From Actinomycetota bacterium (GTDB lineage: Bacteria; Actinomycetota; Actinomycetes; Actinomycetales; Microbacteriaceae), in contig SXMG01000022.1 of the NCBI GenBank assembly GCA_005778835.1, positions 1-56,209 of the forward strand: 56,209 bases of DNA, given 5' to 3'. Shown here in pieces: positions 1 to 56,209 of the stretch. The position numbers and the translations under genes were made by a program. Each line of letters begins with the position of its first letter. Position 1 is the stretch's first letter. A model generated the notes under the pieces. The model saw only the letters and a program-made list of their open reading frames with translations, did not search any database and was not told the DNA's origin.

Positions 1-736
1 GCAGCGTGTGCTCGAAGGAGGCCGAGTTGTAGCCCCCGGGCGTGAGCACGACCACGTTGGGCTCGTCGACGCCGGTGGGGTCGGATGCCCGCAGCGCGTT
101 GAGCAGCTGGTTCGGGTAGTCGCCCACGGGGCGCACGCGCATCGACACGAAGAGCTCGGGCAGCGTCTGAGCCATGACGCGCCGGTTCGAGATGACGTAG
201 CTCACGCCGCTCGGCACCCGCACGTTGTCTTCGAGCACCCGCCAGACGCCGTTCTCGTCGCGGATGAGGTCGATGCCCGACACCTGGATGCGCACGCCGT
301 TGGCGCTCTCGATGCCGGCCGCTTCGCGGTGATAGTGGCTCGAGCTCGAGATCAGCCGCGCGGGCAGCACGCCGTCGGCGATGCAGCGCTGCGCGCCGTA
401 GATGTCGGTGAGGAAGGCCTCGAGCGCTCGCACGCGCTGCGAGACTCCGGCCTCGAGGTGGCTCCACTCGGCGCGGTCGATGACGCGCGGAACAGCATCC
501 AGAGGGAAGGGTCGTTCTTCGCCCGCGAAGTCGAACGTGACGCCCTGCGCGAGGTAGCTCGAGGCGAGGGCCTCGGTGCGCCCGCGCAGCTCGTCGGTGC
601 TCATCTGGGCGAGCGCCGCGTGAATCTCGCGGTACGGAAGCCGCACGTCGCTGTCAGCAGCGAACATCTCGTCGAACGCGACGGCCGAGCCCGAACGGGC
701 GGCGGTCGCCGCGTACCCGTCGAAGAGGTCGGCCAT
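1..736 (-). CDS. Circularly permuted ATP-grasp type 2 family protein (DUF404/DUF407), 3' end cut off
   Basis: The N-terminal 245 codons are present and the stop lies beyond the left edge. I read MADLFDGYAATAAR at the start and, near residues 150-185, the conserved stretch GIDLIRDENGVWRVLEDN followed by RVPSGVSYVISNR, which is the hallmark of the circularly permuted ATP-grasp family. Family members are usually about 450-500 residues long and often sit beside an alpha-E domain (DUF403) protein and a transglutaminase-like protein; that neighbourhood would lie outside this window. Their reaction is not established; ligase or peptide-modifying activity is inferred from the fold. The ATG at 736-734 has a TAGGCT hexamer 6 nt upstream and no Shine-Dalgarno sequence, so I take it as a leaderless start. 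Confidence 0.85.
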   Translation of the reverse strand, partial: MADLFDGYAATAARSGSAVAFDEMFAADSDVRLPYREIHAALAQMSTDELRGRTEALASSYLAQGVTFDFAGEERPFPLDAVPRVIDRAEWSHLEAGVSQRVRALEAFLTDIYGAQRCIADGVLPARLISSSSHYHREAAGIESANGVRIQVSGIDLIRDENGVWRVLEDNVRVPSGVSYVISNRRVMAQTLPELFVSMRVRPVGDYPNQLLNALRASDPTGVDEPNVVVLTPGGYNSASFEHTL

Positions 737-742
737 TCAGTC

Positions 743-748
743 AGCCTA
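743..748 (-). promoter_or_regulatory. -10 element for leaderless ATP-grasp gene
   Basis: Reading leftward the sequence is TAGGCT, then six bases, then the ATG at 736. The spacing places the transcription start at or next to the A of the start codon. No good -35 is visible. Confidence 0.5.
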
Positions 749-783
749 GTCGGGGCGTGTTGCGGCGATGTTTCGGCGCCTGC

Positions 784-1398
784 TCACCCCGACGAAGGGG
801 GGGCCGCATCCGCTTCGGCCCGAATCGATGCCGCGACATGGCGCAGCAGAGCGCTCTCGGCGTCGGCGCGCGCGCGGTCGTCGGCCAGCTGGGTGCCGAG
901 GGCTCCCGAGCGCTCGAGCCCGGCGAGACCGTGCACGACGGTCCACGCGAGCAGCGGCCCCGGGCCGCGGGGCCCCGTCGCGGCGACCTCGGGCGGCAGC
1001 CGGCTGATGAGCGCCCCGAATGCCTGGCCGCCAGCCATGCCGAGACCGGGGTCGTTGCGGCGAAGCTCCTCGGCGTCGAACAGCAGTTGATAGAGCGCGG
1101 GCTGCTGCCGCGCGAACTCAAGATAGGCGGCTCCCACCGCGATGACGGCGTCGTCGCCTTCCGCCTGAGAGCCCGACGCCGCGAGATGGTCGCGCAGAAG
1201 CTCGAACCCCCGCTCGGCCATCGCGGTGAGCAGGCCGGCTCGATCGCCGAACACGTACCCGGGTGCGGCATGCGAGACGCCGGCACGACGGGCCACGGCA
1301 CGGATGCTCACCGCCGCCAGCCCGTTCTCACGCAGCTCGTCGAGGCCGGCGGCCACGAGCTTCTGGCGCAGATCGGCCGAGCGGTGGGGTGCGGTCAT
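784..1398 (-). CDS. TetR family transcriptional repressor
   Basis: A 204-residue protein with an N-terminal helix-turn-helix, residues ~10-55, reading AAVSIRAVARRAGVSHAAP, the typical TetR recognition helix region, followed by a less conserved ligand-binding domain (WHG-type, with WTVVHGLAGLERSG near residue 155). I chose the ATG at 1398 over a TTG at 1416: a TTGACA box within the upstream palindrome lies 16 nt before CAGACT, which lies 6 nt before this ATG, fitting a leaderless promoter. It is divergent from the small membrane protein at 1496, and two copies of a 15-bp palindrome lie between them, so it probably represses itself and that gene. The inducer is unknown. Confidence 0.85.
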   Translation of the reverse strand: MTAPHRSADLRQKLVAAGLDELRENGLAAVSIRAVARRAGVSHAAPGYVFGDRAGLLTAMAERGFELLRDHLAASGSQAEGDDAVIAVGAAYLEFARQQPALYQLLFDAEELRRNDPGLGMAGGQAFGALISRLPPEVAATGPRGPGPLLAWTVVHGLAGLERSGALGTQLADDRARADAESALLRHVAASIRAEADAAPPSSG

Positions 1399-1403
1399 GG
1401 CTC

Positions 1404-1432
1404 CAGTCTGCCGCAATGCTTGACAGTGTCAA
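1404..1432 (-). promoter_or_regulatory. Predicted promoter of the TetR gene, overlapping its operator
   Basis: On the minus strand TTGACA (1432-1427) is followed after 16 nt by CAGACT, then six bases and the ATG at 1398. The -35 box is one arm of the palindrome at 1419-1433, so repressor binding would mask it. Confidence 0.45.
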
Positions 1433-1433
1433 G
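1419..1433. promoter_or_regulatory. TetR operator, copy 1
   Basis: CTTGACAGTGTCAAG is a perfect inverted repeat with 7-bp arms around one central base. The same arms recur at 1456-1470. Assignment to the adjacent TetR protein is inferred from position. Confidence 0.7.
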
Positions 1434-1455
1434 TCGATGAGTGACACTGGGGTTA

Positions 1456-1470
1456 CTTGACACTGTCAAG
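1456..1470. promoter_or_regulatory. TetR operator, copy 2
   Basis: CTTGACACTGTCAAG is the exact reverse complement of copy 1, centred 37 bp away. A half-like element AGTGACACT (1439-1447) lies between the two copies. Confidence 0.7.
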
Positions 1471-1495
1471 TGACAGACGACCGAAGGAGAAGCTC

Positions 1496-1735
1496 ATGTC
1501 TGCATTCACCCCGCGCACCCAGCGCACGATCGCCCGCACCATCCACATCACGGTCGGGTTGCTGCTCGGCACGATCGTCTACGCACCCGTCTACGTCGGC
1601 GCAGTGCTCATTCCGATCGCCCAGTTCGTCGGCATTCCGGCCGTGATCATCACGGGGCTGTACCTCTGGCGCCAAGCGCAGGTGCGCTCGTGGCTGCGCC
1701 GCCGCCCGAGCGGCCCGACCACTACCGCCGCGTGA
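1496..1735 (+). CDS. Small two-helix membrane protein, probable TetR target
   Basis: A 79-residue protein of unknown family. A short basic N-terminus (MSAFTPRTQRTIARTIH) leads into two hydrophobic segments, about residues 17-35 and 36-56, with a basic C-terminal tail (RRRPSGPTTTAA). This is a typical small inner-membrane protein topology with positive charges at both ends. I start at the ATG at 1496 because GAAGGAG lies 6 nt upstream; an earlier in-frame start at 1457 falls inside the operator. It is divergent from the TetR gene and shares the twin palindromes, so it is probably the regulator's target. A role in membrane stress or small-molecule resistance is possible but not shown. Its end lies 4 nt from the end of convergent pfkB. 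Confidence 0.75.
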   Translation: MSAFTPRTQRTIARTIHITVGLLLGTIVYAPVYVGAVLIPIAQFVGIPAVIITGLYLWRQAQVRSWLRRRPSGPTTTAA

Positions 1736-1739
1736 CCAC

Positions 1740-2690
1740 TCAGCCCGCGAGCAGCGCCTCGAAGCGCTCGACGTCGGCGCGGTGGCAGAGCTCGGTGGCT
1801 TCGGTCGTCGCTGTCGCCGCCCCGGCTGCGACGCCGGCTCGGAAGGCCGCCGCCAGGTCGTGCCCTTGTGCGAGCCGCAGCACGAGCGCCGCGAGAAAGC
1901 TGTCACCCGCGCCGACCGTCGACTTCACCGTGATCGGGGGCGACGCGAGCTTCGTGACCGAGTCGGCCGTGACGAGCACGGCGCCCTCGCCGCCCACGGT
2001 GAGCGCGACGACCTCGGCCTTGCCCTCGGCGACGAGCTGCTGGGCGGCCGCCGTCTTGTCGTCGATCGACGTGAGCTCGGCTCCGACGAGCTCGCCCAGC
2101 TCGCGACCCGAGGGCTTGACGAGGTAGACGCCCTCGTCGAGCGCGGCGGCGAGAGCCGCTCCCGAGGCGTCCACGATGCACCGCACCCCGAGTTCGCGCG
2201 CACGCCGTGCGACGCGGGCGTAGAGATCGTCGGGCACACCGGGCGCGAGCGAGCCGCTCACCACGACATAGCCGCCCCACTGCATCGCGGCCTCGGTGGC
2301 GTCGAGGCACCGCTGCCACTCGGCCTCGGTCAGTTCGGGGCCCTGCAGCACGAACCGGAACTGCTGCCCGGTCGACGTCTCGTCGATCGTCACGTTCTCA
2401 CGGGTCGAGCCGACGATCGCGATGGCCTTGGCCGTGATGCTCTCGGCCTCGAGCAGTTGGCGGTAGGCCTGGCCGGTCGGGCCGCCGACCGCGTAGATCG
2501 CGGTCGAGTGGCCCCCGAGCCGATCGATCACGCGGCTGACATTGACTCCCCCGCCGCCGGGGTCGACGCGGCTCGGCCCGCAGCGCATCTTGTGCTCGGG
2601 ACGCACCGTCTCGGTCGTCGTGCTCACGTCGAGCGCGGGGTTGATCGTCAGGGTGACGATCGGGGCGGGTCGTGCCGGTAGTTCGACCAT
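1740..2690 (-). CDS. pfkB: PfkB-family sugar kinase, 6-phosphofructokinase 2-like
   Basis: A 316-residue PfkB/ribokinase-fold kinase. It shares distinctive stretches with the Escherichia coli minor phosphofructokinase family: PEHKMRC near residue 31, PGGGGVNVSRVIDRLGG near 44-60, CIVDASGAAL near 171 and the C-terminal TVGAGDSF signature near 260, whose Asp is the catalytic base. The likely reaction is ATP-dependent phosphorylation of fructose 6-phosphate; a 1-phosphofructokinase or tagatose 6-phosphate activity cannot be excluded. It follows xylB by 32 nt on the same strand, so it may be read with xylAB, but it also has its own promoter (CTGACA, 18 nt, TAGGCT) whose -10 sits 6 nt from the ATG. 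The link to xylose is sensible because the pentose phosphate pathway returns carbon as fructose 6-phosphate. Confidence 0.88.
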   Translation of the reverse strand: MVELPARPAPIVTLTINPALDVSTTTETVRPEHKMRCGPSRVDPGGGGVNVSRVIDRLGGHSTAIYAVGGPTGQAYRQLLEAESITAKAIAIVGSTRENVTIDETSTGQQFRFVLQGPELTEAEWQRCLDATEAAMQWGGYVVVSGSLAPGVPDDLYARVARRARELGVRCIVDASGAALAAALDEGVYLVKPSGRELGELVGAELTSIDDKTAAAQQLVAEGKAEVVALTVGGEGAVLVTADSVTKLASPPITVKSTVGAGDSFLAALVLRLAQGHDLAAAFRAGVAAGAATATTEATELCHRADVERFEALLAG

Positions 2691-2696
2691 GCCGCC

Positions 2697-2726
2697 AGCC
2701 TACGACCGCCCTCGAGCGCGTGTCAG
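2697..2726 (-). promoter_or_regulatory. pfkB promoter, leaderless
   Basis: On the minus strand CTGACA (2726-2721) and TAGGCT (2702-2697) are 18 nt apart, and the ATG follows 6 nt later at 2690. The -35 box contains the TGA stop codon of xylB, so an internal promoter seems built into the xylB end. Confidence 0.55.
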
Positions 2727-4192
2727 GGTGCGGCAGCGTAGGCCGCCCGCACGTGCGGCCGCGGGTCGGCCGCCACGTCGGCATGGGTCGCGATGCGCCA
2801 GTCGGGGCGCGTGCCCGTGAGCGCCCATGCGGCCTGCACGGCAGCACCGCGAGCCACGTACTCTGCCGGTTCGGGAACCACGATCGGCACGCCGAGAACC
2901 TGGGCAGCGATGGCGCTGACCGCGGGGTTGCGGGCCGCACCGCCGATGAGCAGCACGCGCTCGGCGGGCACCCCGAGCGCTGTGATGGCGTCGAGCCCGT
3001 CGGCCAGACCGCACAGCATGCCTTCGATCACGGCGCGGGCGAGGTTCTCGCGGGTCGTGCTCGCGAGCGTCATGCCGCTGAGAGTGGCGGTCGCGTCGGG
3101 CAGGTTCGGCGTGCGCTCGCCCTCGAAGTACGGGCGCAGCACGAGCCCGGCGGCGCCGGGCTCCGCGGCGAGGGCCAGCGCGGCGAGTTCGTCGTGGTCG
3201 ACGCCCAGCAGGCGAGCGCCCGCGTCGAGCACGCGCGCGGCGTTGAGCGTGGCGACGAGCGGCAGGTGGAATCCCGCCGCATCGGCGAAACCGGCGACCG
3301 TGCCGCTCTCATCGGTGACGGGATGCTCGCTCACGGCGAAGACCGTGCCACTCGTCCCGATCGAGACGACCGCATCACCTGCGATCGCTCCGAGTCCGAG
3401 CGCGGCGGCAGCGTTGTCGCCCGCGCCCCCGGCGACGAGCAGGCCGGGCTGCGATCTCCGCAATTCAGGAGTCACAGCATCCGTCGTCACCGACTCGCCC
3501 GGGGCGAGCACTCGGGGCAGCACGATCGCCGACGCATCTCCTGAATGGTGGAGGCCGGGCTCGGCGACTCGGGCCGGGCGGCCGAGCGCGAGCTCGAACA
3601 GCGCGAGGTCGTACTCGCCCGTGGTCGCCGAGAAGTAGGCGGTGCCGCTCGCGTCGGAGCGGTCGGTGACGAGCTCGTCGAGCACGGGGCCGAGCGGGCC
3701 CTCGCCGGCGGGCCCATAGCCGCGCAGGCGCCAGGTGAGCCAGTCGTGGGGCAGCGCGACGGCGGCGATGCGCGCGGCGAGCTCGGGCTCGTGGTCGCGC
3801 ATCCACCGCAGCTTCGTCGCCGTGAACGAGGCGACGGGCACGACTCCCGTGCGGCGCGCGTACTCGTCGGCCCCGACCTCGGCCACGAGGTCGGCAGCTG
3901 CGCCGGCCGAGCGGGTGTCGTTCCAGAGCAGGGCATCGCGCACGACGCGGCCGTCGCCGTCGAGCGCGACGAGGCCGTGCTGCTGGCCGCCGATCGAGAT
4001 CGCCTCGACGTCGTCGAGCCCGCCCGCGGCGTCGACGGCCGCGATGAGAGCGGCCCACCACCCGGCGGGGTCGACCTCGGTGCCGTCAGGATGCGGAGCG
4101 CGCCCCTCGCGCACGGTCGCCCCCGTCGCGGCGTCGACGACCAGCACCTTGCAGCTCTGCGTCGAGGTGTCGACGCCGGCGACGAGCGTCAC
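2723..4192 (-). CDS. xylB: Xylulokinase
   Basis: A 489-residue FGGY-family kinase that phosphorylates D-xylulose to D-xylulose 5-phosphate in the cytoplasm. The N-terminal phosphate-binding segment [15 protein letters not shown] is followed by QHGLVALD and later WNDTRS, typical of xylulokinases; the C-terminal half has [21 protein letters not shown], the FGGY signature 2 region. Length matches the family. The start is a GTG at 4192-4190, because the conserved N-terminus begins directly after it; longer readings would run back into xylA in another frame. It lies 16 nt downstream of xylA, so the two form an operon, and is followed by pfkB. Confidence 0.95.
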
Positions 4193-4208
4193 GGCTAGCG
4201 GGCGCCGG

Positions 4209-5399
4209 CTATCGAGCACCGAGCAGGTGCTCGGTGGCGAGCTGCTGCAGGTGCACGAAGCCGAAGCCCTTGCCGTTGAAGTACGAACCCGAGTCGAAGT
4301 CTTCGAACGCACTCGCGTCCGCGAGCAGGTCGTCGATGCTCTCGTCGGCGCCGAGGGTCGGCTGCGCGAGCTCGTCGACGCGGGCTGCGGCGAGCGCCGC
4401 CTGCACCTCGGGGTCGGCGCGGAACGCCGCGGCGCGTTCTTTGAGCAGCAGGTAGGTGCGCATGTTCGCGGCGGCCGAGGCCCAGACGCCGCTCTCGTCT
4501 TCGGTGCGCGAGGGCTTGTAGTCGAAGTGGCGCGGTCCGTCGTACGCACGGCCGCCACCGGGGGCCCCGTTCTCGAGCAGGTCGACGAGCGAGAAGGCGT
4601 TGTGCAGGTCGCCGTGGCCGAAGACGAGGTCTTGGTCGTACTTGATGCCGCGCTGGCCGTTGAGGTCGATGTGGAACAACTTGCCCGCCTCGAGCGCCTG
4701 CGCGATGCCGGCGGTGAAGTTGAGCCCCGCCATCTGCTCGTGCCCGACCTCGGGGTTGAGGCCGACGAGCTCGGGGTGCTCGAGCGTCTCGATGAACGCC
4801 ATGGCGTGGCCGAGGGTCGGCAGCAGGATGTCGCCGCGCGGCTCGTTGGGCTTCGGCTCGATGGCGAACTTGATGCCGTACCCCTTGTCGGTGACGTACT
4901 GCGTGAGGATGTTGACGGCCTCGCGGTAGCGCGCGATCGCCGAGCGCACGTCTTTCGCCGCGTCGTACTCGGCACCCTCGCGACCGCCCCACATGACGAA
5001 GGTGTGCGCGCCCAGCTCGGCGGCGAGGTCGAGGTTGCGCAGCACCTTGCGCAGCGCGAACCGGCGCACGGCGCGGTCGTTCGACGTGAAGCCGCCGTCT
5101 TTGAAGACGGGCGCGCTGAACAGGTTGGTCGTGATCATGGGCACCTTGAGGCCCGTGGATGCTGACGCCGCGATCAGCCGATCGATCTGGGTGCGCCGCT
5201 CGGCGTCGGTCGAGCCGAACGCGAAGAGGTCGTCGTCATGCAGCGTGAGGCCGTAGGCACCGAGCTCGGTGAGCTTCTCGACGACGTGCACGACGTCGAG
5301 CGGGGCACGGGTGGGCCCGCCGAAGGGGTCGGCGCCGTTGTAGCCGACGGTCCAGAGCCCGAAGGTGAAGTGGTCGGCGGGGGTCGGCGTCGTTGCCAT
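4209..5399 (-). CDS. xylA: Xylose isomerase
   Basis: A 396-residue cytoplasmic enzyme that converts D-xylose to D-xylulose. The key elements of class I (actinobacterial) xylose isomerases are visible in order: [12 protein letters not shown] (catalytic His and Asp), [41 protein letters not shown] and [17 protein letters not shown], which supply the two metal sites. The start at the ATG at 5399 is chosen because GAGGAG lies 6 nt upstream and [19 protein letters not shown] is the usual N-terminus. It is first in the xylA-xylB operon and divergent from the ROK regulator xylR, with an imperfect inverted repeat between them. Confidence 0.97.
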
Positions 5400-5423
5400 G
5401 GTGATCTCCTCATGCGGCGGTCC

Positions 5424-5454
5424 GCAGTATTTGTTGGTGCGCACAACCTATCAC
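5424..5454. promoter_or_regulatory. Putative XylR operator in the xylA-xylR intergenic region
   Basis: TTGTTGGTGCGCACAA (5431-5446) is an imperfect inverted repeat (GTTG...CAAC arms around TGCGCA) in the 84-bp space between divergent xylA and xylR. A weak xylA -10 (TACTGC, minus strand 5429-5424) lies beside it, so binding would block xylA transcription. Assignment to XylR is by position only. Confidence 0.5.
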
Positions 5455-5483
5455 GATGAGCAGTTTGCGGCCAGACTGGGGGC

Positions 5484-6704
5484 ATGCCGAATTCGAGGTC
5501 GACCCCGCTCGACACCACCGCGGTGCGCCGCCGCAACCTGTCGGCCGTGCTCGACCTCGTGCACCGTCGTCGCGGCGTCACGCGCGCCGACCTGACCCGC
5601 GCCCTCGGGCTCAACCGCTCCACGATCGGCGACCTCGTCGGGGTGCTCGTGGCGCACGGCTGGGTCGACGAGCGCGACGATCAGACGCGGTCTGGGGTCG
5701 GCCGCCCGAGCCCTCTCGTCGTCACGCGCGACCGCTGGCTCGTCGCCGCCATCAACCCCGAGCTCGACGTCATCGACGTCGCCCTCGTGTCGCTCGGCGG
5801 CGAGATCGTGGCCCGCCGGCGCACCTTCGTCGAGCGCCCGAGCGCGGCCACCGCGGTCGAGGTCGCGGCGCGCGTGGTGCGCGAGCTCTCGGCAGAGCAT
5901 CCGCAGGCCACGGTGCTCGCGGCGGGCGTCGCGGTGCCCGGTCTCGTGCGGCGAGGGGACGGCTGCGTGCGCCTCGCGCCGCGGCTCGGCTGGCGCGACG
6001 AACCCCTCGCCGAAGCCCTGCGAGAGGCCCTCGGCATGCCGGCCGCGGCCGCCAACGACGCGCACCTCGGCAGCCGCGCCGAGCTCACCTTCGGCGCCGG
6101 CCAGGGGGCCGCCTCGGTGCTCTACCTCAACGGCGGGCCGAGCGGCATCGGCGGCGGCATCGTCGTCGACGGCCGCCCCGTCGAAGGCTCGGCCGGCTAC
6201 GCGGGCGAGATCGGCCACCTCTCGGTCGACCCGCGCGGCATCGCCTGCGCCTGCGGTGCCCACGGCTGCCTCGAGGCCCTCGTGCCGCGCGCGGCGCTCA
6301 CGGCGGCGGTCGGCCTCGCGCACCCCGACGACGATGAACTGGACGCTGCGCTGCAGCAGGCCGTCACGGCCGAGGGTGACGCCACCGGGCCGGTGAGCTC
6401 GATCGTGCGCGAGCAGCTCGGCTGGCTCTCGATCGCCCTGCGCAGCGTCGTCAACCTGCTCAACCCTGAGCGCATCGTTCTCGGTGGGCATCTCGCCGCG
6501 CTGTGGCGGGCGTCGAGCGCCGACGATCGCGCGGCCTCTCTCGCCGAGGCCTTGCCCGTCACCGCGACCGATGTGCGCATCGAGGTCGCAGCGCTCGGCG
6601 CGCAGAGGCTTCTCATCGGCGCCGCCGAACTCGCCTGGGACGGTCTCATCGCCGACCCCACGGAGGTCGTGCCGCTCGAGGCGGCGGGCGCGAGCGCGTC
6701 GTAA
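5484..6704 (+). CDS. xylR: ROK-family xylose repressor
   Basis: A 406-residue protein with an N-terminal winged helix-turn-helix (residues ~12-65, GVTRADLTRALGLNRSTIGD) and a ROK sugar-binding domain. The ROK zinc motif is visible as GEIGHL and CACGAHGCLEA, giving His plus three Cys. ROK repressors of this form (XylR/NagC type) bind free sugar and release DNA; the divergent position next to xylA supports xylose as effector. No Shine-Dalgarno precedes the ATG; a CAGACT hexamer ends 6 nt before it, so a leaderless start is plausible. The domain order and length are normal for the family. The exact effector is inferred from context. Confidence 0.9.
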   Translation: MPNSRSTPLDTTAVRRRNLSAVLDLVHRRRGVTRADLTRALGLNRSTIGDLVGVLVAHGWVDERDDQTRSGVGRPSPLVVTRDRWLVAAINPELDVIDVALVSLGGEIVARRRTFVERPSAATAVEVAARVVRELSAEHPQATVLAAGVAVPGLVRRGDGCVRLAPRLGWRDEPLAEALREALGMPAAAANDAHLGSRAELTFGAGQGAASVLYLNGGPSGIGGGIVVDGRPVEGSAGYAGEIGHLSVDPRGIACACGAHGCLEALVPRAALTAAVGLAHPDDDELDAALQQAVTAEGDATGPVSSIVREQLGWLSIALRSVVNLLNPERIVLGGHLAALWRASSADDRAASLAEALPVTATDVRIEVAALGAQRLLIGAAELAWDGLIADPTEVVPLEAAGASAS

Positions 6705-6714
6705 CTTTCGGCGC

Positions 6715-6720
6715 TAGCAT
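6715..6720 (+). promoter_or_regulatory. -10 element for leaderless LacI-family gene
   Basis: TAGCAT is followed by 7 nt and the ATG at 6728. CTTTCG and CGAAAC half-sites flank it (6705-6726), resembling arms of the palindrome at 14550, which would allow autoregulation; the symmetry here is loose. Confidence 0.45.
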
Positions 6721-6727
6721 TCGAAAC

Positions 6728-7783
6728 ATGTCGAAGTCAGCCGAAGCCCTCGCGGGCGACCGGGTGCGGCTCGCCGATGTCGCGACCGAGGCCGGGGTCT
6801 CGCTCGCCACGATCTCGAAGGTGCTCAACGGCAAGCCCGACGTCGCAGCCGACACCCGCGAGCGCGTCGAGTCGCTGCTCGCCGAGCGCGGCTACCGGCG
6901 TCGCACCGGCGCATCGGCAGCGCAGCCCGAGCTCATCGAACTGGTCTTTCACGAGCTCGACCGCATCTGGTCGATGGAGCTCATCGACGGAGTCGAGAGC
7001 ATCGCGAAAGAGCACGGCCTGAGCGTCGTGCTGACCGTGACGGGCGACCGCCACTCCCCCGGCATCGAGTGGCTCGAAGGCGTGCTGCGGCGGCGGCCGG
7101 CCGGCGTGATTCTCGTCTTCTCCGAGCTTGCGCCGGCGCTGCGCGAGCGGCTGCGGTCGCGCGCGATCCCCTTCGTCATCGTCGACCCCGCCGGCGACCC
7201 CTCGCCCGACGTGCCGTCGGTCGGCTCGGCCAACTGGTCGGGCGGTCTCGCGGCCACGAGGCACCTCATCGAGCTCGGCCACCGCCGCATCGCGGCCATC
7301 ACCGGCCCCGACGACATGATGTGCTCGCTCGCCCGCCTCGACGGGTTCCGGTCGGCGATGAAGTCGGCCGAGCTGCCCATCGACCCGAGCTTCGAGCGCT
7401 TCGGCGACTTCCACGTCGAAGGCGGGCGCCGCATCGCCCTCGAGCTGCTCTCGCGCCCCGACCGGCCGACCGCGATCTTCGCGGGCAGCGACCTGCAGGC
7501 GCTCGGCACGCTCGAGGCCGCGCGATCGCTGGGGCTGCGGGTTCCCGACGACCTCTCGATCGTCGGCTACGACGACATTCCGCTCTGCAAGTGGGTGAGC
7601 CCTCGACTCACGACCGTGCACCAGCCGCTGCGGCAGATGGGCGTCGAGGCCGCGCGCCTCGTGCTCTCGCTCGGTCACGACGAGGCAGACGGCGGCGGAT
7701 CCGGCCCCGCCGCCCGCATGGATCTCGCGACGAGCCTCGTCGTGCGCGACAGCTCAGGGCCGCCGCCCGCTGTCACCCCCTGA
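6728..7783 (+). CDS. LacI family transcriptional regulator, probable xylo-oligosaccharide repressor
   Basis: A 351-residue LacI/GalR protein. Residues ~14-60 form the DNA-binding head: RLADVATEAGVSLATISKVL, the hinge helix, and a basic RGYRRR stretch; a periplasmic-binding-protein-like effector domain follows, with IVGYDDIPLCKWVSPRLTT near residue 275. It lies between xylR and the GH10 gene, and its 3' end overlaps the convergent GH10 gene by 11 bp. The perfect TCGAAAGTTTCGA palindrome under the promoter of the neighbouring transporter-glycosidase operon is the type of site bound by LacI-family xylan regulators of actinobacteria (BxlR-like), so this is its best candidate ligand site. The start at 6728 fits a leaderless -10. 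The effector is inferred. Confidence 0.88.
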   Translation: MSKSAEALAGDRVRLADVATEAGVSLATISKVLNGKPDVAADTRERVESLLAERGYRRRTGASAAQPELIELVFHELDRIWSMELIDGVESIAKEHGLSVVLTVTGDRHSPGIEWLEGVLRRRPAGVILVFSELAPALRERLRSRAIPFVIVDPAGDPSPDVPSVGSANWSGGLAATRHLIELGHRRIAAITGPDDMMCSLARLDGFRSAMKSAELPIDPSFERFGDFHVEGGRRIALELLSRPDRPTAIFAGSDLQALGTLEAARSLGLRVPDDLSIVGYDDIPLCKWVSPRLTTVHQPLRQMGVEAARLVLSLGHDEADGGGSGPAARMDLATSLVVRDSSGPPPAVTP

Positions 7784-9002
7784 GAACGACCGGCCGAACG
7801 GTCTCGCCGCGCTCGACCGCGACCGGCACGACCTCGCCGCCCACGCGCAGGGCGTAGTCACCCGCGAAGCCCTCGATGACGATCGCCCCGTCGGCGTCGG
7901 TGACGAGCACGGCCTCGGGCATCCACCACTCCTCGCGCAGCAGCGCGTGCAGCGCGTCGTACGAGGGCTTGCGGGTGCCGTCGGCGCGCAGCAGCCCGAC
8001 CGGTGCGCCGAGCCAGGCGCCGCGATCGGTGAGCCCCCAGTAGGTGATCGACTCGACCGCGGGGTGGGCGACGAGCAGGCGGTAGTGCGCCTCGATGTCG
8101 CGGGCCTGTCGCCGCTCGCCCTCGGGCGTCGACGGCCAGCTCGCGGGCGCATAGTCGTTGAGGTCGACGATGTCGCGGGGCATGAGGTCGCCCGACACGA
8201 TCGTCGTCTCGGTGAAGTGCAACGGCAGGCCGAACTGCGCGAAGCGGTCGGCGATCGCCACGAGCTCGGCTCCGCGGAAGCCCTGGTGCATGTGGGTCTG
8301 AATGCCGATGGCGTCGAGCGCGACGCCCGCCTGCAGCACCTCGTCGATCAGCCGCACGTAGTCGGCCGAGAGGTCGAAATCGTTGATGAGCAGCCTCACG
8401 GCCGGGTCGCCCCGGCGAGCCTCGTCGAACACGGCGCGCACGAGCTCGACTCGGCCGCGCTCGCGGCACAGGCGGCTGACCGCGTTCGGCACCCCGTCGG
8501 TCTCGTTCTCGAAGACCGGCATGATGACGACTTCGTTGATGACATCCCACTCGTCGACGAGCCCGGCGAAGTCGGTCACCTCACGCCGCACGCGCGCGAG
8601 CACGCGGCGCTCGACCTCGTCGGTCGGCAGGGCGTCGAGCCACGCCGCCTTGACGGTGTGCCACACGAGCGGGTGCCCCTTGACGCGCACGCCGCGGTCG
8701 CGCAACCACCGCGCGGTCGTGCGCAGGGCGTCGGTGCGCAGCTGCCCGGGTTCGGGCTCGAAGTCTCCCCAGTAGAACGGCAGCACGCCGAGGCCGAAGA
8801 GCGCGAGCCAGTCGTCGGCGAGGCGAGCATCCTGCGGTGCACGGCCGTTCGCGTGCTCGATGAGATCGAAAGCGATGCACCCGAACCCGAAGGCGTGGCG
8901 CACCTGCTCGACCCGCACCTCACGGCCGGCGACGGGCGCACCCGCCCCGTCGGTGATGACGACGCGTGTGCGGCCTCGTCGGTGAGCGACGGGGTCGGTC
9001 AC
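7773..9002 (-). CDS. Intracellular GH10 endo-1,4-beta-xylanase
   Basis: A 409-residue glycoside hydrolase family 10 protein that would hydrolyse beta-1,4-xylosidic bonds. After a short beta-rich N-terminal segment (VRHAFGFGCIAFDL), the TIM barrel shows HPLVWH, the acid/base motif DEWDVINE (Glu157) and the nucleophile motif LHFTETT (Glu265), and it ends with SITYWGLTDRGAW. There is no signal peptide, so it acts in the cytoplasm on imported oligosaccharides. It starts with a GTG whose last two bases lie in the stop codon of the upstream GH3 gene (GTGA overlap), implying translational coupling, and it is the last gene of the operon beginning at 14538. Confidence 0.93.
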   Translation of the reverse strand: MTDPVAHRRGRTRVVITDGAGAPVAGREVRVEQVRHAFGFGCIAFDLIEHANGRAPQDARLADDWLALFGLGVLPFYWGDFEPEPGQLRTDALRTTARWLRDRGVRVKGHPLVWHTVKAAWLDALPTDEVERRVLARVRREVTDFAGLVDEWDVINEVVIMPVFENETDGVPNAVSRLCRERGRVELVRAVFDEARRGDPAVRLLINDFDLSADYVRLIDEVLQAGVALDAIGIQTHMHQGFRGAELVAIADRFAQFGLPLHFTETTIVSGDLMPRDIVDLNDYAPASWPSTPEGERRQARDIEAHYRLLVAHPAVESITYWGLTDRGAWLGAPVGLLRADGTRKPSYDALHALLREEWWMPEAVLVTDADGAIVIEGFAGDYALRVGGEVVPVAVERGETVRPVVLRG

Positions 9003-11374
9003 CCGCCGACCTGCGCGAGCTCGAATCGCGGATGCAGTGCTCGATCGCGCCCCATCACCCGAGTCTCGCCCGTGACGGCGATGGTCGTCGAGAGGGGAAT
9101 ATCGGCGCTCGACCGACCGAAGCCCAGCACGATGTCGCCGGGCTCGACGATGCGCTCGCCGTCACGACTCGTGAAGCTCGTGAGCGCGAGCGGCACCGAG
9201 ACGGCCACGCGCACGCTCGACCTGGCAGGAACGGTCACGCGCTGGAAGCCGACGAGCCGCTGCACGGGCCGCACGACGCTCGCGACCGGGTCGTGCAGAT
9301 AGAGCTGCACGACGTCGGTCACCGCGCGGTCGCCCGCGTTGACGAGCTTCATCGAGAGCACGACCTCGCCGTCGGTCGGCACCTCGCGGTCGGGGCACTC
9401 GAGGTCGGTCCAGACCAGCTCGCCGTAGCCGAGGCCGTGCCCGAAGGGGTAGGCCGCCGTCGGGTCGATGTTCGAGACGTCGCTCGCCTGGGCGAGAGGC
9501 GCGGCGAGGTAGGTCGTCGGCTGAACGCCGGCATGGGCGGGGATGCTCACCGGCAGTCGCCCCGAGGGCGAGACGCGCCCGCTCAGCACGCCGGCGATCG
9601 CCGCCGCACCCTCTTCGCCGGGGAAGAACGTCTGCACGATGGCCGCCGCCCGCTCGGGCGCACGGCCGAGCGCATAGGGACGCCCCGACAGCAGTACGAG
9701 CACGACCGGGGTGCCCGAGTCGAGCACCGCGTCGAGCAGCTGCTGCTGCGCGCCCGGCAGCGCGAGGTCGGGAGCATCGCAGCCTTCGCCGCTCGTGCCG
9801 CGACCGAAGAGCCCGGCGCGGTCGCCGAGCACGACGACCGCCACCTCGGCGTCGCGGGCGGCGGCGACGGCGGCCGCGATGCCGCCGAGGTCGCCGTCGT
9901 CGATGCCCGTGCCGCGCTCGCGCAAGAACTCGGCATCGGCGAACTCGGCACGCAGCGCCTCGGCCACGGTCGCAATCTCGATGCCCATCGCCACGCCCTC
10001 GTGCTGCGTGACGACGTGGGTCGGAAACGAGTAGCAGCCGAGCATCGCGTAGGGGTCATCGGCGTTGGGTCCGATGAGCGCGATGCGGGCTGGCGAGGCG
10101 AGAGGCAGCGTGCCGCCCTCGTTGCGCACGAGCACGACCGCCTGCTCGGCGAGCTCGCGCGCGAGCGCGCGGTTGATCGGCGGATCGAGGTCGATCGTGC
10201 CGCGCGCGGCATCGAAGTCACTCGCGGTGAGCGCAGCGGGCGCCGCTTGCCAGTCGGCGTCGAGCAGACCGAGCTGCAGCTTCTGCAGCAGCACGCGTCG
10301 CAGAGCCCGGTCGACGAGCGCCTCGTCGACGATGCCCTGCTCGACGGCCGAGCGCAACGGATCGCCGAACGTCTTGACCGTCGGCAGCTCGACGTCGATG
10401 CCGGCCTCGAGCGCCGAGGCGGCGGCCTCGGCCCACGTCGAGGCCGTGCCGTGCAGCAGGCGCAGGAACGCGATCGCGAAGTAGTCGGCGACGACCGTGC
10501 CCGTGAAGCCCCAGTCGTCACGCAGCAGCTCGGTGAGCAGTCGGCGATCAGCCGCGCTCGGCACCCCGTCGAGGTCGCTGTACGAGTTCATGACGCTGCG
10601 CGCCCCGCCCTCGCGCACGGCCATCTCGAACGGCGGCAGCAGCACGTCGGCGAGCTCGCGCGGGCCGATCGACACGGGCGCGAGGTTGCGCCCCGCGCGC
10701 GAGGCCGAGTAGCCGACGAAGTGCTTGAGGGTCGCGACGATGCCCGCCGATTCGAGCCCGCGCACGTAGGCGGTGCCGACGGTGCCGACGAGATAGGGAT
10801 CTTCGCCGATGGTCTCTTCGACACGGCCCCATCGAGCATCCCGCACCACATCGAGCACCGGAGCGAGCCCCTGGTGAATGCCCACCGATCGCATGTCGTC
10901 GCCGATGCGGTGCGCCATGCGCTCGACGAGCTCGGCGTTGAAGGTCGCCCCCCAGCTGAGCGGCACCGGGTAAGCGGTCGCGCCCCAGGCGGCGAAGCCG
11001 GCGAGGCACTCCTCGTGCGCCATCGCCGGAATACCGAACCGGCCGCGCTCGACGATGCGACGCTGCGTGGTCGCGAGCGACAGCGCTGCGACTCCGGCGT
11101 CGACCGGGGCGGTGCCGAAGGGGCGCGTGAGCTGGCCCAGGCCGTGCTCGATGAGGGCATCGAGATCGACCGCGTCGTCAAGGTCGTGCTGGTGCGGGGC
11201 GACGTCGCCGCCCCCCGTGTCGGCGCCGACCCACACCCCGTAGAGCTGGGCGAGCTTCTCGGTGAGGGTCATCGCGGCGACGAGCGCCTCGACGCGGTCG
11301 GCGGGGTCGAGCGAGCGGTCATGCCACGGCGCGACCCCCGCCGCGAGTGTCGGCGGGGTGCTGTGCACGGTCAT
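8999..11374 (-). CDS. GH3 beta-xylosidase/beta-glucosidase
   Basis: A 791-residue family 3 glycoside hydrolase. The N-terminal TIM barrel carries WGRVEETIGEDPYL (residues ~182-195), LKHFVGY (Lys217-His218) and the nucleophile motif TVVADYF (Asp297), with Ala where many members have Ser before Asp. The alpha/beta sandwich domain is followed by a fibronectin III-like C-terminal domain beginning near DVVQLYLHDPVASVVRPV. No signal peptide is present, so it is cytoplasmic. The ATG at 11374 overlaps the permease stop (ATGA). The operon partners (GH10, sugar transporter) and nearby xylAB argue for removal of xylose from xylo-oligosaccharides; beta-glucosidase activity cannot be excluded from sequence. 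Confidence 0.93.
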   Translation of the reverse strand: MTVHSTPPTLAAGVAPWHDRSLDPADRVEALVAAMTLTEKLAQLYGVWVGADTGGGDVAPHQHDLDDAVDLDALIEHGLGQLTRPFGTAPVDAGVAALSLATTQRRIVERGRFGIPAMAHEECLAGFAAWGATAYPVPLSWGATFNAELVERMAHRIGDDMRSVGIHQGLAPVLDVVRDARWGRVEETIGEDPYLVGTVGTAYVRGLESAGIVATLKHFVGYSASRAGRNLAPVSIGPRELADVLLPPFEMAVREGGARSVMNSYSDLDGVPSAADRRLLTELLRDDWGFTGTVVADYFAIAFLRLLHGTASTWAEAAASALEAGIDVELPTVKTFGDPLRSAVEQGIVDEALVDRALRRVLLQKLQLGLLDADWQAAPAALTASDFDAARGTIDLDPPINRALARELAEQAVVLVRNEGGTLPLASPARIALIGPNADDPYAMLGCYSFPTHVVTQHEGVAMGIEIATVAEALRAEFADAEFLRERGTGIDDGDLGGIAAAVAAARDAEVAVVVLGDRAGLFGRGTSGEGCDAPDLALPGAQQQLLDAVLDSGTPVVLVLLSGRPYALGRAPERAAAIVQTFFPGEEGAAAIAGVLSGRVSPSGRLPVSIPAHAGVQPTTYLAAPLAQASDVSNIDPTAAYPFGHGLGYGELVWTDLECPDREVPTDGEVVLSMKLVNAGDRAVTDVVQLYLHDPVASVVRPVQRLVGFQRVTVPARSSVRVAVSVPLALTSFTSRDGERIVEPGDIVLGFGRSSADIPLSTTIAVTGETRVMGRDRALHPRFELAQVGG

Positions 11375-12264
11375 CCCTTCACCGCCCCCGTGAGGCCGCC
11401 GACGATGCGCTTCTCGGCCGCGAGGAAGAACGCAAGCGCGGGCAGCATCGAGAGCGAGGTGTAGGCGAGCACGGCCCCGGTGTCGGCCGAGTACTGGGTC
11501 GAGAACTGCTGCACCCCGAGCGGCAGGGTCCACAAGTCTTGCGGCATGCCGCCCGCGGCGAGCACGAGCAGTGGCAGCAGGTAGGCGTTCCAACTGTTCA
11601 CGAAGGCCAGCACGCCCACCGTCACGAGCCCGGGGGCCGACAGCGGCAGCATGATGCGCCAGAAGAAGCCGATGCGCGTCGCGCCGTCGATGACCGCCGC
11701 CTCTTCGAGTTCGGGCGGGATGGCGCGCAGAAACGGCACGAGGATGATGATCGTGACGGGCAGCGCGAACGCCACCTGCGGAATGATGAGCCCGATGAAG
11801 GTGCCCTGCAGCCCGATGTCGCGCAGCAGCACCGAGAGCGGCAGCGCCGCCACCGTCAAGGGGAACATGAGGCCCGCGGCGAACAGCGAGTAGAGGAAGG
11901 CGCGACCGCGGAAGGTGTAGCGCGCGATCACGAAGGCCGCCATCACGCCGAGCACGACGGTGCCGAGCGTCGTGCCGAGGCCGACGAGCGACGACGAGAA
12001 CACCGAGCCCCAGAAACGGGTCGAGGTGAGCACGCCGATGTAGCTGTCGAGCGACCACGGGTTCGGAAAACCCGCGGGGTCGGCGTTGATGTCGGCGGTC
12101 GTGCGGAAGCCGCCGATCCAGATGTACGCCACGGGAGCCACCGAGGCGACCACGACGATCGCCGCGACGAGGTACACCCAGGGCTGGCCCCAGTCGAAGG
12201 CCTTGCGGCGCTTCATCGGGCGGGCCGCGCGGGCGGCGGCGGGCGTGGTCAGTGTCGTCGTCAT
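11371..12264 (-). CDS. CUT1 ABC sugar transporter permease (MalG type)
   Basis: A 297-residue inner-membrane permease with six predicted helices. The EAA loop that contacts the ATPase is readable as ELEEAAVIDGATRIGFFWRI near residue 190. It begins 1 nt after the stop of the MalF-type permease and overlaps the GH3 start by 4 nt, so it belongs to the xylo-oligosaccharide uptake operon. No ATPase gene is linked; like other CUT1 systems in actinobacteria it would need a shared MsmK-type ATPase encoded elsewhere. Xylo-oligosaccharide specificity is inferred from context. Confidence 0.92.
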   Translation of the reverse strand: MTTTLTTPAAARAARPMKRRKAFDWGQPWVYLVAAIVVVASVAPVAYIWIGGFRTTADINADPAGFPNPWSLDSYIGVLTSTRFWGSVFSSSLVGLGTTLGTVVLGVMAAFVIARYTFRGRAFLYSLFAAGLMFPLTVAALPLSVLLRDIGLQGTFIGLIIPQVAFALPVTIIILVPFLRAIPPELEEAAVIDGATRIGFFWRIMLPLSAPGLVTVGVLAFVNSWNAYLLPLLVLAAGGMPQDLWTLPLGVQQFSTQYSADTGAVLAYTSLSMLPALAFFLAAEKRIVGGLTGAVKG

Positions 12265-12265
12265 G

Positions 12266-13237
12266 TCAGCGCACCCCGCTCGTCACAGCACCGGCCAGAT
12301 CTCGACGCATCGCGAACCGCTGGTAGACCAGGGCCACCGCGAGCGAGATCACGAAGAGAATCACGGCGATCGCGCTGCCGTAGCCGTACTGCCCCTGCCC
12401 GTACTGGATCAGGTAGACGGCCATCGTGTTGGTCGCACCGACCGGGCCGCCCTTCGTGGTCACCCAGACCATGTCGAAGAGCTGCAGCGAGCCGATCATC
12501 GACAAGAAGATCCAAATGCGGATGGTCGGGGCCAGCAAGGGCAGGGTGATGCGCGTCTGGATCTGCCACCAGTTGGCGCCGTCGATCGCGGCGGCCTCGT
12601 GCAGTTCTTCGGGCACGCCCTGCAGGCCGGCGAGCATGAGCAGAATGGCGAATCCCAGATACTTCCAGGTCAGGATGCTGAACATCACCCACAGCGCGAT
12701 GTCGGGGTTGGCGAGCCACGGCTGCGTGAACTCGCCCAGCCCCATGGCCTCGAGCAGCGCGTTGACGCCGCCGCGGGGCGAGAGCAGCAGCTTCCAGGAG
12801 AGGCCCGCGATGACTTCGGCGAGCACGTAGGGAACGAAGATGAGGGCGCGGATGACGCTGCGGCCGGGCAGCTTGCGGTTGAGCAGCAGGGCGATGCTGA
12901 TCGCGAGCGGGCCCTGGATGAGCACGGAGGCGATGAGGATCGTGAAGTTGTTGCCGATGGCCGTGAGGAAGAGGGGGTCGGTCAGGGCGCGCACGTAGTT
13001 GTCGAGGCCGATGAAGCGCTCGAGGGGGCCGAGGCCGTTCCAGTTGTAGAGGCTGTAGACCCCGGCGAGCACGACCGGGGCGATCACGAACGTCACGAAG
13101 ACGATCAGGGCGGGGCCGGCGAAGAGCGCGATCTCGAGCCACTTGCGGCCCGTGCCGGCGCGACGCCGCGCGGGGGCGGCAGGAGTGGGGGCAGGGCCCG
13201 CGGAGACCGCGGGCCCTGCCGTCAGGTGATGGGTCAT
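12266..13237 (-). CDS. CUT1 ABC sugar transporter permease (MalF type)
   Basis: A 323-residue inner-membrane protein. A proline/alanine-rich cytoplasmic N-terminus (residues 1-32) precedes the first helix (IALFAGPALIVFVTFVIAPV), and the EAA loop reads ELHEAAAIDGANWWQIQ near residue 215. It is 8 nt downstream of the binding-protein gene and 1 nt upstream of its partner permease. Together they would form the membrane channel for the imported xylo-oligosaccharide. Confidence 0.92.
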   Translation of the reverse strand: MTHHLTAGPAVSAGPAPTPAAPARRRAGTGRKWLEIALFAGPALIVFVTFVIAPVVLAGVYSLYNWNGLGPLERFIGLDNYVRALTDPLFLTAIGNNFTILIASVLIQGPLAISIALLLNRKLPGRSVIRALIFVPYVLAEVIAGLSWKLLLSPRGGVNALLEAMGLGEFTQPWLANPDIALWVMFSILTWKYLGFAILLMLAGLQGVPEELHEAAAIDGANWWQIQTRITLPLLAPTIRIWIFLSMIGSLQLFDMVWVTTKGGPVGATNTMAVYLIQYGQGQYGYGSAIAVILFVISLAVALVYQRFAMRRDLAGAVTSGVR

Positions 13238-13245
13238 GGTGAGGG

Positions 13246-14538
13246 CTACAGCGCGGCGGCCGTGTCCTTCAGTGCCGTGACCACGTCCTCCGGGGTACCG
13301 ACACCACCGAAGATGTTGACGATCGCCTGGTTGAGCGGGTTGCCGAACTCCGGGCCGAGCGCGCTGTCGAGCCAGAGCTGCACGAACGACGATCCGGCGA
13401 GGCCGTCGGCGATCTGCTGCAGGTTCGGGTCTTCCAGGCTGTCGGCGGCCGCGGGGTGAGCCGCGATGCCGGCGCCGGTCTCGGCGAAGCGCTGCTGCAC
13501 CTCGGCGCTGTGGATGTACTTCAGCAGCTCGACGGCGATGTCAGGTGCGTCGGCGCTGACTCCGAAGCCGTCGCCGCCGCCCATCGTGACCGTCGGGTCG
13601 CCCTCGCCACCGGCGACGGTGGGGAAGGGGAACCAGCTGAGGAACTCCGGAACCTCGGCATCGGCCGTGAGCGAGCCGATGACGCCCGAGTTCCACGGAC
13701 CCATGAACTCCATCGCCACGTTGCCGTTGGCGACGAGACCGGCAGAGCTGTCGGCACCCGTCTGCGCGGGCGTCGCGAGGAAGCCGTCGTTGAAGGGCTC
13801 GGTCTCGAGGAAGGCCTCGAGGTTCTCGCCCGCCTCGACCCAGCACGGGTCGTCGAAGTCGCGGGCAGGGATCGCCGACTGCAGGGTCTCGACCGAGCAG
13901 GCATTGAGCGCGAACTGGTACCACCAGTGACCGGCGGGCCACAGGTCGCCCGCGCCGACGGCGAGGGGCGTGATGCCCTCGGCCTTGAGCGCCTCGTTCG
14001 CATCGATGAGGTCGTCGAGCGTCTCGGGCGCCGAGTCGATGCCCGCCTGCGCGAACAGCTCGGTGTTGTACCAGATGCCCGTGATGCCGAACGAGAAGGG
14101 CAGCGCGTACTGGCGGCCGTCGACCTGCCAGGGAGCGGTGGCTCCACCGATCTCGGCGATCAGGTCGGCAGCGTCATCCGTGAGGTCGCGCAGATAGCCC
14201 GCCTCGGCCTGGGCGCGCACTTCGCCGCCCGGCCACACCTGGAAGACATCCGGTGCGTCGCCCGACTGCAGCGCGTTCGGAATGAGCGTGCGCTGCAGGT
14301 CTTCGTTCTGGTACCCGGTCACCTCGACGGTGACGCCGGGGTTGGCCGCCTCGAACTCGGCGGCGACGTCTGCCCACAACCCTTGCAGCGGGTCAGACGT
14401 GGCGTTGTGCCACCAGCGGATGGTGACGTTGTCACCCTCACCGGCGGTGTCGTCGGAGGGCGCGCACGCCGCAAGTGCTCCGACCGTGACGCTGACGGCT
14501 GCGATCGCAGCCCAGCGGGTTGCTGCTCTCTTGTTCAT
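13246..14538 (-). CDS. Sugar-binding lipoprotein of CUT1 ABC transporter
   Basis: A 430-residue family 1 extracellular solute-binding protein. It has a lipoprotein signal peptide: basic MNKRAATR, a hydrophobic core, and the lipobox LAAC with Cys25 as the lipidated residue. The mature part carries a typical sugar-binding fold start (VTIRWWHNATSDPLQGLW). I start at the ATG at 14538, where GAGAGG lies 7 nt upstream; longer readings pass through the operator and promoter. It is first in a five-gene operon with two permeases, GH3 and GH10, under a near-consensus promoter and a LacI-type operator. Xylobiose or longer xylo-oligosaccharides are the likely ligands. Confidence 0.93.
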   Translation of the reverse strand: MNKRAATRWAAIAAVSVTVGALAACAPSDDTAGEGDNVTIRWWHNATSDPLQGLWADVAAEFEAANPGVTVEVTGYQNEDLQRTLIPNALQSGDAPDVFQVWPGGEVRAQAEAGYLRDLTDDAADLIAEIGGATAPWQVDGRQYALPFSFGITGIWYNTELFAQAGIDSAPETLDDLIDANEALKAEGITPLAVGAGDLWPAGHWWYQFALNACSVETLQSAIPARDFDDPCWVEAGENLEAFLETEPFNDGFLATPAQTGADSSAGLVANGNVAMEFMGPWNSGVIGSLTADAEVPEFLSWFPFPTVAGGEGDPTVTMGGGDGFGVSADAPDIAVELLKYIHSAEVQQRFAETGAGIAAHPAAADSLEDPNLQQIADGLAGSSFVQLWLDSALGPEFGNPLNQAIVNIFGGVGTPEDVVTALKDTAAAL

Positions 14539-14549
14539 CGTTGAACCTC

Positions 14550-14562
14550 TCGAAAGTTTCGA
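14550..14562. promoter_or_regulatory. LacI-type operator of the xylo-oligosaccharide operon
   Basis: TCGAAAGTTTCGA is a perfect 13-bp palindrome with 6-bp arms around a central G. It lies in the 5' untranslated region, about 25-35 nt after the predicted transcription start and 12 nt before the ATG at 14538. A further half-like CCGAAAGT is at 14571. The adjacent LacI gene (6728) is the best candidate binder. Confidence 0.75.
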
Positions 14563-14593
14563 CATCATTGCCGAAAGTGATCCGGACATCCCG

Positions 14594-14622
14594 AATATAC
14601 GTCGAGGGCTAATTGGTGTCAA
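14594..14622 (-). promoter_or_regulatory. Near-consensus promoter of the xylo-oligosaccharide operon
   Basis: On the minus strand TTGACA (14622-14617), a 17-nt spacer and TATATT (14599-14594) make the best housekeeping promoter in the window. A strong promoter with a repressor site just downstream implies tight substrate control. Confidence 0.8.
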
Positions 14623-14663
14623 CAACAACATATTTCGATCCGGTCACGGCGCGACGCCGCGGG

Positions 14664-15506
14664 TCAGAGCGGAACGCCGCGCGACGCGAGGTCGTCGACC
14701 AGGGCCTGGCGCAGTTCGTCGTCGACGTCTTCCGTCGTCGCGGCCATCGCATCGCGCACCGACTCGACTCGCGTCGAGCCGATCACAGGCCACAGGCCCG
14801 GCAGTGCGCCCAGCACCGCGGCGAGGGCGGCTCGGTGCACGGATAGTCCGCGCGCCGCCGCGAGCATCCACACTTTCGGCACGCGCGTCGCCAGAGGTGA
14901 CGCCCGGGGGCCGCCGAAGGGCGCGTAGGCGAAGAAGTCGATCCCCGCGTCACGGCAGTGGTGGTACTCGGTGAACGCGTCGACGCCGAGGCCGAGCCGG
15001 TTCTGCACCGCGTCGAGACGCGCGACGGCCATCGCCCGGTCGATCACCTCGACCGACGCGTTCGAAAGCCCGATCGCCCGTGCCACCCCTTCGTCGCGCA
15101 GCGCGGCGAGCGTGCGCACCGAGTCGTCGAGATCGTCGGCTCGGTCGGCGCGATGCAACAGGAGCAGATCGAGCGGCCCGCCGAGCAGCTCGACGCTGCG
15201 GGCCGCGTCAGCGCGCAGCCGTTCGGCGCTGCCGTCGCTGCTCCAGGCCGACGGCCCTGCGCGATAGTGGCCCGCCTTCGTGATGATCGGCATACCAGGC
15301 CGCAGCCGCCGGCCTTCCGCCGCCAGCCGCTCACCGACGCCGTCATCATCCATGCGTGCATACGCTCGCGCGGTGTCGAGGGCGACAGCTCCGCTGTTGA
15401 CGGCGGCCGCGATGACCTCGCGCGCATTCTCATCGGTCGCGCCCTCGTTGAGCACGAGGGCGGCGATGCCGAGCACGATGCCAGGTCTGTCGAGCACGGG
15501 TGTCAT
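14664..15506 (-). CDS. Aldo/keto reductase
   Basis: A 280-residue AKR-fold NADP(H)-dependent oxidoreductase. The catalytic tetrad is visible: Asp44 and Tyr49 in ALDTARAYAR, Lys77 in PIITKAGHY, and His118 in LLLLHRAD. The C-terminal cofactor region reads PVIGSTRVESVR. The family covers sugar and aldehyde reductases as well as D-threo-aldose (L-fucose) dehydrogenases; the substrate cannot be told from sequence. It is divergent from the FadR-type regulator at 15653 (146-bp gap) and read in the same direction as the transporter operon downstream, which has its own promoter. Confidence 0.88.
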   Translation of the reverse strand: MTPVLDRPGIVLGIAALVLNEGATDENAREVIAAAVNSGAVALDTARAYARMDDDGVGERLAAEGRRLRPGMPIITKAGHYRAGPSAWSSDGSAERLRADAARSVELLGGPLDLLLLHRADRADDLDDSVRTLAALRDEGVARAIGLSNASVEVIDRAMAVARLDAVQNRLGLGVDAFTEYHHCRDAGIDFFAYAPFGGPRASPLATRVPKVWMLAAARGLSVHRAALAAVLGALPGLWPVIGSTRVESVRDAMAATTEDVDDELRQALVDDLASRGVPL

Positions 15507-15623
15507 CGCCGGCGACCCGTCGTGCTGACCTCTGGCCGCTGCGCTGCGCTCATACTCTCGAGAGTAGACGGTCGGTGGTGCGACCCCGACGGCTCCCGTG
15601 CGCCGCTAAACTCTTTCGTGTAC

Positions 15624-15634
15624 TTGTATAACAA
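15624..15634. promoter_or_regulatory. FadR-subfamily operator
   Basis: TTGTATAACAA fits the general FadR-subfamily pattern TNGTNNNACNA with perfect 4-bp arms. It sits just upstream of the -10 element of the regulator-lldD operon, so autoregulation by the GntR protein at 15653 is likely. Confidence 0.65.
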
Positions 15635-15639
15635 TCTGC

Positions 15640-15645
15640 TACTGT
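15640..15645 (+). promoter_or_regulatory. -10 element of the gntR-lldD operon
   Basis: TACTGT is followed by 7 nt and the ATG at 15653, with no Shine-Dalgarno sequence: a leaderless arrangement. Confidence 0.5.
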
Positions 15646-15652
15646 CGCCCGC

Positions 15653-16333
15653 ATGAGCAGTGACGCCCTCGCCGTGACCCGCGTGCCCGATGCGGTGTAC
15701 GAGGCGCTGCGCGAGAGCATCCTGAACCAGAGCGAAGCGCCGGGCGCCGCCGTCACCGAGCAGGCCATCGCCGATCGTTTCGGCGTCGCTCGGCCGACCG
15801 CCAAAGTGGCGCTCGAGCGTCTCGTCGCCGACGGGCTGCTGCGGCGCACCGCCCACAAGACCGCGCGCGTTCCCGAGCTCACACGCGACGACATCGTCGA
15901 CCTCTACGCCAACCGCGCCATCGTCGAAGAGGCCGCGCTGCGCACTCTCGCTGCCGACGGCGTCGTTCCGCTCGCGGCGATCGCGGCGCAGCGGATGCTC
16001 GCCGACGCCGCGCGCGACGCCGCGAGTTCGGCCGCCACGACTCCGCTGGCGCGCGCCGACATCGCCTTTCACCGCGCCCTCGTCGAGGCGCAGCGCTCGC
16101 CCCGACTCGCCCGTCTGCACGCCCTGCTCATGGGCGAGATCGAGCTCTGCACCGGGCAGGTGCAGGCGCACCGACTGCTCGCCCTCGACGACGTCGTCGC
16201 CCAGCACCAGGGCATTCTCGACGCCGTCGCGGCCGCCGACCCCGAGCTCGCAGGCTCGCTCACGCGCGCTCATATAGAAGGAGCGCGCGACCGACTGCTC
16301 GCGCGTTACGACCAACACAGCACGAAGGACTAG
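15653..16333 (+). CDS. GntR-family regulator, FadR subfamily (LldR-like)
   Basis: A 226-residue protein with an N-terminal winged helix (residues ~10-70, [20 protein letters not shown]) and an all-helical FCD effector domain. The FCD metal-binding residues are suggested by [12 protein letters not shown] and [12 protein letters not shown]. It is followed after 4 nt by lldD, so the pair is an operon; family members beside lldD (LldR) answer to lactate, which is the likely effector here. A FadR-type palindrome lies in its promoter. It is divergent from an aldo/keto reductase, which it may also control. Confidence 0.88.
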
Positions 16334-16337
16334 CCCC

Positions 16338-17570
16338 ATGGTGACACGCCGCTTTCCGCGCCCGAGCGAGCTCGCGCCGCTCATGCGTTTCAAGAAGCCG
16401 ACCCTCAACGCGAAGAAGCGCCGACTGCAGAGCGCCCTGACGATTCACGACCTGCGGGCGATCGCGCAGCGCCGCACGCCGAAGGCACCGTTCGACTACA
16501 CCGAGGGTGCGGCCGAAGCCGAGCTGAGCCTCGGGCGAGCGCGCCAGGCGTTCGACGACATCGAGTTCCACCCCGCGATCTTGCGCGACGTGAGCCAGGT
16601 CGACACGGGGTGGGAGGTGCTCGGCCAGCGCGTCGAGTTGCCCTTCGGCATCGCGCCCACCGGCTTCACACGCATGATGCACACCGAGGGCGAGGTAGCG
16701 GGGGCGACGGCGGCGGCCGCGGCGGGCATCCCGTTCTCGCTGTCGACGATGGGCACGACGAGCATCGAGGGCGTGCGGGATGCGGCGCCCGACGGCCGCA
16801 ACTGGTTTCAGCTCTACATGTGGAAAGACCGCGAGCGCTCGATGCAGCTCGTCGAGCGCGCAGCGGCCGCGGGTTTCGACACGCTGCTCGTCACGGTCGA
16901 CGTGCCCGTCGCCGGCGCGCGCCTGCGCGACAAGCGCAACGGCTTCTCGATTCCGCCGGCGCTCACGATGGGCACGATCGTCAACGCGATTCCCCGCCCG
17001 TGGTGGTGGTGGGACTTCCTGACCACCGAGCCGCTCGCCTTCGCGAGCCTCTCGAGCTGGAACGGCACGGTCGGCGAACTGCTCGACGCCATGTTCGACC
17101 CGACGGTCACCTACGACGACCTGCGCTGGATCAAGGAGCAGTGGCCCGGCAAGCTCGTCGTCAAGGGCGTGCAGACGGTCGACGACGCGAAGCGGCTCAC
17201 CACCCTGGGCGTCGACGGCATCACGCTCTCGCACCACGGCGGTCGGCAGCTCGACCGCGCGCCGCTCCCCTTTCACCTGCTGCCCGAGGTCGTGCGCGAG
17301 GTCGGCAACGACACCGAGGTGCACCTCGACACGGGCATCATGTCGGGCGCCGACATCGTGGCTAGCGTTGCGCTCGGTGCACGGTTCACGCTCATCGGCC
17401 GCGCCTACCTGTACGGCCTCATGGCTGGCGGGCGCGAGGGCGTCGACCGTACGATTCAGATTCTGGGCGAGCAGGTCGCCCGCACGATGCGCCTGCTGGG
17501 CGTGAGCTCGCTCGACGAGCTCGAGCCCGGCCACGTGACGCAGCTGCAACGGCTGGTGCCGCGCGGCTGA
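16338..17570 (+). CDS. lldD: FMN-dependent L-lactate dehydrogenase / alpha-hydroxy acid oxidase
   Basis: A 410-residue FMN-dependent alpha-hydroxy acid dehydrogenase, most like the respiratory LldD branch, oxidising L-lactate to pyruvate at the membrane. The FMN-binding [16 protein letters not shown], the QLYMWKDR segment, and the active-site motif [19 protein letters not shown] are visible. The active-site motif has His where many members have Asn (SNHGGRQ), while the catalytic His and substrate-binding Arg are kept. The N-terminal extension with [12 protein letters not shown] resembles actinobacterial LldD. It is 4 nt after an LldR-like regulator. Other 2-hydroxy acids are possible substrates. 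Confidence 0.9.
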
Positions 17571-17579
17571 TCAAGCTGG

Positions 17580-17617
17580 GCCCCGTCGCGAGGCTGTGGT
17601 GGTCCTCGCGGCGGGGC
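17580..17617 (+). terminator. Strong hairpin terminator after lldD
   Basis: Fourteen-base arms (17580-17593 and 17604-17617), GCCCCGTCGCGAGG and CCTCGCGGCGGGGC, pair with one mismatch around a 10-nt loop and are followed by TCTTGC. It lies between convergent lldD and the glycosyltransferase gene, so it may serve both. Confidence 0.8.
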
Positions 17618-17636
17618 TCTTGCAATGTCGTGACCG

Positions 17637-18341
17637 CTAAGCCGAGACCGCTCGGGGCGCGCTCGCGAGCTCGTCGGCAATGCGGCGCAAGTGTCCCGCG
17701 TATCCCCCTGCGGTGCGACCCACGAGTCGGCCCGAGGTGATGACCTCGGCAGCATCGCTCGCGACGATCGCCGCGCCCGCGGCCGTCAGTCGCGTCACGA
17801 GCTCATTGTCTTCGTGCTCCGGCAAGGCATCGAAACCCCCGACGGCGAGATACGTGGATGCCCGCACGCCGAGATTCGCCCCGTGCACGTGCCCGTTCGG
17901 CTGGCCCGGAAGGTGAGTCGCGTGCCACTGCGCCACGTGCGCAGTCGAGAGGTCGTCGAAGTCGGGCCGCACGGTGCCGATCACGACATCGCACCCCGCC
18001 GCGGCGAGCCGCAGCTGCTCAGTGACCCAGTTCGAGGGCACGACCGAGTCGGCATCGGTGTGGGCGAGCCACGAGCAGCCGAGGTCGAGGGCGATGCGCG
18101 ATCCGGTCGCGCGCGCGATGCCGACGTTCGCTCCCGAGACCTCGTGCACGATGACGCCCTCGAACGCGCGGGCCACCGCCGCCGTGTCGTCGGCGCACGC
18201 ATCCGCGATGACGATGACCGACACCTGAACGCGAGAGTGTGCCCGTGCCACGGACGCGGCGCCGACGACGGAGTCGAGGCAGCGACGGATCAGCTCGACC
18301 TCGTCGCGGGCCGGGATGACGATGCCGACGTGCGCGATCAC
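17637..18341 (-). CDS. Glycosyltransferase family 2 (GT-A fold)
   Basis: A 234-residue glycosyltransferase. The N-terminal VGIVIPARDEVELIRRCLDSV and the metal-binding HTDADS motif (residues ~93-98) mark a GT-A, family 2 enzyme; GANLGVRASTYLAVGGFD and EHEDNELVTRL are the usual acceptor-side elements. No membrane segment is seen. It is the last gene of a three-gene operon, overlapping the PIG-L/methyltransferase stop by 4 nt. The sugar donor and acceptor are unknown. In combination with a deacetylase and a methyltransferase it suggests synthesis or trimming of an N-acetylated sugar conjugate. Confidence 0.88.
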   Translation of the reverse strand: MIAHVGIVIPARDEVELIRRCLDSVVGAASVARAHSRVQVSVIVIADACADDTAAVARAFEGVIVHEVSGANVGIARATGSRIALDLGCSWLAHTDADSVVPSNWVTEQLRLAAAGCDVVIGTVRPDFDDLSTAHVAQWHATHLPGQPNGHVHGANLGVRASTYLAVGGFDALPEHEDNELVTRLTAAGAAIVASDAAEVITSGRLVGRTAGGYAGHLRRIADELASAPRAVSA

Positions 18342-19690
18342 GCGATGCCCTCGTGCTGGGCGACCGAGCAGGCATCGCGGCTGTAGATCTCGAGCACGAA
18401 GTCTGCCTCTTCGTGACGAGCGATGCGGGGCAGACCGCGCGCCGCGATCGCCTCGTGCACCTCATCGCCGCCGAGCGCGTGCTCGGCCACCGGTCGTCGC
18501 CAGTGGCACGCGAGCAGCGTGCCCCGGTCACCGATCGCCGTCTCGATCTCGTCGAGCAGCCGATCGAACTGGGGGTGCGAGAGGTAGTAGCCGACCTCTG
18601 ACAGCACGACGAGGTCGAACCGGCCCGGTGGCAGTGCGGCGCGAATGTCGTGCTGCTCGATCGCGACGCCTGCCCGACCGTCGAGTCGCGACCGCGCCCG
18701 CTCGACCGCGTCGGGCGAGAGGTCGACAGCGAGCAGGTCGTCGCAGCGGTCGGCGAGCTCGGCGGTGAGCACCCCGATCGAGCACCCGATTTCCAGGGCG
18801 CGAGCGTAACGACGAACAGGAAGGCTCGCGAGCGTCACCGCGCGCTTGCGCTCTTCGTACCAGCGCGTCGCGACCCGCCAGGGGTCGTCGTGGCGCGCAT
18901 AGGCGCGATCGAGATAGGTGACGATCGGGTCGTCGGTGCTCGACGGCGCGGCCATCGCGAGCGAGGCCAACGGCTCTGCCGTCGTCAGCGCGTCTCCGAT
19001 GACGAACTCGCGGTCGGTCGCCGCCGCATCGAGCACCGCCGCCGACACGACGGGCACTTCTCCGCCGATCTGCGACGAGTACGCGTCGATCGCCCGCTGC
19101 TTGATCGCGGGGTCGATCGTGACGGCGCGCATCCGCGACCAGTCGATGTCGGGGTGATCGGGGTGGCCCCAGTGCCACATCCAGACCGGATACTCCTGAA
19201 GCCGCGTGGGCGGCACGAGCGAGGCGACCACTTCGCCCACCACGCGGTGATCGCGGTGGCCGTCGCCGCGCCAGGGCGCGAGCACGGTAGAGCCAGCAGG
19301 CGCGGCCGCGAGCGCCTCGGCGAGCGCCACCGTGATCGCCTGTCGATGGTCGCGAGTCTCGCCGTCGGCGAAGCCCAGCATCGTGAGTCTCGCCCGCGGA
19401 GCCAGCACGGCCACCGCCGAGTGCGCCTCGCGCGCGCGCCGCAGAGGCGTCAGCGCGTCGCCCGGGTGGCTCGCCGCGCCATCCGTCACGATGATGACCT
19501 CGACCGGTATTCCCCTTTGCGCGCAGGCGTGGATGATGCCGCCCGCGCCGAGCGTCTCGTCGTCAGGATGAGCGGCGACGACGACGAGCGAGTCGATGAC
19601 CTCGAGGTCGAACACCGGCGCCTCAGCCCAGCGGGAGTCGCCGACCCAGGTCTCGAGGGTCGTGCCGAGCGCGCTCGCGTCGAAGCTCAC
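18338..19690 (-). CDS. Fusion of PIG-L deacetylase and class I SAM-dependent methyltransferase
   Basis: A 450-residue two-domain protein. Residues ~35-215 form a PIG-L/LmbE zinc deacetylase: AAHPDDE (His41, Asp43, Asp44) and GHRDH (His145, Asp147, His148) are the zinc and catalytic motifs. Residues ~245-440 form a Rossmann methyltransferase with motif I ALEIGCSIGVLTAEL (Gly302-Gly306), the acidic AVDLSPDAVERAR, and FDLVVLSEVGYYL. The start is the GTG at 19690, overlapping the stop of the upstream gene (GTGA). The operon with an acyl-CoA dehydrogenase-like protein and GT2 is conserved in other bacteria as far as I know, but its product is not established. Deacetylation followed by N-methylation of an amino sugar is a reasonable guess. 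Confidence 0.88.
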   Translation of the reverse strand: MSFDASALGTTLETWVGDSRWAEAPVFDLEVIDSLVVVAAHPDDETLGAGGIIHACAQRGIPVEVIIVTDGAASHPGDALTPLRRAREAHSAVAVLAPRARLTMLGFADGETRDHRQAITVALAEALAAAPAGSTVLAPWRGDGHRDHRVVGEVVASLVPPTRLQEYPVWMWHWGHPDHPDIDWSRMRAVTIDPAIKQRAIDAYSSQIGGEVPVVSAAVLDAAATDREFVIGDALTTAEPLASLAMAAPSSTDDPIVTYLDRAYARHDDPWRVATRWYEERKRAVTLASLPVRRYARALEIGCSIGVLTAELADRCDDLLAVDLSPDAVERARSRLDGRAGVAIEQHDIRAALPPGRFDLVVLSEVGYYLSHPQFDRLLDEIETAIGDRGTLLACHWRRPVAEHALGGDEVHEAIAARGLPRIARHEEADFVLEIYSRDACSVAQHEGIA

Positions 19691-20739
19691 CACGGCGCGG
19701 GCCCTCCGGCGAGCGCCGACCCGAGCGATGCCTGGTCGCGCTCGGCGTGGTGCTGGCGCACGTAGAGCTGCAGGTCGGCGACGCGCTTCGCGTGGGCCGA
19801 GTCCAGCGCGAGCGGAGCGGGGCCCAGCGCACGGTGCGCCCGGTCGATGATCTCGTCGGATGCTCGGGCCACCGTCGCCCGCACCCGCTTCGCCGTGAGG
19901 CGCGCGTCTGCCGCAGCCCTCTCTGTGCTGTCGCCCGCAGCGATCGTCGCCGCTTCGGCGAGCGAGCGGCGCGCCGAGTGCAGCAGCTCGTCGATCGCGC
20001 CGAGGTGCGCGAGCACGTGGGCGTCGTCCGTCGTCGTCGCTGACGCGTGCACGGTCCGCGCGATGCCGACCGCTCCGCCGAACCAGCAGGCCGCGACGCC
20101 GACGCCACCCCACGAGAAGCCGGGCCGCCGCAGGTACCAGCCCGGCTCGCCGATCATCACGGCCTCGACGTCGGTGAACCGCACGGGCCCGCTCGGAATC
20201 TCGCGCAACCCGCGAGCGGCCCACAGGGTGTCGTCGTGCTGCACCCCTTCGCCGAGGCGCACGGCGAACAGGCCGCGCTCGGCACTGTCGCCGAGGTGCG
20301 CAGTGACGAGCGCCGCGTCGAGCCGGCTGGCGAGCGAGCACCACGGCTTCACGCCCGTGAGCGAGTAGGTGCCGTCTCCCTTCGCCGTGGCGGTGAGCGG
20401 TTCGTCGCCGCCCTCGGCCGCGAAGACTCCCCAGCGCAGCCCGCCGATCTCGTCGTCTCCGAGGCTGTCGTGGCGAGCATCCTGCAGCATCGTCAGCGCA
20501 TCGAGGTGCGGCTCGATGACGCGCGCGGCTCCGACATCGAGCGAGGCCAGCGTCGCCAGCGCCTCCCACCGGTCGACGAGCTCGCTGCCCGGCCGGTCGA
20601 GCACGAGCCGCCCGAGGGCGCCCGCCACCGAGAGCGCGTCGTCGACGCAGCGGGGGGCGCCGATCGTCGCGAGCGTCGCGAGCGGCCCGGGCTCGGTCGC
20701 CGTCGCATCGATGGTCACCGCGTGGTGGGGAGTGGGCAT
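19687..20739 (-). CDS. Acyl-CoA dehydrogenase-like flavoprotein of the PIG-L operon
   Basis: A 350-residue protein with the acyl-CoA dehydrogenase fold but weak conservation. The beta-domain reads GTYSLTGVKPWCSLASRLDAALV and the C-terminal helical domain ends DLQLYVRQHHAERDQASLG, typical of the family's C-terminal flavin-contacting region. It is shorter than usual (about 380-400), and no clear catalytic Glu can be assigned, so it may catalyse a different flavin reaction or bind an unusual acyl carrier. I start at MPTPHHAVTID, ATG at 20739, because upstream codons read through low-likelihood sequence. First gene of the three-gene operon. Confidence 0.75.
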   Translation of the reverse strand: MPTPHHAVTIDATATEPGPLATLATIGAPRCVDDALSVAGALGRLVLDRPGSELVDRWEALATLASLDVGAARVIEPHLDALTMLQDARHDSLGDDEIGGLRWGVFAAEGGDEPLTATAKGDGTYSLTGVKPWCSLASRLDAALVTAHLGDSAERGLFAVRLGEGVQHDDTLWAARGLREIPSGPVRFTDVEAVMIGEPGWYLRRPGFSWGGVGVAACWFGGAVGIARTVHASATTTDDAHVLAHLGAIDELLHSARRSLAEAATIAAGDSTERAAADARLTAKRVRATVARASDEIIDRAHRALGPAPLALDSAHAKRVADLQLYVRQHHAERDQASLGSALAGGPAPW

Positions 20740-20858
20740 GCGGGCAGCTTCCGATCGCGATCCTGCGCGCCAGAATGAGCGGCGCCAGAGCACTGTCTCG
20801 CGGAACCCGCCGTCGAACAACGGGTTGACAGGGCCGCCCGAGAGGGTTCGGTGCGACG

Positions 20859-20864
20859 TACACT
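20859..20864 (+). promoter_or_regulatory. -10 element for DUF1801 gene
   Basis: TACACT ends 6 nt before the ATG at 20871; no Shine-Dalgarno sequence is present, suggesting a leaderless transcript. Confidence 0.45.
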
Positions 20865-20870
20865 GCCAGC

Positions 20871-21293
20871 ATGGAACGTACCGGTGCCGACGTCGACGCC
20901 TTTCTCGCGGGGCTGACGGATGCTCGCCGCGACGACATGGTCGCGCTCGACGAGCTCATCCGCAGGCACCTGGGCTCGCGCGAGCGCGAGTTGTGGGAAG
21001 GCGTGTTCTGGGGCGGCACCGAGCAGCAGATCATCGGCTACGCGCGCATCGAGCAGCCGCGGCCGAAGGGTCCGCCGGTCGAGTGGTTTCTCATCGGGCT
21101 CGCCCTGCAGCAGAAGCATGTGAGCCTCTACGTCAACGCCGCTGTCGCCGGTGCCTATCTCACGAAGAAGTACGCCGGGCGGCTCGGCAAGGCCAAGGTC
21201 GGCGCCGCCGCGGTGACGATCACCGACCTCGCCTCGGTCGACCTCGCCGAGCTCGAGGCGATGATCGCCGAGGCCTTCGCGACACTCGACTGA
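20871..21293 (+). CDS. DUF1801 family protein
   Basis: A 140-residue small soluble protein of the DUF1801 (YdhG-like) family. Visible features are the N-terminal FLAGLTDARRDDMVALDELIRRH, the WEGVFWGGTEQQIIGYARIE strand region and the conserved LALQQKHVSLYVN. The family folds like iron-chaperone frataxin/CyaY-type proteins, but the function is unknown. It is a single gene between two leftward genes, with a leaderless-type promoter. A short perfect hairpin at 21290-21306 covers its stop codon. Confidence 0.8.
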   Translation: MERTGADVDAFLAGLTDARRDDMVALDELIRRHLGSRERELWEGVFWGGTEQQIIGYARIEQPRPKGPPVEWFLIGLALQQKHVSLYVNAAVAGAYLTKKYAGRLGKAKVGAAAVTITDLASVDLAELEAMIAEAFATLD

Positions 21294-21302
21294 CCGCGGC
21301 GG

Positions 21303-22292
21303 TCAGTGCTCAGCGCTGACCCGATCATCCTGCGCGGTCTCGATGAACGGCGCGATCGCCTCGTCGAGCCACTCGATCAGCACTCGCTGCCGTTCGACGT
21401 CGAGCGTCACGGACTCGACCGTCGTTCGCTTCCCGATCTCGATGTAGCCGTCGTTGAGGTCGGCGAAGGTGTCACCGAGCGCGAGCTCGACGGCGTGCCG
21501 GCCCGTGATGCGCGCCGTGGTCGCCTTGGGGTGCAGAGCCATGACGGGCATGATCCATCTCCACACCCAGTAGCGGAACGCCGACATGTCGCGCACGAGG
21601 CCCGTGCGCACGGTGAGCCCGGGGTCGTAGGTGTTGAGGCGGCGACCCGACGCTGCGAGGCGCTCGGCCCAGACGTGCGCGGCCGTGACGAGCGCGAGCT
21701 TGCTCGAGGCGTAGGCGATGCCACCGCGCTCGCGGCCCTTCGCCTCCGTCGGGGCCTCGGAAGCATCGGCGGTCGCGAGGTCGGCGGGAGCCTGCCACTG
21801 CGGATCGGGAATCAGGTTGAACGACTGCTTCTTGCCGCGGTGCGTCGACGACCCCATGACGACGACGTGACCCGCGGGAGCGAGCAACGGCTCGAGGCCG
21901 GTGACGAGCAGGTGCTGCGCGATCACGTTGATCGTGAACGTGCGCTCATGGCCCTGGGCGCCGAGCGTCGCGCGCGACATGAACTGGGTGCCCGCGTTGA
22001 GCAGCGCGGCGTCGATCGGCGCGATCGTGCCGGCCTCGATGAGCGCCCGCACCTCGGCAAGCGCCGCCTGCACCGAAGCGAGGTCGGCGAGGTCGACTTG
22101 CACGCCCTGAGCGGTGAGGCCTGCGGCGCGCGCTTGGTCGAGCGCAGCATCCAGTGCCGTCGCATTGCGGGCGAGCAGAACGAGGTGAGGCCGCGACGGG
22201 TGCTGCAGCAGGTGGCGCAGCATGCCGGCACCGATGCCGCTGGTCGGCCCGGTGAGGAGGACGGTGGGACGAGTGATGTCAGAAACTGTCAT
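21303..22292 (-). CDS. SDR family NAD(P)-dependent oxidoreductase
   Basis: A 329-residue short-chain dehydrogenase, longer than classical members and like the retinol-dehydrogenase/protochlorophyllide-reductase type. It has the cofactor motif TGPTSGIG (residues ~13-20), NAG (LLNAGTQ), and the catalytic YASSK (Tyr-x-x-x-Lys). The ATG at 22292 is chosen because TATTCT lies exactly 6 nt upstream with TTGTGT 17 nt before it; longer readings enter the operator. It is divergent from a TetR gene and shares an operator with it, so it is probably induced by that repressor's ligand. Substrate unknown. Confidence 0.87.
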   Translation of the reverse strand: MTVSDITRPTVLLTGPTSGIGAGMLRHLLQHPSRPHLVLLARNATALDAALDQARAAGLTAQGVQVDLADLASVQAALAEVRALIEAGTIAPIDAALLNAGTQFMSRATLGAQGHERTFTINVIAQHLLVTGLEPLLAPAGHVVVMGSSTHRGKKQSFNLIPDPQWQAPADLATADASEAPTEAKGRERGGIAYASSKLALVTAAHVWAERLAASGRRLNTYDPGLTVRTGLVRDMSAFRYWVWRWIMPVMALHPKATTARITGRHAVELALGDTFADLNDGYIEIGKRTTVESVTLDVERQRVLIEWLDEAIAPFIETAQDDRVSAEH

Positions 22293-22298
22293 AGCAGC

Positions 22299-22327
22299 AG
22301 AATAGGTGATGTCATGAACTGACACAA
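22299..22327 (-). promoter_or_regulatory. Promoter of the SDR gene, covered by the TetR operator
   Basis: On the minus strand TTGTGT (22327-22322), a 17-nt spacer and TATTCT (22304-22299) precede the ATG at 22292 by 6 nt. The palindrome at 22310-22324 occupies the spacer. Confidence 0.6.
22310..22324. promoter_or_regulatory. TetR operator between SDR and tetR
   Basis: TGTCATGAACTGACA has perfect 5-bp arms (TGTCA/TGACA) around a 5-nt centre. A related TGTCAGAAACTGTCA lies at 22277-22291 over the SDR start codon. The site sits between both divergent promoters. Confidence 0.6.
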
Positions 22328-22330
22328 GAG

Positions 22331-22336
22331 TAGAGT
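22331..22336 (+). promoter_or_regulatory. -10 element for leaderless tetR
   Basis: TAGAGT is followed by 6 nt and the ATG at 22343. The operator at 22310-22324 lies directly upstream. Confidence 0.45.
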
Positions 22337-22342
22337 TGCCGC

Positions 22343-22918
22343 ATGCCCCGCTGGCCCACCGACTCTCGCGCTCGACTCGTCGACGCCGCGCTGGGGCTCT
22401 TCGGCGAGCACGGCTACGCCGCGACGACGATCGACGAGATCGCGGCGCGGGCCGGAGTGACGGCGCGCACCTTCTTCCGGCACTTCGGCGACAAAGAAGA
22501 GGTGCTGTTCTCCGACGACGACTCTCTGATGCCGCACCTCATCACGACGATTCTCGAGCCGACCGGGCAGGTCTCGGCCGAGCAGCTCATGAACCGGGCG
22601 CTGACCTCGCTCGCGCAGGCCATGCAGCCCGAGCGCGAGGCGCTGCGCGCCCGGCAGCGCATCGTCGACACGGAGGTCTCGCTCACGGGCCGCGAGCTCG
22701 CCAAGCAGGCGCGCTGGCAGCAGGCGGTCACCGAGGCGCTCATCGAGCGTGGATTTCCCGCCGAGCACGCCGACGTGCTCTCGGCCATCGGCTTCGCCCT
22801 GTTCGTGCGCTCGCTGCACACCTGGCTCGCCGACGACGACGGCCCCGATCTCGTGACCCGGGTGCAGGATGCCCTTCCGCGCGTGCGCACCGTGCTCGAC
22901 GTCGTCAGCACCCGGTGA
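22343..22918 (+). CDS. TetR family transcriptional regulator
   Basis: A 191-residue TetR protein. The helix-turn-helix is TTIDEIAARAGVTARTFFRHF (residues ~29-49), followed by a helical ligand domain. It is divergent from the SDR at 22292 with the palindromic TGTCA-N5-TGACA site between them, so it most likely represses the SDR and itself. The MFS exporter gene lies 92 nt downstream on the same strand and could be co-expressed, though a TAGGCT hexamer at 22951 suggests a separate promoter for it. Ligand unknown. Confidence 0.88.
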   Translation: MPRWPTDSRARLVDAALGLFGEHGYAATTIDEIAARAGVTARTFFRHFGDKEEVLFSDDDSLMPHLITTILEPTGQVSAEQLMNRALTSLAQAMQPEREALRARQRIVDTEVSLTGRELAKQARWQQAVTEALIERGFPAEHADVLSAIGFALFVRSLHTWLADDDGPDLVTRVQDALPRVRTVLDVVSTR

Positions 22919-23010
22919 TGAGCCGCGCGTCTGCGAGGCAAGCGGCGGCGTAGGCTGGAGCCCTGCCGGCGGCGTGCGCCGAGCATCCGATCGTCTGCAA
23001 CGAAGGCACT

Positions 23011-24357
23011 GTGCCCAGCCCCACCGCACCAGCGTTCCCGCCCACCGAACCGATACCGGTGCACCGCGGAACCCCGAGCCTGCGCGACTCGTTCTCGTCA
23101 CTGCAGGTGCGCAACTACCGGCGGTTTCAGGCCTCGCAGCTGCTCGCGCACACGGCCGGGTGGATGCAGCGCATCGCGACCGACTGGCTCGTGCTCGAGA
23201 TCACGGGCAACATCGCGGCCGTCGGTCTGACGATCTTCTTGCAGTGGGGGCCCATGCTGCTGCTCGGGCCCTACGGCGGGGTGATCGCCGACCGGTTCTC
23301 GAAGCGCAAGCTGCTCATGGGCGTCTACGCGGTGTTCGGCGTGCTCAGCGCGCGGCTCGCGCCGCTTGCCCTCCCCGGGGTGGTCGAGCTCTGGCACGTG
23401 TACGCGATCTCGGTGGTGATCGGGTGCGTCTTCGTCGTCGAGAGCCCCGCGCGCGTCGTGCTCGTGAGCGAGATGGTCGAGCCGCGGCTGCTGCAGAACG
23501 CGATCAGCCTCAACGCCTCGGTGTTCCACTTCGGGGGGTTCATCGGGCCCGCCGTGGCGGGCGTCATCATCGCCGTCGCGGGCTCGGGCTGGGCGATCGG
23601 CGTCAACGCGCTCGCGGCCCTCGTGGTCGTCATCACCCTCGCGACCCTGCGTAGCGACGAGCTGCGCATCATTCCCGTGCAGCCGCGGCAGAGCGGCCAG
23701 ATTCGTCAGGCGCTGCGCTACGCGCGCTCGAAGCCCACGATCTTCTGGCCCATGGTCATGCTCTCGTTCGTCGCGGTGTTCGGCATGTCGCTGCCCGTGA
23801 TCCTCACGGGCTTCGCGAACGAGGTCTACGAGACGGGCTCGACCGGCTACGGCCTCTACACCTCGCTCGTGGCGATCGGCGCGCTCACGGGCGCCTTGCT
23901 GTCGACCCGGCTGCGCACGCTGCGCCTGCGCACGCTCATCGCCGCGGCTATGGTCTACGGAACCCTGCAGGCGCTCGCCGGATTCGCCCCCTGGTACGGG
24001 GTGTTCCTCGCCCTGCTCGTCGGCGTCGGCATCTTCCGACTCGTCTACGCGATCATGGCCGACTCGCTCGTGCAGTTGAGCTGCAACCCGGGCATCCGCG
24101 GCCGGGTCATGTCGTTCTACGTGATCATCATGGTCGGCGGGCAGGCCATCGGCGGGCCGCTCATGGGCGGTCTCGCCGAACTGCTCGGGCCACAGGCTGC
24201 GCTCGTCATCTCGGGCGCGGTGCCCGCGCTCGCGGCCGTCGTCATCGCCGCGCTCATCGCCCGGTCAGGCTCGCTGCGGCTGCAGGTGCGGCTCAAGCGC
24301 GGCGAGTCGATCGTCTCGATCGTCGCTCGGTCGCAGATCAAGCCGACCGAACTGTGA
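23011..24357 (+). CDS. MFS transporter, EntS-like exporter family
   Basis: A 448-residue major facilitator superfamily protein, with about 10-12 hydrophobic segments and a soluble N-terminus of some 35 residues. The motif A-like loop GGVIADRFSKRK (residues ~90-101) after the second to third helix is typical; the overall pattern (FQASQLLAHTAGWMQRIATDWLVLE-type start, here split over residues 35-60) matches the MFS_3/enterobactin-exporter branch. The start is a GTG with GAAGG 4 nt upstream. Substrate unknown; siderophore, drug or metabolite efflux are all possible. Confidence 0.87.
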   Translation: MPSPTAPAFPPTEPIPVHRGTPSLRDSFSSLQVRNYRRFQASQLLAHTAGWMQRIATDWLVLEITGNIAAVGLTIFLQWGPMLLLGPYGGVIADRFSKRKLLMGVYAVFGVLSARLAPLALPGVVELWHVYAISVVIGCVFVVESPARVVLVSEMVEPRLLQNAISLNASVFHFGGFIGPAVAGVIIAVAGSGWAIGVNALAALVVVITLATLRSDELRIIPVQPRQSGQIRQALRYARSKPTIFWPMVMLSFVAVFGMSLPVILTGFANEVYETGSTGYGLYTSLVAIGALTGALLSTRLRTLRLRTLIAAAMVYGTLQALAGFAPWYGVFLALLVGVGIFRLVYAIMADSLVQLSCNPGIRGRVMSFYVIIMVGGQAIGGPLMGGLAELLGPQAALVISGAVPALAAVVIAALIARSGSLRLQVRLKRGESIVSIVARSQIKPTEL

Positions 24358-24368
24358 CCCCGCGCCGC

Positions 24369-24374
24369 TAGGGT
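24369..24374 (+). promoter_or_regulatory. -10 element for SMP-30 gene
   Basis: TAGGGT is followed by 7 nt and the ATG at 24382; no Shine-Dalgarno sequence. Confidence 0.45.
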
Positions 24375-24381
24375 CGAGAGC

Positions 24382-25248
24382 ATGGTCGACACCCGCGCCG
24401 CCGAGCGCCTGTCCGAGCCCGTTGCTCTGCACGGCGAGGGGCCCGTGTGGGCAGCGGAGAGCAGGCAGCTGCGCTTCGTCGACTTGCTCGCGGGGGACAT
24501 CCTGACGCTCGATCCGGCGGGCACCGTCGTCGACCGGCTCTCCGTCGGAACGATCGCCGCCGCGTTCCGGCCCCGAGTGCAGGGCGGCTTGGTCATCGCG
24601 GTCGAGCGCGGGTTCGCCTTGCTGTCGCGCGACGGCGAGCTGACGACCCTGCCCGAGGTGTGGAGCGACGCCGCCGTGCGCATGAACGATGGAGCGTGCG
24701 ACACCCAGGGCCGGTTTCTGTGCGGATCGATGGCGTACGACGAGAGCCCGGGGCGGGGGTCGCTGCACCGCCTCGAGCTCGACGGTTCGACCACCACGGT
24801 GCTCGACGGGCTGACGATCTCGAACGGGCTGGCGTTCAGTGCCGACGGGGCGAGTGCCGTGCTCGTCGACTCCCCCACCCAGCAGGTGCGGCGCTATCGA
24901 CTGCCCGACGACGATGGGCCGTGGCACGACTTCGACGTCATCGTCGAGATCGACCCGACGGTCGGAACCCCTGACGGGCTGTGCGTCGACTCCGAGGGCG
25001 GCATCTGGGTCGCGCTGTGGGGCGGGTCTGCAGTGCACCGCTACACCGCCGATGGCGTCCTCACCGATGTCGTGGCGCTACCGGTGCCGCAGGTGACGGC
25101 CTGCACCCTCGGCGGCAGCGACGGCCGCACGCTCTTCATCACGACCTCAGCGCGCGGAGTCGACCGCGTTGAGCAGCCCGACGCCGGGGCCGTCTTCTCG
25201 ACCGGAGTCGCCGTCGCGGGCGCCCCCGTGCTGCCGTGCGCGCTGTGA
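24382..25248 (+). CDS. SMP-30/gluconolactonase family protein
   Basis: A 288-residue six-bladed beta-propeller of the SMP-30/gluconolactonase/LRE family. The metal ligands are recognisable: Glu in LHGEGPVW (~19), Asn in VRMNDGACD (~101), Asn in TISNGLAFS (~149) and Asp in TPDGLCVD (~199). Such enzymes open sugar lactones. It stands alone with a leaderless-type promoter, away from the second SMP-30 gene at 55017 and without sugar dehydrogenase neighbours, so its substrate is open. Confidence 0.88.
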   Translation: MVDTRAAERLSEPVALHGEGPVWAAESRQLRFVDLLAGDILTLDPAGTVVDRLSVGTIAAAFRPRVQGGLVIAVERGFALLSRDGELTTLPEVWSDAAVRMNDGACDTQGRFLCGSMAYDESPGRGSLHRLELDGSTTTVLDGLTISNGLAFSADGASAVLVDSPTQQVRRYRLPDDDGPWHDFDVIVEIDPTVGTPDGLCVDSEGGIWVALWGGSAVHRYTADGVLTDVVALPVPQVTACTLGGSDGRTLFITTSARGVDRVEQPDAGAVFSTGVAVAGAPVLPCAL

Positions 25249-25277
25249 CGACGCCGCCCGAACCTGCCCGAGCACCG

Positions 25278-25283
25278 TAGGCT
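25278..25283 (+). promoter_or_regulatory. -10 element of the LLM-hydrolase operon
   Basis: TAGGCT is followed by 7 nt and the ATG at 25291, fitting the leaderless pattern. Confidence 0.45.
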
Positions 25284-25290
25284 CGAACGC

Positions 25291-26214
25291 ATGCAGTACT
25301 GCATCTTCACCGAGCCCCAGCAGGGCGCGAGCTACGACACGATCGTCGCCCACGCGCAGCGCGCCGAGTCCCTCGGGTTCCACGCCTGGTTCCGCAGCGA
25401 TCACTACTTCGTCATGGGTGACGGCGACGGACTACCGGGCCCGACCGATGCCTGGACGACGCTCGCCGGTCTCGCCCGCGAGACGAGCACCATCCGCCTC
25501 GGCACCCTCGTCAGTTCGGCCACGCACCGCCACCCCGGCATCCTCGCCGTGCAGGTCGCGCAGGTCGACCAGATGTCGGGCGGGCGCGTCGAGTTCGGCC
25601 TCGGCACCGGCTGGTACGCGCGCGAGCACGAGGCCTTCGGCATCCCCTTTCCTGACAAGCGGTTCGGGATGCTCGAGGAGCAGCTCGCCATCGTGACGGG
25701 CTACTGGGCCACCCCCGACGGCGCCACCTTCTCGTTCGAGGGCGACCACTACACGCTCGTCGACGTGCCCGCCCTGCCGAAGATCGTGCAAGACCGCATG
25801 CCCGTCATCGTCGGCGGCGGCGGACCGCGCAAGACGCCGCAGCTCGCTGCCCGCTACGCCACGGAGTTCAACATCGGGTTCCGCGACCTGGCCGGCTTCG
25901 CCGAGGTGCTCGCCAACGTGCGCGCAGTGTGCGAAGAAGAGGAGCGCGACCCTGCAACGCTCAGCATGTCGGTCGCCTGGCCCACCGTCGTCGGCCGCGA
26001 CGCCGCCGAGCTCGCGCGGCGCTGCGCCGCCGTCGGCATCGACCCGCAGTCGGACCACAGTGAGCGCCTCGTCGGCACCCCTTCTGAGGTCGTCGACCGG
26101 CTCGGCGCGCTGACCGAGCACGGCGTCGACCGTGTCTACCTGCAGACGGTCGACATGACCGACCTCGATCACCTCGACCTCATCGCAGCCGACGTGCTGC
26201 CGCACCTACTGTGA
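25291..26214 (+). CDS. LLM class flavin/F420-dependent oxidoreductase
   Basis: A 307-residue luciferase-like TIM-barrel oxidoreductase. Family marks include AESLGFHAWFRSDHY, TSTIRLGTLVSSATHRHP, and GGRVEFGLGTGWYAREHEAFGI. Actinobacterial members of this branch mostly use F420, but FMN use cannot be excluded. It heads a three-gene operon with a serine hydrolase and a small alpha/beta hydrolase, each overlapping the previous gene by 4 nt. The shared pathway is not known. Confidence 0.88.
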   Translation: MQYCIFTEPQQGASYDTIVAHAQRAESLGFHAWFRSDHYFVMGDGDGLPGPTDAWTTLAGLARETSTIRLGTLVSSATHRHPGILAVQVAQVDQMSGGRVEFGLGTGWYAREHEAFGIPFPDKRFGMLEEQLAIVTGYWATPDGATFSFEGDHYTLVDVPALPKIVQDRMPVIVGGGGPRKTPQLAARYATEFNIGFRDLAGFAEVLANVRAVCEEEERDPATLSMSVAWPTVVGRDAAELARRCAAVGIDPQSDHSERLVGTPSEVVDRLGALTEHGVDRVYLQTVDMTDLDHLDLIAADVLPHLL

Positions 26215-27242
26215 CTTCTTCCACCCCGAGCGGAGCATCCGTGACCGACTTTTCTGCCGCTGCCGACTGGACGCGCCGCCACGTCGACGCCGGCCGCCTG
26301 CCCGTCGCCGTGCTCGGCATCGCCGACGCGAGCGGAGTGCTGCACCTCGAGGCGTTCGGCACCGACGGTGACCGCACCGCTCACGTCGACGACCGCTTCG
26401 CCCTCTACTCGGTCACGAAACCGCTCGTCGCGCTGACGGCGATGCGCGCGGTCGAGCGCGGTCTGCTCACTACCGAGACGCCGCTGCGGGATGCCCTGCC
26501 TGAGTTCGCCCACCCGCACGTCACCCTGGCCCACCTGCTGAGTCACACCTCAGGTCTAGCCGACCTCGTGCTCGAGACTGCGGGCCCCATCGCCTCCCAC
26601 GGCAACGCGACCACGTTGCGCGAAGCGATCGAGCGCGCGCCCCTCGAGTTCGTGACGGGCACCGCCCGCCGCTACAACAACCTCGCGTGGGAGGGCGTCG
26701 CCGCGCTCATCGAGCACGCGACCGGGCGCGCCTTCGAGGACGAGTTCGCCGACCTCGCCGCGGCCGTCCGCGCCGAGGGGCTGTCGTTCGACACCGAGGG
26801 CGTTCACACCGTGCACGGCGGCGAGCGCTATGGACACAACCCCGCCGACCTGCTGCCCCTGAGGCACCCGGCCGCCGGCGTGGCCGCCCGCGCCACCGAC
26901 CTGCTCGCGATCGGCACTTCGCTGCTGGCCGGCGACGGTGCCGTTGTCGGCGCGACCACGCTCGACGCGATGCTGCGCCCGCGCACGAGCGAGCTCTATG
27001 TGATCGACGCCGACCCGCTCAAGGCTCTCGAAGACTTCGGCCTGGGCTTCAACCTGCCCTACCGCCCGAGCCTGCTCGACCACACCGTCTTCGGTCATGA
27101 GGGATGGTGCCGCTCGCAGTTCTGGTTCTCGCGCTCGGCGGACCGCTGCGTCGTGCTGCTGACCAACCGGCTCGACGCGGTCGAGCCCGACGTGGGCGTG
27201 CGGTTCGACGAACTGCTCAACGCCGTCTTCGCAGGCCGATGA
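26211..27242 (+). CDS. Serine hydrolase, class C beta-lactamase-like
   Basis: A 343-residue beta-lactamase/esterase-fold protein. The nucleophile motif is SVTK (Ser67, Lys70), the second motif is YNN (Tyr155), and VFGHEGW near residue 295 takes the place of the third motif. There is no signal peptide, which argues for an intracellular esterase or peptidase rather than antibiotic resistance. It begins with a GTG overlapping the upstream stop (GTGA) and ends overlapping the next start (ATGA). Confidence 0.87.
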   Translation: MTSSTPSGASVTDFSAAADWTRRHVDAGRLPVAVLGIADASGVLHLEAFGTDGDRTAHVDDRFALYSVTKPLVALTAMRAVERGLLTTETPLRDALPEFAHPHVTLAHLLSHTSGLADLVLETAGPIASHGNATTLREAIERAPLEFVTGTARRYNNLAWEGVAALIEHATGRAFEDEFADLAAAVRAEGLSFDTEGVHTVHGGERYGHNPADLLPLRHPAAGVAARATDLLAIGTSLLAGDGAVVGATTLDAMLRPRTSELYVIDADPLKALEDFGLGFNLPYRPSLLDHTVFGHEGWCRSQFWFSRSADRCVVLLTNRLDAVEPDVGVRFDELLNAVFAGR

Positions 27243-27889
27243 CCGATCGCCCGCACCTCATCGTGCTGCCCGGCGGCGGCTACGCCTTCCGTGCCGCGCA
27301 CGAAGGCGAGCCCGTCGCCGAATGGCTGCGGTCGCTCGGCCTCGATGCGAGCGTGTTCGCCTACCCCGTGAAGACCCGGCACCCCAGCCCCATCGACGCG
27401 ATGCGGCGCCGCGTCGCCGAGCTGCGCGCCGACGGCGTCGAACGGCTCGGTGTTGTGGGCTTCTCGGCGGGCGGGCACCTCGCCGGTCACGCCGCGGCTC
27501 TCGGCCTCGTCGACGCCGCCGTGCTGTGCTACCCGGTCGTCTCGATGATCACGCGCAAGCACACCGGGTCGCGCCGCGAACTGCTGGGGCGCTGGGCGAC
27601 CCCGTGGGCGCGTGCCGCCGTCTCGGTCGAGAGGCTCGTCACGCCCAGCATGCCTGCGACCTTCGTGTGGCACACCGCTGAAGACGAGACGGTTCCGCTC
27701 GAGCATCCGTACCTGCTCGGTCGGGCGCTCGCTCGCCACGATGTTCCGCATGCGATGCACATCTACCCGCACGGCCGCCACGGGCTGGGCATGGTGACGG
27801 GCATCGAGGGCGGCGAGCACGCGGGCAGTGCTGCGAACTGGACGCGCGATTGCGCCGAGTGGCTGCGCGAGCTCGGCTGGATCGACTGA
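27239..27889 (+). CDS. Small alpha/beta hydrolase (esterase-like)
   Basis: A 216-residue alpha/beta hydrolase. The oxyanion-hole segment HLIVLPGGGYAF resembles hormone-sensitive-lipase/acetyl-xylan-esterase types; the nucleophile elbow is GFSAGGH, with Asp in HTAEDETVPLEH and His in HGRHGLG completing the triad. I start at MTDRPHL, ATG at 27239, overlapping the serine hydrolase stop by 4 nt. It is the last gene of the operon, and its end is only 2 nt from the convergent hydrolase gene. A carboxylic ester substrate is likely; the exact one is unknown. Confidence 0.85.
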   Translation: MTDRPHLIVLPGGGYAFRAAHEGEPVAEWLRSLGLDASVFAYPVKTRHPSPIDAMRRRVAELRADGVERLGVVGFSAGGHLAGHAAALGLVDAAVLCYPVVSMITRKHTGSRRELLGRWATPWARAAVSVERLVTPSMPATFVWHTAEDETVPLEHPYLLGRALARHDVPHAMHIYPHGRHGLGMVTGIEGGEHAGSAANWTRDCAEWLRELGWID

Positions 27890-27891
27890 GC

Positions 27892-28764
27892 TCAGAATCC
27901 GTTCTGGCGCAGGCGGTCAGCAAGCCAGCGCAGCGCTGCCTCGGCGCCGTGCTCGTCGGCGGCCAGCGACGAGATGTGGCTCTCGCCCTCGAGCTGCCAG
28001 TGCTCGGCGCCGTCGATATGCGCGGCGAGCCACGCTGAGTGGCTCGGCGGCACGACGTGGTCGTCGGCGCCATGGGTGAGCAGCACGGGCGCGATGATGT
28101 CGGCCAGGTCGACGCCCCACGACGTCACGTAGGCGAGGTCGTCGGCGATGAGCGCGTCGAGGCCGGAGGTCACGCCGGCGGCGGCGACCTCGCCGAGCCA
28201 GCCCCAGGGGCCGGTCAAGGCCTTCCAGTCGCTCGCCGTGAAATCGATCGGCGCGTCGGCGCTCTCCTGCTCGTGCAGCCGCTTGCCCTCGAGCCCGGTG
28301 ACGGCGGCCCTCAACGAGGCATTGCTCGTCGGGCCCATGCCGGCGAACCAGTCGAGGCCCTCGGCGTTGAAGGGGGCGAGGCCGCCCAGGCTCACGACCC
28401 CGGAGACGCGCGCGGGTTGGGCGGCAGCGCAGCCGAGAGCGTGCGGCCCTCCGCCGGAGTGCCCGACAACGGCGAAGCGTTCGAACCCGAGGGAGTCGGC
28501 GAGCGCCGCGGCGTCGGCAGCAACCGTGGCGATCGTGCGCCCCTCGTGCGCCGTCGAGCCGCCGTAGCCCGGCCGGTCGAACGACACCCAGCGAAGGCCG
28601 AGCTCGTCGGCCAGCGAGAGCAGCGGCCGCGGCGGAGCGCCGACGTTCGGAGTGCCGTGATGCCACATCACCGGCACGCCCTCGCCCCCCACGTCGTAGC
28701 CGTGCAACGTGCGCCCGTCGGGCAGCGTCAGGTCGAACTCGTGCACCTCGGTCATGTCGGTCAC
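27892..28764 (-). CDS. Alpha/beta fold hydrolase
   Basis: A 290-residue alpha/beta hydrolase. HHGTPN gives the oxyanion hole, VVGHSGGGPHALG the nucleophile elbow (Ser near residue 103), THGADDHVVP the acid, and EGESHISS the His. It starts with a GTG at 28764 overlapping the Nudix stop (GTGA); an ATG nine bases further in at 28755 is an alternative. It is the last gene of a three-gene operon with an acyl-CoA dehydrogenase-like flavoenzyme and a Nudix hydrolase. Substrate unknown. Confidence 0.87.
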   Translation of the reverse strand: MTDMTEVHEFDLTLPDGRTLHGYDVGGEGVPVMWHHGTPNVGAPPRPLLSLADELGLRWVSFDRPGYGGSTAHEGRTIATVAADAAALADSLGFERFAVVGHSGGGPHALGCAAAQPARVSGVVSLGGLAPFNAEGLDWFAGMGPTSNASLRAAVTGLEGKRLHEQESADAPIDFTASDWKALTGPWGWLGEVAAAGVTSGLDALIADDLAYVTSWGVDLADIIAPVLLTHGADDHVVPPSHSAWLAAHIDGAEHWQLEGESHISSLAADEHGAEAALRWLADRLRQNGF

Positions 28765-29264
28765 TTCCAGGTCGGGTCGATCATCGGGTCGGGCAGAGTG
28801 ATGCCCGCGAAGGCTAGCCCTTCATCGATGAGTGCGACCCGGTCGAGCCTCGCGATCTCGTCGAGCGCGAACCAGCCGACGTCGTCAGTCGAGCCGTTCT
28901 GCTCGACCTCGAGCGCACCGCCGATGATCGTGCAGCGATAGACGATGCGCAGGCCCTGCAGATCGCGACCGGGCCCCGTCAACCGGTCGGCACCCGAGAT
29001 CAGAATCGATCCGACACCGAGAATCCCGTCGACGCGCACGAGGTACCCGGTCTCTTCGCGCACCTCGCGCACGACCGTCGCTTCCGGATGCTCGCCCGGC
29101 TCCATGCCGCCCCCGGGCAGCGTCCACCCTCCGCGATCGTGATCTTGCCAGTGCGCGAGCAGCACGCCGCGCTCGTCGTGCACGATCGCGTAGGCCCCGA
29201 CGCGCAGCTCGATCTGCCCCGAGAGCTCGTCGGCGGGCAGGTCGGTCGGCTCGCGCTCGCTCAC
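28761..29264 (-). CDS. Nudix hydrolase
   Basis: A 167-residue Nudix protein that would hydrolyse a nucleoside diphosphate linked to another group. The Nudix box is complete, running from GGGMEPGEHPE through REVREETGYL (residues ~60-82) with the metal-binding REVREE core. I start at the GTG at 29264, which overlaps the upstream stop (GTGA); the protein begins MSEREPTDLPADEL. The middle gene of the 30376-27892 operon. Confidence 0.88.
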   Translation of the reverse strand: MSEREPTDLPADELSGQIELRVGAYAIVHDERGVLLAHWQDHDRGGWTLPGGGMEPGEHPEATVVREVREETGYLVRVDGILGVGSILISGADRLTGPGRDLQGLRIVYRCTIIGGALEVEQNGSTDDVGWFALDEIARLDRVALIDEGLAFAGITLPDPMIDPTWK

Positions 29265-30376
29265 GGCAGCGGCCCCAGCAGGTCGGCGGCGACGGTGCCG
29301 TGCACAGCCTCGGTGTCGCTCGGGTGGTAGATGCCCGCGAGCACATCGCGCTGCAGGCGGCTCAGCTCGGTGGTGGCGCGGTAGGCGCCGCCGCCCGCGA
29401 TGCGCATGGCCTGGTCGACCACATGCCGCGCAGTCTCGACACTGCGGTGCTTGAGGCCCGCCAGGTCGCGGAACCACCGCATCCCCCGATCCACACCGTG
29501 GTCGCGATCGCGCGCGACCGCCTGAAGTTGCGGGGCCAGCGCGTCGAGGGCGAGCGCGGCATCCGCGATGCGCCAGCGGATGTCGGGGTCGTGCGCCCGG
29601 GGTGCTCCCCCGGCACGCAGGCTCGTGCGGCGCTGAGCACTCTCGACGGCGAGCTCGAGAGCTCGATCGGCGATGCCGGCATAGACGCTCGCGATGAGCG
29701 TGTGAAAGTTCGCGGCGATCGCGAGCGTGTAGACGTCACCGCTCGGCCCGACGGGCAGAATGCGCGCGACGCGATCGTCGGCGACGACGGCACCGTCGAG
29801 GTGCGTCGTGTGGCTCTGCGTCGCGCGCATGCCGAGGGTGTTCCAGTCGGGGGTGATCTCGATACCCGATGTCTCACGCGTCAGGAAGCCGTGCACGATG
29901 GTCGGCTCCGAGTCGTCAGCCGGGTCATGGCGGCCCAGCACGCCGAGCCGCGTCCACGCGGGCGAGAGCGTCGTGAAGATCTTCGTGCCCGTGAAGGCCC
30001 AGCCGCCCTCGACGCGCTCGACCCTGGTGAGCGAGTCGCTCATGACCCGGTCGTTGCCGGCCTCGCTGATCGCGAAGGCGAAGAGCTCGCCGCGCTCGGC
30101 ATCGTCGAGCACCCACTGCAGCGAGTCGTCGCCGGCGGCCGCCAGATCGCGCGCGACGCCCATCCAGACGAGGTGCATCGTGAGCCCCAGCGCTGTGGCG
30201 GGAGCGTGGGCGGCGAGCAGGCGCTGATCGTCGGATGCTGAGCTCAGGCTGCGCGCAGCCAGATAACCCGCCCTCCGCAACTCGTCGAGGTCCTCGTCGA
30301 AGAAGGTGTTCGCGGCGTCGTAGCCCGGAGCGCGCTCCCGCACGCGCGCGAGCAGCTCGGGGGTCAGCGCGCTCAT
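29261..30376 (-). CDS. Acyl-CoA dehydrogenase family flavoenzyme
   Basis: A 371-residue acyl-CoA dehydrogenase-fold protein. It shows FAFAISEAGNDR in the middle domain, WAFTGTKIFTTLSPAW, and the C-terminal helices ending GGGAYRATTELSRLQRDVLAG. The last pattern (aromatic/His-rich end rather than a catalytic Glu in the usual loop) is also found in flavin monooxygenases of the DszC type, so oxygenase activity is possible. It heads the operon with Nudix and alpha/beta hydrolase genes and has a TAGCGT hexamer 6 nt before the ATG. Confidence 0.85.
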   Translation of the reverse strand: MSALTPELLARVRERAPGYDAANTFFDEDLDELRRAGYLAARSLSSASDDQRLLAAHAPATALGLTMHLVWMGVARDLAAAGDDSLQWVLDDAERGELFAFAISEAGNDRVMSDSLTRVERVEGGWAFTGTKIFTTLSPAWTRLGVLGRHDPADDSEPTIVHGFLTRETSGIEITPDWNTLGMRATQSHTTHLDGAVVADDRVARILPVGPSGDVYTLAIAANFHTLIASVYAGIADRALELAVESAQRRTSLRAGGAPRAHDPDIRWRIADAALALDALAPQLQAVARDRDHGVDRGMRWFRDLAGLKHRSVETARHVVDQAMRIAGGGAYRATTELSRLQRDVLAGIYHPSDTEAVHGTVAADLLGPLP

Positions 30377-30382
30377 GCCCCC

Positions 30383-30388
30383 ACGCTA
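30383..30388 (-). promoter_or_regulatory. -10 element of the acyl-CoA dehydrogenase operon
   Basis: On the minus strand TAGCGT is followed by 6 nt and the ATG at 30376, the leaderless spacing. Confidence 0.45.
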
Positions 30389-30496
30389 CTCGCGCCCCCT
30401 GTGCCAGCACCCTGATCAGTACGATGACGGTGCGGGCCTCGCGGCCGATTCGTTGGCGGCCTGAGCCCGCGCCACCACCACTGCCCCGACACTCTC

Positions 30497-30513
30497 TTAG
30501 ATCATATGATTGA
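30497..30513 (+). promoter_or_regulatory. Shared TATGAT operator-promoter, site A
   Basis: TTAGATCATATGATTGA contains the perfect palindrome ATCATATGAT; TATGAT (30505-30510) serves as a -10 reading rightward into the operon at 30553. The TTASATCATAYS core recurs at 45765 and 51153, and on the opposite strand at 51228. The FadR-type protein at 52555 is the proposed binder. Confidence 0.6.
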
Positions 30514-30552
30514 GGTTCGGGCGCCACGCCCCGAACGATCTCGGAGGAACCG

Positions 30553-31293
30553 ATGACGCGACCCCCCATGTCTGTGCAGCTCTACACGGTGCGCGACCAC
30601 CTCGAGGCCGACGCGGCCGCCACGATCGAGGCGCTCGCCGCGATGGGCTTCACCGCCGTCGAGCCCTTCGGCCTGCCGGACCTCGCCGCTCCCGTGCGCG
30701 AGGCGATCGCCGCCCACGGCCTCGCAACGCCAACGGCGCACGGGTCGATTCTGGCTCGCAGCGCCGAGACGCTGCAGGCCGCGACCGAGCTCGGAGTGCA
30801 GACGATCATCGAGCCGTACCAAGACCCTGCGCGGTTCAACGACCGCGAGTCGATCGCCGCCGTCGCCGCCGAGCTCACCGCCGCCGCCGAGGCCGCGGCC
30901 GTGCACGGCATCGCCGTGGGGTACCACAACCACGGCTTCGAGCTCAGCAGCTCGGTCGACGGTCAGCCCGCGCTGCTCGTGCTCGCCGAGCTCACCGACC
31001 CCCGCGTGGTCTTCGAACTCGACGCCTACTGGGCCGCCGTCGGCGGAGTCGACGCCGCCGAGATCGCCACGGCGCTCGGCGACCGGCTCATCGCCATCCA
31101 CGTGAAGGACGGCGACCCCTCGGGCACCGTCGAGCAGCAGGTGCCCGCCGGTCACGGCACGGTGCCCCTCGCCGAGGTGCTTGCCGCAGCACCGCACGCG
31201 CGCCCCGTCGTCGAGTTCGACATCATCCCCGGCGAGGGCCTCGACGCCATCGCCGCCTCGGCCCGCTGGGTCACCGAGCAGGTCGGCGCATGA
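30553..31293 (+). CDS. Sugar isomerase/epimerase-like TIM barrel (AP_endonuc_2 family)
   Basis: A 246-residue xylose-isomerase-like TIM barrel. Metal-ligand positions are suggested by TIIEPYQD, GYHNHGFEL (His), VFELDAYW (Glu, Asp) and VVEFDIIPG (Glu). Members act as sugar isomerases, epimerases or, when paired with Gfo/Idh/MocA enzymes, as lyases on 3-keto-glycosides. GGAGG lies 6 nt before the ATG. It leads a plus-strand operon with two Gfo/Idh/MocA genes and a second TIM barrel, and site A lies 40 nt upstream. The precise reaction is unknown. Confidence 0.85.
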   Translation: MTRPPMSVQLYTVRDHLEADAAATIEALAAMGFTAVEPFGLPDLAAPVREAIAAHGLATPTAHGSILARSAETLQAATELGVQTIIEPYQDPARFNDRESIAAVAAELTAAAEAAAVHGIAVGYHNHGFELSSSVDGQPALLVLAELTDPRVVFELDAYWAAVGGVDAAEIATALGDRLIAIHVKDGDPSGTVEQQVPAGHGTVPLAEVLAAAPHARPVVEFDIIPGEGLDAIAASARWVTEQVGA

Positions 31294-32399
31294 GCGGCCC
31301 CGTCGGCGTCGGCATCATCGGCGCAGGAGTCATCAGCACCCAGTACCTCGACAACCTCACCAAGGCTGGCGATGTCGCGGTGCACATGATCGCCGACCTC
31401 GACGTCGACCGCGCTCGCGCGCGGGCCGACGAGTACGGGGTGGCAGGCGCCGGCACGGTCGACGAGCTGCTCGCCCGCGACGACATCGAGATCGTGCTCA
31501 ACCTCACGATTCCGGCCGCGCACGCCCCCGTCGCGACGAGCTGCGTCGAGGCCGGCAAGCACGTCTGGACCGAGAAGCCCTTCGCCCTCGACCGCATCGA
31601 GGGCCAGCGACTGCTCGCCCTCGCAACCGAACGCGGCTTGCGGGTCGCCTGCGCCCCCGACACCGTTCTCGGCCCCGGCGTGCAGACCGCGCGGCGACTG
31701 CTCGAGCAGGGCGCGATCGGCGAGCCGGTGAGCGCCCTCACGATGTTCCAGGTCTCGGGACCGGAAGCCTGGCACCCGAGCCCCGAGTTCCTCTACGCCC
31801 GAGGCGGCGGCCCCCTCTTCGACATGGGCCCCTACTACCTCACGACGCTCGTGCAGCTTCTCGGCGCCTTCACGCGAGTGGATGCCCGCGGAACCCGCGC
31901 GCGTACCGAGCGCGTCATCGGCTCAGGCCCCAAGGCAGGCACGCGCTTCCCCGTCGAGGTGCCGACCAACGTCGCCGCCCTCTACGAGACCGCCGCCGGG
32001 CATGTCGCCCAGAGCACCTTCAGCTTCGAGTCGCCACTGCCGCGCGTCGGCGTCGTGGAGATCACGGGAACCGAGGGCACCCTCGTCCTGCCCGATCCGA
32101 ACGGCTTCGACGGCGAGATCGCGATCTGGCGTGCGGGCATGATGCCCGACGACGAGCCCGAGCGGCACGAGACGACGGGCCACGGCATGACGCGCGGACT
32201 CGGCGTGGTCGAGCTCGCGCGCGCGATCCGCGCGGGCGTGCCAGAGCGCGCGAGCGGCGAACTCGCCCTGCACGTGCTCGACATCATGCAGAGCACCGAA
32301 GAGTCGGCCGCCTCGGGCGAGCCGATCACTCTCACCACCACGGCCAGCACCGCGCCCGCGATGCCCGACGATCTCGACCCGTGGAAGGCGACGCTGTGA
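31290..32399 (+). CDS. Gfo/Idh/MocA family NAD(P)-dependent oxidoreductase
   Basis: A 369-residue sugar oxidoreductase. The Rossmann motif is GVGIIGAGVISTQY (residues ~5-18), the cofactor and active-site motif is AGKHVWTEKPFAL (Lys in EKP), and the C-terminal domain starts near GGGPLFDMGPYYL, where Asp takes the usual catalytic place and Tyr replaces the common His. It overlaps the preceding TIM-barrel stop by 4 nt (ATGA). Members oxidise or reduce pyranose hydroxyls, often at C3. The substrate is unknown. Confidence 0.9.
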   Translation: MSGPVGVGIIGAGVISTQYLDNLTKAGDVAVHMIADLDVDRARARADEYGVAGAGTVDELLARDDIEIVLNLTIPAAHAPVATSCVEAGKHVWTEKPFALDRIEGQRLLALATERGLRVACAPDTVLGPGVQTARRLLEQGAIGEPVSALTMFQVSGPEAWHPSPEFLYARGGGPLFDMGPYYLTTLVQLLGAFTRVDARGTRARTERVIGSGPKAGTRFPVEVPTNVAALYETAAGHVAQSTFSFESPLPRVGVVEITGTEGTLVLPDPNGFDGEIAIWRAGMMPDDEPERHETTGHGMTRGLGVVELARAIRAGVPERASGELALHVLDIMQSTEESAASGEPITLTTTASTAPAMPDDLDPWKATL

Positions 32400-33523
32400 C
32401 GAGCGGCCCTGCGCGAGTGACCGGTGGAGGCACTGTGCCTATGGTCGCCGCCACCCTGGTGGGCGGCGGCTTTATGGGCGAGGTGCACGCACGCGCGCTG
32501 CGCGCGGCGGGCATCCCGATCGTCGGTGTCGCCTCGTCGTCGGCGGCGAGCGCCGAGCGGGCCGCCGAGCGGCTGGGCATCGAGCGCGCCTACGCGAGCA
32601 CCGACGAGCTGCTCGCTGACGACACCGTGACCCTCGTGCACGTGCTCACCCCGAACGACACGCACGCTCCACTCGCGGCCGCCGCCCTGGCGGCAGGCAA
32701 GCACGTCGTGTGCGAGAAGCCCCTCGCGACCTCGAGCGCCGACGCTCGCGCACTCGTCGAGCAGGCCGCCACGACCGACCGCATCACGTCGGTGCCGTTC
32801 GTCTACCGCTTCCACCCCATGGTGCGCGAGGCTCGCGACCGCATCGCGCGCGGTGAGACCGGCCGTCTGCTCTCGGTGCAGGGCGCCTACCTGCAGGATT
32901 GGCTGCTCGCCGCCGACGACGACAACTGGCGCGTGGACGCCGCCTCGGGCGGGCCGTCGCGCGCCTTCGCTGACATCGGCAGCCACCTGTGCGACCTGCT
33001 CGAGTTCATCGCGGGCGAGCGCATCACGCGGCTCACCGCACGCACCCGCACGGTGCACGCCGAGCGAGGCGGGCACCCCGTCGCGACGGAAGACCTCGTC
33101 GGCGTGCTCGCCGAGCTCGAGGGCGGCGCGGTCGTGAGCCTGCTCGTCTCGCAAGTCGCGCCCGGCCGCAAGAACGGGCTCGTGCTCGAGCTGCACGGCG
33201 AGACCGAGAGCCTGCGGTTCGTGCAAGAGCGCCCCGAAGAGCTGTGGATCGGCCGCCGCCGCGAGAGCCTGCTGCAGCTGCGCAACCCCGACGAGCTGCA
33301 GGGCGACGCTGCGCGGTTGAGCGTGCTGCCGGCAGGGCATCCGCTCGGGTATCAAGACGCGTTCACGGCGTTCGTCGCCGACACCGTGCGATCGATTCGC
33401 GAGGGCGGCGCCGTGGATGCCCTCCCCGGGTTCACCGACGGCCTGCGAGCTGCCCAGCTCACCGAGGCCGTGCTCGACTCGTCGGCCCGCGACAGCTGGG
33501 TCGACCTGCCCGCCCTGACCTGA
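32396..33523 (+). CDS. Gfo/Idh/MocA family NAD(P)-dependent oxidoreductase
   Basis: A 375-residue sugar oxidoreductase, distinct from its neighbour. It has VAATLVGGGFMGEVHA as the Rossmann motif, AGKHVVCEKPLAT with the EKP lysine, and RAFADIGSHLCDLLEF with the catalytic Asp and His. The GTG at 32396 overlaps the previous stop (GTGA); a GTG at 32435 or ATG at 32441, after GGTGGAGG, would give a protein starting right at the Rossmann fold and is a credible alternative. Third gene of the plus-strand operon. Confidence 0.9.
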   Translation: MTSGPARVTGGGTVPMVAATLVGGGFMGEVHARALRAAGIPIVGVASSSAASAERAAERLGIERAYASTDELLADDTVTLVHVLTPNDTHAPLAAAALAAGKHVVCEKPLATSSADARALVEQAATTDRITSVPFVYRFHPMVREARDRIARGETGRLLSVQGAYLQDWLLAADDDNWRVDAASGGPSRAFADIGSHLCDLLEFIAGERITRLTARTRTVHAERGGHPVATEDLVGVLAELEGGAVVSLLVSQVAPGRKNGLVLELHGETESLRFVQERPEELWIGRRRESLLQLRNPDELQGDAARLSVLPAGHPLGYQDAFTAFVADTVRSIREGGAVDALPGFTDGLRAAQLTEAVLDSSARDSWVDLPALT

Positions 33524-33571
33524 CGCACCCGTCTCGAACACCGCCGTTCACCCCAGAAACGAGGAGCACCG

Positions 33572-34582
33572 ATGAGCACGCATCCTGTCACCCTGTTCAC
33601 CGGCCAGTGGGCCGACCTGACCCTCGAAGAGGTGGCCGAGCTCGCGGCAGGCTGGGGCTACGACGGCCTCGAGATCGCGGCCTCGGGCGAGCACCTCGAC
33701 GTGCAGCGCATCGTCGAAGACGACGCCTACCTCGCCGAGCGCAAGGCCATTCTCGATCGGCACGGACTGCAGCTGCACGCCATCTCGCACCACCTCGCGG
33801 GGCAGGCAGTGTGCGATGACCCCATCGACTTCCGGCACCAGGCGATCCTGTCGAGCCGGGTGTGGGGCGATGGCGAGGCCGAGGGTGTGCGCCAGCGTGC
33901 TGCTACCGAGCTGCAGTACGCCGCCCGAGCGGCACGGCGACTCGGTGTCGACACCGTGGTCGGCTTCACCGGCTCAAGCATCTGGCAGTACGTCGCGATG
34001 TTCCCGCCCGTGCCCGCCGAGCGCATCGACGAGGGCTACGCCGACTTCGCCCGCCGCTGGAACCCGATTCTCGACGTCTTCGACAGCGAGGGCGTGCGCT
34101 TCGCCCACGAGGTGCACCCCGGCGAGATCGCCTACGACTACTGGACGAGCGTTCGCGCCCTTGAGGCGATCGACCACCGCGAGGCCTTCGGCTTCAACTG
34201 GGATCCGAGCCACATGATGTGGCAGAACATCGACCCCGTCGGCTTCATCGTCGACTTCGCCGACCGCATCTACCACGTCGACTGCAAAGACACGCGGTTG
34301 CGCCCGCAGAACGGCCGGGCGGGCGTCATGGGCTCGCACCTGCCGTGGGGCGACCCGAAGCGCGGCTGGGACTTCGTCTCGACCGGGCACGGCGACGTGC
34401 CCTGGGAAGACTCGTTCCGCGCGCTCAAGGCGATCGGCTACGCGGGTCCCATCTCGATCGAGTGGGAAGACGCGGGCATGAGCCGCCTGCACGGCGCAGC
34501 CGAGGCGGTGCAGTTCGTGCGCTCGCTGCTGTGGGATCTTCCCGAGCAGTCGTTCGACGCGGCCTTCTCGAACCAGAGCTGA
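33572..34582 (+). CDS. Sugar isomerase/epimerase-like TIM barrel (AP_endonuc_2 family), possible 3-keto-glycoside lyase
   Basis: A 336-residue TIM barrel. The N-terminus reads WGYDGLEIAASGEHLD; metal ligands are suggested by FAHEVHPGEIAYDYW (Glu), FNWDPSHMMW (Asp), YHVDCKD (His) and ISIEWEDAG (Glu). GAGGAG lies 7 nt before the ATG. Length and motif pattern resemble proteins annotated as sugar phosphate isomerase that occur with Gfo/Idh/MocA oxidoreductases, including catalytic subunits of C-glycoside deglycosidases. No small partner subunit (DUF6379-type) is seen here. Last gene of the operon, convergent to the FAH gene. Confidence 0.85.
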   Translation: MSTHPVTLFTGQWADLTLEEVAELAAGWGYDGLEIAASGEHLDVQRIVEDDAYLAERKAILDRHGLQLHAISHHLAGQAVCDDPIDFRHQAILSSRVWGDGEAEGVRQRAATELQYAARAARRLGVDTVVGFTGSSIWQYVAMFPPVPAERIDEGYADFARRWNPILDVFDSEGVRFAHEVHPGEIAYDYWTSVRALEAIDHREAFGFNWDPSHMMWQNIDPVGFIVDFADRIYHVDCKDTRLRPQNGRAGVMGSHLPWGDPKRGWDFVSTGHGDVPWEDSFRALKAIGYAGPISIEWEDAGMSRLHGAAEAVQFVRSLLWDLPEQSFDAAFSNQS

Positions 34583-34613
34583 GCGGCGTCGCGGCGCAGG
34601 CGCGCAGGGCAGA

Positions 34614-35501
34614 TCAGCGCGGCGGCGCGAGCGTCTGCCGCTGCTCGCCCAGCCCGTCGATGCCGAGCGTCATGACGTCGCCCACGTTCAGGTAGGTCGG
34701 CGGCGTCATGCCGAGCCCCACGCCCGGAGGGGTTCCGGTGTTGATGAGGTCGCCGGGCTCGAGCACGAGGAATTGGCTCAAGTAGTGCACGATCACGAAC
34801 GGGTCGAAGATCATCGTCGAGGTCGACCCGGTCTGCCGCCGCTCGCCGTTGACGTCGAGCCACATGCCGAGCGCCATCACGTCGTCGAGCTCGTCGGGCG
34901 TCGCGAGCCACGGCCCGGCCGGGTTGAACGTCTCGGCCGACTTGCCCTTCGCCCACTGCCCGCCGCGCTCGATCTGGAACGCCCGCTCGCTCACATCGTT
35001 CACCACGACATAGCCGGCGATGTGCTCGCGCGCCTGCTCAGGCGAATCGAGGTAGCTCGTGCGCTTTCCGATCACGATGCCCAGCTCGACCTCCCAGTCG
35101 AGCTTCGTCGCGCCGCGCGGCATGATCACGTCGTCGTGCGGCCCGACGAGCGTGTTCGGGCTCTTCGTGAACAGAATGGGCTCGTCGGGCACGGCCATAC
35201 CCGACTCGGCCGCGTGGTCGGAGTAGTTGAGGCCGATGCAGAGAATCTGGTGCGGGCGGGCGATCGGCGCGCCGATGCGCTCGGCCGATCCGTCGGGCCC
35301 GACGAACGGATGCACGCTGCCGGCCGCGATGCGCTCAGCGACGACCTGCTCGAGACGGAGCATCCCGCCGCCGGTGGACGACGAACCGAAGAAGGCCTCA
35401 TCGAAGTCGGGCACGACGTCGCTGACGTCGACGTAGGAGGTCTCGTCAACCCGCACGACGGGCTTCTCGTGACCCGCGGGGCCGAGGCGCATGAGTTTCA
35501 T
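34614..35501 (-). CDS. Fumarylacetoacetate hydrolase family protein, 2,4-diketo-3-deoxy sugar acid hydrolase-like
   Basis: A 295-residue FAH-family hydrolase. The metal ligands are Glu137 and Glu139 in DWEVELGIVIGK and Asp169 in VVNDVSERAFQ; QWAKGKSAETFNPAGPWL and LINTGTPPGVGLGM follow. Together with LCIGLNYSDHAAESG, these match the branch that cleaves 2,4-diketo-3-deoxy-L-fuconate or -rhamnonate to pyruvate and L-lactate. The stop of the SDR gene lies 10 nt upstream. It is the last gene of the six-gene operon starting at 45742. The precise keto acid is inferred. Confidence 0.87.
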   Translation of the reverse strand: MKLMRLGPAGHEKPVVRVDETSYVDVSDVVPDFDEAFFGSSSTGGGMLRLEQVVAERIAAGSVHPFVGPDGSAERIGAPIARPHQILCIGLNYSDHAAESGMAVPDEPILFTKSPNTLVGPHDDVIMPRGATKLDWEVELGIVIGKRTSYLDSPEQAREHIAGYVVVNDVSERAFQIERGGQWAKGKSAETFNPAGPWLATPDELDDVMALGMWLDVNGERRQTGSTSTMIFDPFVIVHYLSQFLVLEPGDLINTGTPPGVGLGMTPPTYLNVGDVMTLGIDGLGEQRQTLAPPR

Positions 35502-35511
35502 GGGGTTCTTT

Positions 35512-36191
35512 CTAGTAGGTGGCGCGGCCGCCGCTGATGTCGTAGACGGCGCCGGTCGAGAAGCTCACCTTGTCAGACGTCAGCCACGCGACGAGCTCGG
35601 CCACCTCATCGGCGCGGCCGACTCGCTTCATGGGGATGAGGTCGGTGATGTACTGCAGCACGCCCGGGTCGGTCGTGGCGTTCATCGGGGTGTCGATGAC
35701 GGCCGGCGCGATGACGTTGACGAGCACGCCGGTCTGCGCGAGCTCTTTGCCGACCGACTTCGTGAGCGCGATGACGGCCCCCTTGGTCGCCGAGTAGGCG
35801 GCGAGGTTCGGGTTGCCGTCTTTGCCCGCCATCGAGGCGAAGTTGACGATGCGGCCCCAACCGCGCTCGACCATGGCGGGCGCGAACGCGCGGATGGTCG
35901 ACACCGTGCCCATGAGGTTGACGTCGACCGTGCGCCGCCACTCGTCAGGTGTGGTCTCGAGCAGGGGCTTGTTCGGCCCGACGATGCCGGCGCAGTTCAC
36001 GAGGATGTCGACGGCTCCGACCGCGGCCGCCATCGCCTGCACGGCCGCGTCGTCAGAGATGTCGACCTGCTGATCGGCCGCGTCAGAGAGATCGGCCGTG
36101 ATGACCTCGATGCCGTCAGCGCGCAGACGCTCGGCGGTCGCCGCACCGAGTCCGCTCGCGCCGCCCGTGATGAGCGCGCGCCGAGCGCCGG

Positions 36192-36195
<4 letters not shown>
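35512..36195 (-). CDS. SDR oxidoreductase, likely 2-keto-3-deoxy sugar acid dehydrogenase
   Basis: A 227-residue classical short-chain dehydrogenase: LITGGASGLG cofactor motif, NCAG, catalytic Ser in NFASMAGKDG and YSATK. The short spacing after the cofactor Asp (ITADLSD) suggests NAD preference. Located directly before the FAH gene, it fits the dehydrogenase that oxidises a 2-keto-3-deoxy sugar acid at C4, giving the substrate of the FAH enzyme. It begins with a GTG overlapping the upstream stop (GTGA). The step is inferred from context, not from sequence alone. Confidence 0.88.
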
Positions 36196-43632
<7,437 letters not shown>

Positions 43633-43678
43633 GCGGGCCTTCTGCGTGAGTGGTCGGTGCGGGGTGCGGGCGAGGTGG

Positions 43679-45742
43679 CTAGGAGACCGGGGCGATGAGC
43701 AGCAGCCACGACGTGACGGCCTCGTCGCCGAGCGGCACGATGCCATCATCGAGCAGTTCGGCGCCCGAAATGCGGCGAATCTCGCCGTCGGCGAGATCGG
43801 TCACGGTGTAGATCGCGTCAGGCTCGATGCCGCGCGGGTACACGGAGTGCGGGCGCGTGCCACCCGGCAGCACGAAGGCGCCGATGAGCATGCGGCCGTC
43901 GGGGTGGGTGAGCTGCATGCTCGGCGCGCGCTCGCCGAAGCCGCCGCGCTCGGGCGTCGGGGTCAGGGGCTGCAGCACGCCGTCGCGCACGAACGGCACG
44001 ATCTCCCGCCGGAAGAGCTCGACGTGCACCCGCAGCCGCTCGAACAGCTCGGGCCGCAGCTCGGGCAGACGCAGGCTCACGCCGAAGCGGTGCAGCATCG
44101 CCGCGCGCAGCGTCGTGTCGAAGTCATCGGTGCTGAGCGTCGCCCAGTCGAGGTAGGCGGGCGGGAAGTCGCCGCGCCACTGCGACCACGACCAATGCAG
44201 AATGCCGATGGGCGGCAGCAGGTTGCGCACGCCCCAGAGCACCTCGAGGTGGTGATCGGTGTAGTCGGGGTCGCTCAAGAAGAAGCCGTGCACGTGGCGG
44301 GCGAGCCCGAGGTCGATGCGCAGGCCGCCCGACGAGCACGACTCGAGCATGATCTCGGGGTGCCGGCTGCGCACCTCGTCGAGCACGGAGTAGAGCCCCT
44401 CGTAGTGCCGCAGCAGCCCGTCACGCGCGCCGTGCCCGTGGTCGGTGCGCGTGCAGCCCGCGTCGGGGTCGATGTTGAAGTCGAGCTTGATCCAGCGCGC
44501 ACCGGTCGTCGTGATGAGCGTGCTCATCGATTCGAGCACGTGCTCGCGGCCGGCGGGCGAACCCAGGCAGACGTAGCCCAAAAAAGTGGTGTCCTCGTCG
44601 TCGAGCGACTCGGTCTGCACGCGGTACGAGGGGTCGGGGCGGCGGCCCTCGACCGAGTGCGCCATGGCCTCAGGTTTGGCGGCGCGCAGCAGCGAGTGCG
44701 CGCCGACGGCCTCGGCCTCGATCCACATGCCCGGCAGCACGCCCGCATCGCGGATGCTCTGCCCGAGCGCCTCGAGCCCCGACGGGAACCTCGCGGTGTT
44801 GACGCTCGACCAGTCGCCGCGCTGCTCCTGCCAGCTGCTCGTCGGATCGGCGGCGCCGAACCAGCCGGCATCGACCGTCGCGATCTCGATGCCCAGCTCG
44901 GCGGCGGCGCGCGCGTTCTCGGCGATGACCTGCTCGTTGACCTCCTGGTCTTCGTAGGGCCACCAGTGGTTCCACTCGACGGGCACGCCGTCGGTGAACG
45001 GCGTGCGGGGCAGCCAGTCGGCGGCGACGGCGCGCTGCAGGGCGACGGCAGCCGCATCCAGGTCAGCGGCGATCGTCAGCACCACGCTCGGAGCGACCAC
45101 CGATTCGCCCGGCGCGAGCTCAACCGCGAACTGCCACGGCGAGATGCCGGCCGTGAGGTAGCCCACGGCCATCGCGTGAATGTGCCAGTTGCCGCTGTAG
45201 GCGGGGGCGATCGTGAGGGCGCCCGCTTCCGCGTGGGCCCCGGGGCCGCTGTCGCCGCCGCGCTCGAGGCCGAGCCACGGGATCATGCCGTGCGAACTGC
45301 GGCCCGAGCGGCTCTCGAGCACGAGGTGGTGGCCGGCGTGCCCGCGGATCGGCCGGAACTCGTCGCCCCACGCACTCGCGAAGGCGTGCGTGCGCCAGGT
45401 GGCGCCGACGCTGAGCGAGAGCGGGTCCATGCGCGTGATCGTCACCGGATGCTCGCCGTCGTTGCGCAGCGTGAGCGCGCACTCCCACACGGGCTGGCCG
45501 GCGACCCGGCGAGCGCTCCACGCGGCGTGCACGGTCGCGCCCTCGCGCAGCCCGGCGAGGGTTCCGTCGAGGGCGACGAGCTCGTCGGTCGCACTGCTCA
45601 CCGCGGCCTCGACCCACGCCGATGCGACTCGGCCGTCGACCTCGACCATGAGGGGCGACACATCACTGAGAATCGAGTCGCCGAGTGAGACCGTGACGCG
45701 ACCTCCGTCGTCAGAACGGGCGCGCAACATTGCGTGGGTCAT
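43679..45742 (-). CDS. GH36 alpha-galactosidase-like enzyme
   Basis: A 687-residue family 36 glycosidase. The N-terminal beta-supersandwich is followed by a TIM barrel with VEWNHWWPY, the nucleophile motif WIKLDFNID (Asp421), LESCSSGGLRIDLG and the acid/base region FFLSDPDYTDHH (Asp491 to Asp496). The motifs depart somewhat from classic alpha-galactosidases (KWD and SDN), so alpha-N-acetylgalactosaminidase or another specificity is possible. GAGGA lies 7 nt before the ATG. It heads the six-gene glycan operon under shared operator site B, and it is divergent from the Gfo/Idh/MocA-ThuA operon. Confidence 0.9.
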   Translation of the reverse strand: MTHAMLRARSDDGGRVTVSLGDSILSDVSPLMVEVDGRVASAWVEAAVSSATDELVALDGTLAGLREGATVHAAWSARRVAGQPVWECALTLRNDGEHPVTITRMDPLSLSVGATWRTHAFASAWGDEFRPIRGHAGHHLVLESRSGRSSHGMIPWLGLERGGDSGPGAHAEAGALTIAPAYSGNWHIHAMAVGYLTAGISPWQFAVELAPGESVVAPSVVLTIAADLDAAAVALQRAVAADWLPRTPFTDGVPVEWNHWWPYEDQEVNEQVIAENARAAAELGIEIATVDAGWFGAADPTSSWQEQRGDWSSVNTARFPSGLEALGQSIRDAGVLPGMWIEAEAVGAHSLLRAAKPEAMAHSVEGRRPDPSYRVQTESLDDEDTTFLGYVCLGSPAGREHVLESMSTLITTTGARWIKLDFNIDPDAGCTRTDHGHGARDGLLRHYEGLYSVLDEVRSRHPEIMLESCSSGGLRIDLGLARHVHGFFLSDPDYTDHHLEVLWGVRNLLPPIGILHWSWSQWRGDFPPAYLDWATLSTDDFDTTLRAAMLHRFGVSLRLPELRPELFERLRVHVELFRREIVPFVRDGVLQPLTPTPERGGFGERAPSMQLTHPDGRMLIGAFVLPGGTRPHSVYPRGIEPDAIYTVTDLADGEIRRISGAELLDDGIVPLGDEAVTSWLLLIAPVS

Positions 45743-45764
45743 CAGGGGTCCTCACAGGTAGGCT

Positions 45765-45779
45765 TTACATCATACCTAA
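45765..45779 (-). promoter_or_regulatory. Shared TATGAT operator-promoter, site B
   Basis: TTACATCATACCTAA on the plus strand; read leftward it contains TATGAT (45774-45769) as -10 for the GH36 operon. It lies in the 76-bp space between divergent GH36 and Gfo/Idh/MocA genes, so one bound regulator could control both. Its first 14 bases are identical to site C. Confidence 0.65.
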
Positions 45780-45818
45780 GGGTCCAGGCCCACCGCACTC
45801 TTCTCAAGGGAATCCACC

Positions 45819-46925
45819 GTGGCATCCACTCCTCCTCGATCGACCCCTGACGTGCTGCGCGTCGGCGTCGTCGGCCTCGGCTACGCCGGCACCACCCACC
45901 TGACCTCGTTCGCTGGCATCCCCGGCGTGCAGGTCGTGGCGCTCGCCGGTAAAGAGACCGATCGCCTGGCCCTGCTCGGCGCCGAGTACAACCTGCCCCA
46001 CCTCTTCGAAGACTGGGAAGAGCTCGTGGCCCTGCCCGACCTCGACATCGTGAGCATCGCGACACCCAACGCGCTGCACCACCCCATCGCCGTCGCGGCG
46101 CTCGCTGCGGGCAAGCACGTCTTCTGCGAGAAGCCGCTCGCCCTCGACACCGCGCAAGCCGCCGAGATGGTGCAGGCCGCGAAGACCCACGACCGCGTGC
46201 TCGAAGTGGCGTTCAACCACCGGCGCCGCGCCGACGTGCAGTTCGCCCGCCGCTACCTCGAGACCGAGGGCATCGGGCGCATCTACCACTCGCGCGCGAC
46301 GTGGAAGCGCCGCTCGGGCATTCCCGGCCTGCGCTCGTGGTTCACGAGCAAGACCATGGCCGGCGGCGGGGCGCTCATCGACCTCGGGCCGCACGTGCTC
46401 GACTCGCTGCTGTTCCTTCTCGGCGAGCCGCGCGTCGTCGCGGTGAGCGCCGTGACGCACGGCGAGTTGGGCCGCGCGGGCTACGGCGCCATGAACCGGC
46501 AGGAGCAGATGGCCTCCGACACGGGCAGCTTCGAGGTCGAAGACCTCGCGAGCGCGCTGTTCCGGCTCGACGACGGCTCGAGCGTCGCCTTCGAGATCAC
46601 CTGGGCCGGTCACACCGTCGACGACGAAGACATCTCGATCGAGCTGCTCGGCGTCGACGGCGGAGTGCGCCTCTTCGTGCCGCGCTATGCGAGCGACGAC
46701 ACGCTTCGCATGTACCGCGACGTCGACGGCGTCGCGGTGACGCTCACGCCCGAGGTGCACGTGCCGGGCGGCGAGCATCCGATCGTCATCGCGGAGTTCG
46801 TCGAGGCCGTGAGGGGCGGCGACTGGGATGCCCACCGCGGCGACTTCGCCCTGCACCGCACCGCCGTGCTCGACGCCTGCTACCGCTCGGCCGACGAGGG
46901 CAGAGAGGTCAGACTGGAGTCATGA
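45819..46925 (+). CDS. Gfo/Idh/MocA family oxidoreductase (ThuB-like)
   Basis: A 368-residue sugar oxidoreductase with [17 protein letters not shown] at the N-terminus, [13 protein letters not shown], and [16 protein letters not shown], where Asp and His are in the catalytic positions. The start is a GTG with AAGGG 8 nt upstream. It is followed with a 4-nt overlap by a ThuA-like gene; such ThuA/ThuB pairs oxidise disaccharides to 3-keto derivatives in rhizobia. It is divergent from the GH36 operon. The substrate is inferred to be an oligosaccharide or glycoside from this locus. Confidence 0.9.
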
Positions 46926-47680
46926 CAACCCCTGCTCAGGCACCCCTGCGCGTGACGGTCTGGAACGAGAACCGTCACGAGAACTACCCCGACTCGCTCA
47001 CCGCCAAGTTGTATCCGACGGGGATGCATGGCGCGATTGCCGAAGGGCTGACCGAGCTGCTCGGCGACTCCGTCGAGGTGCGCACCGCGACGCTCGACGA
47101 GCCCGAGCACGGGCTGCCGCAGTCAGTGGTCGATGCGACCGATGTGCTGCTGTGGTGGGGCCACGAGGCGCACCCCGAGGTCGACGACGCGGTCGTCGAG
47201 CGGGTCTACGACGCGGTGCTCGGCGGCATGGGCATCATCGTGCTGCACTCGGGCCACTACTCGAAGATCTTCAAGAAGCTCATGGGCACGAGCTGCTCGC
47301 TGCGCTGGCGCAACGACGGCGACCGCGAGGTCGTGTGGACGGTCGACCCGACCCACCCGATCGCCGCCGGCGTGCCCGACCCGCTCGTCATCGAGGCGCA
47401 GGAGATGTACGGCGAGTTCTTCGACATCCCCACCCCCGACGAGCTCATCTTCATCTCGTCGTTCACGGGCGGCGAGGTGTTCCGCTCGGGCGCGACGTGG
47501 ACTCGCGGCCACGGGCGCGTCTTCTACTTCTCGCCGGGCGATCAGGAGTACCCCGTGTATCAGCACGCGGGCATCCGTCGCGTGATCGCCAACGGCGTGC
47601 AGTGGGCCGCCCCCACCCGCCGGGGCCCCGCGATCGACGCGACGTTCCACGAGCGCGGCTGGTTCGACGGCGCGCAGTAG
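46922..47680 (+). CDS. ThuA-like protein
   Basis: A 252-residue ThuA domain protein with a glutamine-amidotransferase-like fold. Family marks: [10 protein letters not shown] at the N-terminus, [37 protein letters not shown], and [16 protein letters not shown] near the C-terminus. It has no signal peptide. ThuA proteins accompany Gfo/Idh/MocA enzymes in sugar oxidation loci, including trehalose and sucrose utilisation, but their exact reaction is not settled. The ATG at 46922 overlaps the previous stop (ATGA). It is followed by a strong hairpin. Confidence 0.88.
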
Positions 47681-47690
47681 CGAGAACGGA

Positions 47691-47730
47691 CTCGCGAGGC
47701 CGGGTGCCTGAGGCAGCCCGACCCCGCGAG
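47691..47730. terminator. Hairpin terminator between convergent operons
   Basis: Long arms CTCGCGAGGCCGGGTGCC (47691-47708) and GGCAGCCCGACCCCGCGAG (47712-47730) pair with small bulges around a TGA loop, followed on the plus strand by CGTCGTTCTT. It lies between the ThuA gene and the convergent permease gene and may work in both directions. Confidence 0.7.
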
Positions 47731-47752
47731 CGTCGTTCTTCGGCGTCGCGCC

Positions 47753-48604
47753 TTAGCGGCTGACGCCGACCTGCAGCCCCTGCATGACGTACTTCGACGC
47801 GAAGATCAGCAGCAGCAGGGGCACAGAAGCGGTGATGAACAAGCCTGCCGACACCAACGGCTGATCGGTCAAGAACCGAGTGCCGATGCTGGCGAGTGTG
47901 GGTGTGAGCAGCTTCATCGACTGTTCGGGAATGAGGATGAGCGCCCAGAGCAGCTCATTCCAGACCCCGAGAAACTGCAAGACCGCCAGGGTGGCGATGC
48001 CGCTGGAACCCATGGGCATGACGATCGACCAGAGCGTGCGGAAGAAGCCTGCGCCATCGATGCGCGCGGCCTCGATCACCTCGACCGGAATACCTCGGAA
48101 CGAGAGCGACAGGAAGAACACCGCGAAGGGCAAGGCGCTCGACACGTAGACGAGAATCAGCCCCCAGTAGTTTCCGACGAGGCCCAAGCGGGCCAGCATC
48201 ACGTAGGTCGGAATGATGAGGACCGCGCCTGGAATGAGCATGAGCGATACGAACGCGGCGGTCGCGTACTTGGCCCCCGGCACCGGGTACTTCGCGAGGG
48301 CGTAGCCCGCGAGGGTCGCCAGAATCAGCACGAGTGCGATCGTGACGACGGCGACATACAAACTGTTCAAGAAGGCTTGACCGACGCCGTACGACTCGAG
48401 GAGGCGCAGGTAGTTGTCGAACGTCCACTCCCCCGGCAGGCCGAACGGGTCTCGCAGATAGTCGACGTTGGGTCGCGCCGAGGTGATGATGACGAAGTAG
48501 AGCGGGTAGACGATCGAGATCGCCACGAGCGCCAAGACGATGAACACCGGCCCGTTCGCGCGTCCTGACGTGAGGCGCTTGCTGATGATGGTGTCTTCCG
48601 CCAT
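47753..48604 (-). CDS. CUT1 ABC sugar transporter permease (MalG type)
   Basis: A 283-residue inner-membrane permease with about six helices and the EAA loop EVIEAARIDGAGFFRTLW near residue 170. The start lies 2 nt after the stop of the partner permease. Third gene of the second CUT1 uptake operon, which has no ATPase gene. Its partners and shared regulation suggest import of the glycan fragments handled by the surrounding glycosidases. Confidence 0.92.
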   Translation of the reverse strand: MAEDTIISKRLTSGRANGPVFIVLALVAISIVYPLYFVIITSARPNVDYLRDPFGLPGEWTFDNYLRLLESYGVGQAFLNSLYVAVVTIALVLILATLAGYALAKYPVPGAKYATAAFVSLMLIPGAVLIIPTYVMLARLGLVGNYWGLILVYVSSALPFAVFFLSLSFRGIPVEVIEAARIDGAGFFRTLWSIVMPMGSSGIATLAVLQFLGVWNELLWALILIPEQSMKLLTPTLASIGTRFLTDQPLVSAGLFITASVPLLLLIFASKYVMQGLQVGVSR

Positions 48605-48606
48605 GG

Positions 48607-49560
48607 TCAGTCCTCCTCCTGCAACTTGAACACCTTGTTCTGCAGCAGGGTCAAGATGCCGATGAACAGGAACAGCATGACGGCGAGCGCCGCCCCCGAA
48701 CCGAGATTGGAACTCGAGAAGGCCCTCAAGTAGACGAGGTAGTCAATGGTGGTCGTGTCATACCCGGGCCCTCCGGCGGTCATGACGAACACGAACCCGA
48801 AGAGACCGGTGAAGGTGTAGATCACGTTGATGATGAAGACGAAGCCCAGCACGCGCCGGATGTTCGGGAGGGTGATGTACCAGAGCCTCTTCCACCAGCC
48901 AGCGCCGTCGATGGCGGCAGCTTCGAAGACGGCGGGGTTGATCGCGGTGAGGCCGGCGAACAAGAGCAGCGACATGTAGCCGAAGCCCGACCACACGAGG
49001 GCAAGAATGATGATGGCAATGGCGAGATTGCCGTCGGTGAAGAACTCCACCGGTTCGATGCCGAAGAGCCCCAGGGCTTGATTGACGCCGCCGTAGTAGC
49101 CGAAGGCGTTGCGGAACATGATGCCGATGACGGCCACCGAGAGCACGTTGGGCAGGAAGAAGATGACGCGGAAGAACTTCCACCCGCGAACCCGCTCGAA
49201 GAGCAGGATCGAGACGACGACCGCGATGAAGATGACGAGGGGAATGGCGATCAGGAACTTCAGGTTGTTGAGGAACACCTGCTGCACGATCGGGTCTGTC
49301 GCCATCGCGATGTAGTTCTCGAACCATCGCCATTCGAAGGTCAAGCCGTTCGTTCGCGTGAACGAGATGAAGAAGGCGAACGCGATCGGATACGCCGAGA
49401 AGGTCACGACGAGCAGCAGCGCGGGGAGCACGGCGAGCAGGCCGATGACCCGATCCTTCTTGTGAAGGGCCCCGGGCCGGCGGGGCTTCGCAGACGGGTC
49501 CCCGCCCGTGGGTGCCGCCGAAGCGGCACCCACGCGCGAGGTCAGAGACGCAATGCTCAC
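48607..49560 (-). CDS. CUT1 ABC sugar transporter permease (MalF type)
   Basis: A 317-residue inner-membrane permease. A polar N-terminal stretch of about 35 residues precedes the first helix (LLAVLPALLLVVTFSAYPI), and the EAA loop reads VFEAAAIDGAGWWKRLWYI near residue 215. It starts with a GTG overlapping the binding-protein stop (GTGA). Codon and sequence differ clearly from the first CUT1 system at 11-14 kb, so this is a separate transporter. Confidence 0.92.
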   Translation of the reverse strand: MSIASLTSRVGAASAAPTGGDPSAKPRRPGALHKKDRVIGLLAVLPALLLVVTFSAYPIAFAFFISFTRTNGLTFEWRWFENYIAMATDPIVQQVFLNNLKFLIAIPLVIFIAVVVSILLFERVRGWKFFRVIFFLPNVLSVAVIGIMFRNAFGYYGGVNQALGLFGIEPVEFFTDGNLAIAIIILALVWSGFGYMSLLLFAGLTAINPAVFEAAAIDGAGWWKRLWYITLPNIRRVLGFVFIINVIYTFTGLFGFVFVMTAGGPGYDTTTIDYLVYLRAFSSSNLGSGAALAVMLFLFIGILTLLQNKVFKLQEED

Positions 49561-50888
49561 AGGTTCGCGATCTCCTGCTCGTACGACGCCTGCAACTGAG
49601 CCACAGCATCCTCAGGAGAGAGGGTGCCCAAGAACACAGCTGCGTTGACCCGGTAGAACAGGTCGATCGTCGCCTGCGGCATGACGCTGTCGAAGGCGAA
49701 CACGATGCCATCGGTCGAGGCAGCGAGCTGCTCGAACTGCTCCCGCAGCAACGGGTTCTGAATCTTCGAGGGGTCACCGTCAGGGTGGTTGGAGCCCTGC
49801 GTCTGGTAGATCTCGACGAAGACATCCTGGTTGGCCGGGTCGGCCAGGAACTCGAGGAACTCGACAGCGAGCTCCTTGTTCTCCGAAGCCTCGGTGATCG
49901 AGATGGCGATCTCCGGTCCACCAGCACCCATGAGGGGGAAGTCCGCTCCCTCGAGCGTCGGGATGAAGAACGAGCTCACGTTCCCCTCACCGAAGCCTTC
50001 GAGCATGAGGTTGTTCTCCCAGCTGCCGACGACGTAGTAGGCCGCGCCACCTTCGAGGAAGAGAGGTGCGCCGCCGCCGCCGAGTGACCCGGCGTCGGGG
50101 TTGGTGAGGCCACTCGCACCCCACGCGGCGAAGGCTTCGTAGGCCTTGACCATGGCGGGGTCGTCGACGCGAATCTCACCGGCGAACATCTCGGTGAAGA
50201 CCGTCTCGCCGAGCTCACCGCCGACCATGGCGCTGATCACCCAGGCGCCGACGTAACCCTCGAGGTTGGCGACGGAGAAGCCGACTGCGTCGGTGTTGTC
50301 GACGACCTGCTGACCGTTCTCCATCAGCTCTTCCCACGATGCCGGGCGGTCTGCAGGGTCGAGACCGGCCTCTTCCAGAATCGCGTGGTTCTGGAAGACC
50401 GTGAAGAGGTTGCCCGCGCCGTAGGGCATTCCGAGAATGCGACCGTCAGGAGCAAAGCCCTCTCGGTTCACGTTGAAGCCCGCGAGCGAGTCGAGGGTCT
50501 CCTGCGAGAGCAGCGGCTCGAGGTCGATGAAGAAGTCTGCGAACGAAATGGTCGGACCGCCCGCGTACTGCACGCGGATGTCGGGACCGGTGCCGGCGAT
50601 CGACGCCGCCTGGAACGCAGCGCTGTTCGACGTGATGTCGCCGCCCTGCTGGGCGGTCGTGATCTCCACGCCGGGGTTCGCCTCTTCGAAGGCCACGGCC
50701 ATCCGGTCGAGGAACGAGTTCTCGAGGTCAGGCTCGCCGTTCTCGAGGGTCCGCCCGAGGATACCGGTGTCCCAGATCAGGAGCTCCTGGGTCCCTCCCT
50801 CTGCGGGAGTCGCCGGGGCGCACGCGGTCATGCCGACCATGACGCCCGCCGTGAGGAGCGCCAGCGCTCCTGCCTGTCGTTTCTTCAT
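49557..50888 (-). CDS. Sugar-binding lipoprotein of the second CUT1 transporter
   Basis: A 443-residue family 1 solute-binding protein. The signal peptide MKKRQAGALALLTAG... leads to a lipobox-like MTAC with Cys23 as lipid site. The mature protein starts TPAEGGTQELLIWDTGI, then LEDSFLDRM-type helices and ITTAQQGG. GGAAGGA lies 7 nt before the ATG. An upstream 73-codon open frame (51106-50885) ends overlapping this ATG. Operator site C lies about 270 nt upstream, so the 5' untranslated region is unusually long for this window. Confidence 0.92.
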   Translation of the reverse strand: MKKRQAGALALLTAGVMVGMTACAPATPAEGGTQELLIWDTGILGRTLENGEPDLENSFLDRMAVAFEEANPGVEITTAQQGGDITSNSAAFQAASIAGTGPDIRVQYAGGPTISFADFFIDLEPLLSQETLDSLAGFNVNREGFAPDGRILGMPYGAGNLFTVFQNHAILEEAGLDPADRPASWEELMENGQQVVDNTDAVGFSVANLEGYVGAWVISAMVGGELGETVFTEMFAGEIRVDDPAMVKAYEAFAAWGASGLTNPDAGSLGGGGAPLFLEGGAAYYVVGSWENNLMLEGFGEGNVSSFFIPTLEGADFPLMGAGGPEIAISITEASENKELAVEFLEFLADPANQDVFVEIYQTQGSNHPDGDPSKIQNPLLREQFEQLAASTDGIVFAFDSVMPQATIDLFYRVNAAVFLGTLSPEDAVAQLQASYEQEIANL

Positions 50889-51106
50889 TGCTGTGTCCTT
50901 CCGATCGGAATGCTCGACCGGGTGGCCCCGGTCGATTCGGGAATCGCGCGCACACTGCCGACACGTCGCCGGGTCGTCGGTGATGCGGCGAGCTTCGGGC
51001 GAGCGAAGCCGCCGGCCGAAGGTCGAGAGGGGAGGCTGCGGAACGCGTGCAGGCGCGAGGCATGACCGGCGTGGGCCAGGGTGCTCTCCAGCGTCTGCGA
51101 CATCAT
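50885..51106 (-). CDS. Possible 73-codon leader open frame before the second binding-protein gene
   Basis: An open frame of 73 codons starts at an ATG at 51106, with GGAG about 10 nt upstream, and ends in a TGA that shares bases with the ATG of the binding-protein gene (ATGA), the same overlap used throughout this window. The translation (MMSQTLESTLAHAGHASRLH...) is rich in Ser, Arg, Ala and Thr, and has no recognisable domain. It could be a translated leader that couples to the lipoprotein gene, or chance. Codon-position GC and conservation would decide. Confidence 0.3.
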   Translation of the reverse strand: MMSQTLESTLAHAGHASRLHAFRSLPSRPSAGGFARPKLAASPTTRRRVGSVRAIPESTGATRSSIPIGRTQQ

Positions 51107-51152
51107 CGTCCCGTTTCTCCGTACCGAGGCGTGAGCCCCGTGGGTGAAGCCA

Positions 51153-51167
51153 TTACATCATACCTAG
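51153..51167 (-). promoter_or_regulatory. Shared TATGAT operator-promoter, site C
   Basis: TTACATCATACCTAG on the plus strand, 14 bases identical to site B; read leftward it gives TATGAT (51162-51157) as -10 for the transporter operon beginning at 50888. Confidence 0.65.
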
Positions 51168-51197
51168 AGTCGCGTTGCACAAGCCCGGATACGAAAT

Positions 51198-51232
51198 CGT
51201 TACCGCGCTGGCGCCTCTTCTCGGTGGTAACG
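51198..51232. repeat. Inverted repeat CGTTACC/GGTAACG
   Basis: Perfect 7-bp arms at 51198-51204 and 51226-51232, 21 nt apart, the right arm running directly into the TATGAT of site D. With a centre-to-centre spacing of 28 bp, it could be a paired half-site or a separate operator. Confidence 0.5.
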
Positions 51233-51243
51233 TATGATCTAAA
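51228..51243 (+). promoter_or_regulatory. Shared TATGAT operator-promoter, site D
   Basis: TAACGTATGATCTAAA; TATGAT (51233-51238) is the -10 reading rightward into the enolase-superfamily gene at 51337. On the opposite strand it contains TTAGATCATACG, matching the TTASATCATAYS core. Confidence 0.6.
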
Positions 51244-51336
51244 GGTGCATCGCGCAGTGGCGGTCACGGGCTGGTGCCCGACTCTCCACGCAGAGAGCAC
51301 GCATCCCCTGACCATTGCGAAGGCGGCATACGGCAC

Positions 51337-52536
51337 ATGATCATCGATTCCGTCGACTTCTTCTACGCTTCGATGCCCGAGGTCACCCTCGAGGCGGATG
51401 GCAGTCAGGATGCCCTCCTCGTCCGAGTGGTCGCTGATGGTCAGGTCGGCTGGGGTGAGTGCGAGGCCTCGCCGCTCACCTCGATCGCCGCCTTCGTGGC
51501 GCCTCGCTCGCACGGCGTCTGCCAGCCGGTCGCAGCATCCGTTCTGGGTGAGAGGCTCGACGGCCCCGACGACATCGAGCGCATCGCGCAGCTGGTCGGG
51601 CGCAACAGCCTCGACCTGCTGCAGGCCGGGCACACCTGGTCGGGCATCGAGATCGCGCTGTGGGATCTGCTCGGCAAGGTGCGCGAAGAACCCGTGTGGA
51701 AGATGCTCGGCTACACCGAGAACCACGCCAAGCTGCCGTACGCCTCGATGCTCATGGGCGACACTCCGCAAGAGACCCTCGACCGTGCGCGCCTGGCCCG
51801 CACGAACGGCTTCCGCGCCGTGAAGTTCGGCTGGGGCAGCTACGGCACCGGCAGCGCGGCCGACGACGCCGACCACGTGGCCGCCGCGCGCGAGGGCCTC
51901 GGCGACGACGCGCAGCTGCTCATCGACGCCGGTCAGATCTGGGGCGACGACGTCGACGCAGCGATCGCGCGGCTCGAGGCGCTCGAGAATGCGCGCGCGA
52001 CGTGGCTCGAAGAGCCCTTCGTGCCGCACGCCTTCGTCGCGCACGCCGCCCTCGCCTCGCGGGCCCGCACCGTCGGCATCGCCGGCGGCGAAGGCGCCCA
52101 CACCGTGCACATGGCCACCAACCTCATCGACTACGGGGGCGTGCGCTTCATCCAGGTCGACGCCGCGCGCATCGGCGGCATCGGTCCGTCGAAAGCCGTC
52201 GCCGAGCACGCGGTGCGGCACGGCGTGACCTACGTCAACCACACCTTCACCTCGCACCTCGCGCTCTCGGCCTCGATGCAGCCCTTCGCCGGTCTGGCCG
52301 ACCACCGCATCTGCGAGTACCCGGTCGAGCCCAAGCCCGTGGCCCTCGCCATCTCGAGCAACCACATCCTGCTCGACGCCAACGGCGAGGTGCGGGCACC
52401 CGACGCGCCCGGTCTCGGCATCGAGGTCGACCTCGCAGGCCTCGTGCCCTACCTGCGGCACGTCGAGATCTCGATCGACCACGAGCGCGTCTACACGAGC
52501 CCCGAGGTGCCGCATAAGGTGAGTGCAGTCGTCTAG
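51337..52536 (+). CDS. Enolase-superfamily sugar acid dehydratase (mandelate racemase/muconate lactonizing type)
   Basis: A 399-residue member of the enolase superfamily. The barrel shows AVKFGWGSYG (Lys163), metal ligands Asp197 in LLIDAG, Glu225/226 in WLEEPF and Glu252 in AGGEGAHT, then Asp275, and His302/His307 in YVNHTFTSH. Such enzymes remove water from sugar acids to give 2-keto-3-deoxy acids. It starts at the ATG at 51337, giving MIIDSVDFFYASMPE; earlier codons lie in untranslated sequence. It heads the regulator-containing operon, and its likely place is between the SMP-30 lactonase and the SDR/FAH steps. The exact acid is unknown. Confidence 0.88.
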   Translation: MIIDSVDFFYASMPEVTLEADGSQDALLVRVVADGQVGWGECEASPLTSIAAFVAPRSHGVCQPVAASVLGERLDGPDDIERIAQLVGRNSLDLLQAGHTWSGIEIALWDLLGKVREEPVWKMLGYTENHAKLPYASMLMGDTPQETLDRARLARTNGFRAVKFGWGSYGTGSAADDADHVAAAREGLGDDAQLLIDAGQIWGDDVDAAIARLEALENARATWLEEPFVPHAFVAHAALASRARTVGIAGGEGAHTVHMATNLIDYGGVRFIQVDAARIGGIGPSKAVAEHAVRHGVTYVNHTFTSHLALSASMQPFAGLADHRICEYPVEPKPVALAISSNHILLDANGEVRAPDAPGLGIEVDLAGLVPYLRHVEISIDHERVYTSPEVPHKVSAVV

Positions 52537-52554
52537 GCACAGGGAGGCTGGCGT

Positions 52555-53322
52555 ATGGCGGAGATCGCCAGTGAAGTCGATCGCGGCGCAGGCTACGCGA
52601 TGCGCGGCCTGCAGGGCCGCGTCATCGACGGCGTCGGCCGCCAGATCATCGGCGGCCAGTACGCCCCCGGCGACCTGCTGCCGAAAGAGGCCGAGCTCAC
52701 CGAGCAGTTCGGCGTCTCTCGCACCTCGGTGCGGGAGGGCATGCGCGTGCTGGCGGCCAAGGGGCTGGTCGACATCCGTCAGAAGATCGGCACCAAGGTT
52801 CGCCAGCCCGAGAACTGGAACGTCTTCGACAGCGACATCCTGCGCTGGCACAGCGAGGTCGGGCACGGCGACGAGATCATGCGAAACCTCGTCGAGGTTC
52901 GGCAGATCATGGAGCCCGCCGCTGCTCGTCTCGCCGCGGGGCGGGCGTCGATGGACGACCTGCGCCGCATGGACGATGCTCTCGCGGACATGGTCGCGAT
53001 GGCGACTGATCGCGAAGGCTACGCGCACGCCGACGTCGAGTTTCATCTCTCGGTCTACGCCGCCTCGCACAATGTGCTGCTGCGGCAGTTCGGCAGCGTC
53101 GTCGCCGACTTCATGTATGCGTCGTTCAATGTGCAGCAGGCGACGGCGGCCGACGACGAGGTCTTTCTCGAAGACGCCGCGACGCATGCCGCGGTGTTCG
53201 AGGCGATCAACCGTGGCAACGGCGAGAAGGCGGCCGAGGCCATGCTGCACGTCGTGCTCGACGGCAAGAACGCCCTCATCAAGGCCCTCAGCGACCAGCG
53301 CGATGTCGCGTCGTCGGGCTGA
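52555..53322 (+). CDS. GntR-family regulator, FadR subfamily, proposed regulator of the glycan locus
   Basis: A 255-residue regulator. The winged helix is LPKEAELTEQFGVSRTSVREGMRVLA (split about residues 43-68), followed by VFDSDILRW, a linker seen in sugar-acid regulators such as DgoR, and an FCD domain with metal residues suggested by HADVEFHLSVYAAS and DAATHAAVFEAI. It lies 18 nt after the dehydratase gene. By analogy with DgoR-type proteins it would sense a sugar acid or keto-deoxy acid from this pathway. It is the only regulator gene in the 30-56 kb block, so it is the best candidate for binding the four shared TATGAT sites. Confidence 0.9.
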   Translation: MAEIASEVDRGAGYAMRGLQGRVIDGVGRQIIGGQYAPGDLLPKEAELTEQFGVSRTSVREGMRVLAAKGLVDIRQKIGTKVRQPENWNVFDSDILRWHSEVGHGDEIMRNLVEVRQIMEPAAARLAAGRASMDDLRRMDDALADMVAMATDREGYAHADVEFHLSVYAASHNVLLRQFGSVVADFMYASFNVQQATAADDEVFLEDAATHAAVFEAINRGNGEKAAEAMLHVVLDGKNALIKALSDQRDVASSG

Positions 53323-53340
53323 CGCCTCGAAGGCAACGGG

Positions 53341-54270
53341 ATGACCGCTCAGCCGGCCGTGCGCCTCGAGCGCGGCGGCATCAGTGCGGTCGTACTGCCC
53401 GACGAGGGTGGCGTGCTCGCCGAGCTGCTCGTGCACGGTCGACCGGTGCTCGCCGCCACCCCCTGGGCTTCGACGGTCGTGCCGTCGGCGAGACCCGCAG
53501 TCTCTGAAGCCGCCTGGGTCGAGGGCTGGCGGGGCGGGTGGCAGCTGTGCTTTCCGAGCGCGGGGCAGCCGAACCCTGCGGCGGCCGTGCTCGAGGGCTT
53601 CCACGGCGCGGCATCGCAAGCCCCGTGGCTCGAGGTCTCGCGTGCCGCCGACACCGTCGCGCTCGGGTGGGCCGACCATGACGGCCTGAGCGCCGAGAGG
53701 CTCTGGCGGCTCACCGACGACGGGGTCGCCGTCGCCACACGCGCGCGCAACGCGGGGCCCGAGTCGCGCGTGCTCGTCATCGCCGAGCACCTCATTCTGG
53801 GCGGCGACGTGCTCGCCGGCCCGCTCTCGCTCGAGGTGCCGCCGACCGCGCTGCTGCGGCCGCTCGACTACGCTGGCCTGCCCGAGGGCTCGCCGACGAC
53901 CTGGCCGGGCGACCCGGCCGACCGCTGGACGTCTGTCGACCGCGCGACCCCGGCCCGCGTCACCGGGCTCATGGGCGTGCAGCCCCAGCGCATCGGCGCG
54001 CGCGGCGAGCACGTCGAGGTGCTCGTCGAGTGGCAGGGCTCGGCCCTGCCGCACGCGCTGCTCTGGGAGGAGCTCGGCGTCTCGACCGAGCACCCCTGGA
54101 ACGGGCAGGTGCACGCACTCGGCATCGAGCCCACGTCGACACCCCACGGCGCGGGCACCGCGCTCGACTCGTCGCTCGTGCGGCTCGCCCCGGGCGGCAC
54201 GCTCGAGTGGGGCGTCTCGCTCGGTGTGCGGTGGGCATCCGTCGCCACACCCCCTCAGGAGGCATCATGA
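53341..54270 (+). CDS. Aldose 1-epimerase-like mutarotase
   Basis: A 309-residue beta-sandwich protein of the galactose-mutarotase superfamily. The N-terminal RLERGGISAVVLPDEGGVLA is typical, EGWRGGWQLCFPSAG takes the place of the usual NPSAGGN-like loop, and LEGFHGAA carries the conserved His. The expected job is anomer interconversion of the free sugar before dehydrogenation. It starts 18 nt after the regulator and overlaps the next SDR gene by 4 nt. Sequence motifs are weaker than in GalM, so a related carbohydrate-binding role is possible. Confidence 0.82.
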   Translation: MTAQPAVRLERGGISAVVLPDEGGVLAELLVHGRPVLAATPWASTVVPSARPAVSEAAWVEGWRGGWQLCFPSAGQPNPAAAVLEGFHGAASQAPWLEVSRAADTVALGWADHDGLSAERLWRLTDDGVAVATRARNAGPESRVLVIAEHLILGGDVLAGPLSLEVPPTALLRPLDYAGLPEGSPTTWPGDPADRWTSVDRATPARVTGLMGVQPQRIGARGEHVEVLVEWQGSALPHALLWEELGVSTEHPWNGQVHALGIEPTSTPHGAGTALDSSLVRLAPGGTLEWGVSLGVRWASVATPPQEAS

Positions 54271-55007
54271 CCGCACTCTCGTCACCGGCACCGCTGCGCA
54301 CCATCGTCACAGGCTCGGCCAACGGCATCGGGGCGGCGATCGCCGAGCGTCTGCGGGCGCGCGGCGACCGTGTCGTCGGGCTGGACCGCGAAGACGGTCA
54401 GGATGTCGTGCTCACCGACCTCGCAGACCCCGAGGCTCGCGCGTACGGCGTCGCGCTCGCGACCGAGCGGCTCGGCGGCGTCGACGTGCTCGTCACGGTC
54501 GCGGGCATCTTCCGTCAGGGTTCCATTCACGACAGCGGCTTCGACGACTGGCGGGCGGTGTGGGCCGTGAACCTGGATGCTCCGCTCGACCTCATGCGCC
54601 TGCTCACGCCCGGCATGGTCGAGCAGGGCTTCGGCCGCATCGTGACGATCACGAGCGTGCACGCTCGGCAGGCTCAGCCGGGGTGCCTCGCCTACGACGT
54701 GTCGAAGGCGGGGCTCGAGGCGGCGACGCGGTCGGCGGCCCTCGACCTCGCCCCTCACGGAGTGCTCGCCAACGCGGTCGCCCCGGGCTTCGTGCGCACG
54801 CGCATGAGCCTGCTGCCCGACGGCAGCGACGAGACCGACACTGATGCATTCCGTCAGCAGTATGTGGCGAGCGGCAAGCTGCCGCTCGGTCGTGGGGCGC
54901 TGCCCTCTGAAGTGGCTCCGGCTGTCGAGTTCCTCTCCGCCCGCGAGAACACCTATATCACCGGCCAGGTGCTGACCGTCGACGGCGGTCTCACCATGAC
55001 GTTCTAG
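54267..55007 (+). CDS. SDR oxidoreductase, likely sugar 1-dehydrogenase
   Basis: A 246-residue classical short-chain dehydrogenase: VTGSANGIGAAIAERL cofactor motif, VTVAG in place of NNAG, catalytic Ser in ITSVHARQ, and YDVSK (Tyr, Lys). The ATG at 54267 overlaps the mutarotase stop (ATGA) and follows AGGAGG. Standing between a mutarotase and a lactonase, it fits best as the first pathway enzyme, oxidising the sugar at C1 to a lactone. The other SDR at 35512 would then be the 2-keto-3-deoxy acid dehydrogenase; the roles could be swapped. Confidence 0.88.
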   Translation: MTALSSPAPLRTIVTGSANGIGAAIAERLRARGDRVVGLDREDGQDVVLTDLADPEARAYGVALATERLGGVDVLVTVAGIFRQGSIHDSGFDDWRAVWAVNLDAPLDLMRLLTPGMVEQGFGRIVTITSVHARQAQPGCLAYDVSKAGLEAATRSAALDLAPHGVLANAVAPGFVRTRMSLLPDGSDETDTDAFRQQYVASGKLPLGRGALPSEVAPAVEFLSARENTYITGQVLTVDGGLTMTF

Positions 55008-55016
55008 GGGTGCATC

Positions 55017-55886
55017 GTGATCATCGAGGGCCTGGGTTTTCCTGAAGCGCTGCGCTGGCGCGACGGCGCGCTGTGGTTCAGCGACATGTTCCGCTCACGC
55101 GTGGTGCGGTGGGTGCCGGGGTCGGAGCCCGTCACCGTGCTCGATGCCGCCAGCGGCGGGCCGACCGTGCCCGGCGGGCTCGGGTGGCTGCCCGACGGGC
55201 CCGATGGTCGAGGTGACCTGCTCGTCGTCGACTGCGAGCAGCGCCGCGTGCTGCGGGTGCACGGCGGCGCCGTCTCGGTGCACGCCGACCTCGCCCCGCT
55301 CATCACGCATTCCGCGAACGACATGCACGTCGACGCCGACGGCACGGCCTGGGTCGGCGGGTACGGCTTCGACCCCGAGCACGATGAACCGGTGCCCTCG
55401 CCGCTCGTGCGGGTCGACGCCGACGGGGCGACCTCGGCCACAGCATCCGTCTTCGTCTTCCCGAACGGATGCGAGCGCGACGCCACCGGCACCCTGCTCG
55501 TCGCGGAGACCTTCGCCGACCGTGTGTCGCTGATGTCACGTGACAACGCCGTCACCCAGCGCGCACGGTTCGAGCCCGGCAGCGGGCCCGACGGCCTCTC
55601 GATCGCGCCGGACGGCACCGTCTATGTGGCACTCGCCTTCGCGGGCGCCCTCGCGCGCCTCACTCCGCTCGAACAGGGTCCGGATGCTCCTGCCCAGCTC
55701 GTCCATCGCGCCGAGCCCCTCGCCGACGGGCCCGGCGCCGGGCCGCTCGGCATCTACGACTGCGCCGTGCACCCCGACGGCCGCCGCATCGCCGTCGCGA
55801 TGGCGAGCCTCGACGAAGCGCTCGCCGAGCGCGTCGACACCGGCCGCATCGTTCTGCTGGACCTGCCCCTGCCCGCTCTGCCCTGA
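55017..55886 (+). CDS. SMP-30 family sugar lactonase
   Basis: A 289-residue six-bladed propeller of the SMP-30 family. Metal residues are suggested by GLGFPEALRW (Glu), HSANDMHVD (Asn), VFPNGCERD (Asn) and SGPDGLSIAPDG (Asp). The start is a GTG 9 nt after the SDR stop. In this operon it would hydrolyse the lactone produced by the SDR to the open sugar acid used by the dehydratase. It is only distantly like the SMP-30 protein at 24382. Confidence 0.88.
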   Translation: MIIEGLGFPEALRWRDGALWFSDMFRSRVVRWVPGSEPVTVLDAASGGPTVPGGLGWLPDGPDGRGDLLVVDCEQRRVLRVHGGAVSVHADLAPLITHSANDMHVDADGTAWVGGYGFDPEHDEPVPSPLVRVDADGATSATASVFVFPNGCERDATGTLLVAETFADRVSLMSRDNAVTQRARFEPGSGPDGLSIAPDGTVYVALAFAGALARLTPLEQGPDAPAQLVHRAEPLADGPGAGPLGIYDCAVHPDGRRIAVAMASLDEALAERVDTGRIVLLDLPLPALP

Positions 55887-55940
55887 GCGAAATCGCGGCG
55901 TCGCGGCGTACTCGCACCCCGCGGCGTCGTCGCAGGCGAG

Positions 55941-55946
55941 TAGCAT
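55941..55946 (+). promoter_or_regulatory. -10 element for the ABC ATPase gene
   Basis: TAGCAT is followed by 7 nt and the ATG at 55954, the same leaderless arrangement as at 6715 and 24369. Confidence 0.4.
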
Positions 55947-55953
55947 CCCGCGC

Positions 55954-56209
55954 ATGGCATTCATCGAAGCCGAAGGGCTCGTCAAGACGTACTCGCCGAA
56001 AGGGGCGCCCGTCGTTCGCGCTCTCGACGGCCTCGACCTCGAGGTGCCGCAGGGCACCGTGCCCGCGCTGCTCGGCCCCAACGGCGCCGGCCCGCGTCCT
56101 GCAGCGCGCGGCCAGCGCTGGCCGCGGCGCTCAGGATGGCGGCGAGGGCCGACGGGCCGTCGTCGCCGGGCACGACCCACGTGCGGCCGCCCGTCCCGAC
56201 GGGCTCGCC
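55954..56209 (+). CDS. ABC transporter ATP-binding protein (DrrA-like), N-terminal fragment broken at Walker A
   Basis: The first 46 codons read MAFIEAEGLVKTYSPKGA and VRALDGLDLEVPQGTV, then LLGPNGAG, the start of a DrrA-type ABC ATPase. The Walker A Lys and everything after it are missing: from about 56090 the reading changes to Arg/Gly/Pro-rich sequence without family features up to the edge. A Pro also replaces the usual Phe just before LLGPNGAG. The break coincides with an inverted segment, so this may be an assembly fault at a contig edge rather than a real truncation. Confidence 0.65.
   Translation, partial: MAFIEAEGLVKTYSPKGAPVVRALDGLDLEVPQGTVPALLGPNGAGPRPAARGQRWPRRSGWRRGPTGRRRRARPTCGRPSRRAR
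56095..56209 (-). other. Inverted segment resembling the C-terminus of a DrrA-type ABC ATPase
   Basis: On the minus strand an open frame reads GRTWVVPGDDGPSALAA, ILSAAASAG and ALQDAG, similar to the C-terminal domain of DrrA-like ATPases (end near ...VDDLALRRPTLDEVF). It is opposite to the broken ATPase N-terminus and joins it near the GC-rich palindrome GGCGCCGGC. A fold-back join of two parts of the same gene is the simplest reading. Confidence 0.4.

Follow-up and report, generated by a model that had tools for sequence, protein, structure and literature searches.

A probable GntR/FCD regulon for the hydrolytic, oxidative and non-phosphorylative breakdown of one oligosaccharide in a member of the Microbacteriaceae

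The 20 genes between positions 30553 and 55886 of the stretch of DNA analysed here (contig SXMG01000022.1 of a freshwater actinobacterium, 56,209 nucleotides, referred to as the window) very probably form one regulated unit whose products work together, as judged from sequence. With a probability of roughly 0.7 they belong to a GntR/FCD regulon for one oligosaccharide, which would be imported, cleaved by hydrolysis as well as by oxidation, and passed to a non-phosphorylative acid route. The reactions, which we infer from the protein families, would start with import by a CUT1 transporter and hydrolytic trimming by GH36, GH38, GH2 and probably a beta-propeller protein (PROP). GFO3 with ThuA and the module TIM1-GFO1-GFO2-TIM2 would open glycosidic bonds via C3 oxidation, beta-elimination, hydration and re-reduction. 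One freed aldose would be oxidised without phosphorylation by a mutarotase, the dehydrogenase SDR2 and an SMP-30 lactonase, and the acid would be converted by an MR/MLE dehydratase, the 4-dehydrogenase SDR1 and an FAH hydrolase to pyruvate and a 2-hydroxyacid, the latter being a candidate substrate of a GlcD-type dehydrogenase of the same regulon.

All 20 reading frames are open from end to end when checked for internal stops, and all match the gene list of the original prediction, which had counted about 20 in this interval. Eighteen pass the Pfam cut-offs: two AP_endonuc_2 TIM barrels, three Gfo/Idh/MocA proteins, FAH, two SDRs, GH2, GH38, GH36, ThuA, two ABC permeases, a binding protein, an MR/MLE protein, a GntR/FCD regulator and an SMP-30 protein. 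The two genes with no Pfam assignment above cut-off are the propeller (36192-37490) and a mutarotase-fold gene (53341-54270). The likeliest starts of the MR/MLE and GH38 genes, 51337 and 43632, were set by eye and both differ from the longest frames. A search of Rfam gave no match at the gathering thresholds. As for the CUT1 transporter proposed originally, permeases and binding protein are present, but no ATPase is found among the 20 genes. Uptake and cleavage are represented by the following features, apart from the TIM/GFO module.

37487-40579, minus strand, GH2 of the LacZ type (Pfam, NCBIfam; GNEA motif)
40576-43632, minus strand, GH38 alpha-mannosidase family (Pfam; GHAHID and PDSFG motifs)
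43679-45742, minus strand, divergent GH36 (Pfam; Asp of KLDFN present)
45819-46925, plus strand, GFO3, Gfo/Idh/MocA (nearest PDB entry DgpA, 143 bits)
46922-47680, plus strand, ThuA (Pfam)
47753-48604, minus strand, ABC permease 2 (Pfam, NCBIfam)
48607-49560, minus strand, ABC permease 1 (Pfam, NCBIfam)
49557-50888, minus strand, solute-binding protein (Pfam)
36192-37490, minus strand, PROP, beta-propeller protein, probably an enzyme (no family match; weak fold matches)

The motif TTASATCATA occurs in four exact copies in the window, all of them in promoter regions of the locus; 0.14 copies are expected by chance with one mismatch allowed, and none of 100 shuffles reached four. A 14-base form was found six times in the whole genome, its reversed control not once.

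30497-30510, plus strand, operator-like site TTAGATCATATGAT before TIM1 (motif also present upstream of TIM1 in genomes G314, G307 and G309)
45765-45778, plus strand, operator-like site TTACATCATACCTA between GH36 and GFO3 (conserved in relatives)
51153-51166, plus strand, operator-like site before the transporter operon (motif search)
51229-51242, minus strand, operator-like site before the MR/MLE operon, 76 bp from the transporter-operon site (similar pairs in relatives)
52555-53322, plus strand, GntR/FCD regulator and putative motif-binding protein (Pfam)

The GntR/FCD protein probably binds this shared motif, and its gene adjoins the MR/MLE gene in G290, G189, G301, G314, L037 and L039. 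The two 14-base sites outside the window lie before a gene for a GlcD-type 2-hydroxyacid dehydrogenase and before a second GH36-like gene (GH36b). Together with a PhyH dioxygenase, preceded in this genome by a one-mismatch site, these are regulon members beyond the window, so that the extent given originally was too narrow. The exact motif directly precedes only three of 14 GlcD-type genes (those of G000 and G311 and one of the two in G301), and it stands before PhyH in seven of 11 genomes.

Among 26 genomes of the same genus the longer motif is present in 14 and absent from 12, and the MR/MLE dehydratase and PROP are found in exactly these 14, which also contain the GlcD-type gene (13 genomes), PhyH (11) and GH36b (11), while none of the five occurs in the 12 motif-less genomes; these counts ignore shared descent, and a single gain or loss could yield part of the match. 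In G304, G305, G313 and G189 PROP and the SDR1-FAH pair lie away from the main locus, each led by the motif. The one-unit view is taken because the motif is common to the operons, the genes share the same 14 of 26 genomes and relocated units retain the motif, which now gives good evidence for the one apparent regulator of the original prediction. Independence of all sub-operons was rejected on the motif data. A search for syntenic loci, proposed originally, found all 20 genes at 39-75% identity in a genome of another genus, with 18 in the same order and TIM2 and FAH moved; because of this recurrence the locus is regarded as more than a chance assembly.

The tie to the regulon varies for the oxidative module.

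30553-31293, plus strand, TIM1, putative 3-keto-glycoside beta-eliminase of the AtOGE type (AP_endonuc_2; best PDB entry 8BVK, 75 bits)
31290-32399, plus strand, GFO1, Gfo/Idh/MocA sugar oxidoreductase (Pfam, NCBIfam)
32396-33523, plus strand, GFO2, Gfo/Idh/MocA sugar oxidoreductase (Pfam, NCBIfam)
33572-34582, plus strand, TIM2, 2-hydroxy-3-keto-glucal hydratase-like TIM barrel (PDB 2ZDS 509 bits, 8RO4 144 bits)

Two sugar-isomerase TIM barrels and the oxidoreductases lie in one operon (30553-34582). His132, His134, Asp163, His189 and Glu233 of AtOGE correspond to H125, H127, D157, H183 and E221 of TIM1, as matched by motif and spacing without structure alignment. The best NCBIfam model for GFO2 is a levoglucosan dehydrogenase, at 177 bits against a cut-off of 650; the record of 2ZDS is labelled a putative DNA-binding protein. 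The full set of four genes is found in 10 of 13 stretches from the genus. It is conceivable, if rather unlikely, that two pathways share one neighbourhood, a core regulon (transporter, GH36, GH38, GH2, PROP, GFO3-ThuA and acid route) serving one glycan and the four-gene cassette serving unrelated glycosides, the two being joined in some genomes only. Such an arrangement would account for the position of the module apart from the core in seven of 11 genus stretches with the TIM1 promoter in view, for the four of these 11 promoters in which the motif is absent even within one mismatch, for TIM2 in three of the 12 motif-less genomes, and for the lack of TIM1-GFO1-GFO2 in the examined stretches of L029, L030, L031, L037, L039 and L078. 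Against it, the motif precedes TIM1 in the other seven promoters (three with one mismatch), including three genomes with the module sited elsewhere, and in G290 and L032-L035 module and core lie next to each other.

The enzyme classes of the acid route are all encoded together, as assigned at family level only: a dehydrogenase with a lactonase, an acid-sugar dehydratase, a 4-dehydrogenase and an FAH hydrolase.

34614-35501, minus strand, FAH, putative 2,4-diketo-3-deoxy-aldonate hydrolase (PDB 8GSR 254 bits, next 167)
35512-36195, minus strand, SDR1, putative 2-keto-3-deoxy-aldonate 4-dehydrogenase (SDR family; accompanies FAH where the pair has moved)
51337-52536, plus strand, putative MR/MLE acid-sugar dehydratase (Pfam; PDB 2HZG 539 bits)
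53341-54270, plus strand, aldose 1-epimerase (mutarotase) fold (DUF4432 below cut-off; fold match of the model to 3NRE and 3K25)
54267-55007, plus strand, SDR2, putative aldose 1-dehydrogenase (Pfam, NCBIfam)
55017-55886, plus strand, putative aldonolactonase of the SMP-30 type (Pfam)

FAH has the His/Glu dyad (HAAE at 96-99) and reaches 327 bits with NCBIfam NF053535, under the cut-off of 500. The model of the mutarotase-fold protein has a mean pLDDT of 79.4 and matches aldose-1-epimerases. The GlcD-type dehydrogenase would complete a non-phosphorylative Route III ending in pyruvate and a 2-hydroxyacid. Its closest matches are glycolate oxidase and the dehydrogenases of D-lactate and D-2-hydroxyglutarate; for its Fe-S half there is also a weak match (22-32 bits) to a subunit of L-lactate dehydrogenase. 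The gene adjoins FAH in L023 and L030; in G290 a different, FAD-only GlcD lies between TIM2 and FAH.

The presence of the GlcD-type gene in the regulon points to a Route III cleavage giving a 2-hydroxyacid such as D-lactate or glycolate, and one of these two is the most likely product of the oxidised sugar. A D-type hydroxyacid would hint at a D-configured 6-deoxyhexose, which is tentatively suggested, or at a pentose such as L-arabinopyranose, a fainter possibility. Route III is known for L-rhamnose, L-fucose and pentoses (PMC6336799, PMC11199699), and L-rhamnose or L-fucose degraded to L-lactate would be a familiar case: FAH is nearest to the hydrolase of 8GSR, which acts on L-2,4-diketo-3-deoxyrhamnonate, and the known route for both sugars ends with the same two enzyme classes. 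This is improbable in view of the D-type relatives of the dehydrogenase, of SDR1, in which Arg148 of L-KDF dehydrogenase, three residues before the catalytic Tyr, is replaced by Leu (aligned by eye), and of the lack of a fucosidase or rhamnosidase family among the Pfam-assigned locus genes, a set outside which PROP lies. The original prediction suggested a branched heteroglycan or a glycoprotein- or galactomannan-type fragment. Taken as plain use of galactose and mannose, this reading would have D-galactonate as the oxidised acid and D-glycerate as the product. The family names GH36, GH38 and GH2 fit it, as does the membership of galactonate dehydratases among the MR/MLE proteins; it too is improbable, since the dehydratase scores only 93 bits against a galactonate dehydratase cut-off of 311 and the 2-hydroxyacid step is not obviously needed for either sugar. 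To our knowledge, galactose and mannose normally require no diketo hydrolase and GlcD step. An attempt to name the sugar from the dehydratase failed, its nearest solved relative 2HZG carrying no function in its record name. Four plasmid neighbourhoods of dehydratase relatives (44-63% identity) were inspected; those of Cereibacter and Martelella resemble each other, and none of the four is like the locus beyond transporter, SDRs and a GntR gene. A ThuA-Gfo pair is also present in the two plasmid regions inspected for it.

The PhyH dioxygenase raises the thought that the regulon is directed at O-methylated sugars from the mucilage of cyanobacteria or algae, from which it would take off the methyl group. 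Its restriction to regulon genomes (11 of 14, 0 of 12 others), the sites in front of it, exact in seven of 11 and with one mismatch here, and the isolation of Microbacterium kunmingense, a locus carrier, attached to Microcystis (PMC10978784) are in line with this. PhyH enzymes catalyse many reactions, though, the regulon carriers G301, G307 and G309 have no PhyH match, and the one sugar demethylation met in the literature consulted (PMC10033563) runs via a P450, so that the proposal is considered unlikely.

For PROP the original description as a propeller of unknown family has held: no match was obtained in Pfam (scanned within a longer frame) or NCBIfam, and only a chance-level match (E 0.4) among PDB sequences. 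Its predicted model (mean pLDDT 92.5) weakly resembles GH43, GH130, sialidases and a GalNAc deacetylase; compared with the GH43, GH130 and sialidase propellers the TM-score on PROP length is at most 0.46 and the identity 7-12% among the 50 matches listed. A viral fold library returned generic propellers only. Relatives numbered 297, of which 80 were kept, and identity to aligned Bacteroidota and KSB1 members is 54-62%; plasmid records held no relative at E 1e-10. In Bacteroidota the commonest neighbour cluster occurs at seven of 60 PROP loci, and among the 74 of 115 immediate neighbours searched with Pfam at most five share a family (PIG-L). Because steady neighbours are lacking there, PROP can work without this pathway. 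Naming PROP from these neighbours failed. That it founds a new carbohydrate-active enzyme family, acting on a linkage of a rare sugar (O-methylated or D-6-deoxy, perhaps) for whose oxidation the regulon would serve, is a doubtful but possible proposal.

The result would be a catabolic unit whose single operator seemingly links hydrolysis with 3-keto elimination and with an acid route free of phosphorylation; a literature search found no description of this gene combination, which is not proof of its absence from print. For one sugar used by bacteria of fresh water and the phycosphere it offers a short gene list, in which a dioxygenase and a widespread family-less protein are included. As the named strains M. 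kunmingense, Salinibacterium soli and Pseudactinotalea suaedae carry parts of the locus, this sugar can be sought directly.

Parts of the proposed regulon have known counterparts. The ThuAB system serves trehalose and sucrose oxidation, and a ThuA gene adjoins a Gfo/Idh/MocA gene both there and here. Glycoside 3-oxidation in Bacteroides reportedly uses Gfo/Idh/MocA 3-dehydrogenases, a family common to both, although matches here to the NCBIfam models of BT_2158 and BT_2159 are weak (22-43 bits against cut-offs of 750 and 650). The combination of hydrolases with oxidative chemistry, singled out originally as unusual, is indeed present, but the TIM/GFO module resembles an already known kind of operon, the oxidation-elimination-hydration-reduction operon of Agrobacterium, and how far it is linked to the motif differs between genomes. 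The Agrobacterium operon for non-hydrolytic glucoside cleavage encodes four enzymes, GlycDH, Gfo, AtOGE and AtHYD (PMC10628242); eliminase and hydratase TIM barrels accompany oxidoreductases in both, and TIM1 retains the metal and catalytic residues of AtOGE. Here Pfam assigns the two oxidoreductases of the module to Gfo/Idh/MocA, and the module is linked with hydrolases and with an acid route. With the known Route III loci (PMC6336799, PMC11199699) the locus shares the dehydrogenase, dehydratase, SDR and FAH classes and the transporter and regulator alongside, and it differs from them in an MR/MLE protein of an unassigned, 2HZG-type group, in an SDR1 without Arg148 and in the GlcD-type dehydrogenase within the regulon.

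The stretch at 30553-55886, originally predicted to be a glycan-utilisation locus of about 20 genes, is a real catabolic unit: 20 open genes were confirmed there, 18 of which were assigned by Pfam with matches above cut-off. The genes of this unit are very probably co-regulated, and at a probability of roughly 70% they constitute one GntR/FCD regulon for one oligosaccharide, combining hydrolytic and oxidative cleavage with a non-phosphorylative acid route. The transporter is represented by a binding protein and two permeases, and Pfam detected no ATPase for it among the locus genes. The source genome is a draft of 2.47 Mb in 168 contigs, 81% complete, and among named genomes those closest to it are MAGs of Microbacteriaceae, one of them labelled Microcella; we infer the genus name. 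One gene was assigned from its predicted structure:

53341-54270, predicted mutarotase gene; Pfam DUF4432 below cut-off, predicted model matching aldose-1-epimerases

This model, built from six sequences, has a mean pLDDT of 79.4, the best fold match being 3NRE (E 8.5e-15).

The window has four exact copies of an operator-like motif, TTASATCATA (at 30497, 45765, 51153 and, on the minus strand, 51242), each of which stands ahead of or between the operons of the locus. If one mismatch is tolerated, 0.14 copies are expected in the window, and every one of 100 shuffles gave fewer than four. A 14-base form of the motif has six sites in the whole genome, the four of the window, one on contig 41 preceding an FAD/Fe-S (GlcD-type) oxidase gene and one on contig 58 preceding a second GH36-like gene, while the reversed pattern used as control has none. 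On contig 88 a one-mismatch motif stands directly before the start of a PhyH-family dioxygenase gene.

Among 26 same-genus genomes including the source, the pattern was found in 14, with three to seven sites each, and was absent from 12; the reversed control gave zero in all 26. The MR/MLE gene of the acid route and the propeller gene (PROP, 36192-37490) are each found in exactly these 14 genomes, the GlcD-type oxidase in 13, PhyH and the second GH36-like gene in 11 each, and none of the five was detected in the 12 motif-free genomes at the thresholds used. Identical sets of 14 would have a probability of 1e-7 if genomes were independent, a figure which overstates the case because the 26 genomes are related. 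A stronger argument for the regulon is the motif at relocated units: in four genomes (G304, G305, G313 and G189) PROP and the pair of final acid-route genes, SDR1-FAH, lie away from the main locus with a motif ahead of each. The second GH36-like gene starts behind a motif in all six genus stretches read (G304, G305, G313, G314, G316 and G312). Membership is uneven, as some PhyH and GlcD-type genes have no exact site ahead: PhyH has one in 7 of 11 genomes, and 3 of 14 GlcD-type genes have one immediately upstream, a fourth (G307) lying directly after TIM2, the hydratase-like TIM barrel gene, in a motif-led run.

Adjoining the locus, 25291-30376 carries luciferase-like, beta-lactamase-family, dienelactone-hydrolase-like, alpha/beta hydrolase, NUDIX and acyl-CoA dehydrogenase genes. 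Relatives of some of these adjoin the relocated SDR1-FAH pair (G304, G305, G313) or TIM1, the AtOGE-like TIM barrel gene (G314, G307, G309), and this recurrence suggests that the set marks a repeated landing place. Near the contig end, at 55954-56209, an ABC ATPase gene starts, but the likeness lasts for 46 codons and breaks off inside the Walker A motif, which looks like a chimeric contig end; G301 has a start that is similar by eye on the far side of TIM1, at the opposite end of the locus.

PROP was found in 3 of 299 genomes of a family-wide sample, source included, and 80 loci were kept from 297 confirmed relatives. All 20 genes of the locus occur in a genome of another genus (G290; 1.5 Mb, 54% GC), where they are 39-75% identical and where TIM2 and FAH have been relocated. 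Parts of the set are present in Microbacterium kunmingense (L029), Microbacterium sp. T2.11-28 (L031), Salinibacterium soli (L037) and Pseudactinotalea suaedae (L039), and Bacteroidota PROP genes have varied neighbours. In a scan of 19 loci (L023-L040, L078) the motif was present in L029, L037 and L039 among others, matched only a looser pattern in L032, and was absent from L028, L031, L033-L036, L038 and L040 within the stretches covered. An IclR-type regulator gene between PROP and SDR1 in Microbacterium kunmingense (L029:11317-12114) means that a second regulator may act there. Two distant relatives have an MGH1-like glycoside hydrolase domain gene (PF22422) in or near the locus (L022:2566-3960, L040:15154-17883). 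In L038, labelled Spirochaetales, a GH36 gene and ABC permeases are followed directly by PROP, with GH127 and WbsX-like genes close by; acid-route genes were unmatched within the 21 kb covered.

PROP matched no model in Pfam or NCBIfam and PDB sequences only at chance level, and most likely stands outside every family in these two libraries. Its structural model, based on 38 sequences (the window and 37 of the 80 loci), has a mean pLDDT of 92.5 and weak fold matches to a GalNAc deacetylase, GH130, GH43 and sialidases; among the 50 matches listed no TM-score, taken on the length of PROP, exceeds 0.46. In the alignment 102 columns are invariant, which hints at an enzyme, most likely one acting on carbohydrate.

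At the level of enzyme class the predicted mutarotase, SDR2, SMP-30, MR/MLE, SDR1 and FAH make up a full non-phosphorylative Route III (classes as in PMC6336799), which would end in pyruvate and a 2-hydroxyacid. FAH is closest in the PDB to 8GSR, an L-2,4-diketo-3-deoxyrhamnonate hydrolase (254 bits; next 167), and scores 327 bits against the NCBIfam model for that enzyme, below the cut-off of 500. SDR1, compared by eye, does not have Arg148 of L-2-keto-3-deoxyfuconate dehydrogenase (PMC11199699). The GlcD-like FAD/Fe-S dehydrogenase gene, motif-led in the source genome, comes after FAH in L023 and L030, and G290 has a different, FAD-only GlcD protein gene between TIM2 and FAH. The nearest named relatives of the dehydrogenase are glycolate oxidase and D-lactate and D-2-hydroxyglutarate dehydrogenases, so that the 2-hydroxyacid might, as a guess, be D-lactate or glycolate and the oxidised sugar therefore perhaps a D-6-deoxyhexose or pentose; for the Fe-S half of the protein there is a further, weak match to a subunit of an L-lactate dehydrogenase (22-32 bits).

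The oxidative module consists of TIM1, TIM2 and two Gfo/Idh/MocA oxidoreductase genes, GFO1 and GFO2. Its regulon membership is variable, since of 11 TIM1 promoters in view four have the exact motif, three a one-mismatch form and four none. TIM2 is distributed differently from the motif, in 13 of 14 motif genomes and 3 of 12 motif-free ones. The set of four genes was found in 10 of 13 genus stretches, window included; the stretch of G305 ends within GFO1 and that of G309 before TIM2, and a second G301 copy has TIM2 and GFO2 only. In G307, one of the ten, GFO1 matches as two adjacent pieces (L152:4321-5395), possibly because of a frame break or an error in the assembly. TIM2 matches 2ZDS (509 bits) and the 2-hydroxy-3-keto-glucal hydratase 8RO4 (144 bits).

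A literature search found no published description of this combination of chemistries, and the unit draws on known chemistries, perhaps newly combined, plus one possible new enzyme family, for which PROP is the candidate. The best solved match of TIM1 is 8BVK (75 bits), which from its mention in PMC10628242 we infer to be AtOGE, and all five AtOGE metal or catalytic residues are found in TIM1, in matching motifs at near-matching spacings. The arrangement TIM1-GFO1-GFO2-TIM2 resembles the Agrobacterium operon described in that paper.
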